Assembly (NCBI GenBank): GCA_024684035.1
Contig: JAIKXQ010000044.1
Location: forward strand, 17,322 to 81,321
Direction of reading: 5' to 3'
DNA length: 64,000 nucleotides
Source of the DNA: Eubacterium sp.
Lineage (GTDB): Bacteria > Bacillota > Clostridia > Lachnospirales > Lachnospiraceae
Shown piece after piece: positions 1-64,000 of the stretch; position 1 is the first letter of the stretch, and every line of letters begins with the position of its first letter. The notes under the pieces were generated by a model that worked only from the letters and a program-made list of their open reading frames with translations, searched no databases and was not told the origin of the DNA. Position numbers and translations under genes: made by a program.

Positions 1-21
1 CTGTGCTACGTTTTTCTTTTG

Positions 22-1341
22 TTATGCGGTGCGGTATTCTGCCCCGGATGGCTGGCCGTTGTTCACCTCATCGATGGCCTCCTGCACAATTCGGGTGTAC
101 TGTTTCTTCAGCACTTCCACATCTGCATAGTCTTCCAGTTCAATTTTCTCTACACAGCCATGATTTGTTCTAACCTGGTCAAAATTTTTCTCCAGATCGG
201 CCGCTGCCCTCTTCGCAAATACGAGACTCTCAAGAAGGGAGTTGCTGGCGAGTCTGTTTTTTCCGTGAACGCCGTTGCAGGCTGTCTCGCCCACAGCATA
301 AAGCTGACGCATGGATGTGCGGCTCTCGTGGTCGACTTTGATACCACCCATGAAATAATGCTGGGCCGGAACAACCGGAATCGGCTCCGTGAAAGGATCA
401 TACCCGTTCTCGCGGCAGTGAGCCACAATATTCGGGAAGTGACTCTCAAGGACATCCCGTGGAATCGGCCGAAGATCTTCCCATACAAAGTCGGTGCCGT
501 CTTTTTCCATCTGCTTGCGAATCTCCTGTGTCAGGAGATCTCTGGGAAGAAGCTCATTGGTGAAGTAGTTTCCATTCTTATCCAGAAGCCTTGCGCCCTC
601 ACCCCTCACAGACTCTGAAATCAGGAAGCTGCGCTCCTCTGTATTCTTCGTATAGAATGTGGTGGGATGAATCTGAATGTAGTTGATATTCTCCAGACGG
701 ATTCCGTGCTTCAGTGCCACAGCCAGACCATCGCCGGTGAGGTGGCGGAAATTCGTGGAGTGACGGTAAAGACCGCCGATTCCTCCGGTGGCCAGAATCG
801 TCACGCCGGCCTCGATCTTCATCAGACTTCCGTCCTTTCCGGCGGCAACAACACCATAACAGGTATTGTTCTCCTCCATAAGGTCGATCATCGTCGTGTA
901 CTCGAGAAACTCGGTATTTTTCCGCTTCTTTACCTGCTCCAGCAGATGACTGGTAATCTCACGACCCGTGATATCCTCGTGGTAGAGAATTCTCTTATCC
1001 GAGTGTGCCCCCTCTCTTGTAAAGGCGAGGGAACCGTCTTCCTCTCTGGCAAAATCGACGCCATATCCGATCAGATCCTGTACCACGTCCTGCGAAGAAC
1101 GGATCATGATCTCAACCGCTTCCCGGTCATTCTCATAGTGACCAGCTTTCATCGTATCCTCAAAGTAGCTCTCGTAATCCCCGGCATTCTTGAGCATACA
1201 GATTCCTCCCTGCGCCAGGAAAGAATCATTGCTCTCCAGATCTGCCTTCGTGATAATCGTTATTTTTCTTGTCTCCGGAATCTGAAGGGCTGCATACAGT
1301 CCGGAGCAACCGCTTCCTATGATCAGGACATCTGTTTTCAT
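22..1341 (-). CDS. nadB: L-aspartate oxidase NadB
   Basis: This 439-residue flavoprotein oxidises L-aspartate to iminoaspartate, the first step of de novo NAD synthesis, and hands the product to quinolinate synthase. The N-terminus carries the FAD-binding motif (VLIIGSGCSGLYAA), followed by LAQGGI, a second dinucleotide motif (ILATGGIGGLY), the HPTTF segment and a C-terminal GETACNGVHGKNRLASNSL block typical of the succinate dehydrogenase/aspartate oxidase family. It is shorter than the E. coli enzyme because the C-terminal helical extension is reduced, as in other clostridial NadB proteins. The ATG is preceded by GAGAAGGAAT. The gene diverges from nadA; the stop lies 21 bases from the window edge, so any following nadC is outside. 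Function is secure. Confidence 0.96.
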   Translation of the reverse strand: MKTDVLIIGSGCSGLYAALQIPETRKITIITKADLESNDSFLAQGGICMLKNAGDYESYFEDTMKAGHYENDREAVEIMIRSSQDVVQDLIGYGVDFAREEDGSLAFTREGAHSDKRILYHEDITGREITSHLLEQVKKRKNTEFLEYTTMIDLMEENNTCYGVVAAGKDGSLMKIEAGVTILATGGIGGLYRHSTNFRHLTGDGLAVALKHGIRLENINYIQIHPTTFYTKNTEERSFLISESVRGEGARLLDKNGNYFTNELLPRDLLTQEIRKQMEKDGTDFVWEDLRPIPRDVLESHFPNIVAHCRENGYDPFTEPIPVVPAQHYFMGGIKVDHESRTSMRQLYAVGETACNGVHGKNRLASNSLLESLVFAKRAAADLEKNFDQVRTNHGCVEKIELEDYADVEVLKKQYTRIVQEAIDEVNNGQPSGAEYRTA

Positions 1342-1382
1342 GTATTATTCCTTCTCTCTTATAAAAAAAGAATGTCGCTCCC

Positions 1383-1426
1383 TCGGAGCGTAATGGTTAT
1401 AGGGAACACGAAACATATTTCCTATA
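1383..1426. repeat. Diverged core copy of the dispersed hairpin repeat
   Basis: This stretch reads GGAGCGT, then TATAGGGAA, an 11-base spacer with CGAAACA, and TTTCCTATA. It matches the 43-base right end of the repeat copies at 2500, 21949 and 45659 apart from several substitutions and small indels. It lies in the untranslated leader of nadB. The inverted TATAGGGAA/TTTCCTATA arms can form a hairpin. Confidence 0.6.
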
Positions 1427-1447
1427 GCAGAACATTAGTTGAGTGGT

Positions 1448-1484
1448 ATTATAGACTGCAGTATGGCAGGTGTCAAGACACCTG
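1448..1484 (-). promoter_or_regulatory. nadB promoter with NiaR-type operator
   Basis: On the minus strand there is a perfect sigma-A promoter: TTGACA (1476-1471), a 17-base spacer and TATAAT (1453-1448). The -35 lies inside the palindrome CAGGTGTCAAGACACCTG (1467-1484). The sequence resembles the TGTC-GACA operator described for the niacin-responsive repressor NiaR (YrxA) of Bacillota. Binding would block the -35. The regulator gene is not in this window, so its identity is inferred from motif and context. Confidence 0.85.
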
Positions 1485-1501
1485 TAAATATAATCCGGCC
1501 A

Positions 1502-1537
1502 AGCTGTCTTGACAGCTGTTTTTGTACTGTATATAAT
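1502..1537 (+). promoter_or_regulatory. nadA promoter with NiaR-type operator
   Basis: A second perfect sigma-A promoter points right: TTGACA (1509-1514), a 17-base spacer and TATAAT (1532-1537). Its -35 is inside AGCTGTCTTGACAGCT (1502-1517), a near copy of the palindrome over the nadB -35. The two operators lie about 17 bases apart, so one regulator could shut both divergent promoters. Confidence 0.85.
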
Positions 1538-1577
1538 GGGTACAATTTAATTGAACTCATAGAAAAGGATAAAGCTT

Positions 1578-2498
1578 ATGACAACAACCAGAGAACTACA
1601 GGATCGAATACTGGAACTCAAGAAAAAAAATGACGTGTGCATTCTTGCCCACGCCTATCAGAGTCACGATATCTGGGAGGTTGCCGATTACGTCGGAGAC
1701 TCCTACGGACTGAGTGTTCAGGCCTCCAAAGCGCCTCAGAAAACTGTACTGATGGCCGGTGTACGCTTCATGGCTGAGACCTGCAAGATTCTTTCTCCGG
1801 ACAAAAAAGTCCTTCTCGCAAACTCCATGGCTGGCTGTCCCATGGCCCAGGAGATGGACAAGGACGCCGTTCTCAGGATGAAAGAGGAGAACCCCGGCTT
1901 CGCCACGGTAGCCTACATCAATACCACCGCCAGCCTGAAGACTGCTGTTGACGTGATTGTCACATCCTCATCCGCAGTCAAAATCATCCGCAATATGCCG
2001 GAGAAGGACATCCTCTTTATTCCGGACTGCAACCTCGGCCGCTGGGTGGCTGACCAGATCCCGGAGAAAAATTTCCGCTTCTTCAACGGCGGCTGCCCGA
2101 CGCACCTGCGGATCACACCCCTGGAAGTAGCGCAGGCACGCGCTGCGCATCCGGGTGCCCTTATACTTGTCCATCCGGAATGCCGTCCGGAAGTAACAGA
2201 GCTGTCTGATTACGCCGGAAGTACCACAGGTATCATGAAATACGCAAAGGAAAGTGACGCAAAAGAGTTTATCATCGGCACAGAGAGCAGCATTGTCCAG
2301 CATCTGCAGTTCGAATGCCCGGACAAAAAGTTCTGGCTTCTCTCCAAACAGTGCGTCTGCCACAATATGAAAATGACCACTCTTGTGGATATCTACAACG
2401 CAGTAGCCGGCATCGGCGGCGAAGAGATCTTCCTCTCCGATGAAGTCATCGAAGCATCCAAAAAACCCATCGACCGCATGATCGAACTTGGCGGCTAA
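1578..2498 (+). CDS. nadA: Quinolinate synthase NadA
   Basis: This 306-residue cytosolic iron-sulfur enzyme condenses iminoaspartate with dihydroxyacetone phosphate to quinolinate. Visible signatures are the N-terminal AHAYQSHDIWEVADYVGDS block, MAETCKILSP, HPECRPEV and CVCHNMKMTT; the cysteines in the last three blocks sit where the three [4Fe-4S] ligands of NadA are found. The ATG follows AAAGGAT at good spacing. The length is normal for the short clostridial form. It is divergent from nadB and ends in a bidirectional terminator. Function is secure. Confidence 0.97.
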   Translation: MTTTRELQDRILELKKKNDVCILAHAYQSHDIWEVADYVGDSYGLSVQASKAPQKTVLMAGVRFMAETCKILSPDKKVLLANSMAGCPMAQEMDKDAVLRMKEENPGFATVAYINTTASLKTAVDVIVTSSSAVKIIRNMPEKDILFIPDCNLGRWVADQIPEKNFRFFNGGCPTHLRITPLEVAQARAAHPGALILVHPECRPEVTELSDYAGSTTGIMKYAKESDAKEFIIGTESSIVQHLQFECPDKKFWLLSKQCVCHNMKMTTLVDIYNAVAGIGGEEIFLSDEVIEASKKPIDRMIELGG

Positions 2499-2499
2499 T

Positions 2500-2557
2500 C
2501 AAAGTCCGCAAGCGGAGCGTTTTGTCTCATAGAGAATGCGGAGCAATTTCCTATGAG
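2500..2557 (+). repeat. Short (internally deleted) copy of the dispersed repeat
   Basis: The sequence starts CAAAGTCCGCAAGCGGA and continues directly into GCGTTTTGTCTCATAG and the AATTTCCTATG arm. Compared with the full copies at 21949 and 45659, the roughly 105 bases between two AAGCGGA direct repeats are missing. It begins just after the nadA stop and ends next to the terminator hairpin. Confidence 0.8.
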
Positions 2558-2566
2558 TCCGGAAAA

Positions 2567-2615
2567 AGAACCACCGCATCCGCCGGCATCACAGCCGGCA
2601 GGAGCGGTGGTTCTT
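2567..2615. terminator. Bidirectional terminator between nadA and the Sel1-like gene
   Basis: Twelve-base arms AAGAACCACCGC (2567-2578) and GCGGTGGTTCTT (2604-2615) enclose a second small hairpin (GCCGGC arms). T-rich sequence follows on the + strand and A-rich sequence precedes it, so it can end both convergent transcripts. Confidence 0.85.
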
Positions 2616-2632
2616 CTTTATATATTCTACTT

Positions 2633-3013
2633 TCAGCGTCCTCTGTGGCTCTTGCCCTTTCCCAGGGAGAGCAACAGTCGCTGTGCATCCTCATTTCCTC
2701 TCTTCGCTGCGTAGCCGGCCCACTTTCTAGCCTTCTCCGGACTCTTTTCGCAGTCTCTCGTTCCTTTCGCGTATCCTTCTGCCAGCAGAAATGCCGCCTC
2801 CACATCTCCTCTGGCCGCTTTGTCGATCAGATCAAACTTCTCTGATTTCGGTACCTCGACCTTTACTCCCTGACTCTTCAGCTGATCAAAAAAGTTCAGC
2901 CTTGCCTGCATTCTCTCTCCCATTTCCCTATCCATAGTTCCACTCTTTCCATACTTTCTTTTTTTCCGGGGTTCCCGTCCCGGACGTTCGTCCAGCGCAC
3001 TCATGTTAGACAT
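2633..3013 (-). CDS. Small Sel1-like repeat protein
   Basis: This is a 126-residue soluble protein. The first 30 residues are basic and low in complexity. The C-terminal half (about residues 65-118) is one Sel1/TPR-like helical pair: an AARGDVEAAFLLAEGYAKG stretch, then KARKWAGYAAKRGNEDAQRLL. Such repeats act as protein-binding scaffolds; no enzymatic role can be read from it. The start is uncertain: the first ATG has no clear ribosome-binding site, and Met27 (about 2935) or Met35 are alternatives. The gene is convergent with nadA. Confidence 0.6.
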   Translation of the reverse strand: MSNMSALDERPGREPRKKRKYGKSGTMDREMGERMQARLNFFDQLKSQGVKVEVPKSEKFDLIDKAARGDVEAAFLLAEGYAKGTRDCEKSPEKARKWAGYAAKRGNEDAQRLLLSLGKGKSHRGR

Positions 3014-3020
3014 TTAAGCT

Positions 3021-3073
3021 TGTATAAGTCCTACGCATGGCTCCACGCTTCGCGCTCTCGCCATGCTTATACA
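3021..3073. repeat. Long interrupted inverted repeat
   Basis: TGTATAAG (3021-3028) pairs with CTTATACA (3066-3073), and GCATGGC (3035-3041) pairs with GCCATGC (3060-3066). This gives a long imperfect hairpin between the adhesin terminator and the Sel1-like gene. No T-run follows on either strand, so it is probably not a terminator. Confidence 0.5.
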
Positions 3074-3091
3074 TCATAGTTTACCTCAAAA

Positions 3092-3121
3092 GGGCACATG
3101 CGAAAACTGTCACATGTGCCC
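3092..3121 (-). terminator. Terminator of the giant adhesin gene
   Basis: GGGCACATG (3092-3100) and CATGTGCCC (3113-3121) form a 9-bp stem. On the minus strand the stem is followed by TTTTGAGG. It lies about 30 bases past the adhesin stop codon. Confidence 0.75.
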
Positions 3122-3153
3122 AAAATAAACATATTCCTGTAGTTATTTTTTGA

Positions 3154-6100
3154 TCAGTGCTTTTTGTAGCCCCGTCTCATGATCACAAGTGCGAGAAGGA
3201 TCAGTCCAACTGCCACAAGTATGTACAAATCACGCATGACGGTGGAGCTGTCACCTGTCTGCACCGGACTGCGGAGTCCGATGGCCTCTCCTTTCGCGTT
3301 GAAGACCACGTACCGGTTGTTGCTGATTTCGATCTCATATCCGCCCTCCGGTACATAATCGATCTTCGGGAGCTTGTCTATATCAATGGTCCGTTCAACC
3401 TCCTCTCTTGTCATGGGAACAAGTGGTTCATCCCCGTCTTCCGATGCCGCCTGATCCGGCCTCCCGGTCGCATCCGCCGGTTTCGATGCCTGCGGGGTCG
3501 TCTTTGCATCGGCCGGTTCTGTCACCATCGGGGTTTCCCCGGCAGATCCCGTGGTCTTCGGCACAGGAGTCGGCGTCGGCGTACTTGCCACATTCACAAC
3601 CCTGGCAACTTCCTGAACATAGAGTTCCTGACCTCCCACGCGCTTATCTTCTGCCACGAAGGAAACCGGTTCGGTCGCCTCATAGCCCGCGGGCGCCTCT
3701 ACCTCGTACAGCTGATAGGTTTTGCCCACTTCCATGGATGCCGTCTCTTTGCCGGAGAGGATTTTTTCTCCCTTCTCTGATGTCCATGCTGCCAGTACTG
3801 TTCCGGACTCATCCCGAATCTCGAACTTCGCGCCCGCCAGATACTTGCCCTGTTCATCAACCTTCGATACACTCAGCATGATCTGCGGCTCCAGCCATAC
3901 ATAGGAGTCGCCTTCCTTAAGGAGACCGCCCTCCTCATCCGTCGCAAGGGTGCGGTCTGTCTGGGCACTGTCCTTGCTGCCGGCATCCTTCGGAGCACCG
4001 GTGTCGGGAATGACAACCACGCTGCTCTTCACTGCCGCATCTTCTTTTTGCAGGGCGGTGGAGAAATAGAACGCTGATCCGGACTTTCTGTATCCCGCCG
4101 GCGCATCCACCTCCTGGATCTTGTAATCATATCCGGGGATCAGCCTGTCGAAGGTGACACGGCCATAACTGTTCGTCTCTGCCCGGGCAACCTGAACCCA
4201 GATTCCGTTCTCCGTCAAAGCATCTCCTCCGGAAACCTCTGTATTACCCTTATCATCAACAGATTCGTCATCGCCACCGGAGCCGCCGGTATTTCCGTCG
4301 TCTGACGGGGTGCCGTCAACTGCCCCTGTTCCGTTTTCCTGCCCCGAGGAAACACCCTGCAGGGTCTGTGATCCGGAAAGGATCGTATCTGTCCTTCGGT
4401 AGAGTCCGTAGACAGCACCTGCCAGAGCGGTCATCTTTGACTCCTTCTTCTCTCCGTCTTCTGTCCGTGATTGTCCCAGATAATCCTCTCTGTCCAGTTT
4501 GATCATCGAGATCTTTCCGTAATTATACCGGTTGATAATCTCTGTCACTGTCTTCTGGTCTTCTTCGACTGTACGAAGAGTTTTCTCTTCAGATGGCTCA
4601 TTCTGAACGGTGGTGATCACCGGTTCCCTGCCCCTGAGATCTACTTCGTAGACCGTCCGGTTCTGCCGGATTCTGTCATTGTCTCCGCTATCTTCTCGAA
4701 CCTCCTTCATATAGAGCACCGTGTGGGGCAGTCCCGTAATTCGCACCGAACCGTCTGCGCCGGTGACCACCCGGGCCTCTGCGCCGATTTTGTTGTCTGT
4801 AAGCCCTCCTGTCCAGGTCAGATCGGAAGGAACTGCGCAGTCTTCTTCAGAATGCCTCAGAGAATCGTCATCTGCAGTCACTCCGCCGTGAGCCTCATGG
4901 TTTCCGCCGTCTCCGGCCTCCGTGACCTGATGCCCGTCTTCACTTCCAGTCATCTGCGAAATCCGGTAGGGAACCCTGGCATTCTCATCTGTATAGAAGG
5001 CAAAGGTTACTCCCTGAAGTGGAAGATAGGACGGTTTTTCTTCGTCCTCGTTACTCTGAAGAACCTTCCGGAACTTCAGGGTGCTGATGGACACATCAGA
5101 GACATGAAGTTCTTTGGTTTCTCCATGATACGAGATCTCATTCACCACTCCCGTCCTGAATTTTCCGACGGCGTGAATCCGTCCGTCCAGCCGGTATCCC
5201 GCCGATGCCTCTTTCTCTATCACATAGTAATACTTTCCGGGCGTAAGATGCGTGAATACAGCCTCACCCTCCGCATTTGTCTGAAGAATGATTTCCTTTC
5301 CTGTCCCATCCAGAGAGGCGTTCAGTCTGCTATCATTCGCAGACAACGTACCCGCCTGAATTTCATCTCCGAGATCATCAGTACTCTCGAAGAGCTGGTA
5401 CTTCGCGTCGCGGACCGGATTTCCGAAACAGCGGTCCGTCTTTGTCAGAAGGATCCGGTTGTCCTGCTGTGGGTTTGTGATCACGATCGTGAAATCACAG
5501 AGTCTCGTCCCGCCGCCCTGCGTATCTTCGTTCTCATCGGAGGAATCGGAGCTTCCTGTCGTCCGTCTTCCTTCACTCTTTACATTCTGTTCCACTCTTG
5601 CCACCAGCGACGCGCCTTCTCTTTCTTCTCCTTCGGCGTCGGTAATGGGGACTTCTCTCGCCGGTCTGTTATCCTGATCCAGGAGCTGAACCGTTCCGTA
5701 ATCGTCCATGATCATGAAGCGGATCGGAGAAATCAACATATATCCTTCCGGCGCCTGCACCTCTTCGAGCTGGTAGGCGTAACCCTGAATCAGCCCCACC
5801 TGCTGTCGCTCCCAGAGAATTTTTCCGCTGCCTCTGTCCGTAGAAAGGTTCTGCGTCGTGCTGTCCGTGGGATTGAAGTCCTGATCCAGAAGCCGTATGC
5901 GGAAGATCGCTCCTCCCTGTGCTTTTGTCCCGGACTCCCCGGCCGCCTGATTCTCAAACACCTGTCCAAGTTTGCTGATGGTTAGTGTATTAGCATAGTC
6001 CTGAACGGTAATGAAGGTATAGATTGCATCCTCTCCTGTCCACGTGGAGAGCACATGACCGTTCTGTTCCGACAGTCCCTTCAGAGAAACACTGCTGTTG

Positions 6101-9100
6101 TAAGTATTCTCTCCTACGACCACCTCGTATACATACGGGTCTATCTGGAATCCGGGCGCCGCCTTGGTCTCTTTAATATAATATTTGCCCCACTTCAGAT
6201 TCACGAATTCCGCCAGCCCGTCACTGTCTGTCAGCGCTCTGCTTACAAAATCTTTCTCTGTGTCAAAAGCACTTCCTTCCTTTGTCGCCAGATCCCGTTC
6301 CGCACATTCGCGGGATGTAAAAATGGAATATTCCGCGTCGCCTACATGCTCCGTGATATGATCCTTGCGAACCTTATCGAGCTCGATGCAGCCGGGCAGT
6401 CTGCTGTCAACGACATAAAGGCTCTTCTCGTCCGCCATCTTTCGGATCTGCTCTTCCAGATCCTCCTTTGACTGCCCTTCTTTCACCGTGACATACCCTT
6501 TTGCAAAGGAGCTGTTCTCACCGTCACTTTCTCCCAGAAGGATAACCTTGCCGTCACTGCTCTCGTCAACGGTAAACGCGTACTTCGTGTCACTCTTCTG
6601 ATAATAGAAGGGAGCATCCATCTCCAGGAAATAATAATGTCCGGACAGCAACCCCCGGGAGAGCAGGGTTTTCTGCCTCTCATTCAGTTTTGCACTCTCG
6701 GCGATGGTGTCTTTGGTAATATTGCCTGCCGTGGACAGGAGTCCGTTTTCGTCCGTAACCATTACCTGAAGCAGCGTGTCTGCCTGGACATTGTATCCGC
6801 CCAAAAGGCCACCCGCCCAATAGAGACCGTATTTGGCCGCGCCGAGCTTCTTTAGATTGTTTTCGGCGTCTGTTTTAACAAAGGCCGCCTCCGCGAAAAT
6901 CCGTCGGTTTGTCAGGGTCAGAACATCGCCGTCTTCGTTCACGCTGACGTTTCCTGCCCTGTTGCCGCCCGACGAAAGTTCGATTTTACCCTCTGAATTC
7001 AGACGGAACGTGACCGGATCCATATGGCAGAACCTGGCGTTGTCCTTCTCCACCAGTACATAGGTATTTCCGGCAGTGAGAACCCCTGAGATTCTGCGGG
7101 CATTCGGATTTTCTTCTCCGCCTCCGTCTGCGGAATCATTCCCCGTCTGACCGGTTGCTCCGTTTCCCGAAGAACCGGAGGATGTGTTTCCTGTGGCCGG
7201 TCTGCTACCGGCCTTCCAGCTGTACACAGGCTCACCCTCAAAGCTGCCTTCTGCATTCTGCTGATCGGCACTGTAGATTGACAATTCCACGCCGTCTTCA
7301 TACGTGAGTTGCTGATTCTGATCATCCTTGACGATGGTGATTTCCGTCTTGGCGTCACTGAATTCCACCACAGCCTCTACTTTGACTTTGTCACCGTCGA
7401 TCACCGTAGTTTCCGTCACTCCGGCAGATATTTTTTTACCGGTGGAGCTTCCCGCCGGCGGATCCTCAAGATCAATGCTGTTGCTGTAATCACCGGCCGT
7501 GAGTTTCACCGGCTGCACGCTATTGTTGACCGAATATCCGGCAGGAGCCTCAATCTCCCGAACCCAGTAAATAGTATCCCAGGCAAGCCCGTAGAACACA
7601 GCCTCGCCTTCCGCATTCGTCGCAATGCCGCCGCTCTTCTGTCCGTTTGTGTGATCAAACGTATCGTAGTATTCCGCAGGAGTTGTGCACGCCTTGTCCG
7701 TATAGAGTTCAAAGACCGCTCCCTCCAGAGGTGACGTTCCGTCTGACGCTGTTTTCTTTACCCGGATCTGTCCCGGAATCGGTTCATCGATAACAGGCGT
7801 TCCCGGATAGGAATTCGGCCACTTCGGAATCATATCTTCCAGACGGTAGTCCGTAATCGGCTCTTCCGGGCTCTTGCTGTCAATAACAATGACTTTTCCA
7901 TCTGTGTCACTGTCCACAGAAAATCTGTATTCCGTTGCATTGATCTGATATCCTCTGGGAGCGCGGACTTCCTTCAGGATGTAGTCTCCGGCCACCAGAC
8001 CTCCGTTTTCCGTAAATTTCTCTTCGTCTCTATATTCCTCGAAGTTGGATGTCGTAAGGAACCCGTATCCGTTTCCGGTCGTGAACTCCCCGAATTTTGT
8101 CCTTCCGCCCTGTGTGTCTTCCTGATAAAGAGCAAAGACTGCTCCGTCCAGGTATTTATAAAGCTTTCCTGTCCCGGCGGAATCCCGGTTTAATGCAGCT
8201 TTCTGCAGGATCGCCGTGGTGCCCATGATTCTCTTGTTGACAATACCAAGCACAGAACCCTGATCAATATTCAGCGCCACATCATTTTTCGCCTCCGGAT
8301 TCGCACCGGTACCTGTGAGCGCATAGCCCTCTTCCAGAGGATCCAGTTCCCACGCGGAACCGTTTTCGGAGACATGTACCGTATAGGCGTCGATGAGCGC
8401 CGTCTCATCTCCGGTCTCATGAGGCTTCTGGTACTGTTTCTCCGCGTCTGCGTCCCGATAGGTCTCCCGGATGATGTAGGTGCCGCCGGCGCTGAGTTTT
8501 CCGGTGAGATTCCACTTCGGGGCATCCTTGACATCCTGATTCCCCTTGAATTCGAATTCATCAATCTTCGTCGTGCCGTCCGCCTCATAGATCGTCAGGA
8601 TCACGCCATCCGCGTTTTTTCCGAACTGGTCAGTTTTTACAACATACAACTGGGTGATGGCGTCGTTCAGATCCGCCTCGTAGACGCGGATTCTGCCGCC
8701 CTCATTCTCTGTCTGATTCTCCGCAAGCCGGGTCAGTCTGCTGTCGGAAACCTCACTGTTGTTTCCGAAACTCACGCCGTCTTTTCCCACCACTACACGA
8801 TAAGTATTCCCGTCGAGCCTGTAGCTTTTGGGCGCTTTCGTCTCTTTGAGATAATAGGTTCCCCATGGCAGCGAGTCAAACCGTATTTCACCGTTTTCAT
8901 CGGTCACCTGCGGGTTATCATAGGGATCCGCAGCAGTACCGTCCGCCTTTTCCTGCAACAGAGACGCATTTGTTGTGTCGAGTTTTGTTTTGCATTCCCT
9001 GTCCGTGTAGAGGGTATACTCCGCATCCTTCAGCACTTTCGCACTGTCATTCACGTCTCTCTTAGTAAGCTTCAGCGTCACCGGACGGATATAGTTCACC

Positions 9101-12100
9101 AGTGTCCCTGCTCCGACATCCCCGGGAGTTGCTGCTTTGACGACGTTTTTTCCGTCGTCATCCGCGGTGATCTCAAATTCCCAGGTCAGCTCCGGATTGG
9201 AATAGTATCCCTCCGGGGCTTTCGTCTCCGTCAGGATGTATGTGCCGACAGGTAAACCTTTCGACAGCTTCTTATTCGCCGGAATCGAGCCGTAAAAAAC
9301 ATTGGAAAGCCCTGACGATGAAGAATCAAATCTTCCGTCCGCTCCTGTGGTGAGGTTCTCCAGCACCTGATCCACTACTTTGTTCGAAGGATCCTGCGGG
9401 TCGCTCTTCAGACTTTCCAGTTTGAAGACAGCTCCCGCGATCCCGTTTCTCTTCACCGTATTGTCGACTTTCTCAAAAGAAAAGAACGCAAGATAGCGGT
9501 GATTGCGAAGGGTAACGGTTGTCCCTCCGGTGACAAAGGCGCCGATTCCAAGTGTATCGTCTGCCGCCTCCTGATCCGCGGTAGCAGCCGTTGTATTTCC
9601 AGCCGTCCCGTCGTCACCGGTCAGCATGATCTTTTTTCCGTCCTCAGAAACCGTAAAACGCAACTCCGCCTTCGGCTCAGTGTATTGTCCGGTTCCGTTG
9701 TCCAGGGACTCCCTGAGTGTATAAGCCTCCCCGGCAATGAGTTTTCCGGTAAACGTAACATCAGCCTTCGACGCTGTAGTGGTCCACACCGCCGTCTGCT
9801 GCGCTCCTGTTCCGGAAAAAACAACCTCCGGAGCAGTTGCTGTACTGTTGATCTTCGATCCGTCAGCGGCGTCCGCGAATCTTCCCTGCAGGGTCATCGT
9901 GGCTCCGGACACTTTTTCTCCGTTCTGATCCGTCTTCTTGAACGTAAACGAAGTGCGGGCGTCTTTCATGACGGCCTCGATGTTATCTCCGCCTTTGATT
10001 CCCGTCACAGGAGCCGCCGCCGTGTAGCCGGCCGGAGGTTTGATTTCCTTGAGTGTATAGGTCTCACCGCTCACCAGAATACCGGAAAGCGTCAGACTGC
10101 CGTCGCTTCCGAACTCGCTTCCGCTCAGGCTGAACGACAGTTCATCATCCGTCAACGGGTAGTGTACATTGGATGACAGCGCAAAGTTTTTGCTGTCAGT
10201 GGCGGTGAGCAGGAATTCCGCCTCGGCAAGCTCGCCGTCGGCGCCGCCGGTAAGGGTATTTCCGGCTGCTCCCTGCTTCCGGATGGTCAGTTTTGTGGGT
10301 GTATTATGAATTGTCACCCGGTTATCACCGCTCTCGCTGTCTTCAAAAACAACCTCGGCCTCTCCCGCTGTCGCCTTTGATACTACGAAATAATAGAGCT
10401 TTGAATTCTTCACATAGCCCGGCTGCTGACTGTCTGTTTCCTGAAGTGCATACTGTCCCCAGGGGAGATTGCGGATGACGAGTTTCGACTCCTGAAGTCC
10501 GCTGCCGTTGGCCTTCGACGCGCCTGTAGTCACCACAGAAAGCGATGCCTGCGCATTATTCTCACTGTCTGCCGACTTCTGATCATAGACATATACACCT
10601 TCCTCATCCGTTCCCAGCAGCCTGTCTACCACCTTGCTCTTTCCGGACTTTCCGCCCGGATAAACCAGCAGCTGAAAAGTCGCCTGATAGCCGGCTGCGC
10701 TGCCGACTCCCGTGTAGTCCGCCTGAGGGTCTGACTTGTCAAAGATCTTCGTCACTTCCACAGATCCGGTCTTAAAGATACTCGTATCTCGTTCATCCGT
10801 GAAGTACTTCCGCATGGCCGTTCCTGCAGCGTTTCTTGGCCTGATATCCTGAGGACCGGGAGATGGCTCATAAGGACCGTACTCCTGAGAATCAAGAGCA
10901 TAGCCCAGATCATCCGTCACCTCCGGAGCCGCAACTTCCCGGATGTAGTACTTCTTTCCGGTGTCACAGACAAAAGTAATCTGACCGTTCTTATCCGTCC
11001 AGGCAGAGTCCACAACCTCATCGACGGCTCCGTCCTCATCCTTTGTGTAGAGTTCATACTCCGCGAACTGAATCGGAATGGGCGTGCCGTCCACCGAGAG
11101 GGCATCGACCTTGGTCATGGTCATCATACTGAACTGATTTGCAGTGGCTGAACCGGAGGAAACCGCCTCTGCTTTTGCCGTCACATAGGCCGTATGCGGC
11201 GCGGTTCCCCAGGTCAGTCCCGCCGTATTGGATGTGGCATCACTTGCCGTCGCCTTTGTCACTACGGTGCTGTAGGTGAGACGGTAGGCGTTTGTTCCGG
11301 CGTTTGAAGGAAAGTCGACCTGCAGATTGGTAATACCGCTCCGCTCTTTTTTAACCGTAACTTTTATTTGATTCTCATTTTCTGTACCAAAGGCATCCCG
11401 GGATCCGTCAAAAAGCTTCGTAAGCCCGTTCTGCCTCGAACTCTGGTCTACCCGGTAGAGCAGGATCGTCTTCTTCTGCAGATTCTGACTCTCCGGCACA
11501 GTGTCTCTTAATACAGGATTGCCGCTGCCTGTGGAAAGGCTCATACCAGCCGGATTGACATCAATCGTCCAGCTGTTCGTCCGTCCTTCCTTGCTGTAGA
11601 GACCCTTTTTGCCGAGGACACTTGCCACTGCGGCAGCTTCGCTCTTCGACGAGGCCGTCACTTCCGTGTCCTTACCACTCCGCGGCTTAAAATGAAGTGC
11701 ACAGGTATTATCCGCGCCAAAGGTCACGGGAAGCGCCTCCGGCTGACTGCTGTCTGAGCCGAGGAAACCCTCTTTTTCGTAAAAATCCACAAGATCCGTG
11801 TTGATCTTCACATAGAAATCCAACACACAGGATTCCTCAAGGTCTGCCTTCCAGTTGACCGAAATCTTCTTGTTGCCGGCCTCATTTGACACTTTCACTT
11901 CTGCCTGATCGGCCGCCACCACACTCCCGAGGCTGTTCCGGAGCACCGGCTTGTACTGTTCAGCATCGGCTCCCAGGATCGTGTATTCCTCCCGCAAAAG
12001 AGGATATTTCGTGCCACCGGATGTATAGTAGAGCGCATTTCCCTCCGGATTGTCCTCTGTGAAATCATCTGTAAAGGACACTTCCGTCAGCCGGTTTGCA

Positions 12101-15100
12101 TTCTTGTTGAGCTCCACGGTGTAATGGAACAGCGGTTCGTTTTGAGAAGTGTATACGACTTCTCCTTTCTTCGAAAGGAGTTCATTCACCCAGGAATTCT
12201 CCGCAACTGCCTCATTGCTGGTGAAGTCCTTTCCACTGTCCTCGTGAAGAACAAGTACCGCCCGGTTAATTCCCCGGGAACGCACATTTCCTCCCAGATA
12301 CTTGTCATCCCTGCTCACCACCGTGAACACGACGTGTGAGAGATCCCCCGCTGCCTTCTGATTTTTCAGCAATACCACCAGACTGTTCCCGTTCTTCGTG
12401 ATTCCGCTGATACTGCCCTCGGAATCCTCCGGAATGGATGTGAACTCGTAGTCGGTACCCTCGGACAGTTCTTTCTCTGTGCCGGCATTCTCCGGATCCC
12501 TGTACACGATCCGGAAATCATCTTTCATAAAGGTGTGCCCCTCCGGCAGAGTGTCCGTGAGTTCTGCAGTTTTTCCGGTCTGAAGTCTGGTTCCGGGAAT
12601 CAGTTCCCAGGTTACCAGTCCGGTTTTCGGATCCGGCGGGTTCTGTTCACTCAGCTTCTTCGTGAGATACAGCATGTACATCTCTGTTCCGATGTCCGGA
12701 ACCCCGTACTCAACCGACGGTCCGTTTCCACTTCCGTCCGGAAAATAAACCAGCACTGTCGCGCTGTTCTTATACTGGCTTGTATTGGCGAGATCCACAG
12801 TTTCACCGCTGCTACCGGAAGAATTGTCAACCTTGTCATGGTCGATGGAAGTCTCAAAAGTAATGGTATAGGCGTCGCTAAAAGTCTTGTCAAACCGGAT
12901 ATGCAGAGTATCTCCCACGCTTCCGTCCGCCGGATTTCGAAGAGTGCCGTCCCCGGCATCTTCACCGGCCTCATAGGAAATTCCATTGTCATCCGGAGTT
13001 GTACCGACGGGTGTCTCCGCCTCACCTCCCGTAAAAATCCTTCCTTTGGAATAACGCACTGTCGCCGGATCGAGAACCAGGCCTCCCGTCATGGTATCCT
13101 TTACCACACACCGGTACACATTCGACTGGCTGCTGTTCAGGTTGATCGTCCAGCGGATGCGGTCCCCGCCGATCTGTTCTCCACTCTTGGTCAGCCGGAC
13201 TACCGGTATCGTCACGTCTGCCTGATCCCCGTTCTTTTCCTTTGTCTCATCCACAGATTCTCCCCGGATCTGTACGCGGTTGGACATCTTTGTATCCACG
13301 TTCGCATTGCGGTTCGCCTTCTCAATGAGCGAATCCGACGCTTCGGATACAACCGTAAACGTCACCGGCGCAATCAGCTCCGTATCCTCCGGAAACACAT
13401 AATCCATCTGCACGGTGCCATCCGTTTGCGATGTATCAAAAGAAAACGCCGCATCTGCCGTTCCGCTTTCTTCCGTGTAGATCACCTGCTCACCCAGGCT
13501 GACACTTTTGATCACCTGATCATTCTGATTAAAAAAGTCACTCAGCGTCACCCCTGCCAGGGACACGCCGCGGCTGCTGCCGTCCGATCCTGCTATAATC
13601 GTCCAAGTGACTGTCCTGCCATCCGCCTTGTCTATTTTTCCTTCCTTGCTTACTCCGAGAATCTCCTTAGATCTCGGCAGAACCTTGATCTGAATTTTTT
13701 GTCCGTCCGCCATCTCGATGTCATAGAGACGCTCGTTATCCAGACTCCTGATCAGCTCCTGGTTCACCTGAAAAACATAGTCGAGTCGCGCAGAAATATT
13801 GTAGAGATAATTGCTCTTGTTTACCGCGTCCGTAAAGGTGATCCGGACGGTATTCTCTCCGGGAAGCTTGCAGTAGGTCAGAATTTCATTCTTATTGTCA
13901 TCCGTCTTGATCACCGTAGGATTGCTCTGTGTGCCCACAGTTGCCTCATCTACAATCAGAAATTCCGGAAGCTTCAGATCAAAATAATCGCCGCCCATAA
14001 GGGTGCGATTCTCCGGATCGACGATGGAAATCTGAAGTCCGATTCCCACCTTATCCAGCTCATTGATACTCATCCCGGAGGGAAGACTGTAGGTTACAAC
14101 TCCGTCCTTTACTTCTGTCTGGAAATCCTCACCTTTTTCCGGTTTGTCGACATTGTATCCCTTCACCGCATAGAACTCCGCATCCACATTATTCTCGATG
14201 ACGCCGGTTCCTGCAGAATGACTTCCTCCACCCTCCGGTACGGTAATGGCGATCGCCGAAAAACTGTCCAGAGAAAATGCGACATCCGCCTGATAACCGG
14301 TCACATCTACAGAACCCGCAAGTTCCTCACAGATGACATCCGAAGCAGATGCCCCCGTGACCTGCTCGGTGGTGTCGGCGCCGCTTTTTGCCTGTTCCGA
14401 TAGAATCAGGTGAGCCAGCGTCGGCGCAGTCTCTTCTCTCTCCACACATTTGGCCAGATCCGCATCCACAATCTGCATATGAATACTGACGGATCCATTC
14501 TCCGGCTCAAACTCGTACTCATCACCGGTTATATTGCCGTCCTCGTCCTTCGGCGTGACAAAAAAGCCAATGTCATACAGCCAGGTGTTGTCCGCCGTGT
14601 ATGGTCTCTTGCTCTGTATCCCGGCCTTTCCGTTCAGTGCGTCCATATAGGCATCGTAGGAATAACCCGCAGTCCGGTTCGTAATGGGCTGTACACGAAG
14701 AACCGCGTCATCCGGCACTTCCTTTGGATTCTGAAGAACCGCCGTCACAGAAATCCGGCCGTCATTATAGACATACTCCGTCTTGCTGTCTTCTTTTTCT
14801 TTCTCTTTTTTCTCCGCCTTTCCGGAGGGCACGGGTGTAGAACCGAAAACCGGCTTCTTTGTGCCTTCAGACTCCGCTCCGGCGCTATCGGCTGAAATAT
14901 CCCCCCGTTCTTCCTCCGCATTTTCGGCAGATGACGAAGCGGCCGTTGCCGGTTCCTGCTTTTCCTCCTCCGCTTGCGGAATTTCCTCCGGTGGATCCAA
15001 CTCAGGTGTTTCCTCCCTCTCGACAGAGGACGCAACTGTTCCCTCACTCTCTTCCAGAGCCGGAGCCGTCACACTCCCCGCCGTGACCTGTTCCGCATTT

Positions 15101-15288
15101 TCCGAAATCACATCCGCCAGGAGCAGCCTGGCGCCTCCCGTACTGAAAACTGTCTCAAGCAGGAATATAAACGTAAGAAGAAGGACTACTACGCTTTTAT
15201 ACGTATGTGTCCTTCTTGCTCTGATCCGCTTTTCTGCGGCTCTCTGTTCTCTTTTTTCTTTTCTTCCGGTGCCACTTGTGCCCGCCAT
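3154..15288 (-). CDS. Giant cell-wall-anchored CnaB/SpaA-repeat adhesin
   Basis: This single gene encodes 4,044 residues of surface protein. A basic N-terminus and hydrophobic stretch (about 29-58) form the export signal. A Glu/Ser/Ala-rich spacer covers about 60-170. About 550-1380 holds five blocks of 150-180 residues, each with a W-T-I/W-E-L strand and DTLP/DT-P-like loop (near 559, 712, 894, 1057 and 1239), resembling MSCRAMM-type Ig folds. About 17 diverged CnaB/SpaA domains follow (about 1385-3900), with an early Lys strand (VTKI, LTKR, VKKT) and late ETKAPEGY-type Glu motif, the pair that forms isopeptide bonds. A Pro/Thr spacer, the degenerate sorting signal PVQTG (4008-4012), a membrane helix and RRGYKKH close the protein. 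The start follows AGGAGG. No sortase gene is in the window. The ligand is unknown. Confidence 0.93.
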   Translation of the reverse strand: MAGTSGTGRKEKREQRAAEKRIRARRTHTYKSVVVLLLTFIFLLETVFSTGGARLLLADVISENAEQVTAGSVTAPALEESEGTVASSVEREETPELDPPEEIPQAEEEKQEPATAASSSAENAEEERGDISADSAGAESEGTKKPVFGSTPVPSGKAEKKEKEKEDSKTEYVYNDGRISVTAVLQNPKEVPDDAVLRVQPITNRTAGYSYDAYMDALNGKAGIQSKRPYTADNTWLYDIGFFVTPKDEDGNITGDEYEFEPENGSVSIHMQIVDADLAKCVEREETAPTLAHLILSEQAKSGADTTEQVTGASASDVICEELAGSVDVTGYQADVAFSLDSFSAIAITVPEGGGSHSAGTGVIENNVDAEFYAVKGYNVDKPEKGEDFQTEVKDGVVTYSLPSGMSINELDKVGIGLQISIVDPENRTLMGGDYFDLKLPEFLIVDEATVGTQSNPTVIKTDDNKNEILTYCKLPGENTVRITFTDAVNKSNYLYNISARLDYVFQVNQELIRSLDNERLYDIEMADGQKIQIKVLPRSKEILGVSKEGKIDKADGRTVTWTIIAGSDGSSRGVSLAGVTLSDFFNQNDQVIKSVSLGEQVIYTEESGTADAAFSFDTSQTDGTVQMDYVFPEDTELIAPVTFTVVSEASDSLIEKANRNANVDTKMSNRVQIRGESVDETKEKNGDQADVTIPVVRLTKSGEQIGGDRIRWTINLNSSQSNVYRCVVKDTMTGGLVLDPATVRYSKGRIFTGGEAETPVGTTPDDNGISYEAGEDAGDGTLRNPADGSVGDTLHIRFDKTFSDAYTITFETSIDHDKVDNSSGSSGETVDLANTSQYKNSATVLVYFPDGSGNGPSVEYGVPDIGTEMYMLYLTKKLSEQNPPDPKTGLVTWELIPGTRLQTGKTAELTDTLPEGHTFMKDDFRIVYRDPENAGTEKELSEGTDYEFTSIPEDSEGSISGITKNGNSLVVLLKNQKAAGDLSHVVFTVVSRDDKYLGGNVRSRGINRAVLVLHEDSGKDFTSNEAVAENSWVNELLSKKGEVVYTSQNEPLFHYTVELNKNANRLTEVSFTDDFTEDNPEGNALYYTSGGTKYPLLREEYTILGADAEQYKPVLRNSLGSVVAADQAEVKVSNEAGNKKISVNWKADLEESCVLDFYVKINTDLVDFYEKEGFLGSDSSQPEALPVTFGADNTCALHFKPRSGKDTEVTASSKSEAAAVASVLGKKGLYSKEGRTNSWTIDVNPAGMSLSTGSGNPVLRDTVPESQNLQKKTILLYRVDQSSRQNGLTKLFDGSRDAFGTENENQIKVTVKKERSGITNLQVDFPSNAGTNAYRLTYSTVVTKATASDATSNTAGLTWGTAPHTAYVTAKAEAVSSGSATANQFSMMTMTKVDALSVDGTPIPIQFAEYELYTKDEDGAVDEVVDSAWTDKNGQITFVCDTGKKYYIREVAAPEVTDDLGYALDSQEYGPYEPSPGPQDIRPRNAAGTAMRKYFTDERDTSIFKTGSVEVTKIFDKSDPQADYTGVGSAAGYQATFQLLVYPGGKSGKSKVVDRLLGTDEEGVYVYDQKSADSENNAQASLSVVTTGASKANGSGLQESKLVIRNLPWGQYALQETDSQQPGYVKNSKLYYFVVSKATAGEAEVVFEDSESGDNRVTIHNTPTKLTIRKQGAAGNTLTGGADGELAEAEFLLTATDSKNFALSSNVHYPLTDDELSFSLSGSEFGSDGSLTLSGILVSGETYTLKEIKPPAGYTAAAPVTGIKGGDNIEAVMKDARTSFTFKKTDQNGEKVSGATMTLQGRFADAADGSKINSTATAPEVVFSGTGAQQTAVWTTTASKADVTFTGKLIAGEAYTLRESLDNGTGQYTEPKAELRFTVSEDGKKIMLTGDDGTAGNTTAATADQEAADDTLGIGAFVTGGTTVTLRNHRYLAFFSFEKVDNTVKRNGIAGAVFKLESLKSDPQDPSNKVVDQVLENLTTGADGRFDSSSSGLSNVFYGSIPANKKLSKGLPVGTYILTETKAPEGYYSNPELTWEFEITADDDGKNVVKAATPGDVGAGTLVNYIRPVTLKLTKRDVNDSAKVLKDAEYTLYTDRECKTKLDTTNASLLQEKADGTAADPYDNPQVTDENGEIRFDSLPWGTYYLKETKAPKSYRLDGNTYRVVVGKDGVSFGNNSEVSDSRLTRLAENQTENEGGRIRVYEADLNDAITQLYVVKTDQFGKNADGVILTIYEADGTTKIDEFEFKGNQDVKDAPKWNLTGKLSAGGTYIIRETYRDADAEKQYQKPHETGDETALIDAYTVHVSENGSAWELDPLEEGYALTGTGANPEAKNDVALNIDQGSVLGIVNKRIMGTTAILQKAALNRDSAGTGKLYKYLDGAVFALYQEDTQGGRTKFGEFTTGNGYGFLTTSNFEEYRDEEKFTENGGLVAGDYILKEVRAPRGYQINATEYRFSVDSDTDGKVIVIDSKSPEEPITDYRLEDMIPKWPNSYPGTPVIDEPIPGQIRVKKTASDGTSPLEGAVFELYTDKACTTPAEYYDTFDHTNGQKSGGIATNAEGEAVFYGLAWDTIYWVREIEAPAGYSVNNSVQPVKLTAGDYSNSIDLEDPPAGSSTGKKISAGVTETTVIDGDKVKVEAVVEFSDAKTEITIVKDDQNQQLTYEDGVELSIYSADQQNAEGSFEGEPVYSWKAGSRPATGNTSSGSSGNGATGQTGNDSADGGGEENPNARRISGVLTAGNTYVLVEKDNARFCHMDPVTFRLNSEGKIELSSGGNRAGNVSVNEDGDVLTLTNRRIFAEAAFVKTDAENNLKKLGAAKYGLYWAGGLLGGYNVQADTLLQVMVTDENGLLSTAGNITKDTIAESAKLNERQKTLLSRGLLSGHYYFLEMDAPFYYQKSDTKYAFTVDESSDGKVILLGESDGENSSFAKGYVTVKEGQSKEDLEEQIRKMADEKSLYVVDSRLPGCIELDKVRKDHITEHVGDAEYSIFTSRECAERDLATKEGSAFDTEKDFVSRALTDSDGLAEFVNLKWGKYYIKETKAAPGFQIDPYVYEVVVGENTYNSSVSLKGLSEQNGHVLSTWTGEDAIYTFITVQDYANTLTISKLGQVFENQAAGESGTKAQGGAIFRIRLLDQDFNPTDSTTQNLSTDRGSGKILWERQQVGLIQGYAYQLEEVQAPEGYMLISPIRFMIMDDYGTVQLLDQDNRPAREVPITDAEGEEREGASLVARVEQNVKSEGRRTTGSSDSSDENEDTQGGGTRLCDFTIVITNPQQDNRILLTKTDRCFGNPVRDAKYQLFESTDDLGDEIQAGTLSANDSRLNASLDGTGKEIILQTNAEGEAVFTHLTPGKYYYVIEKEASAGYRLDGRIHAVGKFRTGVVNEISYHGETKELHVSDVSISTLKFRKVLQSNEDEEKPSYLPLQGVTFAFYTDENARVPYRISQMTGSEDGHQVTEAGDGGNHEAHGGVTADDDSLRHSEEDCAVPSDLTWTGGLTDNKIGAEARVVTGADGSVRITGLPHTVLYMKEVREDSGDNDRIRQNRTVYEVDLRGREPVITTVQNEPSEEKTLRTVEEDQKTVTEIINRYNYGKISMIKLDREDYLGQSRTEDGEKKESKMTALAGAVYGLYRRTDTILSGSQTLQGVSSGQENGTGAVDGTPSDDGNTGGSGGDDESVDDKGNTEVSGGDALTENGIWVQVARAETNSYGRVTFDRLIPGYDYKIQEVDAPAGYRKSGSAFYFSTALQKEDAAVKSSVVVIPDTGAPKDAGSKDSAQTDRTLATDEEGGLLKEGDSYVWLEPQIMLSVSKVDEQGKYLAGAKFEIRDESGTVLAAWTSEKGEKILSGKETASMEVGKTYQLYEVEAPAGYEATEPVSFVAEDKRVGGQELYVQEVARVVNVASTPTPTPVPKTTGSAGETPMVTEPADAKTTPQASKPADATGRPDQAASEDGDEPLVPMTREEVERTIDIDKLPKIDYVPEGGYEIEISNNRYVVFNAKGEAIGLRSPVQTGDSSTVMRDLYILVAVGLILLALVIMRRGYKKH

Positions 15289-15352
15289 ATATATAACCTC
15301 CTGATCGCGAAGAATCGCCCATGATGTCTTTCTAATTTCTTCGCCCTGTTTC

Positions 15353-15381
15353 TCTATAAAAATAAGCTAAAACCTAAGCAA
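15353..15381 (-). promoter_or_regulatory. Candidate promoter of the adhesin gene
   Basis: On the minus strand TTGCTT (15381-15376), a 17-base spacer and TATAGA (15358-15353) lie about 65 bases before the start codon. The -35 sits only 12 bases from the inverted-repeat element that begins at 15394. Confidence 0.6.
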
Positions 15382-15393
15382 AAACCCATATTT

Positions 15394-15613
15394 CGCGGAA
15401 GGCGCCAGAGTCATGCAAAGCGAACACTTGGAAGCGGAGGACGAAGCGCGAGCATAGCGCGGGTGCGTGAGCAATGTCTGAGACCGCTTTGGACATCGCC
15501 CGAAGGGCATAAGACAAAGCGGTTGAGCTTTTTGCGGGAGCACCCCGCAATAAACGGCGGAGCGCTGAGGACGAGAGCGACGTGTTCGCGTGCATGCTCT
15601 GGCGCCTTCCGCG
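15394..15613. repeat. 220-bp element with 34-bp terminal inverted repeats
   Basis: The left end CGCGGAAGGCGCCAGAG, then TCATGCA and GCGAACAC, is repeated inverted at the right end (15582-15613), with a perfect 17-bp outermost arm and small differences inside. The interior has further hairpins: ACCGCTTTG/CAAAGCGGT (15483-15523) capped by GCCCGAAGGGC, and TTGCGGG/CCCGCAA (15534-15552). The GC-rich element has no credible gene. It could be a MITE-like element or a multibranched structured RNA. Confidence 0.7.
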
Positions 15614-15654
15614 TTCTGCATAGTTCAATCGAAAAAGATTATGATATATCGAAA

Positions 15655-15714
15655 CAAAGTCCGCCTCCGGTTCCGCTCCCTAACAGGGATGCAAAAGAAC
15701 CGAAGGCGGACTTG
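15655..15714 (-). terminator. Terminator of the MFS gene
   Basis: CAAAGTCCGCCTCCGGTTC (15655-15673) pairs with GAACCGAAGGCGGACTTG (15697-15714), giving about 18 base pairs with a small inner hairpin. On the minus strand it is followed by a T-rich stretch. It begins 20 bases after the MFS stop codon. Confidence 0.75.
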
Positions 15715-15734
15715 ATTTGATTGGACTTAATTGA

Positions 15735-16901
15735 TTACCCGGACTGTTTCTTTACTTTCATGTGCCCGACCCGGCCAAGTCCGGCAACCGAGAGGATGGC
15801 CAGGATGAAGAAGGCGGCCAGGGCGGCTATTGCCATGCGGATTCCGAACTGATCGGACAGAATGCCCGTGAGCGCCGTGAATATAACTCCGCCGACGCCG
15901 GTGGCCGTAGTAATCATTCCCGTTACGGTGGCTGTACTCTTTCCCGCAAAACCAAAGGAGGTATTCAGTACGCTGGGATAGATTGCTCCGCTGGCCATTC
16001 CCAGGGGGATCGTGAGTATAAGGATCAGCAACTGGCTTGTGGAAAATGCAATGGCGATGGTGAGTATCGGAATGCTGATGCAGCACAGATACAGGATCTG
16101 TCTGGCTTTGGCAGAGAATTTTCCCGCGAGGATTCGGGCAGGAATCATGGCAGCCCAGAATACGGAAAGTACAATCTTGCCGTTTTCTGTGTGCAGCTTT
16201 GTATTCATATAAGTATCGATGAAGAAGGAAAAGCCGTTCTCAAAGCCCACATAGATACACATGATCACGCAGAGCAGCAGGACTCCGACGATCAGCATCT
16301 TTTCTCTGCCGCCGGCTTCTTGTGACGCCACCACCGGCTGCTCCCGCACAAGGAAGGTCACCACGCGAACGCAGAGAAGAGCAATCAGGGATGTGGCCGC
16401 AAGAAGGATGAAGAGCATCCTCCAGCCGATTCCCATGCTGAGATAGAAGCGAACGATCAAAGGAGATACCAGCGCGCCAAGGGCGTAGAGAGAGGTAATA
16501 TAACCGATCTTCGTCGTTCCGGTCACCGGATAAGCGTCTGCCAGAGCCGCCAGGGAAATAAACTGCAGGGCGCTGGTGGTCAGACCAATCATAAAGATAC
16601 TGAACAGGAATACATAATTCGACGTCCAGAATACGATCAACAGGTTGCTCACCACCTGAATCCCAAGCATCACGAGGATACTGAGCCTTTTTCCCGTCCG
16701 GTCTGCCCAGTGCCCCAGAAGAATCGGCGCCAGCATATCCGCCAGCAGTTCAAAGGACGCGAAGAATCCCATGGACGTATGGGTCAGGTTGTACTCTTTT
16801 CCAATCTCCAAAAGGCTCGCCTGATATCCACCGGATTCAAAACCATTGATAAAAATAATCAGAAACAAAATAACAAACAGTACATCTCTCTTTTTTCTCA
16901 T
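15735..16901 (-). CDS. Major facilitator superfamily transporter
   Basis: This 388-residue membrane protein has about 12 hydrophobic helices in two halves. The loop after the second helix carries the MFS motif A variant GHWADRTGKR, and a weaker version (GILSDQFGIR) occurs in the second half. The ATG at 16901 is chosen because GGGAGGTG sits just upstream; an in-frame ATG seven codons earlier lacks one. The substrate cannot be inferred: no transport partner or catabolic operon is next to it. It has its own terminator and is followed by the adhesin in the same direction. Confidence 0.85.
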   Translation of the reverse strand: MRKKRDVLFVILFLIIFINGFESGGYQASLLEIGKEYNLTHTSMGFFASFELLADMLAPILLGHWADRTGKRLSILVMLGIQVVSNLLIVFWTSNYVFLFSIFMIGLTTSALQFISLAALADAYPVTGTTKIGYITSLYALGALVSPLIVRFYLSMGIGWRMLFILLAATSLIALLCVRVVTFLVREQPVVASQEAGGREKMLIVGVLLLCVIMCIYVGFENGFSFFIDTYMNTKLHTENGKIVLSVFWAAMIPARILAGKFSAKARQILYLCCISIPILTIAIAFSTSQLLILILTIPLGMASGAIYPSVLNTSFGFAGKSTATVTGMITTATGVGGVIFTALTGILSDQFGIRMAIAALAAFFILAILSVAGLGRVGHMKVKKQSG

Positions 16902-17069
16902 AACACCTCCCAGATGCCGCACTTCCGCATGACATCATTTGCTTCTGAACTCGTCAGATCAAAGGTTACCTGTCTTACTGCTTATTCTCTCATTTTGTTA
17001 TTCTATTATTCTATTGGTTTGCTACTCTCCCGCTTCTTCGTTCTACTTTCTACGTATATAATTTCAGAA

Positions 17070-18230
17070 TTAACGTGTACTCTCTTTAACTCTTTTTTTG
17101 TTCCTGTACATCATTTCGTCGGCAATGTCTATCAGCTGCCGGAAGGTATGTCCGTCCTTCAGGCACCGGGCGTAGCCCACGCTGATCGTCAGCGGATAAG
17201 GCAGATTTTCCCCTGCCGCTTTCTCCTCAACGGCTGCCATAATCATCCTTCCGAACCGCTCCGGATCCATTTCCTCCAGACAACCGATCACGGCGAACTC
17301 ATCTCCTCCGTATCTGGCCACAAAACATCCCGTGCGTCCCGCAATATCACGGAGAGCTTCCGCTGTCAGTACCAGCGCCCGGTCACCTTCCACATGACCG
17401 AAATTGTCGTTGATACTCTTGAAGTCATTCATATCCATCATGAATATGTAATAACTCTTTTCCTCGAAATACCCGGAGATCTCATGGAAATACATCTCCA
17501 GACGGACACGGTTGTTAAGCCCTGTCAGGAAATCGGTATTCAGTCCCCTGTTCTGGAACAAAAGGAAGAGCCACACGATACAACCCAGAAGCACATAAGG
17601 CTTCATCGTCGCCCATGTAAAAAAGAACTCGATCATATAACATACACAGGGAAAAAAGGAGAAGATCATAATGCACCGGTCTTCTTTTCGCGCCACCGGA
17701 TTCTTCTCCACTTTTACCTTTGCAGCGGCAAGTACAAAGAGCATCGGCATGTAAATCCCTGAGATAATCTGAAGGACAAAATAGCATTCTCCGAGTTCTA
17801 TGTAATCCCCACTGTAATAAAGAATCCCGCTGCTGCTCATCGGCAGAAGATGAAGAAGAAAAACCAGCAGCGTCGGCATCATCAGAAGGATTCTGCGAGT
17901 CCTCGTCAGGACGAACTCATACTTCATTCTCGCCATACAGAGAAGGAAAATATTGTAATTACATCCGACCTGAAACATCGCGTACATCACCGCGATCAGA
18001 TACATTCCCCGTCTTCCCCAGTGATGCATATTTGAATCATTGATGTACCAGAGAGTGTCCGTGAGGATGTATAAAATGTAACAGACAATCGCTTTACGAA
18101 AAATCAGCTTCTCCCACTGGGTAACCATCTTCTGGGAAATATTCCAGAATACAAGCATAGCCATAGCGATATAGAAAAATTCCAAGCCGAAATCCCTGAA
18201 ATAATACTGTATTTCCGTCAAGCGTCTCAC
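17070..18230 (-). CDS. Membrane-bound GGDEF diguanylate cyclase
   Basis: The 386-residue protein has six to seven hydrophobic segments over about 15-220 and a C-terminal GGDEF domain (about 225-380). The domain starts FLTGLNNRVRLE and contains the intact catalytic loop ARYGGDEFAVIG and the later ISVGYA strand, so it should make cyclic di-GMP from GTP at the membrane. No RxxD inhibitory site is seen before the GGDEF loop. The annotated start is GTG with GAGAGGCG only a few bases upstream; a TTG three codons in, after GGTGAG, is a real alternative. The sensed signal is unknown. Confidence 0.88.
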   Translation of the reverse strand: MRRLTEIQYYFRDFGLEFFYIAMAMLVFWNISQKMVTQWEKLIFRKAIVCYILYILTDTLWYINDSNMHHWGRRGMYLIAVMYAMFQVGCNYNIFLLCMARMKYEFVLTRTRRILLMMPTLLVFLLHLLPMSSSGILYYSGDYIELGECYFVLQIISGIYMPMLFVLAAAKVKVEKNPVARKEDRCIMIFSFFPCVCYMIEFFFTWATMKPYVLLGCIVWLFLLFQNRGLNTDFLTGLNNRVRLEMYFHEISGYFEEKSYYIFMMDMNDFKSINDNFGHVEGDRALVLTAEALRDIAGRTGCFVARYGGDEFAVIGCLEEMDPERFGRMIMAAVEEKAAGENLPYPLTISVGYARCLKDGHTFRQLIDIADEMMYRNKKRVKESTR

Positions 18231-18271
18231 CGCCTCTCATCTATTCTGGTTTTCTTATCCGCGAACACGCA

Positions 18272-18940
18272 TCACATAACGTCGACGATCTTCTGTCGGA
18301 GAACTTCCCACTTCTGCTGAGCATCGTGTTTCTCCACTGCCTCTGAAGCCCTGTCAAGAACGCTGCTGTCACTGAATACATCTTTCACGGATGCAAAATC
18401 ACTGAACATCAGATTCGCGTTCGTGGAGATCCCTCTCCAGTTTTCGCGGAAGTTTTCTTTCTGTTCATCATCAAGTTTTTCCCAGGCTGTCTTTACAGCG
18501 TCCGCAATCTCCTCTTCGCTTCCGTCATTGTCGGCGGCCCATTCCACAAGGCCGACTGCCGCGGCCGCAGATTTGAGCGCAGAGCCGGCGCTTCCGCCCC
18601 AGCCGACACATTTTTCAAATGCGTCTCCGAGTTTCTCTGTCTCGCTGCCCTCGCTGTCTCCGCTCAGATTCAGTTCGTTCTGTTCAGACACAGATGCTGT
18701 TCTTTCGCTGCTCTCGGAATTCGTGCCCGCCATTTCCGACGACCCGGATGTGCTGTTCCCCGACACGGAAGAAACCGACTCATCCGATGAGCTTTCTTTA
18801 ACCGCTGCCTGATCGGAGGAAGCAGTCACAGAAGAGGAGGACCCTTCATGCATCTTCACTGCATCTTTGGACCAGCTGCACGCCGTCACTCCCACAGTAA
18901 GAATACCTGCCAGTAAAACACAAACGACTTTCTTTTTCAT
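18272..18940 (-). CDS. Serine-rich lipoprotein
   Basis: This 222-residue protein has a lipoprotein signal peptide with lipobox GVTAC (Cys21). A Ser/Glu-rich linker (about 28-90) leads to a C-terminal helical domain (about 95-220) rich in charged residues. It should be anchored on the outer face of the membrane. I do not recognise the C-terminal family. The ATG at 18940 is preferred because AAAGGA lies at normal spacing; the earlier in-frame ATG at 18949 abuts that site. It has its own promoter and ends 41 bases before the GGDEF gene, so the two may be cotranscribed. Confidence 0.75.
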   Translation of the reverse strand: MKKKVVCVLLAGILTVGVTACSWSKDAVKMHEGSSSSVTASSDQAAVKESSSDESVSSVSGNSTSGSSEMAGTNSESSERTASVSEQNELNLSGDSEGSETEKLGDAFEKCVGWGGSAGSALKSAAAAVGLVEWAADNDGSEEEIADAVKTAWEKLDDEQKENFRENWRGISTNANLMFSDFASVKDVFSDSSVLDRASEAVEKHDAQQKWEVLRQKIVDVM

Positions 18941-19037
18941 AACAATCATTCCTTTCTGAACCTTCCCCCGTCACTACATCTGTTATTGCCTTTTCAAAGC
19001 CCCGAAATCATTCCCTCTAATAATTGTTTAAATATTT

Positions 19038-19066
19038 ATATTATGATAGATTCTCTTAAAATTCAA
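19038..19066 (-). promoter_or_regulatory. Candidate promoter of the lipoprotein gene
   Basis: On the minus strand TTGAAT (19066-19061), a 17-base spacer and TAATAT (19043-19038) stand about 100 bases before the lipoprotein start, in the AT-rich gap after the esterase gene. Confidence 0.55.
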
Positions 19067-19084
19067 CTGTCCCGGAATACAGCT

Positions 19085-20989
19085 TCAGTCTCCGTACATC
19101 TCGTCCAGGATCCGGTAGAGTTCGAGATTCTCATCCTGCATCTCTCCGGTTTTTTCACCGATTTCATGTACGTCCGCGCCAGGCTCCTGCCCCTTTGTAC
19201 CGCTCTTTTTCCACCTGGGAAGTTCCTGTCCCTCCAGATCCGGAAGGATAGAACCGGAACTTGTTCCGTTGGGATCCCCGGTCCGGATAAAGTTCAGCGC
19301 GTAGCTGTGAAACTCCTCACTGACTTCCAGATCCTTCCCGGTGTAAAGCCCTGCTCCCGCTTTCTTCCCGGTGGGGATATTTCCGTATAAATACACTTCC
19401 TCTCCGCTGTGCCATGCGCCCAGACGGCCGTTTTCTTTCGTAAAAAAGTACTCATACACAGGAATCTTCTCCGCGGTCTGTCTTGTCCACATGTAATGGG
19501 AATATCCGAAATAGAAGGCGGAAAAAATTTTCTCATAAGCTTCCGACGCCTCGCTGTCGGTGTTCACCGGATAGAGTTCCAGAACCCGGTCGGTATAGTC
19601 CCCGAGTATTGTCTCCAGTTTTTCGTGTATGTTTTTTGCTGTGATGCGGTCAAAGAGCACAAAAGGTGCAGCCTCTTCCCTGTTGTATCCGTTGAGAAGA
19701 GCCGTCTCATTGAACTGCCCGTCACGGTAATACTCAAAAGGAGTCTTCGCCAGCGCCTGTCCGTCCACCGTGATGTGATGGTTGAGCTCCGCCATATTTA
19801 CGATTCTTTCTGCCGGCAGTTCTCTCATTTTTTTCAGTTCCTGACGCCTCTCCTCGCTGCTTCGCTCCGGTGCCTGTCCCCCGGATGCAGCTTCTCCAAT
19901 ACCAAGAGCCACTCTGGTATCCGCCCCGTCCGCCAGTGCCTGCTCCATCAGCCGGAAGGAATGAGGCGGTTCCTTCGTGGATACAGACGAACTCTCCGCG
20001 ATTACTTTCGTAAAAAGTCCCTTTGCCATCGGGCTTGCGCAGAGTGCGCTGACCGAGGCGGATCCCGCCGACTCCCCGGCCAGAGTGACATCCTCCGGAT
20101 TTCCGCCGAAAGCCTCAATATTGTCTCTTACCCATTCCAGAGCCTTGATCTGATCCAGCAGGCCGTAATTTCCGGTGGTTCCCGTCTTCGATTCCTCCGC
20201 CAGTGCTTCATCCGCGTAGTAGCCGAAGACGCCCAGTCGATAAGCCATGTTCACGACCACAACCCCGTCCTTCGCAAATGTACGTCCGCTGTAATCGTCA
20301 TACCAGGGCTGCCCGGTCTTCAGAGATCCCCCGTGTACATAGACGAGAACCGGCGCCTTGCGGATGTCCCCCGCCGGTTTCCAGATATTGATATAGAGGG
20401 AATCCTCGCTCATCATTGTCCGGTAGTCGTCCCTGAGGGTCATTTCGTAATCATGGTAGCCGACGATCTGCGACAGTGAATCGTAAATCCTGCTGTTGGA
20501 AGGCTGCATAGACATCGGCGCAAAGTGGTCGCACACTTTCACGCCCTCCCAGGGCTCCGGATCCTGTGGTTCCTTCCAGCGAAGATCCCCCACCGGAGGT
20601 TTCGCGTAAGGAATGCCGGTGTACATCTCTACCGTTTCATCCCCGGTGAGGACGCCGCGGATATCTCCCTGTGCCACATGTACAATTCCCGTCTGCTTCG
20701 GCTCATCCACCTCGGGCACTGCCGGCACCAGACGATAAGGTCCCTGGGTCAACAGTACGATGGCTGCCCCGGACGCAAAAAGGCAGAGCCAGCTGATCGT
20801 TCGAATCAGCTTGCCTCTGCCTGACAGTTTTCTTCTGTATAGAACGGCAAACACCACAAAAAGCAGGAGCATGATGCCCCAGCCTGCCGGAATATTCTTA
20901 TTGAGTTCCAGCACGGCAAAAAACACCAGCCCAGTAAGGATAAGAGCAACATAAAAGATCAATTTTCCTGCAACCGATGACTTCTTCAT
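19085..20989 (-). CDS. Membrane-anchored type B carboxylesterase
   Basis: This 634-residue protein has three membrane helices in its first 85 residues, then an alpha/beta-hydrolase domain of the para-nitrobenzyl esterase type. Visible family marks are IPYAKPPVGDLRWKEP, EDSLYINIWKP, VYVHGGSL (oxyanion hole) and the nucleophile elbow GESAGS near residue 305. The likely catalytic histidine is in GAWHSGEEVYLYGN near residue 525. The ester substrate is unknown. The ATG at 20989 follows AAGGTGG; a TTG two codons earlier is less likely. The membrane anchor is unusual, since most of the family are soluble or secreted. Confidence 0.88.
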   Translation of the reverse strand: MKKSSVAGKLIFYVALILTGLVFFAVLELNKNIPAGWGIMLLLFVVFAVLYRRKLSGRGKLIRTISWLCLFASGAAIVLLTQGPYRLVPAVPEVDEPKQTGIVHVAQGDIRGVLTGDETVEMYTGIPYAKPPVGDLRWKEPQDPEPWEGVKVCDHFAPMSMQPSNSRIYDSLSQIVGYHDYEMTLRDDYRTMMSEDSLYINIWKPAGDIRKAPVLVYVHGGSLKTGQPWYDDYSGRTFAKDGVVVVNMAYRLGVFGYYADEALAEESKTGTTGNYGLLDQIKALEWVRDNIEAFGGNPEDVTLAGESAGSASVSALCASPMAKGLFTKVIAESSSVSTKEPPHSFRLMEQALADGADTRVALGIGEAASGGQAPERSSEERRQELKKMRELPAERIVNMAELNHHITVDGQALAKTPFEYYRDGQFNETALLNGYNREEAAPFVLFDRITAKNIHEKLETILGDYTDRVLELYPVNTDSEASEAYEKIFSAFYFGYSHYMWTRQTAEKIPVYEYFFTKENGRLGAWHSGEEVYLYGNIPTGKKAGAGLYTGKDLEVSEEFHSYALNFIRTGDPNGTSSGSILPDLEGQELPRWKKSGTKGQEPGADVHEIGEKTGEMQDENLELYRILDEMYGD

Positions 20990-21073
20990 ATCCAAACCAC
21001 CTTTTCATTATTTCCAGCTACAACACATCTCCCTGCCTGTCCTTATGTCTCCTCTCGTCCGTCTGTTGCTCTG

Positions 21074-21925
21074 TTATTCTGTCATTCCATCCCCTTCATC
21101 GTCAGGGCCGGTCACCCTCTGAATGTGCATTGCCAGATATCCTGTCTCCGCATCCGGGAGACTGCACTTAAGTTTCCTGCTCATATCTTCGCACACCTGA
21201 CCGGCGATTTCAAACGCTTCCGGATAATGAAGTTTCATATAATCGTTCAGGTTCATCTTCAGCTTCTCCCCGGTGTGAATCCGCTTTACCATGTAGCGGA
21301 TATGATTCATCATCCTGTTGTAGCCCAGAGACATAATTTCCACCCGGGTTCCTGTCAATTCCTCGATTTTTTCCACACACTCCCTGACAATCTCTGCCGT
21401 CTGCAGGGCATCGGAGACTTTCTCATCCATGATGGCTGAATGGATATGCAGGGCAATGAAGCCGATTTCATCCTCTGAAATCTCCAGATCGAACCGCTTC
21501 CTGATCAGAGGATAGGCACACATGGCGACCTTGTACTCCATATAGAAAATCGTCTGAATATCCGGGGTGAGGGGATTGCCGATCCTCTCTCCCTTCTTCA
21601 TCCTGCGGATGGCAAATTCCAGATGATCCGCCAGGGGAAAAATAGCGTCTCTGTCCAGCTCTCCCATATGCTTCTGCGCCTCATCCAGAATCTCGCCTGC
21701 CAGTTCCAGGCATTCCGGATTCACATGACGGATGATATCCCTGGCGTCCCCTCTCTCGGAGGCGGGTTTCAGAGAATACACATTGACTTCGGCGCCTGCC
21801 TCGATCCTCTCTGCGATTTTTTTCCCGAAGCCGATTCCCCTTCCGATGAGCAGATATTCGTCCGTACCATCCTCATCGACGGCGACTACGGCATTGTGAT
21901 TCAGCACTTTATTGATTCTGTACAT
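21074..21925 (-). CDS. glcT: BglG-family transcriptional antiterminator (GlcT-like)
   Basis: This 283-residue RNA-binding regulator has an N-terminal CAT domain (about 1-58, MYRINKVLNHNAVVAVDEDG) and two PRD domains (about 65-170 and 172-283). The PRDs carry the histidines phosphorylated by the PTS (PLADHLEF, ALHIHSAI, KLHYPEA, AMHIQRV). When active, such proteins bind a RAT hairpin and prevent termination. A RAT-like sequence overlapping a terminator lies in the leader of the permease gene just upstream, which supports a GlcT role. The ATG follows AGAGGAG. The gene lies 369 bases past the permease, separated by a terminator and a dispersed repeat. Confidence 0.9.
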   Translation of the reverse strand: MYRINKVLNHNAVVAVDEDGTDEYLLIGRGIGFGKKIAERIEAGAEVNVYSLKPASERGDARDIIRHVNPECLELAGEILDEAQKHMGELDRDAIFPLADHLEFAIRRMKKGERIGNPLTPDIQTIFYMEYKVAMCAYPLIRKRFDLEISEDEIGFIALHIHSAIMDEKVSDALQTAEIVRECVEKIEELTGTRVEIMSLGYNRMMNHIRYMVKRIHTGEKLKMNLNDYMKLHYPEAFEIAGQVCEDMSRKLKCSLPDAETGYLAMHIQRVTGPDDEGDGMTE

Positions 21926-21948
21926 GGTATCTCCTCTAAATCAAAACA

Positions 21949-22113
21949 AAGTCCGCAAGCGGACATCAACTCCCCCATCCCCTCCATCCTCCCGGTGAGC
22001 GCGGCGGACGAAAGGCGCGCGAGCAGAATCGCGAAGCAATCTTCCCATCTGCGAGCTGCTCATCTAAGCGGAGCGTTTTGTCTTATAGGGAATGCGAAGC
22101 AATTTCCTATGGG
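21949..22113 (+). repeat. Full copy of the dispersed intergenic repeat
   Basis: This roughly 165-bp stretch begins CAAAGTCCGCAAGCGGAC (a perfect GTCCGC/GCGGAC hairpin), then has a variable middle, a conserved GCGCGCGAGCAGAATCGCGA segment, a CTTCCCATCTGCGAGCTG segment, AAGCGGAGCGTTTTGTC and the CATAGG/CCTATG-type hairpin. Nearly the same order recurs at 45659-45825. It occupies the space between the ptsG terminator and the antiterminator start codon. Confidence 0.85.
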
Positions 22114-22117
22114 ACAA

Positions 22118-22158
22118 GGAAAGCCGCGCAGAAGCCTTGAAGTTCTGCGCGGCTTTCC
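22118..22158 (-). terminator. Terminator after the PTS permease gene
   Basis: GGAAAGCCGCGCAGAA (22118-22133) and TTCTGCGCGGCTTTCC (22143-22158) form a perfect 16-bp stem with a 9-base loop. The T-run on the minus strand is weak (TTTCCTTG), so some readthrough into the antiterminator gene is possible. Confidence 0.75.
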
Positions 22159-22294
22159 TACTTAATGCAATTGTATCATAATCGTGAATGAATAAAAGAC
22201 AGAATTGTCTCTTGTGACCGTTTTCTTGTGCAAAATGACATCAATTCATTCCTTCATGTCGCACATAAACCGAATCATTCACACATTTCCCCGA

Positions 22295-24451
22295 TTAATC
22301 ACAGATGTCCACTTCCATGAGGGGCTCACCGGCCTTGATGTCTCCGGTGTGAAGAAGGCGTACTTCCTGGCCATCCTCCAGGTCTGTGCAGATGATCGGT
22401 GAAACGATGGAAGGCGCATGGCTTGCAAGGAAGTCAAGGTCAAGCTTCATCATCGGCTCTCCCTTCTTCACATGCTGTCCGTCCTTAACCATGACCTCAA
22501 AACCTTCGCCGTTCAGTTTCACAGTGTCGATACCGATGTGAAGAAGCATGCTCACACCAGTGTCTGTCATGAATCCGATGGCATGTTTTGTATCAAAGAC
22601 AAAGGCGATCGTTCCGTCTTCCGGAGCGTATACGATATTCTCTGCAGGAGTCATTGCGGATCCTGCTCCCATCATTCCGCCTGCAAAAGCCTCGTCCGGT
22701 GCCTCAGAGAGGTCAGCGGCTTTTCCCGTGATCGGGCTGCTGATGGTTACTGTGCGCACAGCCTTTTTCTCTGTTGTCTCAGTCGTTGCTTCGGCTGCAG
22801 ACTCAGTCTCCTCATCCTCTGCGATATACTCCGTATTCGGAGCTTTCTCAAGATAGTCCTCAAGATTGGATTTGATTACCGTTACTCTCGGTCCGTAGAT
22901 CACCTGTACGCCCTGTCCTTTGTGAACAACTCCGGAAGCTCCGGTTGCCTTCAGCATAGCGTCGTTTACAAGCTCAGATTTCACCACGGTACAACGAAGT
23001 CTTGTGGCACAGCAGTCTACGTCTACAATGTTTTTCTTTCCGCCAAGGCCCTTCATGATTCTGTCGCTGAGAAGATCATCCTCGCTGAGTGCGGAGCCGT
23101 CTTTCTTTGCGAGATAGTCTGCTTTGCTGAAGAGCTTTGTCTCTGTATCGTCATCCTCGCGTCCCGGAGTCTTCAGATCAAGCTTTTTGATCAGGAAGGT
23201 GAAGATGAAGTAGTACAGGAAGAAGTAAATAATACCTACCGGTACGATCAGCAGCCAGCTTGTTTTCTCATTTCCCTGAAGGATTCCGAAGAGGAAGAGA
23301 TCCAGGAAACCGCCGGAGAAGGTAAGACCTACAGCGATATTCAGAATGTGCGCAATCATGTATGCCGTTCCGGCAAGTACTACCTGAACACCGAAGAGAA
23401 TCGGAGCTGCAAACAGGAAGGAGAACTCGATCGGCTCTGTGATTCCTGTAAACATGGATGCAAGGGCTGCGGAAAGAAGAAGTCCGCCGGCCTGTTTCTT
23501 TTTCTCAGGTTTTGCTGTGCGGTACATAGCAAGGGCAGCACCCGGAAGACCGAAGATCATGAAGATGAACTCTCCGGAGAAGTATCTGCAGGCATCTGCG
23601 CTGAAGTGTGCCACATTTGCGGAGTCAGCAAGCTGCGCGAAGAAGATGTTCTGACCACCTTCGATCATTTTTCCTGCAACTTCGAGATGTCCTCCAACAG
23701 CAGTCTGCCAGAAAGGCATGTAGAATACATGATGAAGACCGAAAGGAATCAGTGCTCTCTTGATGAGACCGAATACCAGGGTTCCTGCATAACCACTGTT
23801 TGTAACAAGTCCGCCCAGTGCGAAAATGCCGTTCTGTACAGCCGGCCATACGAAGTACATCAGAATTCCCACGAACATGTATACCAGTGTGGAAATAATC
23901 GGAACGAAACGGGAACCGCTGAAGAAAGAGATGGCAGCCGGCAGCTCGATCTTGTGGAATCTGTTGTGAAGTGCCGCAACACCGAGACCGACGATGATTC
24001 CGCCGAACACACCCATCTGCAGGGTCTGAATACCACACATGCTGGTGATGGTACCACCGAGAACGTCTTTGGAGATACTTCCGTCAGCAAGAATCTTGCC
24101 GTTCAGTGTGAGCATAGCCTCAACGGTGATGTTCATAACGAAGTAAGCGATCATAGAAGCAAGAGCAGCTACTTCCTTCTCCTTCTTCGCCATACCGATG
24201 GCTACGCCCACTGCGAAGATCAGAGGCAGATTGCTGAAGATCGCATTTCCGACAGCGTTCATGATCATAAGCAGAGCATGAAGTACGGTACCGTCTCCTA
24301 AAATCTTGCCAAGTCCGTAAGTTTCAATGGTTGTTGGGTTGGTGAATGTGCTTCCCAGTCCGAGCAGAAGTCCTGCTACCGGAAGGATTGCGATGGGCAG
24401 CATAAAGCTTCGTCCCACACGCTGCAGTACGCCGAAAATTTTGTCTTTCAT
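22295..24451 (-). CDS. ptsG: PTS glucose-type permease, EIICBA
   Basis: This 718-residue protein imports a hexose, most likely glucose, and phosphorylates it. The order is EIIC (about 1-420, many membrane helices, with ITEPIEFSFLF), EIIB (about 470-560, phosphocysteine in VDCCATRLRC) and EIIA (about 590-715, SSPITG start, phosphohistidine in LLHIGIDTVKL). The start at 24451 follows AAGGAGGAATT; a 42-codon upstream extension would run through the regulatory leader and is rejected. Glucose is favoured over N-acetylglucosamine because of the GlcT-like antiterminator and RAT leader, though sequence alone does not settle the sugar. Confidence 0.93.
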   Translation of the reverse strand: MKDKIFGVLQRVGRSFMLPIAILPVAGLLLGLGSTFTNPTTIETYGLGKILGDGTVLHALLMIMNAVGNAIFSNLPLIFAVGVAIGMAKKEKEVAALASMIAYFVMNITVEAMLTLNGKILADGSISKDVLGGTITSMCGIQTLQMGVFGGIIVGLGVAALHNRFHKIELPAAISFFSGSRFVPIISTLVYMFVGILMYFVWPAVQNGIFALGGLVTNSGYAGTLVFGLIKRALIPFGLHHVFYMPFWQTAVGGHLEVAGKMIEGGQNIFFAQLADSANVAHFSADACRYFSGEFIFMIFGLPGAALAMYRTAKPEKKKQAGGLLLSAALASMFTGITEPIEFSFLFAAPILFGVQVVLAGTAYMIAHILNIAVGLTFSGGFLDLFLFGILQGNEKTSWLLIVPVGIIYFFLYYFIFTFLIKKLDLKTPGREDDDTETKLFSKADYLAKKDGSALSEDDLLSDRIMKGLGGKKNIVDVDCCATRLRCTVVKSELVNDAMLKATGASGVVHKGQGVQVIYGPRVTVIKSNLEDYLEKAPNTEYIAEDEETESAAEATTETTEKKAVRTVTISSPITGKAADLSEAPDEAFAGGMMGAGSAMTPAENIVYAPEDGTIAFVFDTKHAIGFMTDTGVSMLLHIGIDTVKLNGEGFEVMVKDGQHVKKGEPMMKLDLDFLASHAPSIVSPIICTDLEDGQEVRLLHTGDIKAGEPLMEVDICD

Positions 24452-24543
24452 AATTCCTCCTTGTAGTATGAAGACGGGCTGTCTGTTCTGTTGAACCGGC
24501 TTCCCCTTTCGGAACTCTTTTTCTGCTTTATCTCCCGTAAAGC

Positions 24544-24606
24544 AAAAAAAATAGCCACTCACAGACACAGACATCAATTAAAATGTTCTATATCCAGCGA
24601 ATGCCT
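24544..24606 (-). terminator. Leader terminator controlled by the RAT site
   Basis: On the minus strand AGGCATTCGC (24606-24597) can pair with GTGAGTGGCT (24562-24553), with two G-U pairs and one mismatch, followed by ATTTTTTTT. The 5' arm is the 3' half of the RAT sequence, so binding of the antiterminator protein and terminator folding exclude one another, as in Bacillus ptsG control. Confidence 0.75.
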
Positions 24607-24627
24607 ACCTAAAGTAACATACTGTAT
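24593..24627 (-). promoter_or_regulatory. RAT-like antiterminator site in the ptsG leader
   Basis: The minus strand reads CAGTATGTTACTTTAGG then TAGGCATTCGCTGG, matching the pattern of BglG/GlcT RNA targets (TGTTACT then GGCA). It lies about 145 bases before the ptsG start and overlaps the terminator stem. The antiterminator gene downstream of ptsG is the likely binding partner. Confidence 0.8.
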
Positions 24628-24637
24628 TTCTAGGGAT

Positions 24638-24667
24638 AGAATAACACAGGTTTTCTATCCGCGTCAA
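24638..24667 (-). promoter_or_regulatory. Candidate ptsG promoter
   Basis: On the minus strand TTGACG (24667-24662), an 18-base spacer and TATTCT (24643-24638) lie directly upstream of the RAT site. Within it GGATAG and CTATCC form a short inverted repeat. Confidence 0.6.
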
Positions 24668-24713
24668 TATTTTTTTATTTTTTCTTTAGACTTTCTTAAT
24701 TATCCACATCGCT

Positions 24714-24752
24714 TTCAATTTGGTCATTTCATTTTCATATGACCAAATTGAA
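24714..24752. promoter_or_regulatory. Perfect inverted repeat, operator candidate
   Basis: TTCAATTTGGTCAT (24714-24727) and ATGACCAAATTGAA (24739-24752) are perfect 14-bp inverted arms around an 11-base spacer. A partial third element, TTGATCAAATT, lies at 24760-24770. The site is between the divergent ptsG and 24846 genes, upstream of both promoters, with no T-run, which favours a protein-binding site. The regulator is unknown. Confidence 0.6.
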
Positions 24753-24845
24753 TTCACCCTTGATCAAATTAAATAACGCTCGCTTTTTTTCTCCCCTGTC
24801 ATGGTATAATGTTAAAAATACTGATGGAAACAGGAGGAAAAGAAT

Positions 24846-25253
24846 ATGTCAGGAAGAAAACGAAAACGCCGCGGTTCCTTCGCGGGAAAAATGATTCGCT
24901 GCCTGATCATACTTTTGGCGCTCACCTCCGGCGTCATGTATTTCTGTCAGAAACCGGTTCGCAGACTTATCGCCGAGACGGTCGTGGATCATGCCGTCAA
25001 GGAGTCGATTCAGTACGCAGGCGCGGAACACCCGGAAATCCAGCAGGCCATCGACAGCCTGACGCCGGAGGACAAAGAAGCCGTGACGGAGATCGTGGAG
25101 AACAATATCACCCCGGACAAAGTTGCCGCCGTCAACAATTACCTGGAGAGCGGCGATTACCGGGGATTGATTACCTACGCGCAGCAAAATCTCACTCCAG
25201 AGGAGTACAACCGTCTGGAGCAGATCTACGCAAACTACGCGGGACAGCCGTAA
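24846..25253 (+). CDS. Small single-pass membrane protein of unknown function
   Basis: This 135-residue protein starts with a very basic stretch (SGRKRKRRGSF), then one membrane helix (about 17-36) and an extracytoplasmic acidic helical domain. Two similar segments, LTPEDKEAVTEIVENN and LTPEEYNRLEQIYANY, suggest a repeated helical unit. I do not recognise the family. A TATAAT (24805-24810) and AGGAGG (24832-24837) upstream support expression. It is divergent from ptsG and shares a terminator with the converging acetyltransferase gene. Confidence 0.75.
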   Translation: MSGRKRKRRGSFAGKMIRCLIILLALTSGVMYFCQKPVRRLIAETVVDHAVKESIQYAGAEHPEIQQAIDSLTPEDKEAVTEIVENNITPDKVAAVNNYLESGDYRGLITYAQQNLTPEEYNRLEQIYANYAGQP

Positions 25254-25254
25254 A

Positions 25255-25290
25255 ACGCAGGAAGCGCCCATCATGCTTCCTGTGTTTTTT
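25255..25290. terminator. Bidirectional terminator
   Basis: ACGCAGGAAGC (25255-25265) and GCTTCCTGTGT (25275-25285) form a stem followed by T5 on the + strand; A-rich sequence precedes it, giving a T-run on the minus strand. It separates the convergent membrane-protein and acetyltransferase genes. Confidence 0.85.
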
Positions 25291-25735
25291 ACAATTTCCT
25301 GCGCAGATAAATCATGTCGATGAGCTGCACACCCTCCTCAAAAATCGGATGGTCATAGTTCCTCAGAAAGAACTTCTCAATGACGTGATGTCTTTCAAAT
25401 CCGCATTTCTCATAAAAAGGGATCGTCAGGGGACTATCACCCGTTCCCACCTGAAGAACCTGAAAACGATCCCGATATTCCCGTGCGATGAAATCAATCA
25501 ACATCCTTCCGTACCCCCTGCCGTGAGCTTCCGGAAGGGTTGCGATGTTCTTGATCTCCAAGATCCCGTCGCCTTCATCTGTGACGACACATTCTCCTTT
25601 GATCTCCTCATCCTCCAGGACATACATGGTACCCCTGTCCAGATACTTTTCAATCATATCTTCCTGCTCGTCCGCAAGGAACAGCAAGTCCATGTAATCT
25701 CTTTTATAATTTCTCACTTCATATATTATCATCAT
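25289..25735 (-). CDS. GNAT-family N-acetyltransferase
   Basis: This 148-residue protein has the GNAT fold: a central strand EIKNIATLPEAHGRGYGRML with the acetyl-CoA-binding loop (HGRGYG), followed by VLQVGTGDSPLTIPFYEKCGF, the typical later strand and helix. It would transfer an acetyl group from acetyl-CoA to an amine; the substrate is not evident. GGGAGA lies just before the start, where two consecutive ATGs (25735, 25732) are possible. Confidence 0.85.
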   Translation of the reverse strand: MMIIYEVRNYKRDYMDLLFLADEQEDMIEKYLDRGTMYVLEDEEIKGECVVTDEGDGILEIKNIATLPEAHGRGYGRMLIDFIAREYRDRFQVLQVGTGDSPLTIPFYEKCGFERHHVIEKFFLRNYDHPIFEEGVQLIDMIYLRRKL

Positions 25736-25779
25736 AGATCTCCCTCAATTTAATTTTATATGTCTTGCAAAACTTTTCT

Positions 25780-25832
25780 AAGTAATATTACTTCAGCAAG
25801 TTATTGAACTTATTTAAGTAACATGATATAAA
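25780..25832 (+). promoter_or_regulatory. Promoter and palindrome of the HTH-DUF3990 operon
   Basis: TTGAAC (25804-25809), a 17-base spacer and TATAAA (25827-25832) make a good promoter. Just upstream is the perfect 14-bp palindrome AAGTAATATTACTT (25780-25793), and TTAAGTAACA repeats part of it in the spacer. Autoregulation by the helix-turn-helix protein encoded next is the simplest reading. Confidence 0.65.
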
Positions 25833-25855
25833 TAAGATGAAAGGTGATTAAAGAA

Positions 25856-26710
25856 ATGGATTATAATTTCCCGGATGATCTGAAGGCAATTCGCGAAATA
25901 CTTGGAATAACACAGACCGAACTGGCAAAAAGAATTGGTGTCCAACAGGTTACACTATCCCGAAATGAATCAGGTAAAACGTCAGCCTCGCCGAAACTAC
26001 TGGAGCAAGTATACGGCTTTGCTTTTGATCATAATATAAAGCTAGGCAGACTCAAAGAAATGCTGTGGCTTGAAAATCTGAAACCGGGGCATAAGCTTCT
26101 TTTTCATGGAGCAAAAAGCGAAATCGAAGGTGAGATAAGCATTAACAAAAGCCGTACAAACAATGACTTCGGACAGGGATTTTACACCGGTGAAAGCTAT
26201 ACTCAGGCGCTTTCCTTTGTATCAGGTTTTGATCATTCTTCGGTTTATTATCTTGATTTTAATGTATCTGAGCTGAAATGCAAACAGTATAAGGTTAACC
26301 AGGAATGGATGCTTACCATTGCTTATTACAGGGGAACTCTGGAAGAATACAGCGAACATCCCACGATAAAAAAACTGATCACTGAGTCAAGGAACTGCGA
26401 TTATATCATTGCGCCCATCGCGGACAATCGAATGTTCCAGATTATCAATTCTTTTATCGCCGGTGAAATAACAGACGAGCAGTGCAAACATTGTCTTGCC
26501 GCCACAAATCTTGGCAATCAGTACGTGTTCACAAGCGAACAGGCTGTCCAACAACTGAAAATTCTTGAGAGATCATATATTTCTTTCAGCGAAAGAGAAC
26601 ATTATAAGAATCTAAGAGCTGAAGATACCAGGCTGGGAGATGATAAGGTGAAACTGGCTAGAAGACAGTTCAGAGGAATGGGAAAATACATAGATGAAAT
26701 TCTGAAATAA
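25856..26710 (+). CDS. HTH domain fused to DUF3990 (probable ADP-ribosyltransferase-fold toxin)
   Basis: This 284-residue protein starts with an Xre-type helix-turn-helix (about 5-60, with ITQTELAKRIGVQQVTLSRNESGK). A DUF3990-like domain (about 70-240) follows: LFHGAKSEIEG, then NDFGQGFYTGESYTQALSF and VYYLDFN. This family is thought to share the ADP-ribosyltransferase fold, with the His-Gly and GxGFY motifs at the NAD site. The fusion of DNA binder and enzyme, plus the partner 13-26 bases downstream, suggests a toxin-antitoxin module. The ATG at 25856 follows AAGGTGA; a GTG four codons earlier overlaps that site. The target is unknown. Confidence 0.8.
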   Translation: MDYNFPDDLKAIREILGITQTELAKRIGVQQVTLSRNESGKTSASPKLLEQVYGFAFDHNIKLGRLKEMLWLENLKPGHKLLFHGAKSEIEGEISINKSRTNNDFGQGFYTGESYTQALSFVSGFDHSSVYYLDFNVSELKCKQYKVNQEWMLTIAYYRGTLEEYSEHPTIKKLITESRNCDYIIAPIADNRMFQIINSFIAGEITDEQCKHCLAATNLGNQYVFTSEQAVQQLKILERSYISFSEREHYKNLRAEDTRLGDDKVKLARRQFRGMGKYIDEILK

Positions 26711-26735
26711 GATTTGAAGGGAGATGGATATCGAC

Positions 26736-27239
26736 ATGAAAAAAATAGATAATGACGGTCTCCTTCTATGTGACATACAGGCTAAGGCATTTGAGTTATC
26801 CGGCTCTGCGCAGAATACGAGTTCAGAGATTTTTATCCGAAGGTTTATGAATAGCGATGCGGCCAGACAGCTGGATAACGCGGCTGTGTTGCAGAGTAAC
26901 ACGCAGGCCGCGGATCTTCTGATTCTTATTGATGAAGAATATGGCAGGTCAGATTACGGTTCCGTAAAATACAGCCCCAATGAACTCTACTGGATCGGCT
27001 ATATCTACCGCTACTATGCTTACACATATAACATGACCTCCAGACAGGTATATAAAACCGTTAAGCCGAAAGAATTACGCGGGCTGTTCCTGCCATACCA
27101 CACCATGGATCCTTCTCAGGCCATTGACAGAATCCTGGAAGCAAAGGGACTTTCAAATAACGAAAGCGACGAAGAAAAAAGACAATTTGAAATCTATAAA
27201 AGAATAAGAAATAAGACAAAACCCGCCCGGGAACGTTAA
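26736..27239 (+). CDS. Partner protein of the HTH-DUF3990 gene
   Basis: This 167-residue protein (171 if the ATG at 26724, which abuts the AAGGGAG site, is used) has no export signal. The central part reads SPNELYWIGYIYRYYAYTYN, followed by KPKELRGLFLPYHTMDPSQA, a conserved-looking aromatic region. I do not recognise a named domain. Its position right after an HTH-DUF3990 gene, in one transcription unit that ends at a strong terminator overlapping its last codons, suggests a cognate antitoxin or partner. This role is inferred only from context. Confidence 0.65.
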   Translation: MKKIDNDGLLLCDIQAKAFELSGSAQNTSSEIFIRRFMNSDAARQLDNAAVLQSNTQAADLLILIDEEYGRSDYGSVKYSPNELYWIGYIYRYYAYTYNMTSRQVYKTVKPKELRGLFLPYHTMDPSQAIDRILEAKGLSNNESDEEKRQFEIYKRIRNKTKPARER

Positions 27240-27288
27240 TCACAGAGTCTTCTTCTGTGATCGCCATTCCCGGGCGGGTTCTGTTTTT
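27220..27288 (+). terminator. Strong terminator overlapping the end of the module
   Basis: AACCCGCCCGGGAA (27220-27233) and TTCCCGGGCGGGTT (27267-27280) form a perfect 14-bp stem with an inner hairpin (ATCACAGA/TCTGTGAT), followed by CTGTTTTT. The left arm lies within the last codons of the preceding gene. Confidence 0.9.
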
Positions 27289-27421
27289 ACTACTATTCTA
27301 CTGTTTTTCTGTCGGATTGTTAAACAGGATGTCTTTTCCTGCGATTGCTTACGGAGAGTTCCGGCTATGCTCCCCGGATGCTTTCTCCGGATCTACCGGA
27401 TGCTATACGTGCAATTTTTGT

Positions 27422-29824
27422 TTACATCACCAGCTCGATTTCATTCTCTTCTTTCAGCTCGGATGCCGGAATGTAATTGCCCTCCATGAGCTTGCCGTTG
27501 AGGGTCAGGCTCTTGCAGCCGGACTGGGCGTGATCCGGATTCTTCACGGTGATTTGAAGTCTGGAGCCGCGGAAGGTCTTCTCGATCTTCAGGCCGTCCC
27601 AGTCTGACGGAATGGAAGGAGCGATACGGATGCCCTCCAGATCCGGACGCATACCGAGGATTCCCTCTACGCTTCCCACCATGATCGTGGAGGCGGTTCC
27701 TGTCAGCCAGTGTACATGACTTCTTCCGAAGTGAGGACTTGCCGGTCCCTCGGTGAACTGTCCGTAGCAATATGGCTCGAGATGACGGGTCTCTGCTCTG
27801 TCGTTCTGTGCGGCAGGGCTGTTTTCTCTGTAGTATTCATAGGCGCGGTCGCCGTTTCCAAGGAGTGCCTCTGCAAGGATCAGCCATCCCTGTGTCTGAG
27901 AGAAGATTCCTGCGTTCTCCTTGGTTCCCTGGTTGTAAATGACACCGAGGGCGCCGTCAAAGGCGTGGGAGTGATAAGGCGGATCCATGAGAACCGCGCC
28001 GTAGGCAGAGTTCAATCTCTCATGTACGAGGTTCATGGCGGAGTCTGCCTGCTCTTTGGTTGCAAGACCGCTGATGACAGCCCAGCTCTGAGGATTCAGC
28101 CACATGTTTGCCTCCGGAGCCTTCCGCTCTCCGATGCGCTCCCCGGCCTCTGTGAAACCGCGGGTGAAGCGGTCCTCATCCCAGCAGTACTTGTTGATGA
28201 CTTCTTCCAGTGCTTTTTTGTGCTCTGTCGCAAAAGCCTGATACTCATCATCCTTCTTGTATGCGGCCAGCTCCTCCATGGTACGGAGCGCATAGTAGAA
28301 CTGAAGAGCCACGAAGGTGGACTCACCGGCTTTTCCAAGTCTCAGACAGTCGTTCCAGTCGGCATAGAGTCCGGCAGGCATCTCATGAACTCCGAGGTGA
28401 TCCAGGGAGAACTGAATCGCCATCTTCAGATGCTCATACACGGTTGCATGTCCCTTGTTGGCGAAGAGGAGATCCTCATCCAGGAAGGCAAGATCGCCGG
28501 TCTCCGACAGATATTTGTAAACCGTCGGGAAGAGCCAGAGGGCATCGTCTGCCCGGTAGGCCGGATGTCCGGTAGCCTGTACATAAGAAGCGTCGTCCGG
28601 TGTATCCTCGTGTCCCGGGTTGTGTGTAAACTTAACCAGCGGAAGTCCGCCGCCGTTGTCCACCAGTGCCGTAAGCATGAAACGGATCTTTTCTTTTGCC
28701 ATGGACGGAGCCAGATGAATGATTCCCTGAATATCCTGTACGGTGTCACGATAACCATAACCGTTGCGGAGTCCACAGTAAATGAAAGAGGCTGCTCTGG
28801 ACCAGATAAAAGTCATGAAGCAGTTGTATGCGTTCCAGGTGTTAATCATGGTGTTGAAGTCCGGATCCGGAGTCTCGATCTGAAGAGGTGTGAGTCTCGC
28901 CTCCCACTCTGCCTTCAGCTCCTCCAGTTCTTTTTTTACCTGTGCAGCGGGCTGTGCATACAGATCCTGAATCTTCTGAGCTTCTTCTGAAGAATGAAGT
29001 CCCAGAGTAAAGGCGACTGTCTTTGTCTCCCCGGGTGCAAGCTCTACCTTACAGGAAAGAGCACCGCAGGTGTACTCGTTGTAGCCGTCCTCGTTTCCGA
29101 GATCACCGGTCTCTACGCCCACAGGATTTCCGTATCTTCTTCCGCAGCCGAGGAACGCATCTCTGTCTCCGCAGTAGGAGCTGACAAGCGCACCGGAAAG
29201 CGCGAGGAACCTTTTCTCAACGATTTTGTTGTCCACCGGAGCGCTCTGTGTATCGAGGTTTCCGTGAAGAACCTGCATGATTCTGTTTCCCTCGGCAACT
29301 GTTCTTCCGATGAAACGGGAATACTGAAGATTCACCTGATCCTGCTCATAGTTGTTGTGACAGGTGAACTCTGCAAAGGCTGTGAGCGTCAGCTTCCTTG
29401 GCTTGTCGGAATTGTTCGTGACGGAGAGTGCCCAGACTTCATGCGTCTTGCCCGCCGGAACGTAATATGTTGCCTCGGAATGAATGTCGCGGTAATCTGC
29501 CTCAAAAACGGAATATCCAAGGCCATGGCGGCAGATGTTCCTGTACTCCTTAAGATCTTTGCACACCGGTTTCCAGGACGCAGACCAGTACTCGCCCTCA
29601 TCCTCCCGGATGTAGAGGTAACGTCCCGGCTCATCCAGGCCGTTGAATACATAACGGAGGATTCTTCCGTCCGCGCCGGATTTGCGGAAACTGTATCCGC
29701 CGGCATTTCCGGAGATCAGCGCTCCGTACTCCGGGGAACCCAGATAGTTCGCCCAGGGCGCCGGTGTGTCCGGTCTTGTGATCACATATTCTCTTTTCTT
29801 GTCGTCAAAATATCCGTAATTCAT
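27422..29824 (-). CDS. GH94 disaccharide phosphorylase (cellobiose/chitobiose phosphorylase type)
   Basis: This 800-residue cytosolic enzyme phosphorolyses a beta-linked disaccharide to a sugar 1-phosphate and a free sugar. The N-terminus (MNYGYFDDKKREYVITRPDT then PWANYLG and AGGYSF) is the GH94 beta-sandwich; the catalytic (alpha/alpha)6 domain has GYRDTVQD and the general-acid region YADWNDCL (Asp near 488). GYRDT-QD and overall length recall N,N'-diacetylchitobiose phosphorylase, while the N-terminal block also fits cellobiose phosphorylase; substrate is undecided. The ATG at 29824 follows GGGAG. The 177 bases up to the second GH94 gene show no promoter or terminator, so they are likely cotranscribed. 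Confidence 0.88.
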   Translation of the reverse strand: MNYGYFDDKKREYVITRPDTPAPWANYLGSPEYGALISGNAGGYSFRKSGADGRILRYVFNGLDEPGRYLYIREDEGEYWSASWKPVCKDLKEYRNICRHGLGYSVFEADYRDIHSEATYYVPAGKTHEVWALSVTNNSDKPRKLTLTAFAEFTCHNNYEQDQVNLQYSRFIGRTVAEGNRIMQVLHGNLDTQSAPVDNKIVEKRFLALSGALVSSYCGDRDAFLGCGRRYGNPVGVETGDLGNEDGYNEYTCGALSCKVELAPGETKTVAFTLGLHSSEEAQKIQDLYAQPAAQVKKELEELKAEWEARLTPLQIETPDPDFNTMINTWNAYNCFMTFIWSRAASFIYCGLRNGYGYRDTVQDIQGIIHLAPSMAKEKIRFMLTALVDNGGGLPLVKFTHNPGHEDTPDDASYVQATGHPAYRADDALWLFPTVYKYLSETGDLAFLDEDLLFANKGHATVYEHLKMAIQFSLDHLGVHEMPAGLYADWNDCLRLGKAGESTFVALQFYYALRTMEELAAYKKDDEYQAFATEHKKALEEVINKYCWDEDRFTRGFTEAGERIGERKAPEANMWLNPQSWAVISGLATKEQADSAMNLVHERLNSAYGAVLMDPPYHSHAFDGALGVIYNQGTKENAGIFSQTQGWLILAEALLGNGDRAYEYYRENSPAAQNDRAETRHLEPYCYGQFTEGPASPHFGRSHVHWLTGTASTIMVGSVEGILGMRPDLEGIRIAPSIPSDWDGLKIEKTFRGSRLQITVKNPDHAQSGCKSLTLNGKLMEGNYIPASELKEENEIELVM

Positions 29825-30001
29825 AGTCTCTCCCATTCTCCGTGAAGTATATATGCACGCCCCCGGCACCGGCCGGAGACTACGTACTCCTCCTCATTTA
29901 TGTATGTTCATCGTTCCGGCACGCCATCGCTATTGCCGGTATGCAGTCAGCGGTCTTCTTCCGCACGACCATTCACTGAACCATTTACCGCAGCTGACCG
30001 C

Positions 30002-32686
30002 TTATCCGAGTTCGATCTCGATCTCATTTCCGGACTCTGCCAGGGACGCAAAAATATCCTCGGCCATCACCAGTCGATCCTCCTGTACCTCCAGGACTTT
30101 TCCGTTGCAGGCTGCCGCTTTCACGCGGTACTCACCTGCATCCTTTCCGGAAGGATTGGAGAAGGATACGGTGATCTCTTTTCCTCCGAACGTGAGATGA
30201 ATCTTTGCGATTCCCTTCTCATCAAACTGCTCTTTCACAAGCTTCGGGCAGATCTCCAGTTTACCGAGGTTTCCGCGGACACCGTAGACCAGAGTCACCA
30301 TGGTGAGCAGGAACCAGCTGGCAGCTCCTGTGAGGTAGTGATATTTGCCGCGTCCTTTTGCGTCAAAATACTCCGGCACACCCGGGTAAATCCTGCTGAC
30401 ATCAAAGTTCATGGCCTGATCCGCGAGTGACTGAAGCGCTTTGTATCCCTCGCGGACAAAACCTCTGCTGTAGAGGGCGTAGGCATACATGATGGTCATA
30501 TGGGAGAATACCGCGCCGTTTTCCTTTTCGCCGTAGGCGAAGCCGAACATTCTTCCCATGTCAAATTTCAGCTCGTTGAAATTCGTATTCAGACGGTAGC
30601 CACCGATCTCTCTTCTGTAGAGATGACGGTCTGCGGCCTCACAGATCTTTGCAGTCTGTTCTTTGTCGGCAATTCCGCTCATCACGGAGAATACCTGTCC
30701 GGTGAGCATCATGCGGACATCTTCGCCGGCCCTCTCTACCATGTTGCCGCTGTTGTCATAGTAGCTGTTGAACCAGCCGGCCTTCTCATCCTCGGTGATC
30801 CACTCCTGGGAACGGATCTTATCCTGCAGTTCATCGGCCATCCGCTCCAGATCTCCAGCGAGCTCTTCAACGCCATACTCCATGGTTTTTCCGGATACCG
30901 TATGGATCACGCGATCCTGATAGAGGCTCTCTGTTTCTGTTTTTTCAGCGCCTTCTCCCTGAAGAAGCGTCTCCATTTCAGAGAGAACCGATACCACGTC
31001 GATTCCCTTTTCTTCATGAAGTCTCCGGAGGATGCCGGCGAGATCACGCAGGTTTCCTGTATAGGCACAGGAGAAGGCAACACTCTCTCCCCTCGCATCG
31101 GCCATGTCTATGGCGTCGTTCCAGTCAGCACCGCGAAGACGAAGCATGCCATGCTCCCCTACCTCGTAGAAGGAAGTGAGATGTTCCAGAAGGAGGTGCT
31201 CCAGGATGGTTCCTTTGTAGATCTCCCCGGCCTCTGTTCTCTGCAGGGTTCCCTGATCCTCCGACCAGGATGCGTCATGATAGGTTCCGCGCTTTGCCTG
31301 ACCGTCTTTGAAATAAGGAACCTTCTCCAGAAGGATGTCCAGATCTCCGGTCTGATTGATATAGAGAAGAATGGTCTTCAGCGGCCACACGCCGTGATCC
31401 ATCCAGACTCTGGCGATTCCGTTTCTGTCAGCAACAAATTCTCCGGGCCTGCTGCCGATGATCGTAGCATTGCTTCCGTCCACGCGAATGCCGGCGGTAT
31501 TGTTGATGATATTTCCCCGGACATCACCCGGATCCATAATCAGAAGAGAGAGGCAATCCTGCCAGAGATCTCTCCATCCCCGGCCGCCACGACCGTAATC
31601 GTGGTGAGGCAGGAAGGAACAGCCGAAGAGACTGCGAAGGAAGGGCTGGAAGCTGACCCACTTGAGGAAGTTGTCATATGCAATGTCTCCAGTGTGGAAA
31701 TCCACATTGACAGCTTTCTTCCAGTACTCCCTTGTCTCTGCAAGGGCCTGCTCTGCTTCTTTTTCTGTTCTGTACGCAGAAAAAATATTCTCCGGATTCT
31801 CATTTTCCTGTGCAATTCCCATTGCGACAACGAAACTGCGGGTCTGACCGGGCTTTATGATTTCCTCACGGAAACGGATTGCTCCCACGGCCTCTTCTCC
31901 CTCAAACGTTTCTCCGGAAGCCGCCATCTGAGATGCTGCCTTTTTGCAGAATACAGCTGCCGGATGTGTGAAGCTTCCACCCTCGCCGAGATATGCGGAA
32001 ACCGTCGGATAAAAGCCCTCCGGCTTGTTTCCATTCCCCTCAGCTCCGAAGACAAAATAGGACGTATGGTTTACACGATGACCTCTTTCATCAAAAGACA
32101 TGGTGGGTTTGACAATTACGCCCGCCTCCGTTGTGCGGATTCTGTGAAGCATACTGGTGACATTGCGGTGATCCCGGATGTTGTCAGCGCTTCTTCCATA
32201 GACAGGAATCGCTGCGACTGCGGACATTTTTACTTCCCTGTCGGCTGTATTCGTCACCCGGACAATCATGACCTCAGTATTCGCATCCGCAGGAACAAAA
32301 GAAGTGATCTCACTTCTGAGACTTCGCGCAGCATTCTCGCGGCTTACTTTGTGCCACATCAAACCGCCGGTCACAGTATTGGCATCCTGTTCATCTGTGA
32401 ATTTCGCATCCTCTGCCTCTGCGGACGCTCCCACTGCCGACCAGGGCTTCTCTCCCTCCACCAGACACCAGAAGTTTCTGGTGCTGCGGTTGTTGTGAAG
32501 GTTTTCCGAGCTTACCGGCTCCAGCAGAAAGGATTCCTGGTCAATCTTGGAATCGCCACCCAGGTTCGGCGTGATACTGCTCTTCAGTCCTCTTGCGCAA
32601 GCAAGGGGAAAATACAGATAGCTGTAGTTCTCAGCGTTGTTCAGTTCAAATGTACCTTTATCATCAAGAAATCTGATCTCACCCAT
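30002..32686 (-). CDS. GH94 phosphorylase, 1,2-beta-oligoglucan phosphorylase-like
   Basis: This 894-residue protein is a second GH94 member of a different branch. The catalytic domain contains YGRGGRGWRDLWQDCLSLL, RVWMDHGVWPLKT and RGADWNDAIDMA (predicted general-acid Asp near 522), then ENGAVFSHMTIMYAYALYSRG and GKYHYLTGAASW. The WRDLWQD pattern is like that of 1,2-beta-oligoglucan (sophorooligosaccharide) phosphorylases, although those characterised are longer; cellodextrin phosphorylase is another possibility. ATG 32686 follows GGAGG at ideal spacing; an upstream extension of 14 codons is unsupported. No sugar transporter or regulator sits beside the pair. Confidence 0.85.
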   Translation of the reverse strand: MGEIRFLDDKGTFELNNAENYSYLYFPLACARGLKSSITPNLGGDSKIDQESFLLEPVSSENLHNNRSTRNFWCLVEGEKPWSAVGASAEAEDAKFTDEQDANTVTGGLMWHKVSRENAARSLRSEITSFVPADANTEVMIVRVTNTADREVKMSAVAAIPVYGRSADNIRDHRNVTSMLHRIRTTEAGVIVKPTMSFDERGHRVNHTSYFVFGAEGNGNKPEGFYPTVSAYLGEGGSFTHPAAVFCKKAASQMAASGETFEGEEAVGAIRFREEIIKPGQTRSFVVAMGIAQENENPENIFSAYRTEKEAEQALAETREYWKKAVNVDFHTGDIAYDNFLKWVSFQPFLRSLFGCSFLPHHDYGRGGRGWRDLWQDCLSLLIMDPGDVRGNIINNTAGIRVDGSNATIIGSRPGEFVADRNGIARVWMDHGVWPLKTILLYINQTGDLDILLEKVPYFKDGQAKRGTYHDASWSEDQGTLQRTEAGEIYKGTILEHLLLEHLTSFYEVGEHGMLRLRGADWNDAIDMADARGESVAFSCAYTGNLRDLAGILRRLHEEKGIDVVSVLSEMETLLQGEGAEKTETESLYQDRVIHTVSGKTMEYGVEELAGDLERMADELQDKIRSQEWITEDEKAGWFNSYYDNSGNMVERAGEDVRMMLTGQVFSVMSGIADKEQTAKICEAADRHLYRREIGGYRLNTNFNELKFDMGRMFGFAYGEKENGAVFSHMTIMYAYALYSRGFVREGYKALQSLADQAMNFDVSRIYPGVPEYFDAKGRGKYHYLTGAASWFLLTMVTLVYGVRGNLGKLEICPKLVKEQFDEKGIAKIHLTFGGKEITVSFSNPSGKDAGEYRVKAAACNGKVLEVQEDRLVMAEDIFASLAESGNEIEIELG

Positions 32687-32715
32687 ATGATCCTCCGAAA
32701 TATCTTCAACAAATC

Positions 32716-32786
32716 GGGGCAGTCGCACAAAATTCCTCTTTTCTAAGGATGCCCGATAAGCATCTCAAGTTTTGTGTGACTGCCCC
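32716..32786. repeat. 71-base hairpin upstream of the GH94 pair
   Basis: Seventeen-base arms at 32716-32732 (GGGGCAGTCGCACAAAA) and 32770-32786 pair fully except for one position (G-U in the rightward transcript, A-C in the leftward one). Inside is GATGC/GCATC. It lies 30 bases before the GH94 start codon, within its leader, and no T-run follows. It could regulate translation or be an inserted repeat. Confidence 0.6.
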
Positions 32787-32955
32787 TCACGTCTGATGTA
32801 TGACATTATTGTATTTAATTTTAGCGAGAATCTATTTCATGTTCATCTTCAAAAATGTCATATTTATGACCTTTTCTTTTTTCTTGAACGACTTAAAGGA
32901 TATATGCACGACATTTTGAGATATTTCGCGTTTTTCTCCTGTCACGTAAAAAATA

Positions 32956-33429
32956 TCAGAACTGTGACAAAAGATTTACCATCTCAATGGCGGAAAGCGC
33001 ACAGTCATATCCCTTGTTTCCTGCCTTGCTTCCGGCTCTGGCAATGGCCTGCTCGATATTGTCTGTTGTGAGAATTCCGAACATCACCGGCACGCCTGTC
33101 TCCAGGGAAACCTGAGCGATTCCCTTGGCCGCCTCGTTGCACACGTAATCATAATGGGATGTCTGTCCGCGAATAACAGCTCCCACACAGATGATGGCGT
33201 CGTACTTGCCTGTGCGTGCCATCTTGTTAGCCGCTGTCGGGATCTCAAAAGCTCCGGGAACCCACGCGGCCGTGATGTTCTCTTCCTCCACACCGTGACG
33301 CACCAGACCGTCAACCGCACCTCCGAGAAGCTTGTTGACGATGATCTCGTTAAATCTGGCCGCCACAATACCAACCTTCATGTCCTTCTTTGCTACCAGT
33401 TTTCCTTCTACTACCTGAATGTTGTTCAT
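32956..33429 (-). CDS. ribH: 6,7-dimethyl-8-ribityllumazine synthase RibH
   Basis: This 157-residue enzyme joins 3,4-dihydroxybutanone 4-phosphate and the pyrimidine precursor into lumazine, the penultimate step of riboflavin synthesis, in a large oligomer. Signatures are [43 protein letters not shown] and [11 protein letters not shown]. The start follows GAGGAG. It is the last gene of the riboflavin operon, 178 bases after ribBA; that gap shows nothing recognisable. Confidence 0.97.
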
Positions 33430-33607
33430 TGGATTCTTCTCCTCATTCTTTCATTTCTCTATGTTATATATCGGCGCGAGGCTCTTCTTTATCTTTTTCC
33501 CATTGCATGTTCGCGTCGAGGTCAGAGCATACACATCGCAATCATTTCTGACTATCCTGCACGTCTTCTGTTATCTGATTCTAAATACCGGTGGTAAATG
33601 ATCTGCG

Positions 33608-34870
33608 TCAGGACATCTGTCCCCCGAAGGTTCCCTCGTCCAGGATATGTCCCATCTTCATCTTCTTTGTCATCATATAGCGGTAATCGTACTTCTGAGC
33701 CGGAATTTCGATGGGGACCCGCTCATGAATCTCAAGCCCGAAGTCCGAGAGGCCGTAGACCTTATCCGGATTGTTTGTCAAAAGCCGCAGGGATTTGCAG
33801 CCAAGGTCTCTGAGGATCTGCGCCCCCAGCCAGTATTCTCGGAGGTCCGCCTTGAAGCCAAGGCGGATATTTGCCTCCACGGTATCGCAGCCCTGTTCCT
33901 GCAGTGCATAGGCGCGGATCTTGTTGATCAGTCCGATACCGCGGCCCTCCTGTCTCATATAGAGGATGATGCCCCGGCCTTCTTTCTGTACGGCCTTCAT
34001 GGCTGCCTCCAGCTGATCTCCGCAGTCGCAGCGCAGTGATCCGAAGGTATCTCCGGTCAGACACTCCGAGTGGACACGGCAGAGAACATCCTCACCGTCT
34101 CCGATCTCTCCTTTCACCAGTGCCACATGGTGTTCTCCCGTCAGATCGTTGATATATCCGTACATATCAAAGTCTCCGTACTTCGTGGGCAGAGAGGCAA
34201 CCGCTTCCCGCACGGCATGTTTCTCATACACCCTGAGATAATCCTGCAGCTGGCGGATGGTGATAAAGGTGAGATGATGTTCATCTGCAATCTCCCAGAT
34301 CTGCGGGGTCTGCATCATGGTTCCGTCCTCAGCCATGATTTCACAGCAGACACCACACTCTGTAAGTCCGGCAAGGCGAAGGAGATCCACTGTGGCCTCC
34401 GTATGTCCGTTTCTCACCAGCACGCCTCCTTTTCTGGCAATGAGCGGAAATACATGACCGGGGCGGCGAAGATCGGAGGGTTTCGTCGCCGGATCCGCAC
34501 AGCTTCTCATGGTAAAGCCCCTCTCCTTGGCGGATATGCCAGTGGTTGTATTTACATGATCAATGGATACTGTAAAAGCAGTCTCGTGATTGTCCGTGTT
34601 CTCCAGCACCATGGGCGGAAGACCAAGGCGGGATGCCACCTCCACACTCATGGGTGTACAGATCAGCCCCTTGGCCTTTGACGCCATAAAGTTAATATTC
34701 TCCTGGGTCGCAAATTCTGCCGCGCAGATCATATCTCCCTCATTCTCTCTGTCCGGATCATCCGTCACGAGAATGATTTTTCCTGCCCGCAGATCGCGGA
34801 TTGCCTCCTCGATGGAAGCATACTGTCTCTTCTCATTTCCCGGCGTCATCGCCGTTTTCTTCTCTTCCAT
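33608..34870 (-). CDS. ribBA: Bifunctional DHBP synthase / GTP cyclohydrolase II RibBA
   Basis: This 420-residue bifunctional enzyme supplies both branches of riboflavin synthesis. The N-terminal half (about 15-215) is 3,4-dihydroxy-2-butanone 4-phosphate synthase with [11 protein letters not shown] and RPGHVFPL. The C-terminal half (about 220-410) is GTP cyclohydrolase II, with zinc ligands in [19 protein letters not shown] and the [11 protein letters not shown] substrate loop. Both active sites look intact. The ATG follows GGGGGA, 24 bases after ribE. Confidence 0.97.
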
Positions 34871-34894
34871 TTTTCCGTCCCCCTTTCGCCCGGA

Positions 34895-35569
34895 TTAAAA
34901 TCCGTTTTCCTGTAAAAATTCCAAAGTTATATTTCCGTCTGTCCCGGACGCCGCTTCTGTCCCTTTGTTATCGCGAGCGACGCCTGAAAACAAAAGTTTC
35001 TCCACATATTTTCCGAGGATATCCGTCTCCAGATTCACCGGATCCCCCGCCTTCTTTCCCAAAAGAGTCGTCTCCTCTCCGGTGTGGGGAATCACGGAGA
35101 CTGCGAATCCGTTCTCATCCACCTCGGCAACCGTCAGTGAAATGCCGTCGATGGCGATAGAGCCCTTCTCAACAATTCCCCGCAGAAGCCCCTCCGGCGA
35201 AATGATTCTGACCCAGATGGCATTCTCTTCTCTTTTCATGGAGCGGATCAAGCCGCAGCCGTCGATATGTCCGGTGACAATATGTCCGCCGAAGCGGCTG
35301 TCCGCCCGCATAGCACGCTCCAGATTCACCCTGTCATGATTGCCCAGAGAACCGAGACTGCTTCTCCGCACAGTCTCCGCCATCACATCTGCCTCAAAAG
35401 AATTCCCGGCCAGATCCGTGACCGTCAGACAGATTCCGTTCACGGCGATGCTGTCCCCGATCCTGGTCTCCTCAAGTACCTTCGAGGCACGGATCCGGAT
35501 CCGCCCGGAGGAACCGCGCAACTCCAGTCTCTCCACGATTCCTGTTTCCTCTATAATCCCGGTAAACAC
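34895..35569 (-). CDS. ribE: Riboflavin synthase alpha chain RibE
   Basis: This 224-residue enzyme dismutates two lumazine molecules to riboflavin. Two lumazine-binding repeats are seen: MFTGIIEETG, then GDSIAVNGICLTV in the first half, and GSIAIDGISLTVAEV in the second; HDRVNLERAM and DPVNLETDILGKYVEKL close the halves. The start is GTG, fixed by AGGAGG seven bases upstream and by the invariant FTGIIE N-terminus. It sits 19 bases after ribD. Some Bacillota literature calls this gene ribE, E. coli ribC. Confidence 0.97.
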   Translation of the reverse strand: MFTGIIEETGIVERLELRGSSGRIRIRASKVLEETRIGDSIAVNGICLTVTDLAGNSFEADVMAETVRRSSLGSLGNHDRVNLERAMRADSRFGGHIVTGHIDGCGLIRSMKREENAIWVRIISPEGLLRGIVEKGSIAIDGISLTVAEVDENGFAVSVIPHTGEETTLLGKKAGDPVNLETDILGKYVEKLLFSGVARDNKGTEAASGTDGNITLEFLQENGF

Positions 35570-35588
35570 TGTTTTACCTCCTGTATGT

Positions 35589-36710
35589 TCACTGCGATTC
35601 TTCCGCTGTCTGTCTCACCGAATACCGGACAAAGAGATCCGGTCCAAACATTTTTACTTCCTTCGGTGTCAGCATCACTGCCTCCGAGGGCAGATCCACG
35701 CCCTCACCTTCCACCGGTGACTTTCCTCTTCCTCCAAAGATCTTCGGCGCGGTAAAAACATCCACTTCGCCGACAATCCCTGCACGCAGGGCGCTGTCCG
35801 CAAGGATTCCTCCTCCTTCCAGGAGAACACTGTCGATCTCAATCTCCCCGAGCTTTTCCATAAGGAGATTCAGGTTCACGCCTTCCCCCGCCTGCTTCGG
35901 AAGATTCCACACCTCCGCGCCTGCTTTTTCCAGTATCTCACGCCGACTTTCAAAACCGGCATCTGCTTCCCGACATGCTGCTACTATAATCGTTCTCTGC
36001 TGCTCTGCCGACCGCATAATCTGCGAATCCTCACCGATGGACAACTTTGAATCGCAGATGATCCGCACCGGATCTCTCCCTCCCGGGAGCCGGCAATTCA
36101 GCATGGGATCGTCTTTTCTCACAGTGCCGCTGCCCACCATGATTCCCATGCAGGCGTGTCGCATACGCTGCACTTCTTCTCTGGCCGCTGCCCCGGTAAT
36201 CCACTTGGATGCACCGGTTCTGGTGGCAATCTTGCCATCCGCCGTCATCGCGTATTTCAGCTTCACGTAGGGACGTCTCTTCGTTATGTAATGAAAAAAC
36301 ACGTCGTTGAGGGCGTCACATTCTTCGCGCAGGAAATCTTCCACCACCTCGATGCCTGCTCTCCGCAGGAGCTCCGCCCCCTTCCCGTGAACCTTCGGGT
36401 TCGGATCCCTGGAGCCGATCACGACTTTTCGAATCTTATGCTCGATAATAGCCTCCGTGCAGGGCGGCGTTCTCCCCACGTGACAGCAGGGTTCCAGCGT
36501 CACATAGAGAACCGCGCCCTCCGCAGACTCCCGCAGGGACTGAAACGCATTTCTCTCCGCATGGAGTTCTCCGCATTTCCGGTGATAACCCTCACCGATA
36601 ATCTTTCCATCCCGAACAATCACTGCTCCGACCATGGGATTGGGATGACACCAACCTTCTCCCTGTCTGGCCAGTTCGATCGCCCGGCGCATGTATTCTT
36701 CTTCCGTCAT
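35589..36710 (-). CDS. ribD: Bifunctional deaminase/reductase RibD
   Basis: This 373-residue enzyme performs the second and third steps of riboflavin synthesis from GTP. The N-terminal zinc deaminase (about 1-145) has HAERNAF and EPCCHVGRTPPCTEA. The C-terminal NADPH reductase (about 146-365) begins RPYVKLKYAMTADGKIATRTG and has ILLEGGG-type sequence (VLLEGGGILADSAL). It is the first gene of the operon behind the FMN riboswitch. The ATG follows AAAGGT. Confidence 0.97.
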   Translation of the reverse strand: MTEEEYMRRAIELARQGEGWCHPNPMVGAVIVRDGKIIGEGYHRKCGELHAERNAFQSLRESAEGAVLYVTLEPCCHVGRTPPCTEAIIEHKIRKVVIGSRDPNPKVHGKGAELLRRAGIEVVEDFLREECDALNDVFFHYITKRRPYVKLKYAMTADGKIATRTGASKWITGAAAREEVQRMRHACMGIMVGSGTVRKDDPMLNCRLPGGRDPVRIICDSKLSIGEDSQIMRSAEQQRTIIVAACREADAGFESRREILEKAGAEVWNLPKQAGEGVNLNLLMEKLGEIEIDSVLLEGGGILADSALRAGIVGEVDVFTAPKIFGGRGKSPVEGEGVDLPSEAVMLTPKEVKMFGPDLFVRYSVRQTAEESQ

Positions 36711-36735
36711 TATTTACCTTTCTATATCCGAATCT

Positions 36736-36766
36736 AAAAAGACCCTGCGGATTTCTCCACAGGGCC
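36736..36766 (-). terminator. Intrinsic terminator of the FMN riboswitch
   Basis: On the minus strand GGCCCTGTGGA, a GAAA loop and TCCGCAGGGTC form an 11-bp stem with two G-U pairs, followed by TTTTT. It lies between the riboswitch and the ribD start, as expected for FMN-induced transcription termination. Confidence 0.85.
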
Positions 36767-36889
36767 TTACCTACGAATATTCATGTTGCTGACAACAGTC
36801 GTTTTAATTTACACTCCCCCTGTTTACAAAAAGGGGACTCCGGTGCCGAAACTGTACCGGCTTCACTTTTCCTGCTGTCGCAAAACGAT

Positions 36890-37032
36890 TCTTCTTCCAT
36901 CCAGACTATACTGTCGGTCCCGGAATCTCACCGGGTCTGCCCGATGCAGCGTTCAAAACTGTAGTTTCAGAAACGTTGCACAAGGCTTGCGGACTTTACC
37001 GCCGATCGGGAATTTCACCCTGCCCTGAAGTT
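36890..37032 (-). ncRNA. FMN riboswitch (RFN element)
   Basis: The minus strand carries the conserved RFN order: CAGGGCAGGGTGAAATTCCC, GATCGGCGGTAAAGTCCGCA, AGCCTTGTGC, then GGTGAGATTCCGGGACCGAC and AGTATAGTCTGGATGGAAGA. It will bind flavin mononucleotide and turn off the rib operon through the downstream terminator. All parts of the conserved core are present. Confidence 0.98.
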
Positions 37033-37053
37033 CGTTATTTTCTTGACGTTATC

Positions 37054-37082
37054 ATGATACTGCATTAGCAGGCTAAACACAA
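37054..37082 (-). promoter_or_regulatory. Candidate promoter of the riboflavin operon
   Basis: On the minus strand TTGTGT (37082-37077), a 17-base spacer and TATCAT (37059-37054) end about 22 bases before the riboswitch. The -35 lies 21 bases beyond the stop codon of the helicase gene. Confidence 0.6.
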
Positions 37083-37102
37083 GAGTTTTTCTCTTTTTTC
37101 TC

Positions 37103-40100
37103 TCATGCATTGAGCAGTTTTTTCAGCCTTGCCTTCTCTTTTTTGGCATTCTTGTACCACTCGGTTGCCCAGACTCGTGTGAACTTCCAACCCATCTTCT
37201 CCATGATCTCCTGACGGAGTCTGTCTCTGTCGCGGACATTTCCCAGCCCGTGATAGGACTCGCCGTCGAATTCGATACAGAGCATATAATCGCTGCTTCC
37301 CGGTTTGCGGACAGCCAGATCTGTCTTCACCGCCGAGAGTCCGTAGTTCATATCGACTTCGAAGCCGAGGTCCCGGATGTAATCCCGAACCTCCATTTCC
37401 AGATTCTGTTCCGCGTGGGCGCTGTAGTTCACCGGTTTCTCCACGCCGAGGACAGCAGCTCCGTTCTCCGCGTAATCCAGGTACTTCTCCAGAAGTACCA
37501 CACCGGCCGCGGATTTTCCGTTCACCCGGATCTCCTCGGAACGTACCGATGAGATAACCTGTATCATGCACTTTGCTCTGGTGACAGCCACGTTCAGACG
37601 TCTCTCTCCGTTCTCTGTACTGAGAATTCCGAAGGTCCTCGTCATATTTCCGATTTTGTCTTTGCCGTAGGTGACGCTGAAGATGATGGTGTCTCTCTCA
37701 TCCCCCTGCACCGACTCAATGTTTTTGATGAAAAAGGGCTCTACGCTGTTGGACTCAAAGAATTTGTCAAACTCCGGATTCTTCTTCCGGCGTTTTTCCA
37801 GAACCTGCCGGATCTGCTCCTCCTGCTCCGTGGTAAAGGATACGACACCCAGACTTCTTCTGGGATACTTCTCAATGATCTCAAAGATCTTGTCCACAAC
37901 GACTTCCGCCTCTGCGAGGTTCGTCTTCTTGTGCCTGTCGTACTGCCCGTTCGGAACGTAGGTGAAATGAACGCCTTCGGAATTCTCCCTGCCGTAGGGT
38001 GTGGGGAAGGTCGCCATTGTTCCGTTGTAAAAATACTTGTTGGAAAAGGCAATCAACGCCTCGGAGTGACTTCTGTAATGCCATTTCAGGCGCACCTGCA
38101 TGAGCGCCCTGGCGCTGAAGTCCAGAAGGGACTCCGATGACTCCGACGGAGGCATCTGCCTGGGATCACCAACCACAATGATCTGATCTGCCCTGCTCAC
38201 ACAGCCCAGTGCCTCTTCCGGCGTGATCTGTGAAGCTTCCTCAAAGATTACCACATCGAAATGAATCCCGCCCGGCCGTATGTAGCGACTCACGCTGTTT
38301 GGTGACATCATCAGACAGGGCTTGATCTCTGTGATCAGATGTCCGTACTCGTCGAACGTCTCCTCCAGGCTTCGATCCTTCAGATCCTCTGAGAGAAAAC
38401 CTGCGACCGCACTGCCCGCCCCGGTTTTGTCCAGAGACGGACGGTGTCCGGAGAGCTCCGCGGCAATGACTTTTCGATTCAGATCGAACTGCACTCTGTC
38501 TTCCAGCCGGAAGGTTTTGACCATACGCTCGTGTCCGCTTCTGCTGAACTCCGCCAAAGCCGGCAACTCATGCTGAAGATCATCGATCCAGGTGCGGATA
38601 TAGGTCTTCTCATAACACTTCGCAAAGGTTTTTTCGGAGACACCGCTGTCGATCAAGGCATCCAGATATTCCAGATCACCGTGGGCGCGCAGATCGGCCA
38701 TAATCCTTCGCATCTGCTGCCATACATCCAGCTTGTCAAAGTTTTCCAGACAGTTCTTCAGTCTGGCTGAGAGCTTCCGGATATTCATTTCCTCAAAAGG
38801 AATCTCGTCCTGATCAAAAGCGCTCCGGAGATAACCGAGATCTCCGTTCTTCAGGTTGTCCATCTCCGACAGCCGATGGGACCAGGTCACGCACATTCTC
38901 TTCAGGCCGGCAAACCTGCTCTCCTTGAGCGTTGTGAAGCGGCCGAAGTCCGTCCCTGTCCGAAGCATGGCCTGAAAACGTTCTCTCTGCCCGCGGATTC
39001 TGTCCCAATCGGACTCGATTCCCTCGTAGATGCTGCCGACTCTTCCTCTGACAACCGCGTCCGCCTTCTCGAATCTCTTCTGAGCCTTCTGATACTGCAC
39101 AAGTAGCTGGACGTCGCGAAGAGCCGTGCGGTAATCCGTCTTCTTTCCGTCCTTCCGGTGCATCCGCAGCTTGTTGATGATGTCCTTGTATTCCGGACTC
39201 ATCAGCCGGTTCATCTTGCCTCCGAATTCCAGGAGTTTCTGTTCCATATCCTCCGCGTCAATTCCCAGCACATCCATGCGGTAGTTTTTGAAGATTTCTT
39301 TTTCCAGCGTCCCCTGGGAAGACGAGAGGAGGCTGATCTGCTTGAAGGCGTCGTCGATTCTTACCAGTTCCTCCGGCTGGAAGAAAGCCTCCGTGATCAG
39401 CGTATCCTGTGCCATAAAATCAATGACTCTCCGGCACTCTTTCAGCGAACTCAGAGAGACCGCCGGCAGACCCAGGAGGTTCGGAATCTCCGCGGTGACG
39501 GTGCTCATCTCATCAAGCCAGCGGGTAAACCTTGTCAGCGTGTACTTCAGTCGTCTCCGGTTGTCTACGGTCTGATCCGGATCTATATAACCATACCAGG
39601 GGTTCAGGTGATAATCGTAAACGCCTCCCGCCACCTGATCCGCATAGGCCGCGAGAAGGTCGCAGGTCTTGTGAAGATCCTCCTCGGAAAGATTCCGTAT
39701 ATCGGGAATCATATAATCAATGTCCGGAACCCCGTGATAAAGGGCTGCCTCCTCGTACAACTGCCACAAAGACATATTCACACCGCTGTTGATCTGGTGG
39801 AGCTGCCGCTGATAATCATCCAGCTTTTTTACAGCCTCCTGCTTTTTCCGGATCTCCTCACCGGTACCTCTCCGGATCTGGGATGCGGGCAGATAGAGGG
39901 CGTGATTGACATCCGCCAGGACGCGTCCCCGGTCTTCCTCCGGGGAGTGAATGCACAGACAGAAATCTCCGAGGCCAACCATCTCAAGGTTGTGGTAGAC
40001 CACATCCATCGCCGCTTTTTTCTCGGAGACAAAGAGCACCTTCTTTCCGTCGTAGAGGAGTTCCGCGATGATATTTGTGACCGTCTGGCTCTTTCCTGTC

Positions 40101-40399
40101 CCGGGCGGTCCCTCCAGCACAAAGTTTTTCCCCTGCTTTGCCATCTGGATCGCTGCAATCTGACTGCAGTCCGCATCAGACACATTGTGAAGCGACACCA
40201 GCAGCTCATCGGATGTCTCCGCACTTTCGATTTCATCGATAAATCCCACATCTGCATCCTGCTGATCATACAGAAGGCTCACGGAGGGCTGGCGGATAAT
40301 CCATTCCGCGTGATCCGTGAGATCCTGAATAATCGCCTCATTCTTGGCCGCAGAATCCGTAAGACGTGAAATGATCGTTTCGAGTTTTTTTCGATCCAT
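37103..40399 (-). CDS. Superfamily 1 helicase with C-terminal Vsr-like nuclease domain
   Basis: This 1,098-residue protein has Walker A GPPGTGKSQT near residue 98, a motif II of the form FDVVIFEEASQITPEEALG, motif III GDPRQMPPS, LKWHYRSHSEALIAFSN, and late helicase motifs (SVQGDERDTIIFSVTYG, RRLNVAVTRAK). A C-terminal domain (about 1000-1098) reads LCIEFDGESYH then RDRLRQEIMEKMGW, a Vsr/MTES_1575-type endonuclease fold. The architecture resembles the defence helicase Hhe and DUF4011 helicases, but the N-terminal DUF4011 part is absent: Walker A is only about 100 residues from the start. ATG 40399 follows AGGGTG; six codons upstream is less likely. A role in phage or plasmid defence is plausible, not shown. 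Confidence 0.85.
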   Translation of the reverse strand: MDRKKLETIISRLTDSAAKNEAIIQDLTDHAEWIIRQPSVSLLYDQQDADVGFIDEIESAETSDELLVSLHNVSDADCSQIAAIQMAKQGKNFVLEGPPGTGKSQTVTNIIAELLYDGKKVLFVSEKKAAMDVVYHNLEMVGLGDFCLCIHSPEEDRGRVLADVNHALYLPASQIRRGTGEEIRKKQEAVKKLDDYQRQLHQINSGVNMSLWQLYEEAALYHGVPDIDYMIPDIRNLSEEDLHKTCDLLAAYADQVAGGVYDYHLNPWYGYIDPDQTVDNRRRLKYTLTRFTRWLDEMSTVTAEIPNLLGLPAVSLSSLKECRRVIDFMAQDTLITEAFFQPEELVRIDDAFKQISLLSSSQGTLEKEIFKNYRMDVLGIDAEDMEQKLLEFGGKMNRLMSPEYKDIINKLRMHRKDGKKTDYRTALRDVQLLVQYQKAQKRFEKADAVVRGRVGSIYEGIESDWDRIRGQRERFQAMLRTGTDFGRFTTLKESRFAGLKRMCVTWSHRLSEMDNLKNGDLGYLRSAFDQDEIPFEEMNIRKLSARLKNCLENFDKLDVWQQMRRIMADLRAHGDLEYLDALIDSGVSEKTFAKCYEKTYIRTWIDDLQHELPALAEFSRSGHERMVKTFRLEDRVQFDLNRKVIAAELSGHRPSLDKTGAGSAVAGFLSEDLKDRSLEETFDEYGHLITEIKPCLMMSPNSVSRYIRPGGIHFDVVIFEEASQITPEEALGCVSRADQIIVVGDPRQMPPSESSESLLDFSARALMQVRLKWHYRSHSEALIAFSNKYFYNGTMATFPTPYGRENSEGVHFTYVPNGQYDRHKKTNLAEAEVVVDKIFEIIEKYPRRSLGVVSFTTEQEEQIRQVLEKRRKKNPEFDKFFESNSVEPFFIKNIESVQGDERDTIIFSVTYGKDKIGNMTRTFGILSTENGERRLNVAVTRAKCMIQVISSVRSEEIRVNGKSAAGVVLLEKYLDYAENGAAVLGVEKPVNYSAHAEQNLEMEVRDYIRDLGFEVDMNYGLSAVKTDLAVRKPGSSDYMLCIEFDGESYHGLGNVRDRDRLRQEIMEKMGWKFTRVWATEWYKNAKKEKARLKKLLNA

Positions 40400-40492
40400 G
40401 GACACCCTGCCTTTCATATTTTCACTGAGGAGCTATTGTTATCTGATTTTTGCAAATATATACACTGTTTAAATAATGTCATCTTTCAGACA

Positions 40493-40522
40493 AGTATAAC
40501 ATAATCTATATATATATAGCAA
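40493..40522 (-). promoter_or_regulatory. Candidate promoter of the helicase gene
   Basis: On the minus strand TTGCTA (40522-40517), an 18-base spacer and TATACT (40498-40493) stand in a very AT-rich gap, about 95 bases before the helicase start. Its own promoter suggests the helicase is not part of the polysaccharide transcript. Confidence 0.6.
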
Positions 40523-40575
40523 AAATATATGATAATTGCTACGACATCGATCTTGCGAGTGTGCGATCCAGTTGT

Positions 40576-42681
40576 TCATCCGGCGGTCAACGCACCCACA
40601 TCCGTCCCTCTAAGCAACTGTTCCAGCTCCAGAAAATCGCCTCTGTAATCCGGCAGGATCCGCTCCCTGCCCTCTTCCATCAGAGCCTCCTCTATCACCT
40701 TCGCCAGTTTCTTCTCATTATCAAGAAAGAAAACGTACCCGCAGTCACGCACAGTACGGAATGTTTCCCGTATCTTGAAGTGCGAGCCACCGATAACAAC
40801 ACAGGGGGTTCTGGTGATGACGGCAAATAGCATTCCGTGAAGACGATCCGTGACGATCAGTTTTCTGCCGGAGAACAGTCGCCACTTGTTTTTCAAAAGA
40901 TTCTCTGCCTCTGCCTCCTTCAATTCCCGGTGGACACAGGTATCCGTGACGAAAACATCGTCCGTAAAGGTCCGGCAGATACGGATGATCTTTTCCTTAT
41001 CGGCTCCGGTAAGCCGTCCCTCCCGATCCGAACGGAGAGCCAGGAGTATTCCATGCCTCATTCCTTTTTCTTCCGCCACGTTCCCGAGAGAGAGCACCAT
41101 ATCCTTCATGGGGATCACCCTTGCGGAAAAATTCTTTCTGAGAAAATCTTCGGACTGGCGATCCCTTGCGCAGATCGTGAGATCCCGACATCTCCCAAAT
41201 ACCTTCCGGTCCTCTTTGAGTTCCTCGTCTCCTCCCTCGTCCTTTGCGTAGTACACCGTCTGAGGCAGGATGATGATCCGGTTGTTCCGGAAACTCCGGA
41301 TGACCTTCCGACGAAAGATCTCCGCAAAATCATACATGCTTCCGAGATTTCCGCCTCCCTGCAAAATGATGATATCCTCCGGTCCCGAGACGCGCCGCAG
41401 ACTCCGGATCCCGGGCACGGTGTCCCAGCCTCCCACGGTAAAGACCTGGGCCTTCCCGTCTCTTTTGGCATACTCCTTCAGATATTTCTCTGTTGCGTAA
41501 CGGATGGCATGATCACCGAGATTGTCAAAACAGGGCAGTTCAAAGTATACAAGTCTTCTGGTCTTTCCCTTCTCCAGATCAAAAGGCAGCCGTCCCATGG
41601 ATATCTTCGCGGCCATCCTCGCCTCCACAGAGCAGACCGCGTTTACCAGATCTTTCGTTCGGAGAAAAACCCGGAATGTTGCCGGTCCCTGCAGATAAAG
41701 ATGAAAAATCCTCTTGTCTTTAGATGAAATATTCCGGTCGGCCATGATCGCCTCCCGGTTCAACCGCAGATAATTCTGGGCAAGAGAAGCGTCCTCCCTT
41801 TTCCCCACCAGATAAGCTGTTCGGATATCTGAGTACAGATAAGGAATCAACTTCTCCATGGCCCTGCCTGCAAGTTCCTCTTCATGCTTGTCCCGCAGAA
41901 AATCCCGTCTTTCTATCATGGACAGAACCATGGCGTGATTGTTCTCATGCCATTTCTCCAAGGATTCCTTCCCGGATATGCTGTTGCTTCGAATCCGGTA
42001 ATACAACAAGTGATCCGGTATGTGTACGATCCTCTCCGCCTTGTCGAAAAGCCTGTACGTTGTTGCAATATCCTCGTAGATCCTGCCTTCCGGATAACGG
42101 ACACCCTCGTACAACTCCCGGTCCACCAGCTTCCCCCAGGCATAACTGCGGATTTCCCTGTCCTCGATCAGGGCGGAAAGAGCATCAAAACGTCCCATTA
42201 CTTCCACCCGGTCTTCCACCGGGTCCTCCATGGTGATCCTGTCCCCCCGGATCATGTAATGGGCGCAGATGGCGATCTGGGCATGCTGCTCCCTTCGGGC
42301 AAGACAAAGCTTCTCCAGCGCCTCCGGGGCCAGATAATCGTCGCTATCCAGGCAGAAGATACAATCCCCGGATGCGTGATCCAGCGCGATATTCCTTGCC
42401 GCCGACAATCCCCTGTTCTTTGTATGGATCACGCGAATCCTGGGATCTGTCCGTGCATAACTGTCACAGATCCCGGGACACCGGTCCGGAGAACCATCAT
42501 CCACCAACAGCACCTCAATATTTTCCCAGGTCTGCCGGAGAACGGAATCCAGACATTCTTCCAGGTAAGCCTCCACCTTGTACACAGGAATCACTACGCT
42601 GACCAGTTCTCCCTGTTCCTCTATCCCTTTCGACCGGGATTTTCGGTCTTCCTGATATCGAAACGCTCCACCCTTGTCCAT
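40576..42681 (-). CDS. Glycosyltransferase family 2 fused to polysaccharide pyruvyl transferase
   Basis: This 701-residue protein joins two enzymes. Residues about 27-260 are a GT2 domain (VSVVIPVYKVEAYLEECLDSV, LLVDDGSPDRCP, LSAARNIALDHASGD, FCLDSDD with the DxD). Residues about 385-690 are a polysaccharide pyruvyl transferase (CsaB/WcaK-like) domain: LPCFDNLGDHAIRYA, IILQGGGNLGSMY, IILPQTVYYA, and VTDRLHGMLFAVITRTPCVV. It may add a sugar and a pyruvate ketal to the same repeat unit. GAGGTGAG lies before the ATG, four bases after the response regulator stop. It is the last gene of the locus in the direction of transcription. Confidence 0.88.
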   Translation of the reverse strand: MDKGGAFRYQEDRKSRSKGIEEQGELVSVVIPVYKVEAYLEECLDSVLRQTWENIEVLLVDDGSPDRCPGICDSYARTDPRIRVIHTKNRGLSAARNIALDHASGDCIFCLDSDDYLAPEALEKLCLARREQHAQIAICAHYMIRGDRITMEDPVEDRVEVMGRFDALSALIEDREIRSYAWGKLVDRELYEGVRYPEGRIYEDIATTYRLFDKAERIVHIPDHLLYYRIRSNSISGKESLEKWHENNHAMVLSMIERRDFLRDKHEEELAGRAMEKLIPYLYSDIRTAYLVGKREDASLAQNYLRLNREAIMADRNISSKDKRIFHLYLQGPATFRVFLRTKDLVNAVCSVEARMAAKISMGRLPFDLEKGKTRRLVYFELPCFDNLGDHAIRYATEKYLKEYAKRDGKAQVFTVGGWDTVPGIRSLRRVSGPEDIIILQGGGNLGSMYDFAEIFRRKVIRSFRNNRIIILPQTVYYAKDEGGDEELKEDRKVFGRCRDLTICARDRQSEDFLRKNFSARVIPMKDMVLSLGNVAEEKGMRHGILLALRSDREGRLTGADKEKIIRICRTFTDDVFVTDTCVHRELKEAEAENLLKNKWRLFSGRKLIVTDRLHGMLFAVITRTPCVVIGGSHFKIRETFRTVRDCGYVFFLDNEKKLAKVIEEALMEEGRERILPDYRGDFLELEQLLRGTDVGALTAG

Positions 42682-42685
42682 AGTC

Positions 42686-43417
42686 TCACCTCATCAGTCT
42701 GTTTAAACGATATCCTTTTCCCCATACAGTTTCGATCAGATTGTTGCGCCCGGTGTACACGGCCAGTTTCTTCCTGAGCCTGGAAATATACACCATGAGC
42801 GACTGCCTGTCCGACTCCTGATAGATGCCGAAGAGCTTTGTTCCGATATCCTCAAAACTCACCGGCTTTTCAGTATTCTGCATCAGATAGAGAAGCAGCT
42901 CATACTCCCGGTTGGAGAGCTGTACTTCCTGGCCGTCACAGGTAATCATCCTGCGATCCAGTTCCGCAACCAGCGGAGGAACAGAAATCGTCAGTTTTCC
43001 CGCTTCCTTCTGCTTCTGCTCCAGCTGCTGGGTTTTTCTGTACCAGCGGACATTGGCCATGATCCGCATGTAGAGTTCTGAGAAACTGCAGGGTTTTTCG
43101 ATATAGTCATCCGCCCCGGCATGAAAGCCCATAATCTTTTCTTCCTCCGGAGCCTTCTCCGTCAGAAAAAGCACCGGCACATCCGAGAAATCACGGATTT
43201 TTCTGCAGGCACTGACGCCGTCTTTCTCAGGCTCTTTTACATCCAGAACAACACAATCCGGCTGAAACTGCTCCACGGCATCCACGGCCATCTGCGAATC
43301 TGTCAGTGTCATCACTCTGCAGCTGGTTTTCGCAAAAGCGTTGTTCAACTCGATGATCTCCGTGTCATCGTCAATCAACAGAATCCTGAAGTTTTCGTCT
43401 CTCTCTTCTACGCTCAT
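42686..43417 (-). CDS. OmpR-family response regulator, orphan
   Basis: This 243-residue regulator has a receiver domain (about 10-125; IDDD acidic patch, phosphoacceptor Asp59 in VVLDV, Lys in EKPCS) and an OmpR/PhoB winged helix (about 145-240; LSNREYELLLYLMQN, then VYISRLRKKL and IETVWGKGYRL). No histidine kinase gene is in the window. Its ATG overlaps the stop of the kinase-glycosyltransferase gene (ATGA) and it is followed four bases later by the GT2-pyruvyltransferase gene, so it is translated with them. It may control this locus. Confidence 0.93.
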   Translation of the reverse strand: MSVEERDENFRILLIDDDTEIIELNNAFAKTSCRVMTLTDSQMAVDAVEQFQPDCVVLDVKEPEKDGVSACRKIRDFSDVPVLFLTEKAPEEEKIMGFHAGADDYIEKPCSFSELYMRIMANVRWYRKTQQLEQKQKEAGKLTISVPPLVAELDRRMITCDGQEVQLSNREYELLLYLMQNTEKPVSFEDIGTKLFGIYQESDRQSLMVYISRLRKKLAVYTGRNNLIETVWGKGYRLNRLMR

Positions 43418-45612
43418 TGCTGACCTCCCCTTTTTTCTCGCAATCGTTTTCTGATTTCCCCGGCAATGTACATTCTGTACGCCCGCTTCATATAGCGGTA
43501 GCCTGCCGCCTTCACTGACGCCCGTCCCCGAAGTCTTCCTCTGGCCTTCTCATAAAACTCTCTATACTCTCTTCCAAGTTTTGCTGCCACATCCAGGTAT
43601 CCGCTCATCTCCGCCTCTGTCTCCAGTCTCGCCAGATTTCCGAGACAGAAGGAAAGATCCCTCTCGAAGATTTCTTCGTCACCCAGCGCTTCCATGATGC
43701 CATTCTGCTTTCGCAACGCCGTACCGTAGTCTTCATAATAGAACGGTTCTCTTCTGTGACAGACACTGTCTTTCCGTTGCCGGTAGCAGTACAGACGCCT
43801 GCCGATCCACGTCGCTTTTCCGGCGCCGTCAAGAACCTCGGCATTAAATACAAGATCCTCCATGGCCTTCAAATCCGGAAATCTCCTGTCTCCGATGAGT
43901 TCCCGCCGGTAAAGTTTGTTCCAGCACCAGGTCACCATCCCCGCGAAATCATCCTGAAAATGCCTCAGGAGTTCCTTTCTTTCTTCGATCCTTAAGGGTT
44001 CTCCCGGCACGCTGTCGTCTTTCGGTGCATCTGCTCTTTGTTGCTCCTCTGCGTCAACTTCCGCTGATTCCGGCGAAGGACGCATCTTTGAAATCGCCCC
44101 CAAAGCCTCCGGCGACGGATGTGCGTCTGCATCAACTGCCCGTTCATGGCAGATGACTACGTCCACGTCTTCCCGCATGGCAACTCCGTACATTTCCTGC
44201 AGATAATCCGCCTCCATCCAGTCATCCGGATCCGCGAAGGCAAGCCATCGTCCCTTCGCCGCGTCCAGACCGGTATTTTTTGCGGCGGACACTCCCTGAT
44301 TTTCCTGCGTGAGAATCCTCACTGACCAGCCTTCCCGACTCTTACAGCCGGCCTGATATTCCTCCAGAATTCTTCCGCTTCCGTCTGTGGAGCCGTCATT
44401 CACAAAGATGACCTCCAGGCTTTTGCATTTCTGCGCGTCCAGGCCTGTCAAAAAGTCAGGAAGCCATTTTTCCATATTGTACACCGGGACGATCAGACTG
44501 ATTTCCGGACGAGACTGCTCTTCTTGTCCAAAGTCTGCCATCTCCCCGTCCTTTTCCGGCTTTCCTTCTCCGGATTTCGCTCTGACTGTATCTCCTGACA
44601 CAGCAGCCTCTCCATTACCGGAAGCCTCACTCTTCGTCTCATCCAGTTTTGCTGTCACCGCGTCCCGAATCTGACGGAGCGTATCCTTATCCTCCGGCCG
44701 GGTGACCTCATACACCGGTACCCCTGCGATGGCCAGCATGGTCTCCATCATCCAGGGCGGAACGCCGTATTCTTTATAGCAGGAGGAATTGTAGATACAG
44801 CCGAAGAGCTTTTTCAGTTTATCAATTCCCGTAAGCTCCTCGATTTCGACCTCCGTAACCGGAGCTTTCTTCAAAATCCAGATGGTCTCCAGCCTGTGGG
44901 GGCCCTGCTTGAAACTCTCTTTTTCCGACACGCCGTATTTCATCCGCTTCCCGTCGGGAACAAAGATCATATCTTCCCTGCTGCGCCCCTCGATGGCATT
45001 TTCCATTAGCCTTCGAAGAGGGTAGGCACCGTAGCCCATGACCCCCTCTTCTCCAAAGGAACGGAAGAGCACAGAATCGTCGGAGGCGAAACCTGCTCCA
45101 TCCGAGAGAAGCGCATCACTCAGCGTCGACTTTCCGCTGCCGCTGTCCCCGGTAATCAGAATCATACCTTTGTGTCCCTTCGGAAGAATCGCGCTTCCGT
45201 GAAAGATCATCTCTTTTCGCTGAGCCGCCAGCACCGTGAAAATATTGTTCAACAGCCACTGGTCTCTCCGGTAGATATCCTCCGTGAGGAAACGGCAGCG
45301 GATACAGTCCCCGTTGGAGACCAGAAAGAAACCGATGCCGTCGATGTAGATCTCCCGCCCCTCCGCTGTTTTTCTCTGAATGATGGTCGTGAGAACATCA
45401 TCCTTGTCCTTCAGTTTTTGTTTTTGCATCTCCGGCGTTCCCGAATCACCGACCGCCTCCCGGTATTTCAAAAGAGAAGCATAGCCTTCTTCCAGCGGAT
45501 CCAGATAAAGCCGCACGTCCGGCCGGATCTTTTCATCCGAACAACTCTCTGCAGCCGTCGGAATCTCAAACTCTGAGGCAACTCTCAGGTTGTAAATCTG
45601 ATATACATACAT
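43414..45612 (-). CDS. HPr-kinase-like (lasso tailoring kinase-like) domain fused to GT2 glycosyltransferase
   Basis: This 732-residue protein has an N-terminal HprK-like kinase (about 1-325): FHGSAILPKG with His138, Walker A GDSGSGKST (155-163), then GFASDDSVLF, the order seen in HprK-type kinases that phosphorylate lasso peptides (PadeK, ThcoK, PsmK). A Ser/Glu-rich linker (about 325-368) joins it to a GT2 domain (about 370-640) with ISLIVPVYNMEKWLPDFL, VIFVNDGSTDGSG, VSAAKNTGLDAAKG and FADPDD. One polypeptide could phosphorylate and glycosylate the same target. The start follows a G7-containing ribosome-binding site. The gene lies just beyond the precursor peptide gene, past a terminator and a dispersed repeat. 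The kinase substrate is inferred from context. Confidence 0.85.
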   Translation of the reverse strand: MYVYQIYNLRVASEFEIPTAAESCSDEKIRPDVRLYLDPLEEGYASLLKYREAVGDSGTPEMQKQKLKDKDDVLTTIIQRKTAEGREIYIDGIGFFLVSNGDCIRCRFLTEDIYRRDQWLLNNIFTVLAAQRKEMIFHGSAILPKGHKGMILITGDSGSGKSTLSDALLSDGAGFASDDSVLFRSFGEEGVMGYGAYPLRRLMENAIEGRSREDMIFVPDGKRMKYGVSEKESFKQGPHRLETIWILKKAPVTEVEIEELTGIDKLKKLFGCIYNSSCYKEYGVPPWMMETMLAIAGVPVYEVTRPEDKDTLRQIRDAVTAKLDETKSEASGNGEAAVSGDTVRAKSGEGKPEKDGEMADFGQEEQSRPEISLIVPVYNMEKWLPDFLTGLDAQKCKSLEVIFVNDGSTDGSGRILEEYQAGCKSREGWSVRILTQENQGVSAAKNTGLDAAKGRWLAFADPDDWMEADYLQEMYGVAMREDVDVVICHERAVDADAHPSPEALGAISKMRPSPESAEVDAEEQQRADAPKDDSVPGEPLRIEERKELLRHFQDDFAGMVTWCWNKLYRRELIGDRRFPDLKAMEDLVFNAEVLDGAGKATWIGRRLYCYRQRKDSVCHRREPFYYEDYGTALRKQNGIMEALGDEEIFERDLSFCLGNLARLETEAEMSGYLDVAAKLGREYREFYEKARGRLRGRASVKAAGYRYMKRAYRMYIAGEIRKRLREKRGGQQ

Positions 45613-45658
45613 AACTTCCCCCCCTTCTGTCTCCGGAACGCCGGAAACGTTTCAAGAA

Positions 45659-45825
45659 CAAAGTCCGCAAGCGGACTTCGACTCCCTCAGCCCCTCATTC
45701 CTGAGGGGAGCGCTGCAGGACTTTGGCGCGCGAGCAGAATCGCGAAGCGATCTTCCCATCTGCGAGCTGCGCATCTAAGCGGAGCGTTTTGTCTCATAGG
45801 GAATGCGAAGCAATTTCCTATGAGA
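45659..45825 (+). repeat. Full copy of the dispersed intergenic repeat
   Basis: This 167-bp stretch starts CAAAGTCCGCAAGCGGAC and carries the same GCGCGCGAGCAGAATCGCGA, CTTCCCATCTGCGAGCTG and AAGCGGAGCGTTTTGTC segments as the copy at 21949. The first third differs and includes CCCCTCA/TGAGGGG. The last 43 bases nearly equal the nadA copy. It lies between the precursor terminator and the start of the kinase-glycosyltransferase gene. Confidence 0.85.
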
Positions 45826-45835
45826 TAAAAAAGAA

Positions 45836-45865
45836 AACAGGATTTCCCCTATAGGAAATCCTGTT
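45836..45865 (-). terminator. Terminator directly after the lasso precursor gene
   Basis: AACAGGATTTCC (45836-45847) and GGAAATCCTGTT (45854-45865) form a perfect 12-bp stem with a 6-base loop. On the minus strand TTCTTTTTTATC follows. It begins 50 bases past the precursor stop and should make a short, abundant precursor transcript. Confidence 0.9.
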
Positions 45866-45915
45866 CCAAATCACTCCAAAAAAGTGTGTTTCTTGTCGCC
45901 TGCTAATCCAAATCC

Positions 45916-46101
45916 TTACTGAATGATATTCTCTCTAGGTGTACCAGACGCGAGACCATACTCTTCCTTCCATCCTTTAATTGCACCGTTCTCATCGAAA
46001 ACCGCATATTTTATGTAGTCTACGTTGTTCGGATTATTCGGTCCAAAAGCAGTCTGTGCAAGATTCAAAACTTTAAACTCAGGATTTACCCAATTTTTCA
46101 T
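45916..46101 (-). CDS. Candidate lasso-peptide precursor
   Basis: This 61-residue peptide begins MKNWVNPEFKVLNLAQTAFG. Trp4, Pro7, the hydrophobic Val11-Leu12 and Thr17 match the leader pattern recognised by PqqD-like proteins in Bacillota lasso precursors (W..P...VL....T). If Thr17 is the usual -2 residue, the core starts at Phe19 and Asp28 is position 10; if it starts at Gly20, Asp28 is position 9, a legal ring size. Asp28 is the only acidic residue in range. The core is Asn-rich (PNNPNN) and long (42-43 residues), with Tyr29, Tyr32, Tyr48, Ser52 and Thr54, but ends in Gln rather than Ser. AAAGGAGGAG precedes the ATG. It lies 141 bases after the cyclase gene. Confidence 0.75.
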   Translation of the reverse strand: MKNWVNPEFKVLNLAQTAFGPNNPNNVDYIKYAVFDENGAIKGWKEEYGLASGTPRENIIQ

Positions 46102-46128
46102 GATAGACTCCTCCTTTTATTCATGAAC

Positions 46129-46172
46129 ACGTATGATATGTGTATCATACGTTAGTCAATCATTCCGGGCAA
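46129..46172 (-). promoter_or_regulatory. Precursor-gene promoter overlapping an inverted repeat
   Basis: On the minus strand TTGCCC (46172-46167), a 17-base spacer and TATGAT (46149-46144) form a promoter. A perfect 10-bp inverted repeat, ACGTATGATA (46129-46138) and TATCATACGT (46143-46152), covers the -10 and probable start site. The peptide gene therefore seems to have its own, possibly repressed, promoter. Confidence 0.6.
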
Positions 46173-46242
46173 CTAATCTATCATTTCTGTAATATTCAAT
46201 TTTGTGATATAAGCATTAGATTTTAAACGTGTTATTTGTTTT

Positions 46243-48159
46243 TCACACGGGCTGTATCTGCTTCCTGTTCTTCTCCCAGCACAATTTCTCCACGCGATCC
46301 ATGTATCGAAGGAAGCAGGTCGTGTAGATGTGTCTCGTGAGATCAAAGTCCTCACAGTCTTCCAGCTTTCCATTTTCCAACTCCCGGATCGCCTTTCCTG
46401 TGTCAATCCGGAGATCCTCCGCGTGCTCACGGTAGATCCGAAGCCACTCGTCCACAATGGCATCCTTCTGCCGCAGGATTCTCAATTTCTGGTCCGCACT
46501 CTGAAGCCCCTGTTTCCTGCTCTTCAGAATATGCGGGGGCATCAACTCCTCCATATACTCCGTGATCATTCTCCTCATTTTTCCGTTTGCCGTGAATTGA
46601 TCCGGGGGGAGGGACATACAGAAGTCCACCATGCGCCGATCTCTGGTGGGATCCAGAAGCAGGACTCCGGAATACAGCGAGTGATGCTGGGAAAACTCCC
46701 CGTAATGACGGAAGGTATCCCTGCCGAAAAAGCAACGGTGATAGCCGGTCTCATTCTGCATCCACCGGTTCGTTCTCCGTTGATTTTCGTCCAGCCGCTT
46801 CCGGGCTCCCGTTTTTTTCAGATAAGACTCCTGCACATAACCGGTTCTTCTTTCGCTTTTTGAAGACCGACAGACAATATCACGGATGGTTGTCAGCCAC
46901 ATACTCTTTCTCGTATAGTGCCGCACCTCATGCATCCGGTTGATCTCCCGCCGGAGGCGGAGCAAATGTCCCCGACAAAGGAGCCTGGCAAAATAATGTC
47001 TGGCGTTGTCGTAGGACACGGTGCCGTTTCCGAACATGCCGCCGATGATGACCCTGCAGCCGTCCTCTGCCGCCTTTTTCATAATTCCCTCGATCCAGAG
47101 AGAATTCTCCGGGGATTTGTAGGGGATCTCACAGACCTTCTGATACTCCGGCGCGGAAAACCAGGGATGCATCTCCGGAAAATCGCAGAGATGAAGATCT
47201 ATATTCTTATAGAATTCCGCGGTTTTTTTCACTGCCTCAGACTCATCTGTCTCATAGTGTTCTCCCCTGTCGATGACACAGCCTTTGAGGGGAACGGACG
47301 TGTATGCCACCAGATTCTCCCCTCTATTCCTGAGGATCTCCGTGGCAAGGGCGGCGACAGATGTAGAGTCATAGCCTCCGGAGAGAAAGATCGCGGTCTT
47401 TCCTGCAGATCGCAGCGTCTGCTCCGTACACTTTCTGTACAGTTTCAGAAAGGCCTCCTTGTATTCTTCATCGGAACCCAGGCGAAGCCGCTTCCTCTTG
47501 CCGATGGGATCCCAGTAATACTCCTTTTTCAGCTCCTTCTCCGTCACCAGTACTTTCTGGGCAGGCGCGATCCGAAAGACCTCCGAAAAAGGCGTCTCCT
47601 CACATTCCGTAAACACATTCAGATTGTCCTGTCCGATGTAATCCGACAGATACCGCTCATTGACGTGTAGTTCTTTCCGGACCTGCGCCAGGGGTTCCAG
47701 AAGGGAGGAAAAATACAGCTTCCCATCCTCGATCGTATAGTAGACGAAATGGTAGCCCACGGAATCCGAGAACATCAGCACCCGCTTCTTTGAGGCGTCA
47801 TACCAGACGGCCGCGCAGGCTCCCACGATCTTCTCCGGGGTATGGAGCGGATCCTCCTCCAGAAGTCGCATGAGGATTTTTCCGTCGGGAAGCTCCTCCT
47901 CCCCGGCCTTGATCAGCTCGTCCCTGTTCTGGATGGTTACATCCGCCGTGAAATAACAGCTGCCAGTCTGATCCGGAAGGTTCTCCTTCTCCGCTTCTTT
48001 TGTGAAGTACTGGATGCCGCAGCCCAGATACACGCCGTCCTCCTCCAGCGTCTCCCATCGGTCGATGCGACAGCCGTCAAAGGCTTCCCGCATAATCCGC
48101 TTCTCTTCCTCCGGAATGATCTTTTTCTCAAAATCGATGATTCCCCAGATTGCCGACAT
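46243..48159 (-). CDS. Lasso-peptide macrocyclase (asparagine-synthetase-like, protein C)
   Basis: This 638-residue protein has the two-domain layout of AsnB but starts MSAIWGIIDF, lacking the Cys2 needed for glutamine hydrolysis, as lasso cyclases do. The ATP-pyrophosphatase domain has the PP motif FLSGGYDSTSVAALA (near 265). The later block DPTRDRRMVDFCMSLPPDQF and KSRKQGLQSADQ are hallmarks of lasso cyclases, which activate an Asp/Glu side chain with ATP to close the ring on the core N-terminus. The ATG at 48159 follows AAGGAGAG; a 25-codon upstream extension is rejected. It lies between B2 and the precursor gene. Confidence 0.9.
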   Translation of the reverse strand: MSAIWGIIDFEKKIIPEEEKRIMREAFDGCRIDRWETLEEDGVYLGCGIQYFTKEAEKENLPDQTGSCYFTADVTIQNRDELIKAGEEELPDGKILMRLLEEDPLHTPEKIVGACAAVWYDASKKRVLMFSDSVGYHFVYYTIEDGKLYFSSLLEPLAQVRKELHVNERYLSDYIGQDNLNVFTECEETPFSEVFRIAPAQKVLVTEKELKKEYYWDPIGKRKRLRLGSDEEYKEAFLKLYRKCTEQTLRSAGKTAIFLSGGYDSTSVAALATEILRNRGENLVAYTSVPLKGCVIDRGEHYETDESEAVKKTAEFYKNIDLHLCDFPEMHPWFSAPEYQKVCEIPYKSPENSLWIEGIMKKAAEDGCRVIIGGMFGNGTVSYDNARHYFARLLCRGHLLRLRREINRMHEVRHYTRKSMWLTTIRDIVCRSSKSERRTGYVQESYLKKTGARKRLDENQRRTNRWMQNETGYHRCFFGRDTFRHYGEFSQHHSLYSGVLLLDPTRDRRMVDFCMSLPPDQFTANGKMRRMITEYMEELMPPHILKSRKQGLQSADQKLRILRQKDAIVDEWLRIYREHAEDLRIDTGKAIRELENGKLEDCEDFDLTRHIYTTCFLRYMDRVEKLCWEKNRKQIQPV

Positions 48160-48291
48160 ATTCTCTCCTTCCTCAGCTATTCTCATAAAAGAATGTCTCT
48201 GGCGACATTCCCGCGCCGGGCGCTGATGCAACACAGCTACATATCGTACGAATGCGCATCCAGCGACACTCTCTATCCAGAAACAACTCCT

Positions 48292-48732
48292 TTATTTGTC
48301 TCCCACACGTATTCGTTCAACAACCGCCAGATTCTCCCCGCTGCCTCCGGTGACAAAAAGCGTCCCGCAGCGAACCCAGGCGTGTGCGATCATACCTTCT
48401 TTCTCGTCCTGCCCCACGCCCAGATACATGGTGGCCGGCACTTTCGCCCTGCGGAGAAGTTTGACAGCTGTCAGCGCCTGCACCAGGCAAAGGGATTTCC
48501 AGAGGGTGTGTCCGCAGATCCTTGTGATCTCACTGCCGATAATGAAGGCCTTTCTGTAATCCTCCTCCGCCGCTTCCTTTGGAGACTCCTCGCCCCGCTC
48601 TCCGGCCGAGAGAATCAGCGCCTTGCTCCTTCCCAGGAGAATCTGAAGCCGGTACCAGGCGGCATACAGGTACACCCTCAGTGCGATTTTTTTATGTCTG
48701 TTATATCGAAAAAAACGATAGAGCTTTCTCAT
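48292..48732 (-). CDS. Lasso-peptide leader peptidase B2 (transglutaminase-like)
   Basis: This 146-residue protein is of the Transglut_core3 type. Catalytic Cys82 lies in WKSLCLVQALTAVKLLRRAK and His117 in IAHAWVRC. The acidic third residue, normally about 12 residues after the His, is not obvious (GTLFVTGG). In lasso pathways B2 cuts the leader after the RRE protein B1 delivers it. Its ATGA start overlaps the stop of the Wzx flippase gene, so the two are translationally coupled. The 132-base gap to the cyclase gene holds only a short GAATGTC/GACATTC hairpin. Confidence 0.88.
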   Translation of the reverse strand: MRKLYRFFRYNRHKKIALRVYLYAAWYRLQILLGRSKALILSAGERGEESPKEAAEEDYRKAFIIGSEITRICGHTLWKSLCLVQALTAVKLLRRAKVPATMYLGVGQDEKEGMIAHAWVRCGTLFVTGGSGENLAVVERIRVGDK

Positions 48733-50312
48733 ATTCCCTCACCTTCACAGCTCCCGGCCGCCTCTGTCTTCCGTCTGCCTTTCCATCGGCTGATCACCAC
48801 CGTCAATCTCGAAAGAATCATCCTGCCACCCTCAGTTCTGCAGTACAATCCAAAGAAAATTCCTGCGGTAATCACCACCGTAACCATGGCCTTTATAATC
48901 AGTTCCGGCCAGTTCCTTGCGTGAAAGCGGTCGCCGATCCACCAGCCGACGCCGATCATTGCAAGAACAGCGACGAAGTTCCCGACAAGAGACCGGAAAT
49001 AGCCGCCACATCCCTTGCCGAAAAACTCCCGGAACAGAAGTTTCGGCTCATACCACACATAACTGGCAACGCGGGATATGGCTGAAGCAAAGATTATTCC
49101 CGCTATACCAAGAAGTCTACCGAGGATAAGGGAAAGGATAATATTCAGGATTGCCCCGAGAAGCATGGTGTATTTGATCCGTTTATACATTCCCGTGGCA
49201 TCCCGGAAACACCACATGGGCTGGAGGACACAGCACATGTACGTATTGAGCGTCACTGCCAGAATCAGGAGTCCGGAGAGCTGAAACTCCGGCCCGATCC
49301 AGACATAGATGAAATCGTGGATCAAGAGGCAGTACCCGCAGACAATAACACCTGAGAAAATATAGCTTAGAGACTGGAGTTCCTGAAAAACTTCGTATCT
49401 CTTGCTGTCGTTTTCGCTTGCCACCACGTTTCCGATGCTGGCCGTCATCGAGGCAAAAATAATCTGTTCCATCAGCAGCAGTTTCGAACCCAGCATCAGA
49501 TAATTCGAATAGAGCCCGACCGCAGCTGTACCTACCAGCATGGAAATCAGAATATTGTCCGTCGACGAGAAACAGGTTTCACTCACCTTGTAGATAAAGA
49601 CCGATTTCATATTCTCGAAGATGCCTTTTTTCAGTTCTTCATCGTCCAGCTTCCTTTTTCTGATTCTTTTCAAATATGGGTATACCCTGTTCGCCTTCCA
49701 TGTAACCAGAGTATTGCAGAGAACCTGATAGAGAACTCCCGTCAGCAGATAAAGTATATAATTCTTCCAGATCAGGAGTCCCAGCAGCTGCGCTAAAGTA
49801 ACAATAAGAGAAACCACCGTGCGCACCCGCACAAGCATGTAGTCTTTCTGGTCTGCGGTGAGAAGTGTGGACTTGTACACAAAAAGGTAGGAGCAAATCA
49901 CACCGGCCAGAGAAATCAGATAATAGATCACCAGATGCGGAACTTCCTTTTCCGTGTGAACGATGTACTTCAAAAACGGCACACAGAGAAGCCCTGCCAC
50001 GGTAATCAAAAAAGCGATAAAATTGTAGATTGTCCGGTAGAAAGATACCAGATCGGTAATTCTCTCTTTGTCCCCCTCGGCCAGGGGTTTGTAAAACGAG
50101 TAGGCCATCGCCGTGGAAAAACCGAGATCCGCCATTGTCAGCAGATTCAGCACATCCGAAAAAATGCCGTTCATACCCAGGTATTCCACGCCCAGCGTAT
50201 GGATAAAAACTGTCCTGGAAACAAAATTCAGCAGCATCGTCACCACGTGGTAAACACTTCCCGAAACAAAGTTCTTAGTGCTCTGTTTCAATCTGCTCTG
50301 TGTTTTACTCAT
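48729..50312 (-). CDS. Wzx-type polysaccharide flippase
   Basis: This 527-residue membrane protein of the MATE/MOP superfamily has 12-14 predicted helices. The N-terminus (KNFVSGSVYHVVTMLLNFVSR then VEYLGMNGIFSDVLNLLTMADLGF) is typical of O-antigen and capsule repeat-unit flippases, which move lipid-linked oligosaccharide across the membrane. The ATG at 50312 follows AAGGGGAT. Because its 3' end overlaps the B2 gene and no lasso ABC exporter is visible, it could also move a lipid- or sugar-linked peptide; that is inference. Confidence 0.9.
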   Translation of the reverse strand: MSKTQSRLKQSTKNFVSGSVYHVVTMLLNFVSRTVFIHTLGVEYLGMNGIFSDVLNLLTMADLGFSTAMAYSFYKPLAEGDKERITDLVSFYRTIYNFIAFLITVAGLLCVPFLKYIVHTEKEVPHLVIYYLISLAGVICSYLFVYKSTLLTADQKDYMLVRVRTVVSLIVTLAQLLGLLIWKNYILYLLTGVLYQVLCNTLVTWKANRVYPYLKRIRKRKLDDEELKKGIFENMKSVFIYKVSETCFSSTDNILISMLVGTAAVGLYSNYLMLGSKLLLMEQIIFASMTASIGNVVASENDSKRYEVFQELQSLSYIFSGVIVCGYCLLIHDFIYVWIGPEFQLSGLLILAVTLNTYMCCVLQPMWCFRDATGMYKRIKYTMLLGAILNIILSLILGRLLGIAGIIFASAISRVASYVWYEPKLLFREFFGKGCGGYFRSLVGNFVAVLAMIGVGWWIGDRFHARNWPELIIKAMVTVVITAGIFFGLYCRTEGGRMILSRLTVVISRWKGRRKTEAAGSCEGEGI

Positions 50313-50370
50313 TTCAATCCCCTTATCCATCAAATACCCCGGCATTTGTACCGGTCTTTATCACCGCGCC

Positions 50371-51618
50371 TCAATCTCTGGTCAACTTCAAATCCATACT
50401 CTTGTACAGGTCAATCATTTTCTTTGATTCTATTTTGTCCATATCACAGACTTTCTTTGCCCGCTCCACTGCCTCCTTATTCCGGAGTCCGCGGAACGCC
50501 CGCATGACCCAGCCTGCAGGAAGCAGGTACGGTCGCTTCTCCAGCCAGGGGTAAAGTTCCTGCATCTTTGCATAGGATGGGAAGAGAAAACTGCACTTCG
50601 CGTTTTTTTCTTCTCCCGAAGATAAACTGTCTTCCGCCAGCATCGACCAGATCCCGTTCTCTGCCTTTCCGTGAACACCACTGTCGATCATATACATCAG
50701 CAGATTCACCTGTTCTTCTGTCAGAGGTCTCTGCTCGAGCCAGGCAAAGGCAAGCTCCCGGATCTTTCTCTCAAAGGGCACCAGCCCGCAGGCCTCCAGC
50801 CCCTTCCGCAGCCTCTCCGGCTCCAGTTCCTCTTTCTTTTTTGTGCAATAGACATACACATCCACCAGATGACGAATCCCGCAGCCGGTTTCATAGAAAT
50901 GTCTTGCGGAGTGGGCAATCATGTAAATATAAAAATCCACAGGGTCAAAACTCTGACCGAATTCTCTTCCCTTCAGAGCTTTTCTGCAGGACCGGTCCCT
51001 GAAATACAAATATTGACGCCGGTCTCTGTGCCTGTCGTACAGATCCCAGTGCAGCTCCACCACAAGGAACGGCTCCTGAAGAAAACAGTGATGATGATCT
51101 TCCGACGCGCCTTTGGTATAGCCGAGTTTTGTGAGTACTTTCTCCGCCTCTTCGATCTGGGATTCATCCACCACAATATCGATATCCCCCATATCCCGAA
51201 GCTCATAGTTCGGATAAATCCGCTTCATCATCGTCCCCTTCAGAAACTGATGACGAATCTTTTCCTTCTCGAAACACACACCGATCTCTGTGGCCGAGCG
51301 CATCTGAATCAGCGAGCGGATCATACTATAATGAACCCGTGACCGCAAATTCTCCTTCCCGGCTTCCTCACAATAATCAATGATCTGTGGCAAAATTACC
51401 GGATCCATCATATTTTCATATGAAGCCTGACAGAGCCACGTGCTGTCCTCCCTGCTGATTTCCTCCGGAAAAGTCTCTGCTTTTCCGGAGAGTCCCCGGG
51501 CAATTACTTCTCCCAGGATTCTGCATCTGCGCAGAATATCCGCGTCACTGCTCTCACTTAGCACAATGCCCGCGTCCACGGTCCTTAACTTCTGATCGAT
51601 CTTCGCAACTGCTTCCAT
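50371..51618 (-). CDS. NTP_transf_5-family nucleotidyltransferase
   Basis: This 415-residue protein contains FLKGTMMKRIYP followed by ELRDMGDIDIVVDE, the nucleotidyltransferase GxxxxR-DxD region with metal-binding Asp residues, then VELHWDLYDRH and the AHSARHFYETGCGIRHLVDVYVY block. Proteins of this family occur in lasso-peptide clusters (for example PsmN of the pseudomycoidin cluster, linked to sugar addition on the phosphorylated peptide) and in polysaccharide loci. ATG 51618 follows AAGGAG. It lies between CotH and Wzx genes. A role in tailoring the peptide is likely but unproven. Confidence 0.85.
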   Translation of the reverse strand: MEAVAKIDQKLRTVDAGIVLSESSDADILRRCRILGEVIARGLSGKAETFPEEISREDSTWLCQASYENMMDPVILPQIIDYCEEAGKENLRSRVHYSMIRSLIQMRSATEIGVCFEKEKIRHQFLKGTMMKRIYPNYELRDMGDIDIVVDESQIEEAEKVLTKLGYTKGASEDHHHCFLQEPFLVVELHWDLYDRHRDRRQYLYFRDRSCRKALKGREFGQSFDPVDFYIYMIAHSARHFYETGCGIRHLVDVYVYCTKKKEELEPERLRKGLEACGLVPFERKIRELAFAWLEQRPLTEEQVNLLMYMIDSGVHGKAENGIWSMLAEDSLSSGEEKNAKCSFLFPSYAKMQELYPWLEKRPYLLPAGWVMRAFRGLRNKEAVERAKKVCDMDKIESKKMIDLYKSMDLKLTRD

Positions 51619-51670
51619 CCCAAATCTCCTTCTCATCCGGGTTCCGGTTTGTCTCTCAATTCTCTTGTTT

Positions 51671-53635
51671 CTATTTTTCGCCCACGGTTTCCAGCGTGTA
51701 TCTCATGATGTACTCCGCTCTCTTTCCAAAAAACGTTTCAATCTTGCCGGCCTCCATCTGATATAATTTGTCATCCGCCTCACCGGAAAAGCGAAGATAA
51801 CTGGCCCGAACGGCCTTTCCGAATACTTCTGTATATCCATCCAGAATGCGTCCCACATACTCCGAACTCAGCTTCCCGCACAAATCCTCCATGGCCTTCT
51901 TCAGACCGGAGCGAAAAGAAGGACTTTTGAGCATAGACTGCAGGAAAGGATCTTCGGTCACTCCCGGCTGGAAAAAGGTATCGATGGTGGCTGTAGAAAG
52001 CTGACCAAGGTAGCCGTTATCCATCGTGTTTTGCATTTTTCCGAGAATCCAACGCCACCGCGAGTCTTCCTTGCCGGATCCGGAACCACCATCTGTCCTC
52101 CAGACCGTCGGGTTCTCTTTCCCGTGCTCTGAATTGGCCAGGAACATATTGAAACAGAGGTAGTAGGTATAACTATCCACGTCCATCCGTTCCGTGACTT
52201 TCTTATAGTTTTCCTCCACAGACAGATTCGTATTCTCTACATACGAGACAAGATCCGAAAAATCTTCAGAAGCTCCCTCGCCGGTGCCCGATACCAGAAT
52301 CTTCGTTTTATCATTGATTCCGTATTTTCGCCGGATCATCGACGCATCGCAGGGTGTTCGCAGCATGTACACCCCCCAGTATTCTCCGTTGATAAATACC
52401 GTACAGAGCTGATAGTCTGCCGAACCAACCGGTGTTCCCTCCACCAGATCTGCTGTCAACATCTCCCTGATCTTATACATTTGATCTGTACCTCCGTTGA
52501 AGAGACAGATTTTTTTTGAATCCGTGTATGAACAGAGCGATGACCCCTTCGTAACCTTCCGTGTGAGATGATCCAGCACAAGACCTCTCTGGTTCAGCTG
52601 CACATAGTCATCCTTCAGCGTGGAGAGTTTTACGCTTCCCTCCCAGGTCTTGTCTTTTCCCCTCTCGAAAAATTCCGCATAGGCGTCTCTGGATACATCA
52701 TCGTAATAGTTTCCCTTGCCGTCGGTTTCTTCCCCACGTGCAACCGCATCCTCGTAATGACGACCGGCCACATAGATTCCGTTTTCATAACTGGCGAATC
52801 CATCCGGATCCAGACCGATTGCCAGCACAGGTAACTCCCGGATGGCGCTTTCCTGGCTGACACCAACGAAATAAGTCTGATCCCTCCGGTAGTTCTCTTT
52901 GCCATCCGGGCTGACTGCCAGAGCCCTCAGCAATGTTCCTTTGATCTGTGTAGACGGTTTAAAATCCTCCCCCATCGTTCCCTTCGTAATCGCCAGATTG
53001 TTTCCTGTCCGGCTGCTGACAGAAACACTTCCCAGATACTTCTTCGATTTCTCTGTGGGAACAGTCCCGTCCGTCGTGTAGTAAATATCCCAGCCATCCG
53101 GAGCATGAATCTCGACCCTCACATCCTCCGGATAAAAACCTCCGGGAAGAGAAAAAATACACTTGTTACTTTTACTCTCCTCTTCAGAAGGGACAAGTAT
53201 TGAAGCCCTGCTGTTTCCTGTGTTGTCATAAATTGACACCACATGATCTGTTTCCGTCCCAAGCTCCTTCTCCAGCGGTATCTCTATTTCCTTATCCGGC
53301 CTTAACCTGGTAATATTCTCAGGAAACTTTTCGGATTCCCCGTCAACAGAAATTGTAAAGTCTTTCACAACGACATCCTCGCTGTCCTTCAGAGTGACAA
53401 GAATTTTCTGCCTGTCTTTCATCCTGATTTCGATCCGGTTGGTTTCAACAGACTTCGTCTTTACCTTTTCCTCGTTCGGCTGATCCTGCTCGCTTTTTTC
53501 CTCCAGTTTGACCTCTGTCTCCTGCCGGGCATTGCGCGAATACATAAAGAGTCCGATCAGCGCAAGAAGTGCCACAAGACTAAGCAGGATTATGACGATG
53601 TCTTTCCGGGCAATTTTCTTTTTGTCACTTTCCAT
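51671..53635 (-). CDS. CotH-type protein kinase, membrane-anchored
   Basis: This 654-residue protein has one membrane helix (about 13-32) and an extracytoplasmic part. Residues about 165-200 resemble a chitobiase C-terminal-like module (GWDIYYTTDGTVPTEKSKKY). A CotH domain follows (about 310-600), with KGSSLCSYTDSKKICLFNG, VFINGEYWGVYMLRTPCDASM and a DNGYLGQ stretch. CotH enzymes are atypical kinases that phosphorylate proteins at Ser/Thr; in cell-surface loci their substrates are mostly unknown. If active here it would act outside the membrane, where ATP is scarce, which is odd. GAGGGG precedes the ATG, overlapping the VanZ gene by 11 bases. Confidence 0.85.
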   Translation of the reverse strand: MESDKKKIARKDIVIILLSLVALLALIGLFMYSRNARQETEVKLEEKSEQDQPNEEKVKTKSVETNRIEIRMKDRQKILVTLKDSEDVVVKDFTISVDGESEKFPENITRLRPDKEIEIPLEKELGTETDHVVSIYDNTGNSRASILVPSEEESKSNKCIFSLPGGFYPEDVRVEIHAPDGWDIYYTTDGTVPTEKSKKYLGSVSVSSRTGNNLAITKGTMGEDFKPSTQIKGTLLRALAVSPDGKENYRRDQTYFVGVSQESAIRELPVLAIGLDPDGFASYENGIYVAGRHYEDAVARGEETDGKGNYYDDVSRDAYAEFFERGKDKTWEGSVKLSTLKDDYVQLNQRGLVLDHLTRKVTKGSSLCSYTDSKKICLFNGGTDQMYKIREMLTADLVEGTPVGSADYQLCTVFINGEYWGVYMLRTPCDASMIRRKYGINDKTKILVSGTGEGASEDFSDLVSYVENTNLSVEENYKKVTERMDVDSYTYYLCFNMFLANSEHGKENPTVWRTDGGSGSGKEDSRWRWILGKMQNTMDNGYLGQLSTATIDTFFQPGVTEDPFLQSMLKSPSFRSGLKKAMEDLCGKLSSEYVGRILDGYTEVFGKAVRASYLRFSGEADDKLYQMEAGKIETFFGKRAEYIMRYTLETVGEK

Positions 53636-54221
53636 GGTTCTTTCCCCTCAATAAATACATAAAACTAAATAAAAGGCTGACCGGAATAACGCCCAAAAAG
53701 CATCCGATCGTGTTGCAGATGATGTCCACCATCTCAAAATACCCTTTATGCAGGAGCAGCTGGCAAAGCTCGATGCCGAAACTGTAACAGAAGCCGGTGA
53801 GGACTGTCATTCCGGCCACGTATAAAGCCCCGTCTCTTCGACGCAGCAGCCGGTAGGCCATGCCGAAGGGAACGAACAGGAGCACATTCAGAAAAGAATA
53901 GACCAATCGTTCCGCAGCGTAGTAATCCCTGCGCAGGGATCCGAAATCCAACTCCGTGTGTATGATTCCGTCTCCGGCCACGCTTCTTCGAAAGATCGTG
54001 ATTTCAAGTATGACCGCAGCACAGACCACCAGGAGCGATCCGGAAAAAACAAGCATCCTGTCGAGTTTTCGTCCCCCTGTTCCTCTGAACAGATACAGCA
54101 AAAGAAAGTAGCCCGCGATTCCTACGGCCGCAAGCAGAACAGTTTCAATCCAGGAAAAGCCCTGAAGCTGGCTCTGCAGGAACCAGGGCAGGTTTACGAT
54201 GATCCACCGGACGTTGTACAA
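53625..54221 (-). CDS. VanZ-like membrane protein
   Basis: This 198-residue protein has about five membrane helices and the VanZ-family pattern: LLFVPFGMAYRLL, GFCYSFGIELCQLLLHKG, FEMVDIICNTIGCFLG. VanZ proteins are linked to low-level teicoplanin resistance and envelope processes, but their activity is unknown. I place the start at a TTG (54221), two bases after the stop of the preceding glycosyltransferase gene, because GGAG lies eight bases upstream; a longer frame starting at 54353 would overlap that gene by 130 bases and lacks a ribosome-binding site. Confidence 0.8.
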   Translation of the reverse strand: MYNVRWIIVNLPWFLQSQLQGFSWIETVLLAAVGIAGYFLLLYLFRGTGGRKLDRMLVFSGSLLVVCAAVILEITIFRRSVAGDGIIHTELDFGSLRRDYYAAERLVYSFLNVLLFVPFGMAYRLLRRRDGALYVAGMTVLTGFCYSFGIELCQLLLHKGYFEMVDIICNTIGCFLGVIPVSLLFSFMYLLRGKNHGK

Positions 54222-54223
54222 TT

Positions 54224-55087
54224 CTAAATCTCCGGAAGCGGAAGCTTTCTTCTCTGTGCCCTGGCGCACGGGTAAAAAGGTATCTTTCGGTTGAGTTTCC
54301 GGTAACGGATTTTCCGTACCAGGATCTGCACATGATCGAACAACCATGGCCACCGGTCGATTCCGACTTTGATCCGGTTATAGATCGACCCGGAATTCTT
54401 CGCCTTTTCCCTCCACTCGCCGGCGCAGAGATGAACCGCGTAGTGTCTGCCGCTCAGTCTTCCAATTTCGAAGTCCTCCTTCGGATTGATCACAAAGTCA
54501 TCAAAGATCTGCCGACGGTTGTTCAATATCAGTTCCGGCCTCTGCCGGATCATATACCAGGTGTAATAATAGTTACTGGTGACATAGCCATTGGCGTGAA
54601 TCATACCGTCCTCTCCCCCTGTCAGAGGCGGAATCCCGGGGCGGTAATCTTCCATGACGGTTCTCTCATAGAGATCCAACAGTGCCCCGATCAGCGGATG
54701 ATGGGGAACCGCGCCGATGATCGCCGAACCGATCGAGCAGTCAAAGATAAAATTGAAAAAAGCTTTGTTTTCCAGTAGACTGCCGAAATCCCGGTTGATC
54801 TTCACATCTGTATCCAGATAGATTCCACCGTAGAGATACACAGCCTTCAGCCGGTAGTAATCGCCGATAAACCCGAGGCGCCGCTCCTTCCAGGTCTTTC
54901 TGACGAACTCATTTTCCTCAAAGCTGCAGTTGGATTCATCCCAGCGCATCACCTGATAGTCTTTCAGAATCGACCAGGTATCCATGCATTTCTTAAGGGC
55001 GTCCGGAATTTCCTTCCCGCCGTACCAGCAGTAATGGATGATCTTCGGAATCTGTTCACAGTTTTCCCTGACGAATGACAACATCAT
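54224..55087 (-). CDS. GT32-type glycosyltransferase
   Basis: This 287-residue protein begins with IPKIIHYCWYGGKEIPDALKK and carries the DxD motif in GDYYRLKAVYLYGGIYLDTDV, both typical of the Gly_transf_sug (GT32) family that adds a hexose using a nucleotide sugar. It probably extends the repeat unit. The ATG at 55087, after AAAGGA, overlaps the end of the previous GT32-like gene by 32 bases; a second ATG follows directly. Confidence 0.88.
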   Translation of the reverse strand: MMLSFVRENCEQIPKIIHYCWYGGKEIPDALKKCMDTWSILKDYQVMRWDESNCSFEENEFVRKTWKERRLGFIGDYYRLKAVYLYGGIYLDTDVKINRDFGSLLENKAFFNFIFDCSIGSAIIGAVPHHPLIGALLDLYERTVMEDYRPGIPPLTGGEDGMIHANGYVTSNYYYTWYMIRQRPELILNNRRQIFDDFVINPKEDFEIGRLSGRHYAVHLCAGEWREKAKNSGSIYNRIKVGIDRWPWLFDHVQILVRKIRYRKLNRKIPFYPCARAQRRKLPLPEI

Positions 55088-56006
55088 AAAACGTTCCTTT
55101 CTGTTCGGCTTTGTCCATCTCAAACCTTGTGCTCAACTTGTGAAATCCCGTACTGTTCTTCAGAATCCTGTATTTTGATTCATCAAAGGAATCATAAATA
55201 TAAGTGGCCAGAATATGTGCCTCAGCCTGACTGACAATGGGCATTTCCTTCGCTTCCTCTTCGTAATACTCCAGAACCATGGACATAAAGATCATAAAGA
55301 GAAAATAATCCACCGGCCTGTCGTAGACCTTCCAGTATTCATACAGAAGTTTCTGTTCCAGAGAGAGAATGTTGTCATGAGAGCGACTGACAATAAACCA
55401 GTTGTTGGCTCTCATGATCTCCGCGTTAAACCCGAAATAATAGAAGCTGTACATGAAGAGAGGCTTTGACTCCAACTCTCGAAGGAGCCGGCCGTCGGTA
55501 CAGAGAACTGTAGAATCCATCCACGTACCTCCGTTCCGGATCAAAACTTCCAACCGGATCAGATCCGAATAATGGGCATGGGATATGATGCCTTTGCTGT
55601 ACTTCTCCTCGATAAAATCCGGAAGCTGCGCATACTCACGGAGGTTTTCTTTTGTGAGCACAATGATCCGGTAATCCGTAAACTGCTGTTGAAGAGATTC
55701 ATAACAGCGTCTGACAAGGAGCGGTGCGTTTTCCATTCCCTGAAGCCAGAGAAACCAGATGATCTTCGGATTTGCTTCTTTCGGAATCGACTCCCAGGGT
55801 CTTTCCTTCACCGCCTCCGAAAAAAACTTTTTCTTAAGCATCCGGTAATAGAGCATCCTGTGCTTTTGTCCGATCAGGACATTGTAATTGAAACGAAGCG
55901 GTTCCGCTTTGTAACGGACATTCCTCATAAAGATGTCATACAATGATCCCAACAGCATACGATCGCTGATCTTATACCCCAGTTTTTGCAGCAATTCTCC
56001 TCGCAT
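55056..56006 (-). CDS. Capsular polysaccharide GT32-like glycosyltransferase
   Basis: This 316-residue protein is of the capsular polysaccharide synthesis type of GT32. It contains PKIIWFLWLQGMENAPLLVRR, then HAHYSDLIRLEVLIRNGGTW followed by MDSTVLCT, where MDST replaces the usual DxD (as in this subfamily). The ATG at 56006 is preceded by GGAGGAACAGAGG and overlaps the end of the GT2 gene by 35 bases; a longer frame exists without a better site. Confidence 0.85.
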   Translation of the reverse strand: MRGELLQKLGYKISDRMLLGSLYDIFMRNVRYKAEPLRFNYNVLIGQKHRMLYYRMLKKKFFSEAVKERPWESIPKEANPKIIWFLWLQGMENAPLLVRRCYESLQQQFTDYRIIVLTKENLREYAQLPDFIEEKYSKGIISHAHYSDLIRLEVLIRNGGTWMDSTVLCTDGRLLRELESKPLFMYSFYYFGFNAEIMRANNWFIVSRSHDNILSLEQKLLYEYWKVYDRPVDYFLFMIFMSMVLEYYEEEAKEMPIVSQAEAHILATYIYDSFDESKYRILKNSTGFHKLSTRFEMDKAEQKGTFYDVVIRQGKL

Positions 56007-57033
56007 GCCCTCTGTTCCTCCATCGTTCCAGCCAGTTGTACATAAATATAATTCCATCTGCGTTTCCTGCATAAATCAGCATTTTTATCGCCATCTTCCG
56101 CACGGGAAGCGTTGCCTTTCCCAAAGCCTTGCGGAAGTCCGGATCCCGGATGATGCCTTCGATCAACTGCTTTTTTCGCTCTTCCGGAAGCTCCCTGTTC
56201 AGCGCAATCTGCTTCAGATGAAGAATGACAAGCCTGTCATAGAGGGTTGTCAGCGAACAGATCTGACGCCGGTTGTTTTCAAACCCGTCACAGTACCTCA
56301 TGGCCTCCCGGTAATAGGCAGTCACCGATTCAAAGAATGACTCGCGGAACTTTGTAATCAGACTTCCGGAGGATCGCACGAAATAGGTGTAGCAGATCTT
56401 CGGGGTGATCACCAGCTTCTGCGCCTTCTGCAGAAGCCTGGCCGCAAAGAGGATGTCCTCGTTGATGTGGTAGGATGGATCGAAACAGAGCCCACACTGC
56501 TCCAGAAGAGACCGCCGGATCAATTTGTTCCAGGGTGCGTGGAAGATCTCGAACCGGACGGCATCTGTCAGAGCCCTGTGGAAAAACTCCTCTTTGGTTC
56601 CGACAAAAAAGGATACAGCCCCATTGTCCCGATCTCTTCCAGTATCCGCGTCGCGATAGCGGAAGCTATACATAACCACGTCTGCGTCATACTGCTTCGC
56701 CAGACGATAGGCGTATTCCGCCAGATAATTTTCAAAGCGGTCATCCACATCCAGAAACAACACATACTCGCCTCTGGCGATCCGGATCCCCGCGTTTCTG
56801 GCCGCAGACGGCCCTTGATTTTTCTGGTGAATAACACGAATCCGGTCATTCTCCAATGCTGCCCGGTCACAGATTCCCGGACTGCCGTCGGTGCTGCCGT
56901 CATCCACCAGAATGATCTCCACCTCCGGAAGGGTCTGTGCCCCCAGATCCTCCAGACAGCCCGGAAGATATTTTTCTCCGTTGTATACGGGTACTATCAC
57001 ACTGACCCGCAGGTTCTCAATTCTCTGATCCAT
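55972..57033 (-). CDS. GT2 glycosyltransferase
   Basis: This 353-residue protein has a GT2 domain at the N-terminus (about 8-230): VSVIVPVYNGEKYLPGCLEDL, IILVDDGSTDGSPGICD, GPSAARNAGIRIARGEY and FLDVDD with the DxD. The rest is helical. It would add one sugar to the lipid-linked repeat unit at the cytosolic face. The start overlaps the polymerase gene by 37 bases; GAGG lies somewhat far upstream. Confidence 0.92.
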   Translation of the reverse strand: MDQRIENLRVSVIVPVYNGEKYLPGCLEDLGAQTLPEVEIILVDDGSTDGSPGICDRAALENDRIRVIHQKNQGPSAARNAGIRIARGEYVLFLDVDDRFENYLAEYAYRLAKQYDADVVMYSFRYRDADTGRDRDNGAVSFFVGTKEEFFHRALTDAVRFEIFHAPWNKLIRRSLLEQCGLCFDPSYHINEDILFAARLLQKAQKLVITPKICYTYFVRSSGSLITKFRESFFESVTAYYREAMRYCDGFENNRRQICSLTTLYDRLVILHLKQIALNRELPEERKKQLIEGIIRDPDFRKALGKATLPVRKMAIKMLIYAGNADGIIFMYNWLERWRNRGHARRIAAKTGV

Positions 57034-58400
57034 CGTTTTTTTATGTACCTCGACTTTGTTTTTCCGTTTTCAGTCAAATACTCCGGTGCTATTACCACAG
57101 CAATCGCAATGTTGATATAGAGATACTTCAATGTCTGAAGGGCATCCACGTAATAAAGATTCAGAAGATAAAACACAGTTCCCACAAGCATGGCTCTCGC
57201 AACCACCGATTTTCGAAGAGACTCCAGAAGCATAATCAGCACGGACCAGCACAGGAACAGACAGTAAGAGATGACGCCGGGCCAGGCATAGCGGATATAC
57301 TCCGCAAGATAATACTGATCGATGGAGTAAACAGGAAATCCGTTCACCATGCCGGCGAAATGTCTCTTACGTCCCATCCCCAGAACAGGGTTTAACCAGT
57401 CAATGGTCCAGATTCCCTTCATTACTTCCCTGTAGTGTGTGCTGGAAGTCAGGTCTCCGACTGCCGCTCCAAACTGAGCTGCCCATGTGGTATCGAAGAC
57501 CGTGTCCACCAACATTGCAAGCTGAAGGAGGACATAGTTCCCGAAAGACGTTTTCTGACATACAACCAGTACAACCGAGAATCCCAGGAAAAAGAATCCC
57601 AGAACTGCCGCAGAAATCTTTTTTTCTCTCTTTTCCTGAAGAAAAAATAGCGGAACAAGCTCGGCGAGAAAAACCCCCTGGGTGGACCTTGATCCGGTCA
57701 TAAAGACATCCACAATCAGCAGGATTACCAGAAGCGGCCGCTTCAGATAACTGATCCGGTACCTTCCGTCCACTTTCTCCAAAACCGCAAAGGGCAGCAT
57801 GGTCACCATCATCAGCCCGTACCCCAAAGACATGACCGCATTACCCATGATCCTGTAGTGACCCGACCGGATGAATCTTCCGGTATAAGTTCCATGCAAG
57901 GTCTCCAGATAAGCAAAGGGAGATTCCTGCATGAAACATTCCACGATCCCCAGAATTGTCAAAATCCACACACAGATGGTGATCAATCGGATAAAACCGT
58001 CAAGTCCGAAGACATAGCGGATCATGTAAATCAACAGATACATGGTCAGGATCTCTATGAAGGGATTGAAGAAAGCATTGAAATCCGCCCGAAGCAGCAT
58101 GGTATAAATCAAAACGGCCATATACGGGAAAAGCACCAGGCTCATAGGCTCCCGGTAAATCATGTACAGCAGATCCCTCATTCGCTGCCTCTCGGCGAAC
58201 ATATCAAAAAGAACCACCAGTATCATGAGCCGCCATACCGAGAGATCAAAAAAGGGAACGGGAAGCCCGAAATACTGTGGCATCACATACATCACGAAGA
58301 CAAAGAGAACACTGATCTGCCGGAAATACTCCCGCTCCCTGCCCGTCCGTATGTATTTACTTTTCTCCTCATATCTGTGAAGATCAATTCCTGCCGTCAT
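56997..58400 (-). CDS. Wzy/O-antigen ligase-like polymerase
   Basis: This 467-residue membrane protein has about 10-12 helices, a large periplasm-side loop and the segment VFMTGSRSTQGVFLAELVPLF, the TGSRS pattern of the Wzy_C family. The long loop after it (SSTHYREVMKGI then GMGRKRHF) matches the family. It should polymerise flipped repeat units on the outer face of the membrane. Its ATGA start overlaps the stop of the upstream GT2 gene. Confidence 0.88.
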   Translation of the reverse strand: MTAGIDLHRYEEKSKYIRTGREREYFRQISVLFVFVMYVMPQYFGLPVPFFDLSVWRLMILVVLFDMFAERQRMRDLLYMIYREPMSLVLFPYMAVLIYTMLLRADFNAFFNPFIEILTMYLLIYMIRYVFGLDGFIRLITICVWILTILGIVECFMQESPFAYLETLHGTYTGRFIRSGHYRIMGNAVMSLGYGLMMVTMLPFAVLEKVDGRYRISYLKRPLLVILLIVDVFMTGSRSTQGVFLAELVPLFFLQEKREKKISAAVLGFFFLGFSVVLVVCQKTSFGNYVLLQLAMLVDTVFDTTWAAQFGAAVGDLTSSTHYREVMKGIWTIDWLNPVLGMGRKRHFAGMVNGFPVYSIDQYYLAEYIRYAWPGVISYCLFLCWSVLIMLLESLRKSVVARAMLVGTVFYLLNLYYVDALQTLKYLYINIAIAVVIAPEYLTENGKTKSRYIKKRWIRELRTCGSV

Positions 58401-59341
58401 GCCTTATCACCCTTTCTGTTTCTGATGGCCATGAGCATTTCCACAGGCATAGATCGCTTTCTGTGATAATACTTTCCGTAAAACAAAAGCGGAATCCCCA
58501 GCCAGAGACGGCCGTTCCGGATCAACTCAATCCTCATAGAAACTGCACGGATTTCCTTTTCCATCAGTTCCAGTTTTTTTTCGCCCAAGCCGATCTCCTG
58601 TCCGAAGCGGTATGTCTGCTCGTGACTTTTCTTCAATTCTTCCAGATATCTCAGCCGTTTCCGCACATCGTGTTCTCTATGCAGTGTTACATTTGATGAA
58701 TGCAGCCGCCTTCGAAGGGTAGGATGATGCCAGAAATACAGCCCGTCCATACAGAGGGCAAGCTTCCACACATATTCATCGTGTGCCCAGCCCGGGTACC
58801 ACCAGTCTCTGATCCGGTCGAGAAACGACTTTCTCAGAATCATCGTGCAGCCCTGACAGCCGATGAAAACGTTTTCGGGAACAAATAAAAGATGTTCCAG
58901 GCTGTCATCTCCCTTGAAAGAGGCCAACTCCCACTCCGGAATTTCCGGGGCGTCATCGGTGCATGAAAAGGGTTCGAATTCCGAACCGGCCAGAAGAACT
59001 TCCGGATGAGCCTTCATCATTTTTTCCATCTCCAGGATCCGATCCGGCATCCAGACGTCGTCCTGGTCACAGAAACAGATGAGATCCCCCGATGCTTCGA
59101 AGAGAGCCTGTGCGAAGTTCGTTCCATATCCCAGATTCTCCCGGTTCACTGAAAACCTCCAGTCACCATCCGGATGATGGCGCATAAGAAAGTCTTCCAC
59201 GATCCCGGCTGTCCCGTCTGTGGAACAGTCATCGTGAATGATCACCTCGTCCACAGGCCGCGTCTGTCCGAGAATTGATTCGAGCTGTTCAGCAATATAT
59301 TGTTCTCCGTTGTAGGTAGCCATAACAACCGAAATCCTCAT
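58397..59341 (-). CDS. GT2 glycosyltransferase (rhamnosyltransferase-like)
   Basis: This 314-residue enzyme has ISVVMATYNGEQYIAEQLESIL, VIIHDDCSTDGTAGIVEDF, LGYGTNFAQALFEASGDLIC and FCDQDDVW, the last two close to rhamnosyl- or glucosyltransferases of the GT2 family. It has no membrane helix. It lies five bases after the previous GT2 stop and overlaps the polymerase start, in a tightly packed operon. The sugar is not determined. Confidence 0.92.
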   Translation of the reverse strand: MRISVVMATYNGEQYIAEQLESILGQTRPVDEVIIHDDCSTDGTAGIVEDFLMRHHPDGDWRFSVNRENLGYGTNFAQALFEASGDLICFCDQDDVWMPDRILEMEKMMKAHPEVLLAGSEFEPFSCTDDAPEIPEWELASFKGDDSLEHLLFVPENVFIGCQGCTMILRKSFLDRIRDWWYPGWAHDEYVWKLALCMDGLYFWHHPTLRRRLHSSNVTLHREHDVRKRLRYLEELKKSHEQTYRFGQEIGLGEKKLELMEKEIRAVSMRIELIRNGRLWLGIPLLFYGKYYHRKRSMPVEMLMAIRNRKGDKA

Positions 59342-59345
59342 GCCT

Positions 59346-60332
59346 TCATCCTTTCATGACTTTTCCAAGAATCTTCGCGCAGATTCTGCTGTTCCACGGA
59401 TGTACGTTTCTGATATACAGCCCCGTCTTCCCTGCAAAGTATGTATTGTCCCGGTACCGCGGGAATTCTTTTTTTACAAACTCAAACGTGCGGCAGACAA
59501 GTGAGCGGGCCAGAGCCGCGTCCCGCACCCTTCCAATCCTTGAAAGATTACTACAGAGTGCAATCTTCACACAGAAATACTCCAGCTCCTTTTGATACAT
59601 CTCAAAGAATCCCTTTTCTCTGTAGAAAGCCAGCATGTCTTCCAGCACAGGAAAAATATCTGCCACCCGGCATCCCCTGTCAGCTGTCATCGTGGAATTT
59701 TCCCGAATGCTGTAATAGACCAGAGCCTCATCCAGGTAGGCTGTCTTCCGGATATAGGGCACACATTTCCCGTACCAGGAAGTGTCTTCGTATATGACCC
59801 CCTCCGGGAAGGACACACCTCTGTGAAAAAGGATCTCCCTGCGGAATATCTTATTCCAGGGAGACACCTGGGGATCAATGAGCATCTCGCGGCTCTCCCG
59901 GTGTGCGCGAATCCTCCCTCTGGGGGATATCTCCCTAATCTCTCCGGCGCTCTCCAGCATGGCGTGATATCTACACTCCACATAGTCTGCGCCACTCTCA
60001 CAGGCAAGGTCGTACATTTTCCTGTACATATCCGGATCCACATAGTCATCCGAATCCGCAAAGCCGATATAAAGACCCTCTGCCTTTCGGATTCCGAGAT
60101 TTCTGGCCGCTGCCTGTCCACGGTTCTCCTGATGGATAACTCTCACTTTCAAAGGATACTTTTTCTCGTATTCCTGTAAGATCTCCGGCGATTCATCTGT
60201 AGATCCGTCATTGATCACCAGAATTTCTATCTCCTCAAGAGACTGGTTGACAAGGGCGTCCATGCAACGCCGCAGATAACCGGCCGTGTTATAGACCGGA
60301 ACAATCACGCTGACTCTGATCTCATCCGACAT
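59346..60332 (-). CDS. GT2 glycosyltransferase
   Basis: This 328-residue protein has the N-terminal GT2 domain: VSVIVPVYNTAGYLRRCMDAL, ILVINDGSTDESPEIL, GQAAARNLGIRKAEG and GFADSDDYV with the DxD. The C-terminal third is helical. Its start overlaps the Wzz/kinase stop by 11 bases. Expected role: one sugar transfer in repeat-unit assembly. Confidence 0.92.
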   Translation of the reverse strand: MSDEIRVSVIVPVYNTAGYLRRCMDALVNQSLEEIEILVINDGSTDESPEILQEYEKKYPLKVRVIHQENRGQAAARNLGIRKAEGLYIGFADSDDYVDPDMYRKMYDLACESGADYVECRYHAMLESAGEIREISPRGRIRAHRESREMLIDPQVSPWNKIFRREILFHRGVSFPEGVIYEDTSWYGKCVPYIRKTAYLDEALVYYSIRENSTMTADRGCRVADIFPVLEDMLAFYREKGFFEMYQKELEYFCVKIALCSNLSRIGRVRDAALARSLVCRTFEFVKKEFPRYRDNTYFAGKTGLYIRNVHPWNSRICAKILGKVMKG

Positions 60333-61764
60333 TTGTCTGCACCTTCAGCTTCTCTTTCTTCTTCACCTTTTTATTCTCGCGGAAACCGTAATTTCTGGCC
60401 TTCACTCCGTAATTGTAATCCGGTGAAGTTCTGGATATGCCGTTGTACACAAAACCACGGATCGCCGCTCCGGCGCTCTCGAGTTTCCGGATGATCAGAT
60501 CCACCCTCTCCGTCCTAGTCACGTTCTCACGTACCACCAGCACGTAGCCGTCTGCCTCTCCTGCCATACAAAGGGCATCGGAGAAAACCCCGAGCGGAGG
60601 AAGATCCACAAGAATCAGGTCGTATTCCTCCCGGCATTTACTAAGAACGCTCTGGAAGCCCTCTCCAAACAGAAGCTCAACATCCTCATCGGAAAGGTCA
60701 CCGAGCGGAAGATAGTTCACACCGTTTTCCATAATTTCCGGTCTAATTTCATCCGTTTCCTTCCGGAGGAAGACAGCCAGGTCTGTATTCTCTGACGTAA
60801 CTTCCGGTTTTTCCGGCTTTCCGGATTCCTCCGGCTCCTTCCGCAAATCCGCGTTCAGAACGATCGTCTTCTTGCCGACAGCAGCTGCTGCCGCCGCAAG
60901 ATTCAAGGCAATTGTTGTTTTTCCCTCTCCGGCATCCGCGCTTGTCAGTGCGTACAGCTGACAGACCTCATCTTCCCTGTTATTAAGAATGGAAGCACGG
61001 AGATTCCGGTAGGCCTCTGTCAGCTCTTTCTCACAGCCTTTCCGGAGAGTAGCAGCATCAGCTGTTGGCATCTGCGGAATGTCCGCCATGATTTCGGGAG
61101 TGAACAGATCCGTGATCTCATAACGCCTGCGGATCTTTGTGTCATTGAGACCAGTAAAAATAAACCAGATCATCGACAACACAATACCACCGATTGCGCC
61201 GATCAATGCCATCATGCATACACTGGTGGATGAATAGGGTGTTCTGGGAACTTCCGCCCTGTCCAGAATCTCAATTCCTCCGGATTTGACTACGCTGATG
61301 ATACGATCCGGCGCCAGCTCACCGATGGTATTGGCAATCAGCTGCGCGTGCTCCGGATTCCTGTCATAGACATATACCTTGAATACAGAGGTAGTATCCA
61401 CCGCCTCCGCGCCGATTTCACTGTCCAGGATACGGTAGTTCATATATGCGTCCATACCGCTGGCTTCCAGAACATCCTGCAGGAAGGAGCGGCTCCTAAG
61501 GATCTGCATGTAGCTGTCCGTCAATCCCCTTGCCTGAGCGATATCGTTGTTGGTGATATTAACATCCGTGTCTGTCATCACTTCCGGATTGCTGTAGACA
61601 TACATGGATATCTCAGCCCGGTAGATCGTCGATCCCTTGACAAGTCCGACGCCTCCCACCAGAAGTGCTCCCACCAGCCCGGACAGGATAATTGCCCCCA
61701 TCCTTGAGCGAATAATCCACAGAAGCTTTTCCAGATGTAAATTCGTGATCATTCTCTGAAACAT
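60322..61764 (-). CDS. Fused Wzz/BY-kinase polysaccharide co-polymerase
   Basis: This 480-residue protein joins a Wzz domain (about 1-200, two membrane helices near 25-45 and 185-205) to a bacterial tyrosine kinase domain (about 255-440). The kinase has ALTSADAGEGKTTIALNLAA (Walker A), VLNADLR (Walker A') and LILVDLPPLG (Walker B). The C-terminal tail has DYNYG and NYGF tyrosines, a short autophosphorylation cluster. Such proteins set chain length and export. In most Gram-positive bacteria these domains are separate proteins (CpsC/CpsD), so the fusion is less common here. The Walker A' Asn in place of the usual Asp is a small oddity. The start follows GAGGGGG. Confidence 0.9.
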   Translation of the reverse strand: MFQRMITNLHLEKLLWIIRSRMGAIILSGLVGALLVGGVGLVKGSTIYRAEISMYVYSNPEVMTDTDVNITNNDIAQARGLTDSYMQILRSRSFLQDVLEASGMDAYMNYRILDSEIGAEAVDTTSVFKVYVYDRNPEHAQLIANTIGELAPDRIISVVKSGGIEILDRAEVPRTPYSSTSVCMMALIGAIGGIVLSMIWFIFTGLNDTKIRRRYEITDLFTPEIMADIPQMPTADAATLRKGCEKELTEAYRNLRASILNNREDEVCQLYALTSADAGEGKTTIALNLAAAAAAVGKKTIVLNADLRKEPEESGKPEKPEVTSENTDLAVFLRKETDEIRPEIMENGVNYLPLGDLSDEDVELLFGEGFQSVLSKCREEYDLILVDLPPLGVFSDALCMAGEADGYVLVVRENVTRTERVDLIIRKLESAGAAIRGFVYNGISRTSPDYNYGVKARNYGFRENKKVKKKEKLKVQTNVG

Positions 61765-61829
61765 TGTAGTCCCCCTCAATCCGTCATCTCCAAAACGAGT
61801 GGTCTGATCCTTGATCCACGACCCTTACT

Positions 61830-62099
61830 TTAGATAAAACCGTAGTTCTCCATTTCCCCCAGGAACTGCCGGACAGAGGTTTCGCACTCTTCTCTCGACA
61901 CCTCATACTCCGCAAGCAGAGCATCGACAATTTCCGAAAAACTCTTCTCACCCTTTTCCAGCAGCTCCCAGATCTCGTTGCCCGCGCCCCGGATCATGAA
62001 ATATTTTCCGGTATCGTAGTCAATCATCACCTTCTCTCCGGACAGATCTGTCACCGTCAGATTTTTCTTCATTTTGTATTTCACGTTTGTATCAACCAT
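61830..62099 (-). CDS. PqqD-like RiPP recognition element (lasso B1-like)
   Basis: This 89-residue protein has the PqqD/RRE fold: MIDYDTGKYFMIRGAGNEIW, then LLEKGEKSFSEIVDALLAEY and VRQFLGEMENYG. In lasso pathways it binds the leader and presents the precursor to B2. It is encoded 14 kb from the cyclase, between the truncated sugar-transferase gene (8-base overlap) and the Wzz/kinase gene. AAAGGAG precedes the ATG. Some PqqD-like proteins in polysaccharide loci have other roles, so its assignment as the B1 partner rests on the locus also having precursor, B2 and cyclase. Confidence 0.88.
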   Translation of the reverse strand: MVDTNVKYKMKKNLTVTDLSGEKVMIDYDTGKYFMIRGAGNEIWELLEKGEKSFSEIVDALLAEYEVSREECETSVRQFLGEMENYGFI

Positions 62100-62904
62100 C
62101 AGTATGCTCCTTTCTTGTATTCAATGTACCTCTGTGATAGGTAATCATGGGATATTTGCCCAATGCACTCACATAACTCCAGGACTGCAGAAATTTGCAG
62201 GTATCCAACAGAATTCGTATGGTCACGCCCATCCGGAGTCCCAGCTGTATGTATGGCTCCAGCGATTCCGGAACCTCATCCGGACGTTGAATAAAAAAAA
62301 GCTGATCAACATCGTTCTCCCGGATGGCTTCCTCCAGGTTTTTCAGGTTTCCAATAACATTGAACTGCCCGTTCCCTGCTTCATCCTCCCGGAGAATAAA
62401 GCCGATGACATTCATTTTCATGCTGGTCTTGTTCAGATAATACTGAAACCGCTCATAGTCCTCAAAGCGTCCCACCAACGCCGTCCTCGGCGCATTTTTA
62501 CCCCAAAAAACAATCTGAAGCATACGGCTGAAAAAAACGTTGACCACCAGCAGCGGATATGCCACCAGCAGGAAAGCGACATAGAATCTGTACAGATCCG
62601 GTCCCGGGTCATACAGATACAGAACCGCCAGGGAACATACCGATGCCCGAATCCAGGACAACGTGATGATCTTTACAAATCTGTCCAGATAGAAGAAAAA
62701 TGTCACGTTGTAGATTCTTGCCCCTTTGTTCGACAAGACATAAATAATGGTAAATAAACACACAAAGGACAGACATCTGCCCATTCCCGGCCGAGATAAT
62801 CTGTCCGCATACATCACACTGATTCCAAAAGAAACAAAAAGCACGGCAATATCGATCAGGATCTGTACAGGATTGTCGTTCGCACTTCTGTTGCTCCTAT
62901 TCAT
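62092..62904 (-). CDS. N-terminal half of a WbaP/CpsE-type sugar transferase, lacking the catalytic domain
   Basis: This 270-residue protein has four to five membrane helices (about 12-130) and a CoA-binding-like Rossmann domain (about 138-255; TALVGRFEDYERFQYYL, VIGNLKNLEEAIREND), the same as the N-terminal part of polyisoprenyl-phosphate hexose-1-phosphate transferases. It stops at residue 270, where the roughly 190-residue Bac_transf catalytic domain should begin. The next gene overlaps by 8 bases and no frame contains the missing domain. It may regulate or partner a separately encoded transferase. Confidence 0.85.
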   Translation of the reverse strand: MNRSNRSANDNPVQILIDIAVLFVSFGISVMYADRLSRPGMGRCLSFVCLFTIIYVLSNKGARIYNVTFFFYLDRFVKIITLSWIRASVCSLAVLYLYDPGPDLYRFYVAFLLVAYPLLVVNVFFSRMLQIVFWGKNAPRTALVGRFEDYERFQYYLNKTSMKMNVIGFILREDEAGNGQFNVIGNLKNLEEAIRENDVDQLFFIQRPDEVPESLEPYIQLGLRMGVTIRILLDTCKFLQSWSYVSALGKYPMITYHRGTLNTRKEHTDG

Positions 62905-62914
62905 CTGTCACACC

Positions 62915-63397
62915 TCATGGTTCGGAAAACATATTCATGAAATCCATAATGATGTTTTCCACATTTCCTCCTTTTTCATCCAGCGGCTCAAACACCTCTT
63001 TCTTTGCCCGCCGGATATCCTCTTCCAGATTCTCCAGATCCATGCAGCACCGGACGCAATGTTTCTGCGCAAAAGCCTCCGCAATGTCTCTCTGATGGTC
63101 ATCCACATGCTCTCTGTACTTCGCGAGCCTGGGAACGACGATCACCGGCTTATCCGCCTGAAGCCCTGACACAATGGAGCCGACTCCTGCATGTGTAATC
63201 AGAACCGAACACTCCGTAATTTTCTGCAGGTACTCCTCACTGTTGAGAAACTTCATATATTCACAGTGTTTCGGACGGTAACTCGAATTCCCTATCTGTA
63301 TGTAAATACTCTCCTTACATTGTGCAGCCAGACGATCAACTGCCTGTACCAGACGGTTCATTTGAAATTTCTGCGTTCCAAGGGTCACAAATATCAA
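62915..63397 (-). CDS. Alg13-like glycosyltransferase subunit
   Basis: This 160-residue protein begins LIFVTLGTQKFQMNRLVQAV and has VLITHAGVGSIVSGLQADKP and VPRLAKYREHVDDHQ, the nucleotide-sugar-binding half (Alg13/EpsF/CpsG type) of a split GT28-like transferase. The start is a TTG at 63397: AGGAGG lies six bases upstream and its T-T-G-A overlaps the stop of the Alg14-like gene. A longer frame to 63571 overlaps that gene fully and is rejected. Confidence 0.88.
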   Translation of the reverse strand: MIFVTLGTQKFQMNRLVQAVDRLAAQCKESIYIQIGNSSYRPKHCEYMKFLNSEEYLQKITECSVLITHAGVGSIVSGLQADKPVIVVPRLAKYREHVDDHQRDIAEAFAQKHCVRCCMDLENLEEDIRRAKKEVFEPLDEKGGNVENIIMDFMNMFSEP

Positions 63398-63858
63398 AAG
63401 ATACCTCCTCCCAATATCGACCTGGGATATAGCTGAAGCATATCTGCCCACTGAACAACAAATAAATCTGAGAAATTGTAGAGAAGACGTCCCGTCAGCG
63501 ACGGATGATAAACCCTCGCATAGGACTCTACATAGATGATTTTCGCCCCCATGAACTTGCCGATAACGCAAAACGGGTAGGCGATCAAAGCGCCGGTTGT
63601 CACCACAAATTCCGGCCGCTCTTTCAAAAGAATAAAGAAAGCATGGAGAAACAAAATCAAGAACTTAAACGGAAACGCGAGCTGTTTGCGATTCATCTGC
63701 ATGACGTGATACTTCTTCTCACAAAACTCAGGTTCTTCAAAATCACTCCGCTCCGTTACCAGAAAACACTGATACCTGCTCTCGATTTTTTTTAGCCTGG
63801 AAATTTCCTCCAGATGACCACCGGATGAAGCCACAAATGCAACCTTATTCTTTTCCAT
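63394..63858 (-). CDS. Alg14-like glycosyltransferase subunit
   Basis: This 154-residue protein has an N-terminal Rossmann start (VAFVASSGGHLEEISRLKK), a membrane-associating hydrophobic segment (about 60-82), VVTTGALIAYPFCVIGKFMG and IYVESYARVYHPSLTGRLLY. It is the membrane-anchor, acceptor-binding half (Alg14/EpsE/CpsF type) that recruits the Alg13-like partner encoded next. The pair adds the second sugar to a lipid-linked primer in many streptococcal-type loci. ATG 63858 follows GGAAGGAG. Confidence 0.9.
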   Translation of the reverse strand: MEKNKVAFVASSGGHLEEISRLKKIESRYQCFLVTERSDFEEPEFCEKKYHVMQMNRKQLAFPFKFLILFLHAFFILLKERPEFVVTTGALIAYPFCVIGKFMGAKIIYVESYARVYHPSLTGRLLYNFSDLFVVQWADMLQLYPRSILGGGIF

Positions 63859-64000
63859 TACATCGCTCCTTCCCACATTATTCTCGATTTTATATGCATT
63901 ATATTTATTTAAGTTTATTTATAAAAGTGTCTATATTGTAAGGGACCTATCATAATCAGTACTTGACAAAGTAAATTTGCGCGTTCCGCGCCGTTAATTA
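63859..64000 (-). promoter_or_regulatory. AT-rich leader of the polysaccharide locus
   Basis: The 142 bases before the Alg14-like start are AT-rich, with a TATAAT-like box in the minus strand near 63897-63902 but no convincing -35. A GCGCG/CGCGC small hairpin lies near 63978-63992. The locus may begin here or continue past the window edge. Confidence 0.3.

What the first reader, a model, noticed from the sequence alone, without database searches (positions are those of the whole stretch)
43414..62099. Complete lasso-peptide machinery dispersed inside a polysaccharide locus
Seen: precursor A (45916), AsnB-like cyclase without Cys2 (46243), transglutaminase-like B2 (48292), PqqD-like B1 (61830), HprK-like kinase (43414) and NTP_transf_5 nucleotidyltransferase (50371), all on one strand among Wzx, Wzy, Wzz/kinase, GT2 and GT32 genes. 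Known: A, B1, B2 and C define lasso pathways, and the kinase plus nucleotidyltransferase pair is known from pseudomycoidin-type clusters. Inference: the peptide is made with, and may be tailored by or attached to, the polysaccharide. The interleaving, with B1 14 kb from C, is not the usual compact cluster.
Basis: partly seen in the sequence, partly recalled or inferred. Interest (0 to 1): 0.93.

Follow-up and report, generated by a model that had tools for sequence, protein, structure and literature searches.

The report
Lasso-peptide genes interleaved with polysaccharide genes
In this bacterium (a relative of Eubacterium cellulosolvens) and in several related genera, genes that would make a knotted "lasso" peptide are shuffled in among genes predicted to build a surface polysaccharide, and one gene joins a predicted peptide kinase to a predicted sugar transferase, so the peptide is likely made together with the polysaccharide and probably carries sugars; no peptide has been measured.

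Summary
Window 40576-63876 (minus strand) is a predicted Wzx/Wzy polysaccharide locus containing lasso genes A, B1, B2 and C, a nucleotidyltransferase and an HprK-like kinase. [Eubacterium] cellulosolvens LD2006, in the same genus, has all these genes in the same order, fusion included. Blautia parvula and G376 (Butyrivibrio group) share most of the order. Lasso B2 genes in the family lie beside polysaccharide genes more often than comparison stretches do: at least 3 such genes in 11 of 18 versus 1 of 32 windows, p about 1e-5. The two species have lost the lasso-type ABC exporter and the catalytic half of the initiating sugar-transferase. Embedding of paeninodin-type lasso clusters in capsule loci was published for Bacilli in 2026. 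The E. cellulosolvens precursor, with Thr-3/Gly1/Asp9 and a tail serine, was published in 2020. The finding is therefore a new variant of a known kind. New here are the conserved interleaved Lachnospiraceae composite, the kinase-glycosyltransferase and kinase-nucleotidyltransferase fusions, and the loss of the exporter. Attachment to the polysaccharide is not shown and needs mass spectrometry.

The parts
45916..46101 (-). lasso precursor A, 61 aa: leader with WxxPxF motif, then T-A-F, predicted core GPNNPNNVD... (Gly1-Asp9 ring) and a long tail with GWKEEYGLASG
   Evidence: orthologue L062:12038-12229
46243..48159 (-). lasso macrolactam cyclase C (AsnB-like, no Cys2, SGGYDS ATP site)
   Evidence: 75% identical orthologue in E. 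cellulosolvens LD2006
48292..48732 (-). lasso leader peptidase B2, Cys82 and His117 conserved in 34 of 34 aligned B2s
   Evidence: NF033537 over cut-off
61830..62099 (-). B1, PqqD-like RiPP recognition element
   Evidence: PF05402; similar to TbiB1 5v1u, E 3e-11
43414..45612 (-). HprK-like kinase (about residues 1-345) fused to a GT2 glycosyltransferase (about 366-732)
50371..51636 (-). NTP_transf_5 nucleotidyltransferase
   Evidence: PF14907 144 bits
48729..50345 (-). Wzx-like MOP-superfamily flippase; its end overlaps the start of B2 by 4 bp
51671..53635 (-). CotH-kinase domain protein with CHB_HEX and Fn3-assoc domains and an N-terminal hydrophobic segment; conserved in the composite locus
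   Evidence: PF08757 104 bits
53625..54353 (-). VanZ-like membrane protein
   Evidence: PF04892
54224..55123 (-). GT32-type glycosyltransferase
   Evidence: PF04488
55056..56072 (-). capsular polysaccharide synthesis glycosyltransferase
   Evidence: PF05704 235 bits
55972..57033 (-). GT2 glycosyltransferase (c)
   Evidence: PF00535
56997..58400 (-). Wzy-like polymerase (Wzy_C below its cut-off)
   Evidence: matches in 8 of 299 family genomes including its own
58397..59341 (-). GT2 glycosyltransferase (b)
   Evidence: PF00535
59346..60332 (-). GT2 glycosyltransferase (a)
   Evidence: PF00535
60322..61779 (-). Wzz/BY-kinase fusion (chain-length control)
   Evidence: PF13614 over its cut-off, Wzz below
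62092..62904 (-). CpsE/WbaP-like protein cut to its N-terminal domain (270 aa, no Bac_transf domain); overlaps the start of B1
   Evidence: intact 465-aa homologue with Bac_transf in Blautia parvula
62915..63571 (-). PssE/Alg13-like glycosyltransferase
   Evidence: PF04101
63394..63876 (-). PssD/Alg14-like protein
   Evidence: PF08660
42686..43417 (-). OmpR-type response regulator; next to the lasso/polysaccharide genes in E. cellulosolvens and Blautia as well
40576..42681 (-). GT2 plus polysaccharide pyruvyl transferase
   Evidence: PF00535, PF04230
45834..45867 (-). intrinsic terminator between A and the HprK-GT2 gene; a like hairpin plus T-run follows A in E. cellulosolvens
   Evidence: z -4.0 and -3.4

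Best explanation
The window holds a paeninodin-like lasso gene set (A, B1, B2, C, an HprK-like kinase fused to a GT2, and an NTP_transf_5 enzyme) interleaved with genes of a predicted Wzx/Wzy polysaccharide pathway, and its product is likely a phosphorylated, sugar-bearing lasso peptide made and exported together with that polysaccharide. Steps, all inferred from homology: B1 binds the WxxPxF leader of A. B2 cuts near the conserved Thr. C closes a Gly1-Asp9 ring around the long tail. The HprK domain phosphorylates the tail serine. The nucleotidyltransferase and the fused GT2 add sugar to that phosphate. With no lasso-type ABC exporter found in this genome, the glycosylated peptide would leave by the polysaccharide route (the Wzx-like flippase) and act at the cell surface or in the polysaccharide layer.
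For: Conserved interleaving: E. cellulosolvens LD2006 has all 21 genes from PssD to the GT2-pyruvyl transferase in the same order, 52% (A) to 94% (response regulator) identical (B1). Blautia parvula and G376 share most of the order, and G612, G603 and G454 share large parts. Enrichment: 20-kb windows around B2 hold at least 3 polysaccharide genes in 11 of 18 cases versus 1 of 32 comparison windows (p 8.5e-6); with full-length windows only, 9 of 13. Of 299 family genomes, 8 have the window's Wzy type and 9 have B2 over its cut-off; 5 have both (p 3.5e-7 with the own genome, 7e-6 without; in one of the five, G203, on different contigs). Fusions: HprK-GT2 here, in E. cellulosolvens (705 aa) and in P0011 (68% identity); HprK-NTP_transf_5 in G096 (690 aa). 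Selection: dN/dS 0.08-0.31 for lasso genes, like the polysaccharide genes. Exporter: the lasso-type ABC exporter is 56% identical in Blautia, but the best full-length hit in the own genome and in E. cellulosolvens is 32%, outside the locus.
Against: No product has been measured. In the closest experimental system the lasso and LPP masses could not be found in the native host, and deleting the LPP nucleotidyltransferase changed nothing in the heterologous host (PMC13381572). In 28 of the 44 lasso stretches screened (some loci held twice) a dedicated ABC exporter lies in the stretch, so Wzx export cannot be general. Other relatives without one in the stretch held (G047, L066, L067, L070, L076) were not searched genome-wide, so the loss is not shown to go with the fusion. 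Three of the 8 Wzy-type loci have no lasso genes in the stretch read (G116, G179, G250), so the polysaccharide does not need the peptide. Only 2 of 16 genomes of the genus have the cyclase and precursor. The last residue of A is Gln, not the terminal Ser that paeninodin kinases use; the tail Ser is internal. A terminator separates A from the kinase gene.
Confidence: 0.5

Rival explanations
1. The product is a free secreted lasso peptide (antimicrobial or signal), tailored with phosphate and sugar. It only shares a regulated, frequently exchanged surface-polysaccharide locus and has no physical link to the polymer.
For: 28 of 44 lasso stretches (some loci held twice) encode an MsbA-like ABC exporter. 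Many lasso peptides are antimicrobial (general knowledge). A diverges faster than the 12 other genes compared (dN/dS 0.31, 49% identity). Distribution is patchy.
Against: The core and tail are conserved across genera and metagenomes (the hits were found with a profile of the same pattern, so this is partly built in). No exporter of this type found in the window's genome or in E. cellulosolvens. The kinase is fused to a GT2. No immunity gene was recognised in the Pfam scans, although a VanZ-like gene is present.
Confidence: 0.28
2. The peptide is a regulator of polysaccharide synthesis: the phosphorylated lasso peptide signals to the BY-kinase or the response regulator rather than being part of the product.
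For: A response regulator lies next to the set in the window, E. cellulosolvens and Blautia. A is set off by its own terminator in both species of this genus.
Against: Does not explain the NTP_transf_5 gene, the kinase-GT2 fusion or the exporter in relatives. No direct evidence was found.
Confidence: 0.1
3. Chance co-location: mobile lasso modules land repeatedly in polysaccharide loci because these are hotspots of exchange.
For: Patchy presence: 9 of 299 family genomes for B2 over its cut-off. Lasso genes sit at different places and on different strands in some loci. Popov et al. count many gains and losses in Bacilli (discussion of PMC13381572).
Against: Much of the composite order is kept between Blautia and the window at 44-45% cyclase identity. 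Gene fusions across the two sets. Association p about 1e-5.
Confidence: 0.1
4. The AsnB-like protein does not make a lasso; the product is linear or differently linked, as in linear polyphosphorylated peptides.
For: C scores 180 bits against a cut-off of 525 for the curated lasso cyclase. LPPs share kinase, RRE and nucleotidyltransferase and also sit in capsule loci (PMC13381572).
Against: Cyclase and B2 are both present. Of 51 leader-defined precursors 36 have Gly at T+3, and 35 of these have an acidic residue at core position 8 or 9. W-type leader motif, not the LPP Y-type. No signal peptidase among the 20 proteins scanned.
Confidence: 0.08

Closest known systems
Paeninodin-like lasso clusters inside capsular polysaccharide loci of Bacilli (Popov et al. 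2026, PMC13381572; parts 1-2, discussion and passages read)
   Same: Lasso A, B1, B2, C with HprK-like kinase and NTP transferase, W-type leader motif, embedded in polysaccharide loci
   Different: Those are Bacilli, and the clusters that led to that paper also carry a second RRE and a signal peptidase; its LPP sets have an MsbA-like exporter. Here it is Lachnospiraceae, with B1 about 14 kb from C inside the polysaccharide genes, the kinase fused to a GT2, no such exporter found in the genome, and a truncated CpsE
Rumen lasso clusters of Butyrivibrio, Lachnospira and E. cellulosolvens (Sabino et al. 2020, PMC7533575; sections 14 and 16 and passages read)
   Same: Their Table 3 lists the same E. 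cellulosolvens LD2006 precursor (L062). They state Gly1, Asp at 8-9, Thr at -3 and a conserved C-terminal Ser, and note HPr kinase, nucleotidyltransferase and glycosyltransferases nearby
   Different: They discuss the accompanying enzymes as tailoring genes. In the sections and passages read, the polysaccharide locus, the conserved composite order and the fusion are not described; 'polysaccharide' occurs once, in a reference title
Pseudomycoidin (psm) cluster, Bacillus pseudomycoides (passages of the review PMC9266682; original paper not held)
   Same: Kinase phosphorylates the C-terminal Ser, and the PsmN nucleotidyltransferase is needed for one or two hexoses on the phosphoserine
   Different: 'polysaccharide' does not occur in the review; here the predicted core is 42 aa and its Ser is internal
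Hungate1000 lassopeptides (PMC13289728; passages read)
   Same: Gx7D-type core ([GA]xxxxxxxD) in 12 core peptides, most clusters in Butyrivibrio, with a nucleotidyltransferase gene in the figure legend
   Different: The word 'polysaccharide' does not occur in its text

Membership tests
lasso peptide gene cluster | B2 leader peptidase of the lasso family | tested here: met
   NF033537 60.3 bits, cut-off 33; Cys82 and His117 conserved in 34 of 34
lasso peptide gene cluster | RRE (B1) | tested here: met
   PF05402 70.7 bits, cut-off 23.4; matches TbiB1, E 3e-11. NF033536 69.8 bits is below its cut-off of 80
lasso peptide gene cluster | macrolactam cyclase C | tested here: inconclusive
   Best NCBIfam match is the lasso cyclase NF033535, but 180 of 525 bits; Asn_synthase domain, SGGYDS present, no Cys2
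lasso peptide gene cluster | precursor with RRE motif, leader Thr, N-terminal Gly and Asp/Glu at 7-9 | tested here: met
   W4xxP7xF9, T17, G20, D28. Thr is at -3 if Gly1 is the first residue; with Thr at -2 the ring would have 10 residues
lasso peptide gene cluster | threaded lariat product | not testable with these tools
   needs mass spectrometry and NMR
paeninodin family | curated precursor model NF033524 | tested here: not met
   window A 13.3 bits, cut-off 27; 22 of 29 members of alignment A2 match it at E up to 0.1, best 2.6e-7
paeninodin family | HprK-like kinase and W-type leader motif | tested here: met
   motif definition from PMC13381572
paeninodin family | phosphorylated serine as last residue | tested here: not met
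   A ends in ...ENIIQ; its tail Ser is in GLASG. The terminal-Ser rule is taken from passages of PMC9266682
linear polyphosphorylated peptides (LPP) | SpI signal peptidase, Y-type leader motif, no cyclase | tested here: not met
   cyclase and B2 present, W-type leader; no signal peptidase among the 20 proteins scanned with Pfam
Wzx/Wzy polysaccharide locus | flippase, polymerase, Wzz/BY-kinase, several glycosyltransferases | tested here: met
   Wzx, Wzy and Wzz are below their Pfam cut-offs
Wzx/Wzy polysaccharide locus | own initiating sugar-phosphate transferase (Bac_transf) | tested here: not met
   only the N-terminal CoA_binding_3-like part remains. Three Bac_transf genes lie on other contigs. 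The window ends at the contig end, so more genes may lie beyond

The most novel reading that the evidence does not exclude
The lasso peptide is a ribosomally made anchor, cap or primer of the polysaccharide. The HprK half phosphorylates the tail serine, the nucleotidyltransferase and fused GT2 start a glycan on that phosphate, the locus glycosyltransferases extend it, and Wzx carries the peptide-glycan out. This would explain why the two species that carry the fusion lack both the lasso exporter and the catalytic half of the usual initiating sugar-transferase.
Probability: 0.1. Interest if true: 0.92.

Novelty: new variant of a known kind. Interest (0 to 1): 0.55.

Why it matters
The role of paeninodin-type lasso peptides is unknown, and their placement in capsule loci has so far been reported for Bacilli. 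A conserved interleaved locus across Lachnospiraceae genera, kinase-glycosyltransferase and kinase-nucleotidyltransferase fusions, and a lineage without the lasso exporter turn it into a testable idea: these peptides may be glycosylated surface components and not free antibiotics. E. cellulosolvens LD2006 and Blautia parvula NBRC 113351 carry the locus and are named strains, so the test is feasible.

Tried and rejected
Genome-contig scan with the cyclase alone found nothing; it was repeated with a four-sequence alignment. I first took the Thr(-3)/Gly1/Asp9 pattern for new. Sabino et al. 2020 already state it, so it is not claimed. The 117 of 120 proteins with that pattern (198 passed the threshold and 120 were listed) came from a profile of the same pattern. 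The leader-defined set is therefore used for the count: 36 of 51 with Gly at T+3, 35 of those 36 with an acidic residue at core 8 or 9. In that call the G477 and G420 rows were left out, the leader filter required an early W with P or A three residues after it, and one of 52 unique sequences had no Thr at the right distance. In an earlier count 7 of 74 rows without an early W were dropped; it labelled 28 of 55 unique sequences Thr -3/Gly or Ser1/acidic 9.

The polysaccharide count uses only homologues of the window's own polysaccharide proteins, so it is conservative for both arms. Five of the 18 lasso windows were shorter than 20 kb (contig ends), and G115 contributes two windows. The window's own locus is not among the 18. 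G203 (0) and G045 (0, 6-kb contig) show no polysaccharide gene beside B2; G127, G047, G556, G587 and G603 show only 1-2. The 32 comparison regions were spaced by me along long contigs of eight of the lasso-positive genomes, not drawn by a generator; one of them (3 genes) also passes the threshold.

Of the 16 cyclase loci, a precursor was seen in 15 (not L070) and a B2 within the stretch held in 11; for two more (L063, L064) B2 lies further along the same contig. In G203 the Wzy locus carries HprK- and cyclase-like genes at the edge of the fetched stretch, while B2 is on another contig. In E. cellulosolvens my ORF caller first hid PssE, GT2a and Caps_synth behind antisense ORFs; tblastn shows them in place. 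Promoter matches near A are at chance level.

The statement that embedding in polysaccharide loci was found described for Bacilli only rests on searches of an open-access library (listings and abstracts; six papers opened in part).


Full report
What is there. The minus strand from 63876 down to 40576 reads, in transcription order: PssD/Alg14, PssE/Alg13, a 270-aa CpsE-like N-terminal domain, B1, Wzz/BY-kinase, GT2a, GT2b, Wzy-like, GT2c, Caps_synth, GT32, VanZ, CotH, NTP_transf_5, Wzx-like, B2, C, A, HprK-GT2, response regulator, GT2-pyruvyl transferase. Many neighbours overlap or nearly abut: B1 starts inside the end of the CpsE-like gene, and B2 starts inside the end of Wzx. The C start is best placed at MSAIWG (about 48159). 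A has a good ribosome-binding site and is followed by an intrinsic terminator; a like hairpin with a T-run follows A in E. cellulosolvens.

The kinase is one ORF with a GT2 glycosyltransferase. The fusion is not an assembly accident: E. cellulosolvens LD2006 has it as one 705-aa ORF (Pfam hits for both halves), and database proteins P0010 (97%) and P0011 (68% identity over 99%) show it too. P0065 (832 aa) is a more distant HprK-domain protein with GT2 domains. A different fusion, HprK with NTP_transf_5 (690 aa, L050:8821-10893), occurs in G096. PF07475 is below its cut-off for the window, E. cellulosolvens and G096 proteins (just below, 33.1 of 33.3, in G096). A profile of 12 kinases from these loci finds HprK chains of the PDB (1jb1, E 5e-10). 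The AlphaFold model of the window's kinase half (pLDDT 82) matches PEPCK (E down to 2e-9, TM about 0.5 on the model) and HprK structures (E 2e-7 to 4e-6, TM 0.28-0.32 on the model, up to 0.60 on the target). Walker A, the DD pair and an Arg are invariant in the 12 kinases.

Relatives. E. cellulosolvens LD2006 is in the window's genus (its genome appears there as G635, same contig places). It has all 21 genes of the list above in the same order, plus the helicase/nuclease gene next to them: for example PssD 93%, B1 87%, GT32 88%, C 75%, B2 78%, Wzx 75%, HprK half 84%, GT2 half 64%, response regulator 94%, A 52%. B1 is about 14 kb from C there too. All 13 gene pairs compared are under purifying selection (dN/dS 0.03-0.31), A being the fastest. 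In Blautia parvula NBRC 113351 (complete genome) the order is PssD, PssE, full-length CpsE, two further genes (one a Polysacc_synt flippase), B1 on the other strand, C, A, A, HprK, Wzz/BY, GT2a, GT2b, Wzy, Caps_synth-GT2c, GT32, VanZ, CotH, NTP_transf_5, B2, ABC exporter, response regulator, GT2-pyruvyl transferase. G376 has PssD, PssE, CpsE (467 aa), B1, Wzz/BY, GT2a, GT2b, Wzy, Caps_synth, GT32, VanZ, CotH, NTP_transf_5, Wzx, GT2-pyruvyl, B2, exporter, response regulator, GT2c, and then HprK and C, so that B1 sits between CpsE and Wzz/BY as in the window and 27 kb from C. G612, G603 and G454 share Wzy, GT32, VanZ, CotH and NTP_transf_5 with B2, C and HprK. Within the window's genus 2 of 16 genomes have the cyclase and the precursor family.

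Is the association more than chance? In family genomes with a B2 gene, 20-kb windows around B2 hold at least 2 polysaccharide genes in 14 of 18 cases and at least 3 in 11 of 18. Thirty-two comparison windows from eight of the lasso-positive genomes gave 1 and 1 (p 4e-8 and 9e-6). Restricted to full-length windows the second figure is 9 of 13. Of 299 family genomes, 9 have B2 over its cut-off, 8 have the window's Wzy type and 5 have both (p 3.5e-7; 7e-6 leaving out the window's genome). In G203 the two lie on different contigs. Three Wzy-type loci (G116, G179, G250) have no lasso genes in about 39 kb, so the peptide is an accessory of the polysaccharide locus.

The peptide. A leader-based scan, which does not use the core, gave 74 precursor-like rows in the loci held and 3 in the reversed DNA. 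Among 51 unique ones with Thr 13-14 residues after Trp, 36 have Gly three residues after that Thr, and 35 of these have an acidic residue 8 or 9 positions into the core so defined. Four others have Cys at the classical +1 position. Sabino et al. 2020 had stated this pattern, with Thr at -3, and list the E. cellulosolvens precursor. An alternative reading, Thr at -2 with a 10-residue ring, is not excluded by sequence. The tail is long (33 residues after Asp9), with a shared G[WY]....[FY]G.AS stretch in the closest relatives. Each of the two species also has a second precursor of this family elsewhere in the genome, beside the same lipoprotein gene and with no lasso enzymes next to it in the stretches read. 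It may be processed in trans.

Losses in these two species. An ABC exporter of one type lies in 28 of the 44 lasso stretches screened, some loci counted twice. It is 56% identical in Blautia, but the best full-length match in the window's genome and in E. cellulosolvens is a 32% identical ABC transporter outside the locus. Some other relatives (G047, L066, L067, L070, L076) also show none in the stretch held; their genomes were not searched. The CpsE-like protein stops before the Bac_transf domain in both species (270 and 302 aa), while Blautia's has it. Three Bac_transf genes lie elsewhere in the genome. That both losses go with the kinase-GT2 fusion suggests, but does not show, that the peptide is handled by the polysaccharide machinery here; with two related species it is one evolutionary case.

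Mechanism and status. Shown by calls: gene content, conserved interleaving, fusions, the missing exporter type in two genomes, purifying selection. From published work: HprK-like kinases phosphorylate lasso precursors, and PsmN is needed for hexoses on the phosphoserine (PMC9266682 passages). Inferred: ring closure on Gly1-Asp9, phosphorylation of the internal serine, sugar transfer by the fused GT2, exit through Wzx, and residence at the surface.

Novelty. Embedding of paeninodin-type lasso clusters in capsular polysaccharide loci is in print for Bacilli (PMC13381572), and rumen Lachnospiraceae lasso clusters with kinase, nucleotidyltransferase and glycosyltransferase genes are in print too (PMC7533575). 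I therefore file this as a new variant of a known kind.

Noticed in passing
G000:C92:23652-23825 (L010:1495-1668), L184:1501-1677: Orphan second lasso precursor of the same family, also in E. cellulosolvens beside the same lipoprotein gene, with no lasso enzymes next to it in the stretches read; possible substrate in trans.
   Followed up: partly
L059:1-1983 (own genome C45), L180 (E. cellulosolvens C16): A second lasso-type cyclase, about 32-33% identical to the window's; in E. cellulosolvens it lies with two precursor-like ORFs and an HprK-like gene. In the window's genome it is at a contig end.
   Followed up: partly
window 3154-15288: 4044-aa ORF of repeated domains that by eye look SpaA/Cna-B-like, with a C-terminal membrane segment: a probable giant surface adhesin. 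Translated only.
   Followed up: no
window 37103-40417: 1104-aa AAA_11/AAA_12 helicase with C-terminal MTES_1575 nuclease domain beside the locus; 92% identical in E. cellulosolvens, with any match in 5 of 16 genomes of the genus. Possibly a defence gene.
   Followed up: partly
window 46102-46240; L062:11915-12037: GATAGATT/AATCTATC-like arms bracket the ribosome-binding site of A in both species and may form a stem over it (folding z only about -0.7).
   Followed up: partly
window 51671-53635: CotH-kinase domain protein is a regular member of the composite locus in E. cellulosolvens, Blautia, G376, G612, G603 and G454; its role there is unknown.
   Followed up: no
window 32956-36710: Riboflavin genes (ribD, lumazine-binding ribE, ribBA, ribH) downstream of the locus.
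   Followed up: no
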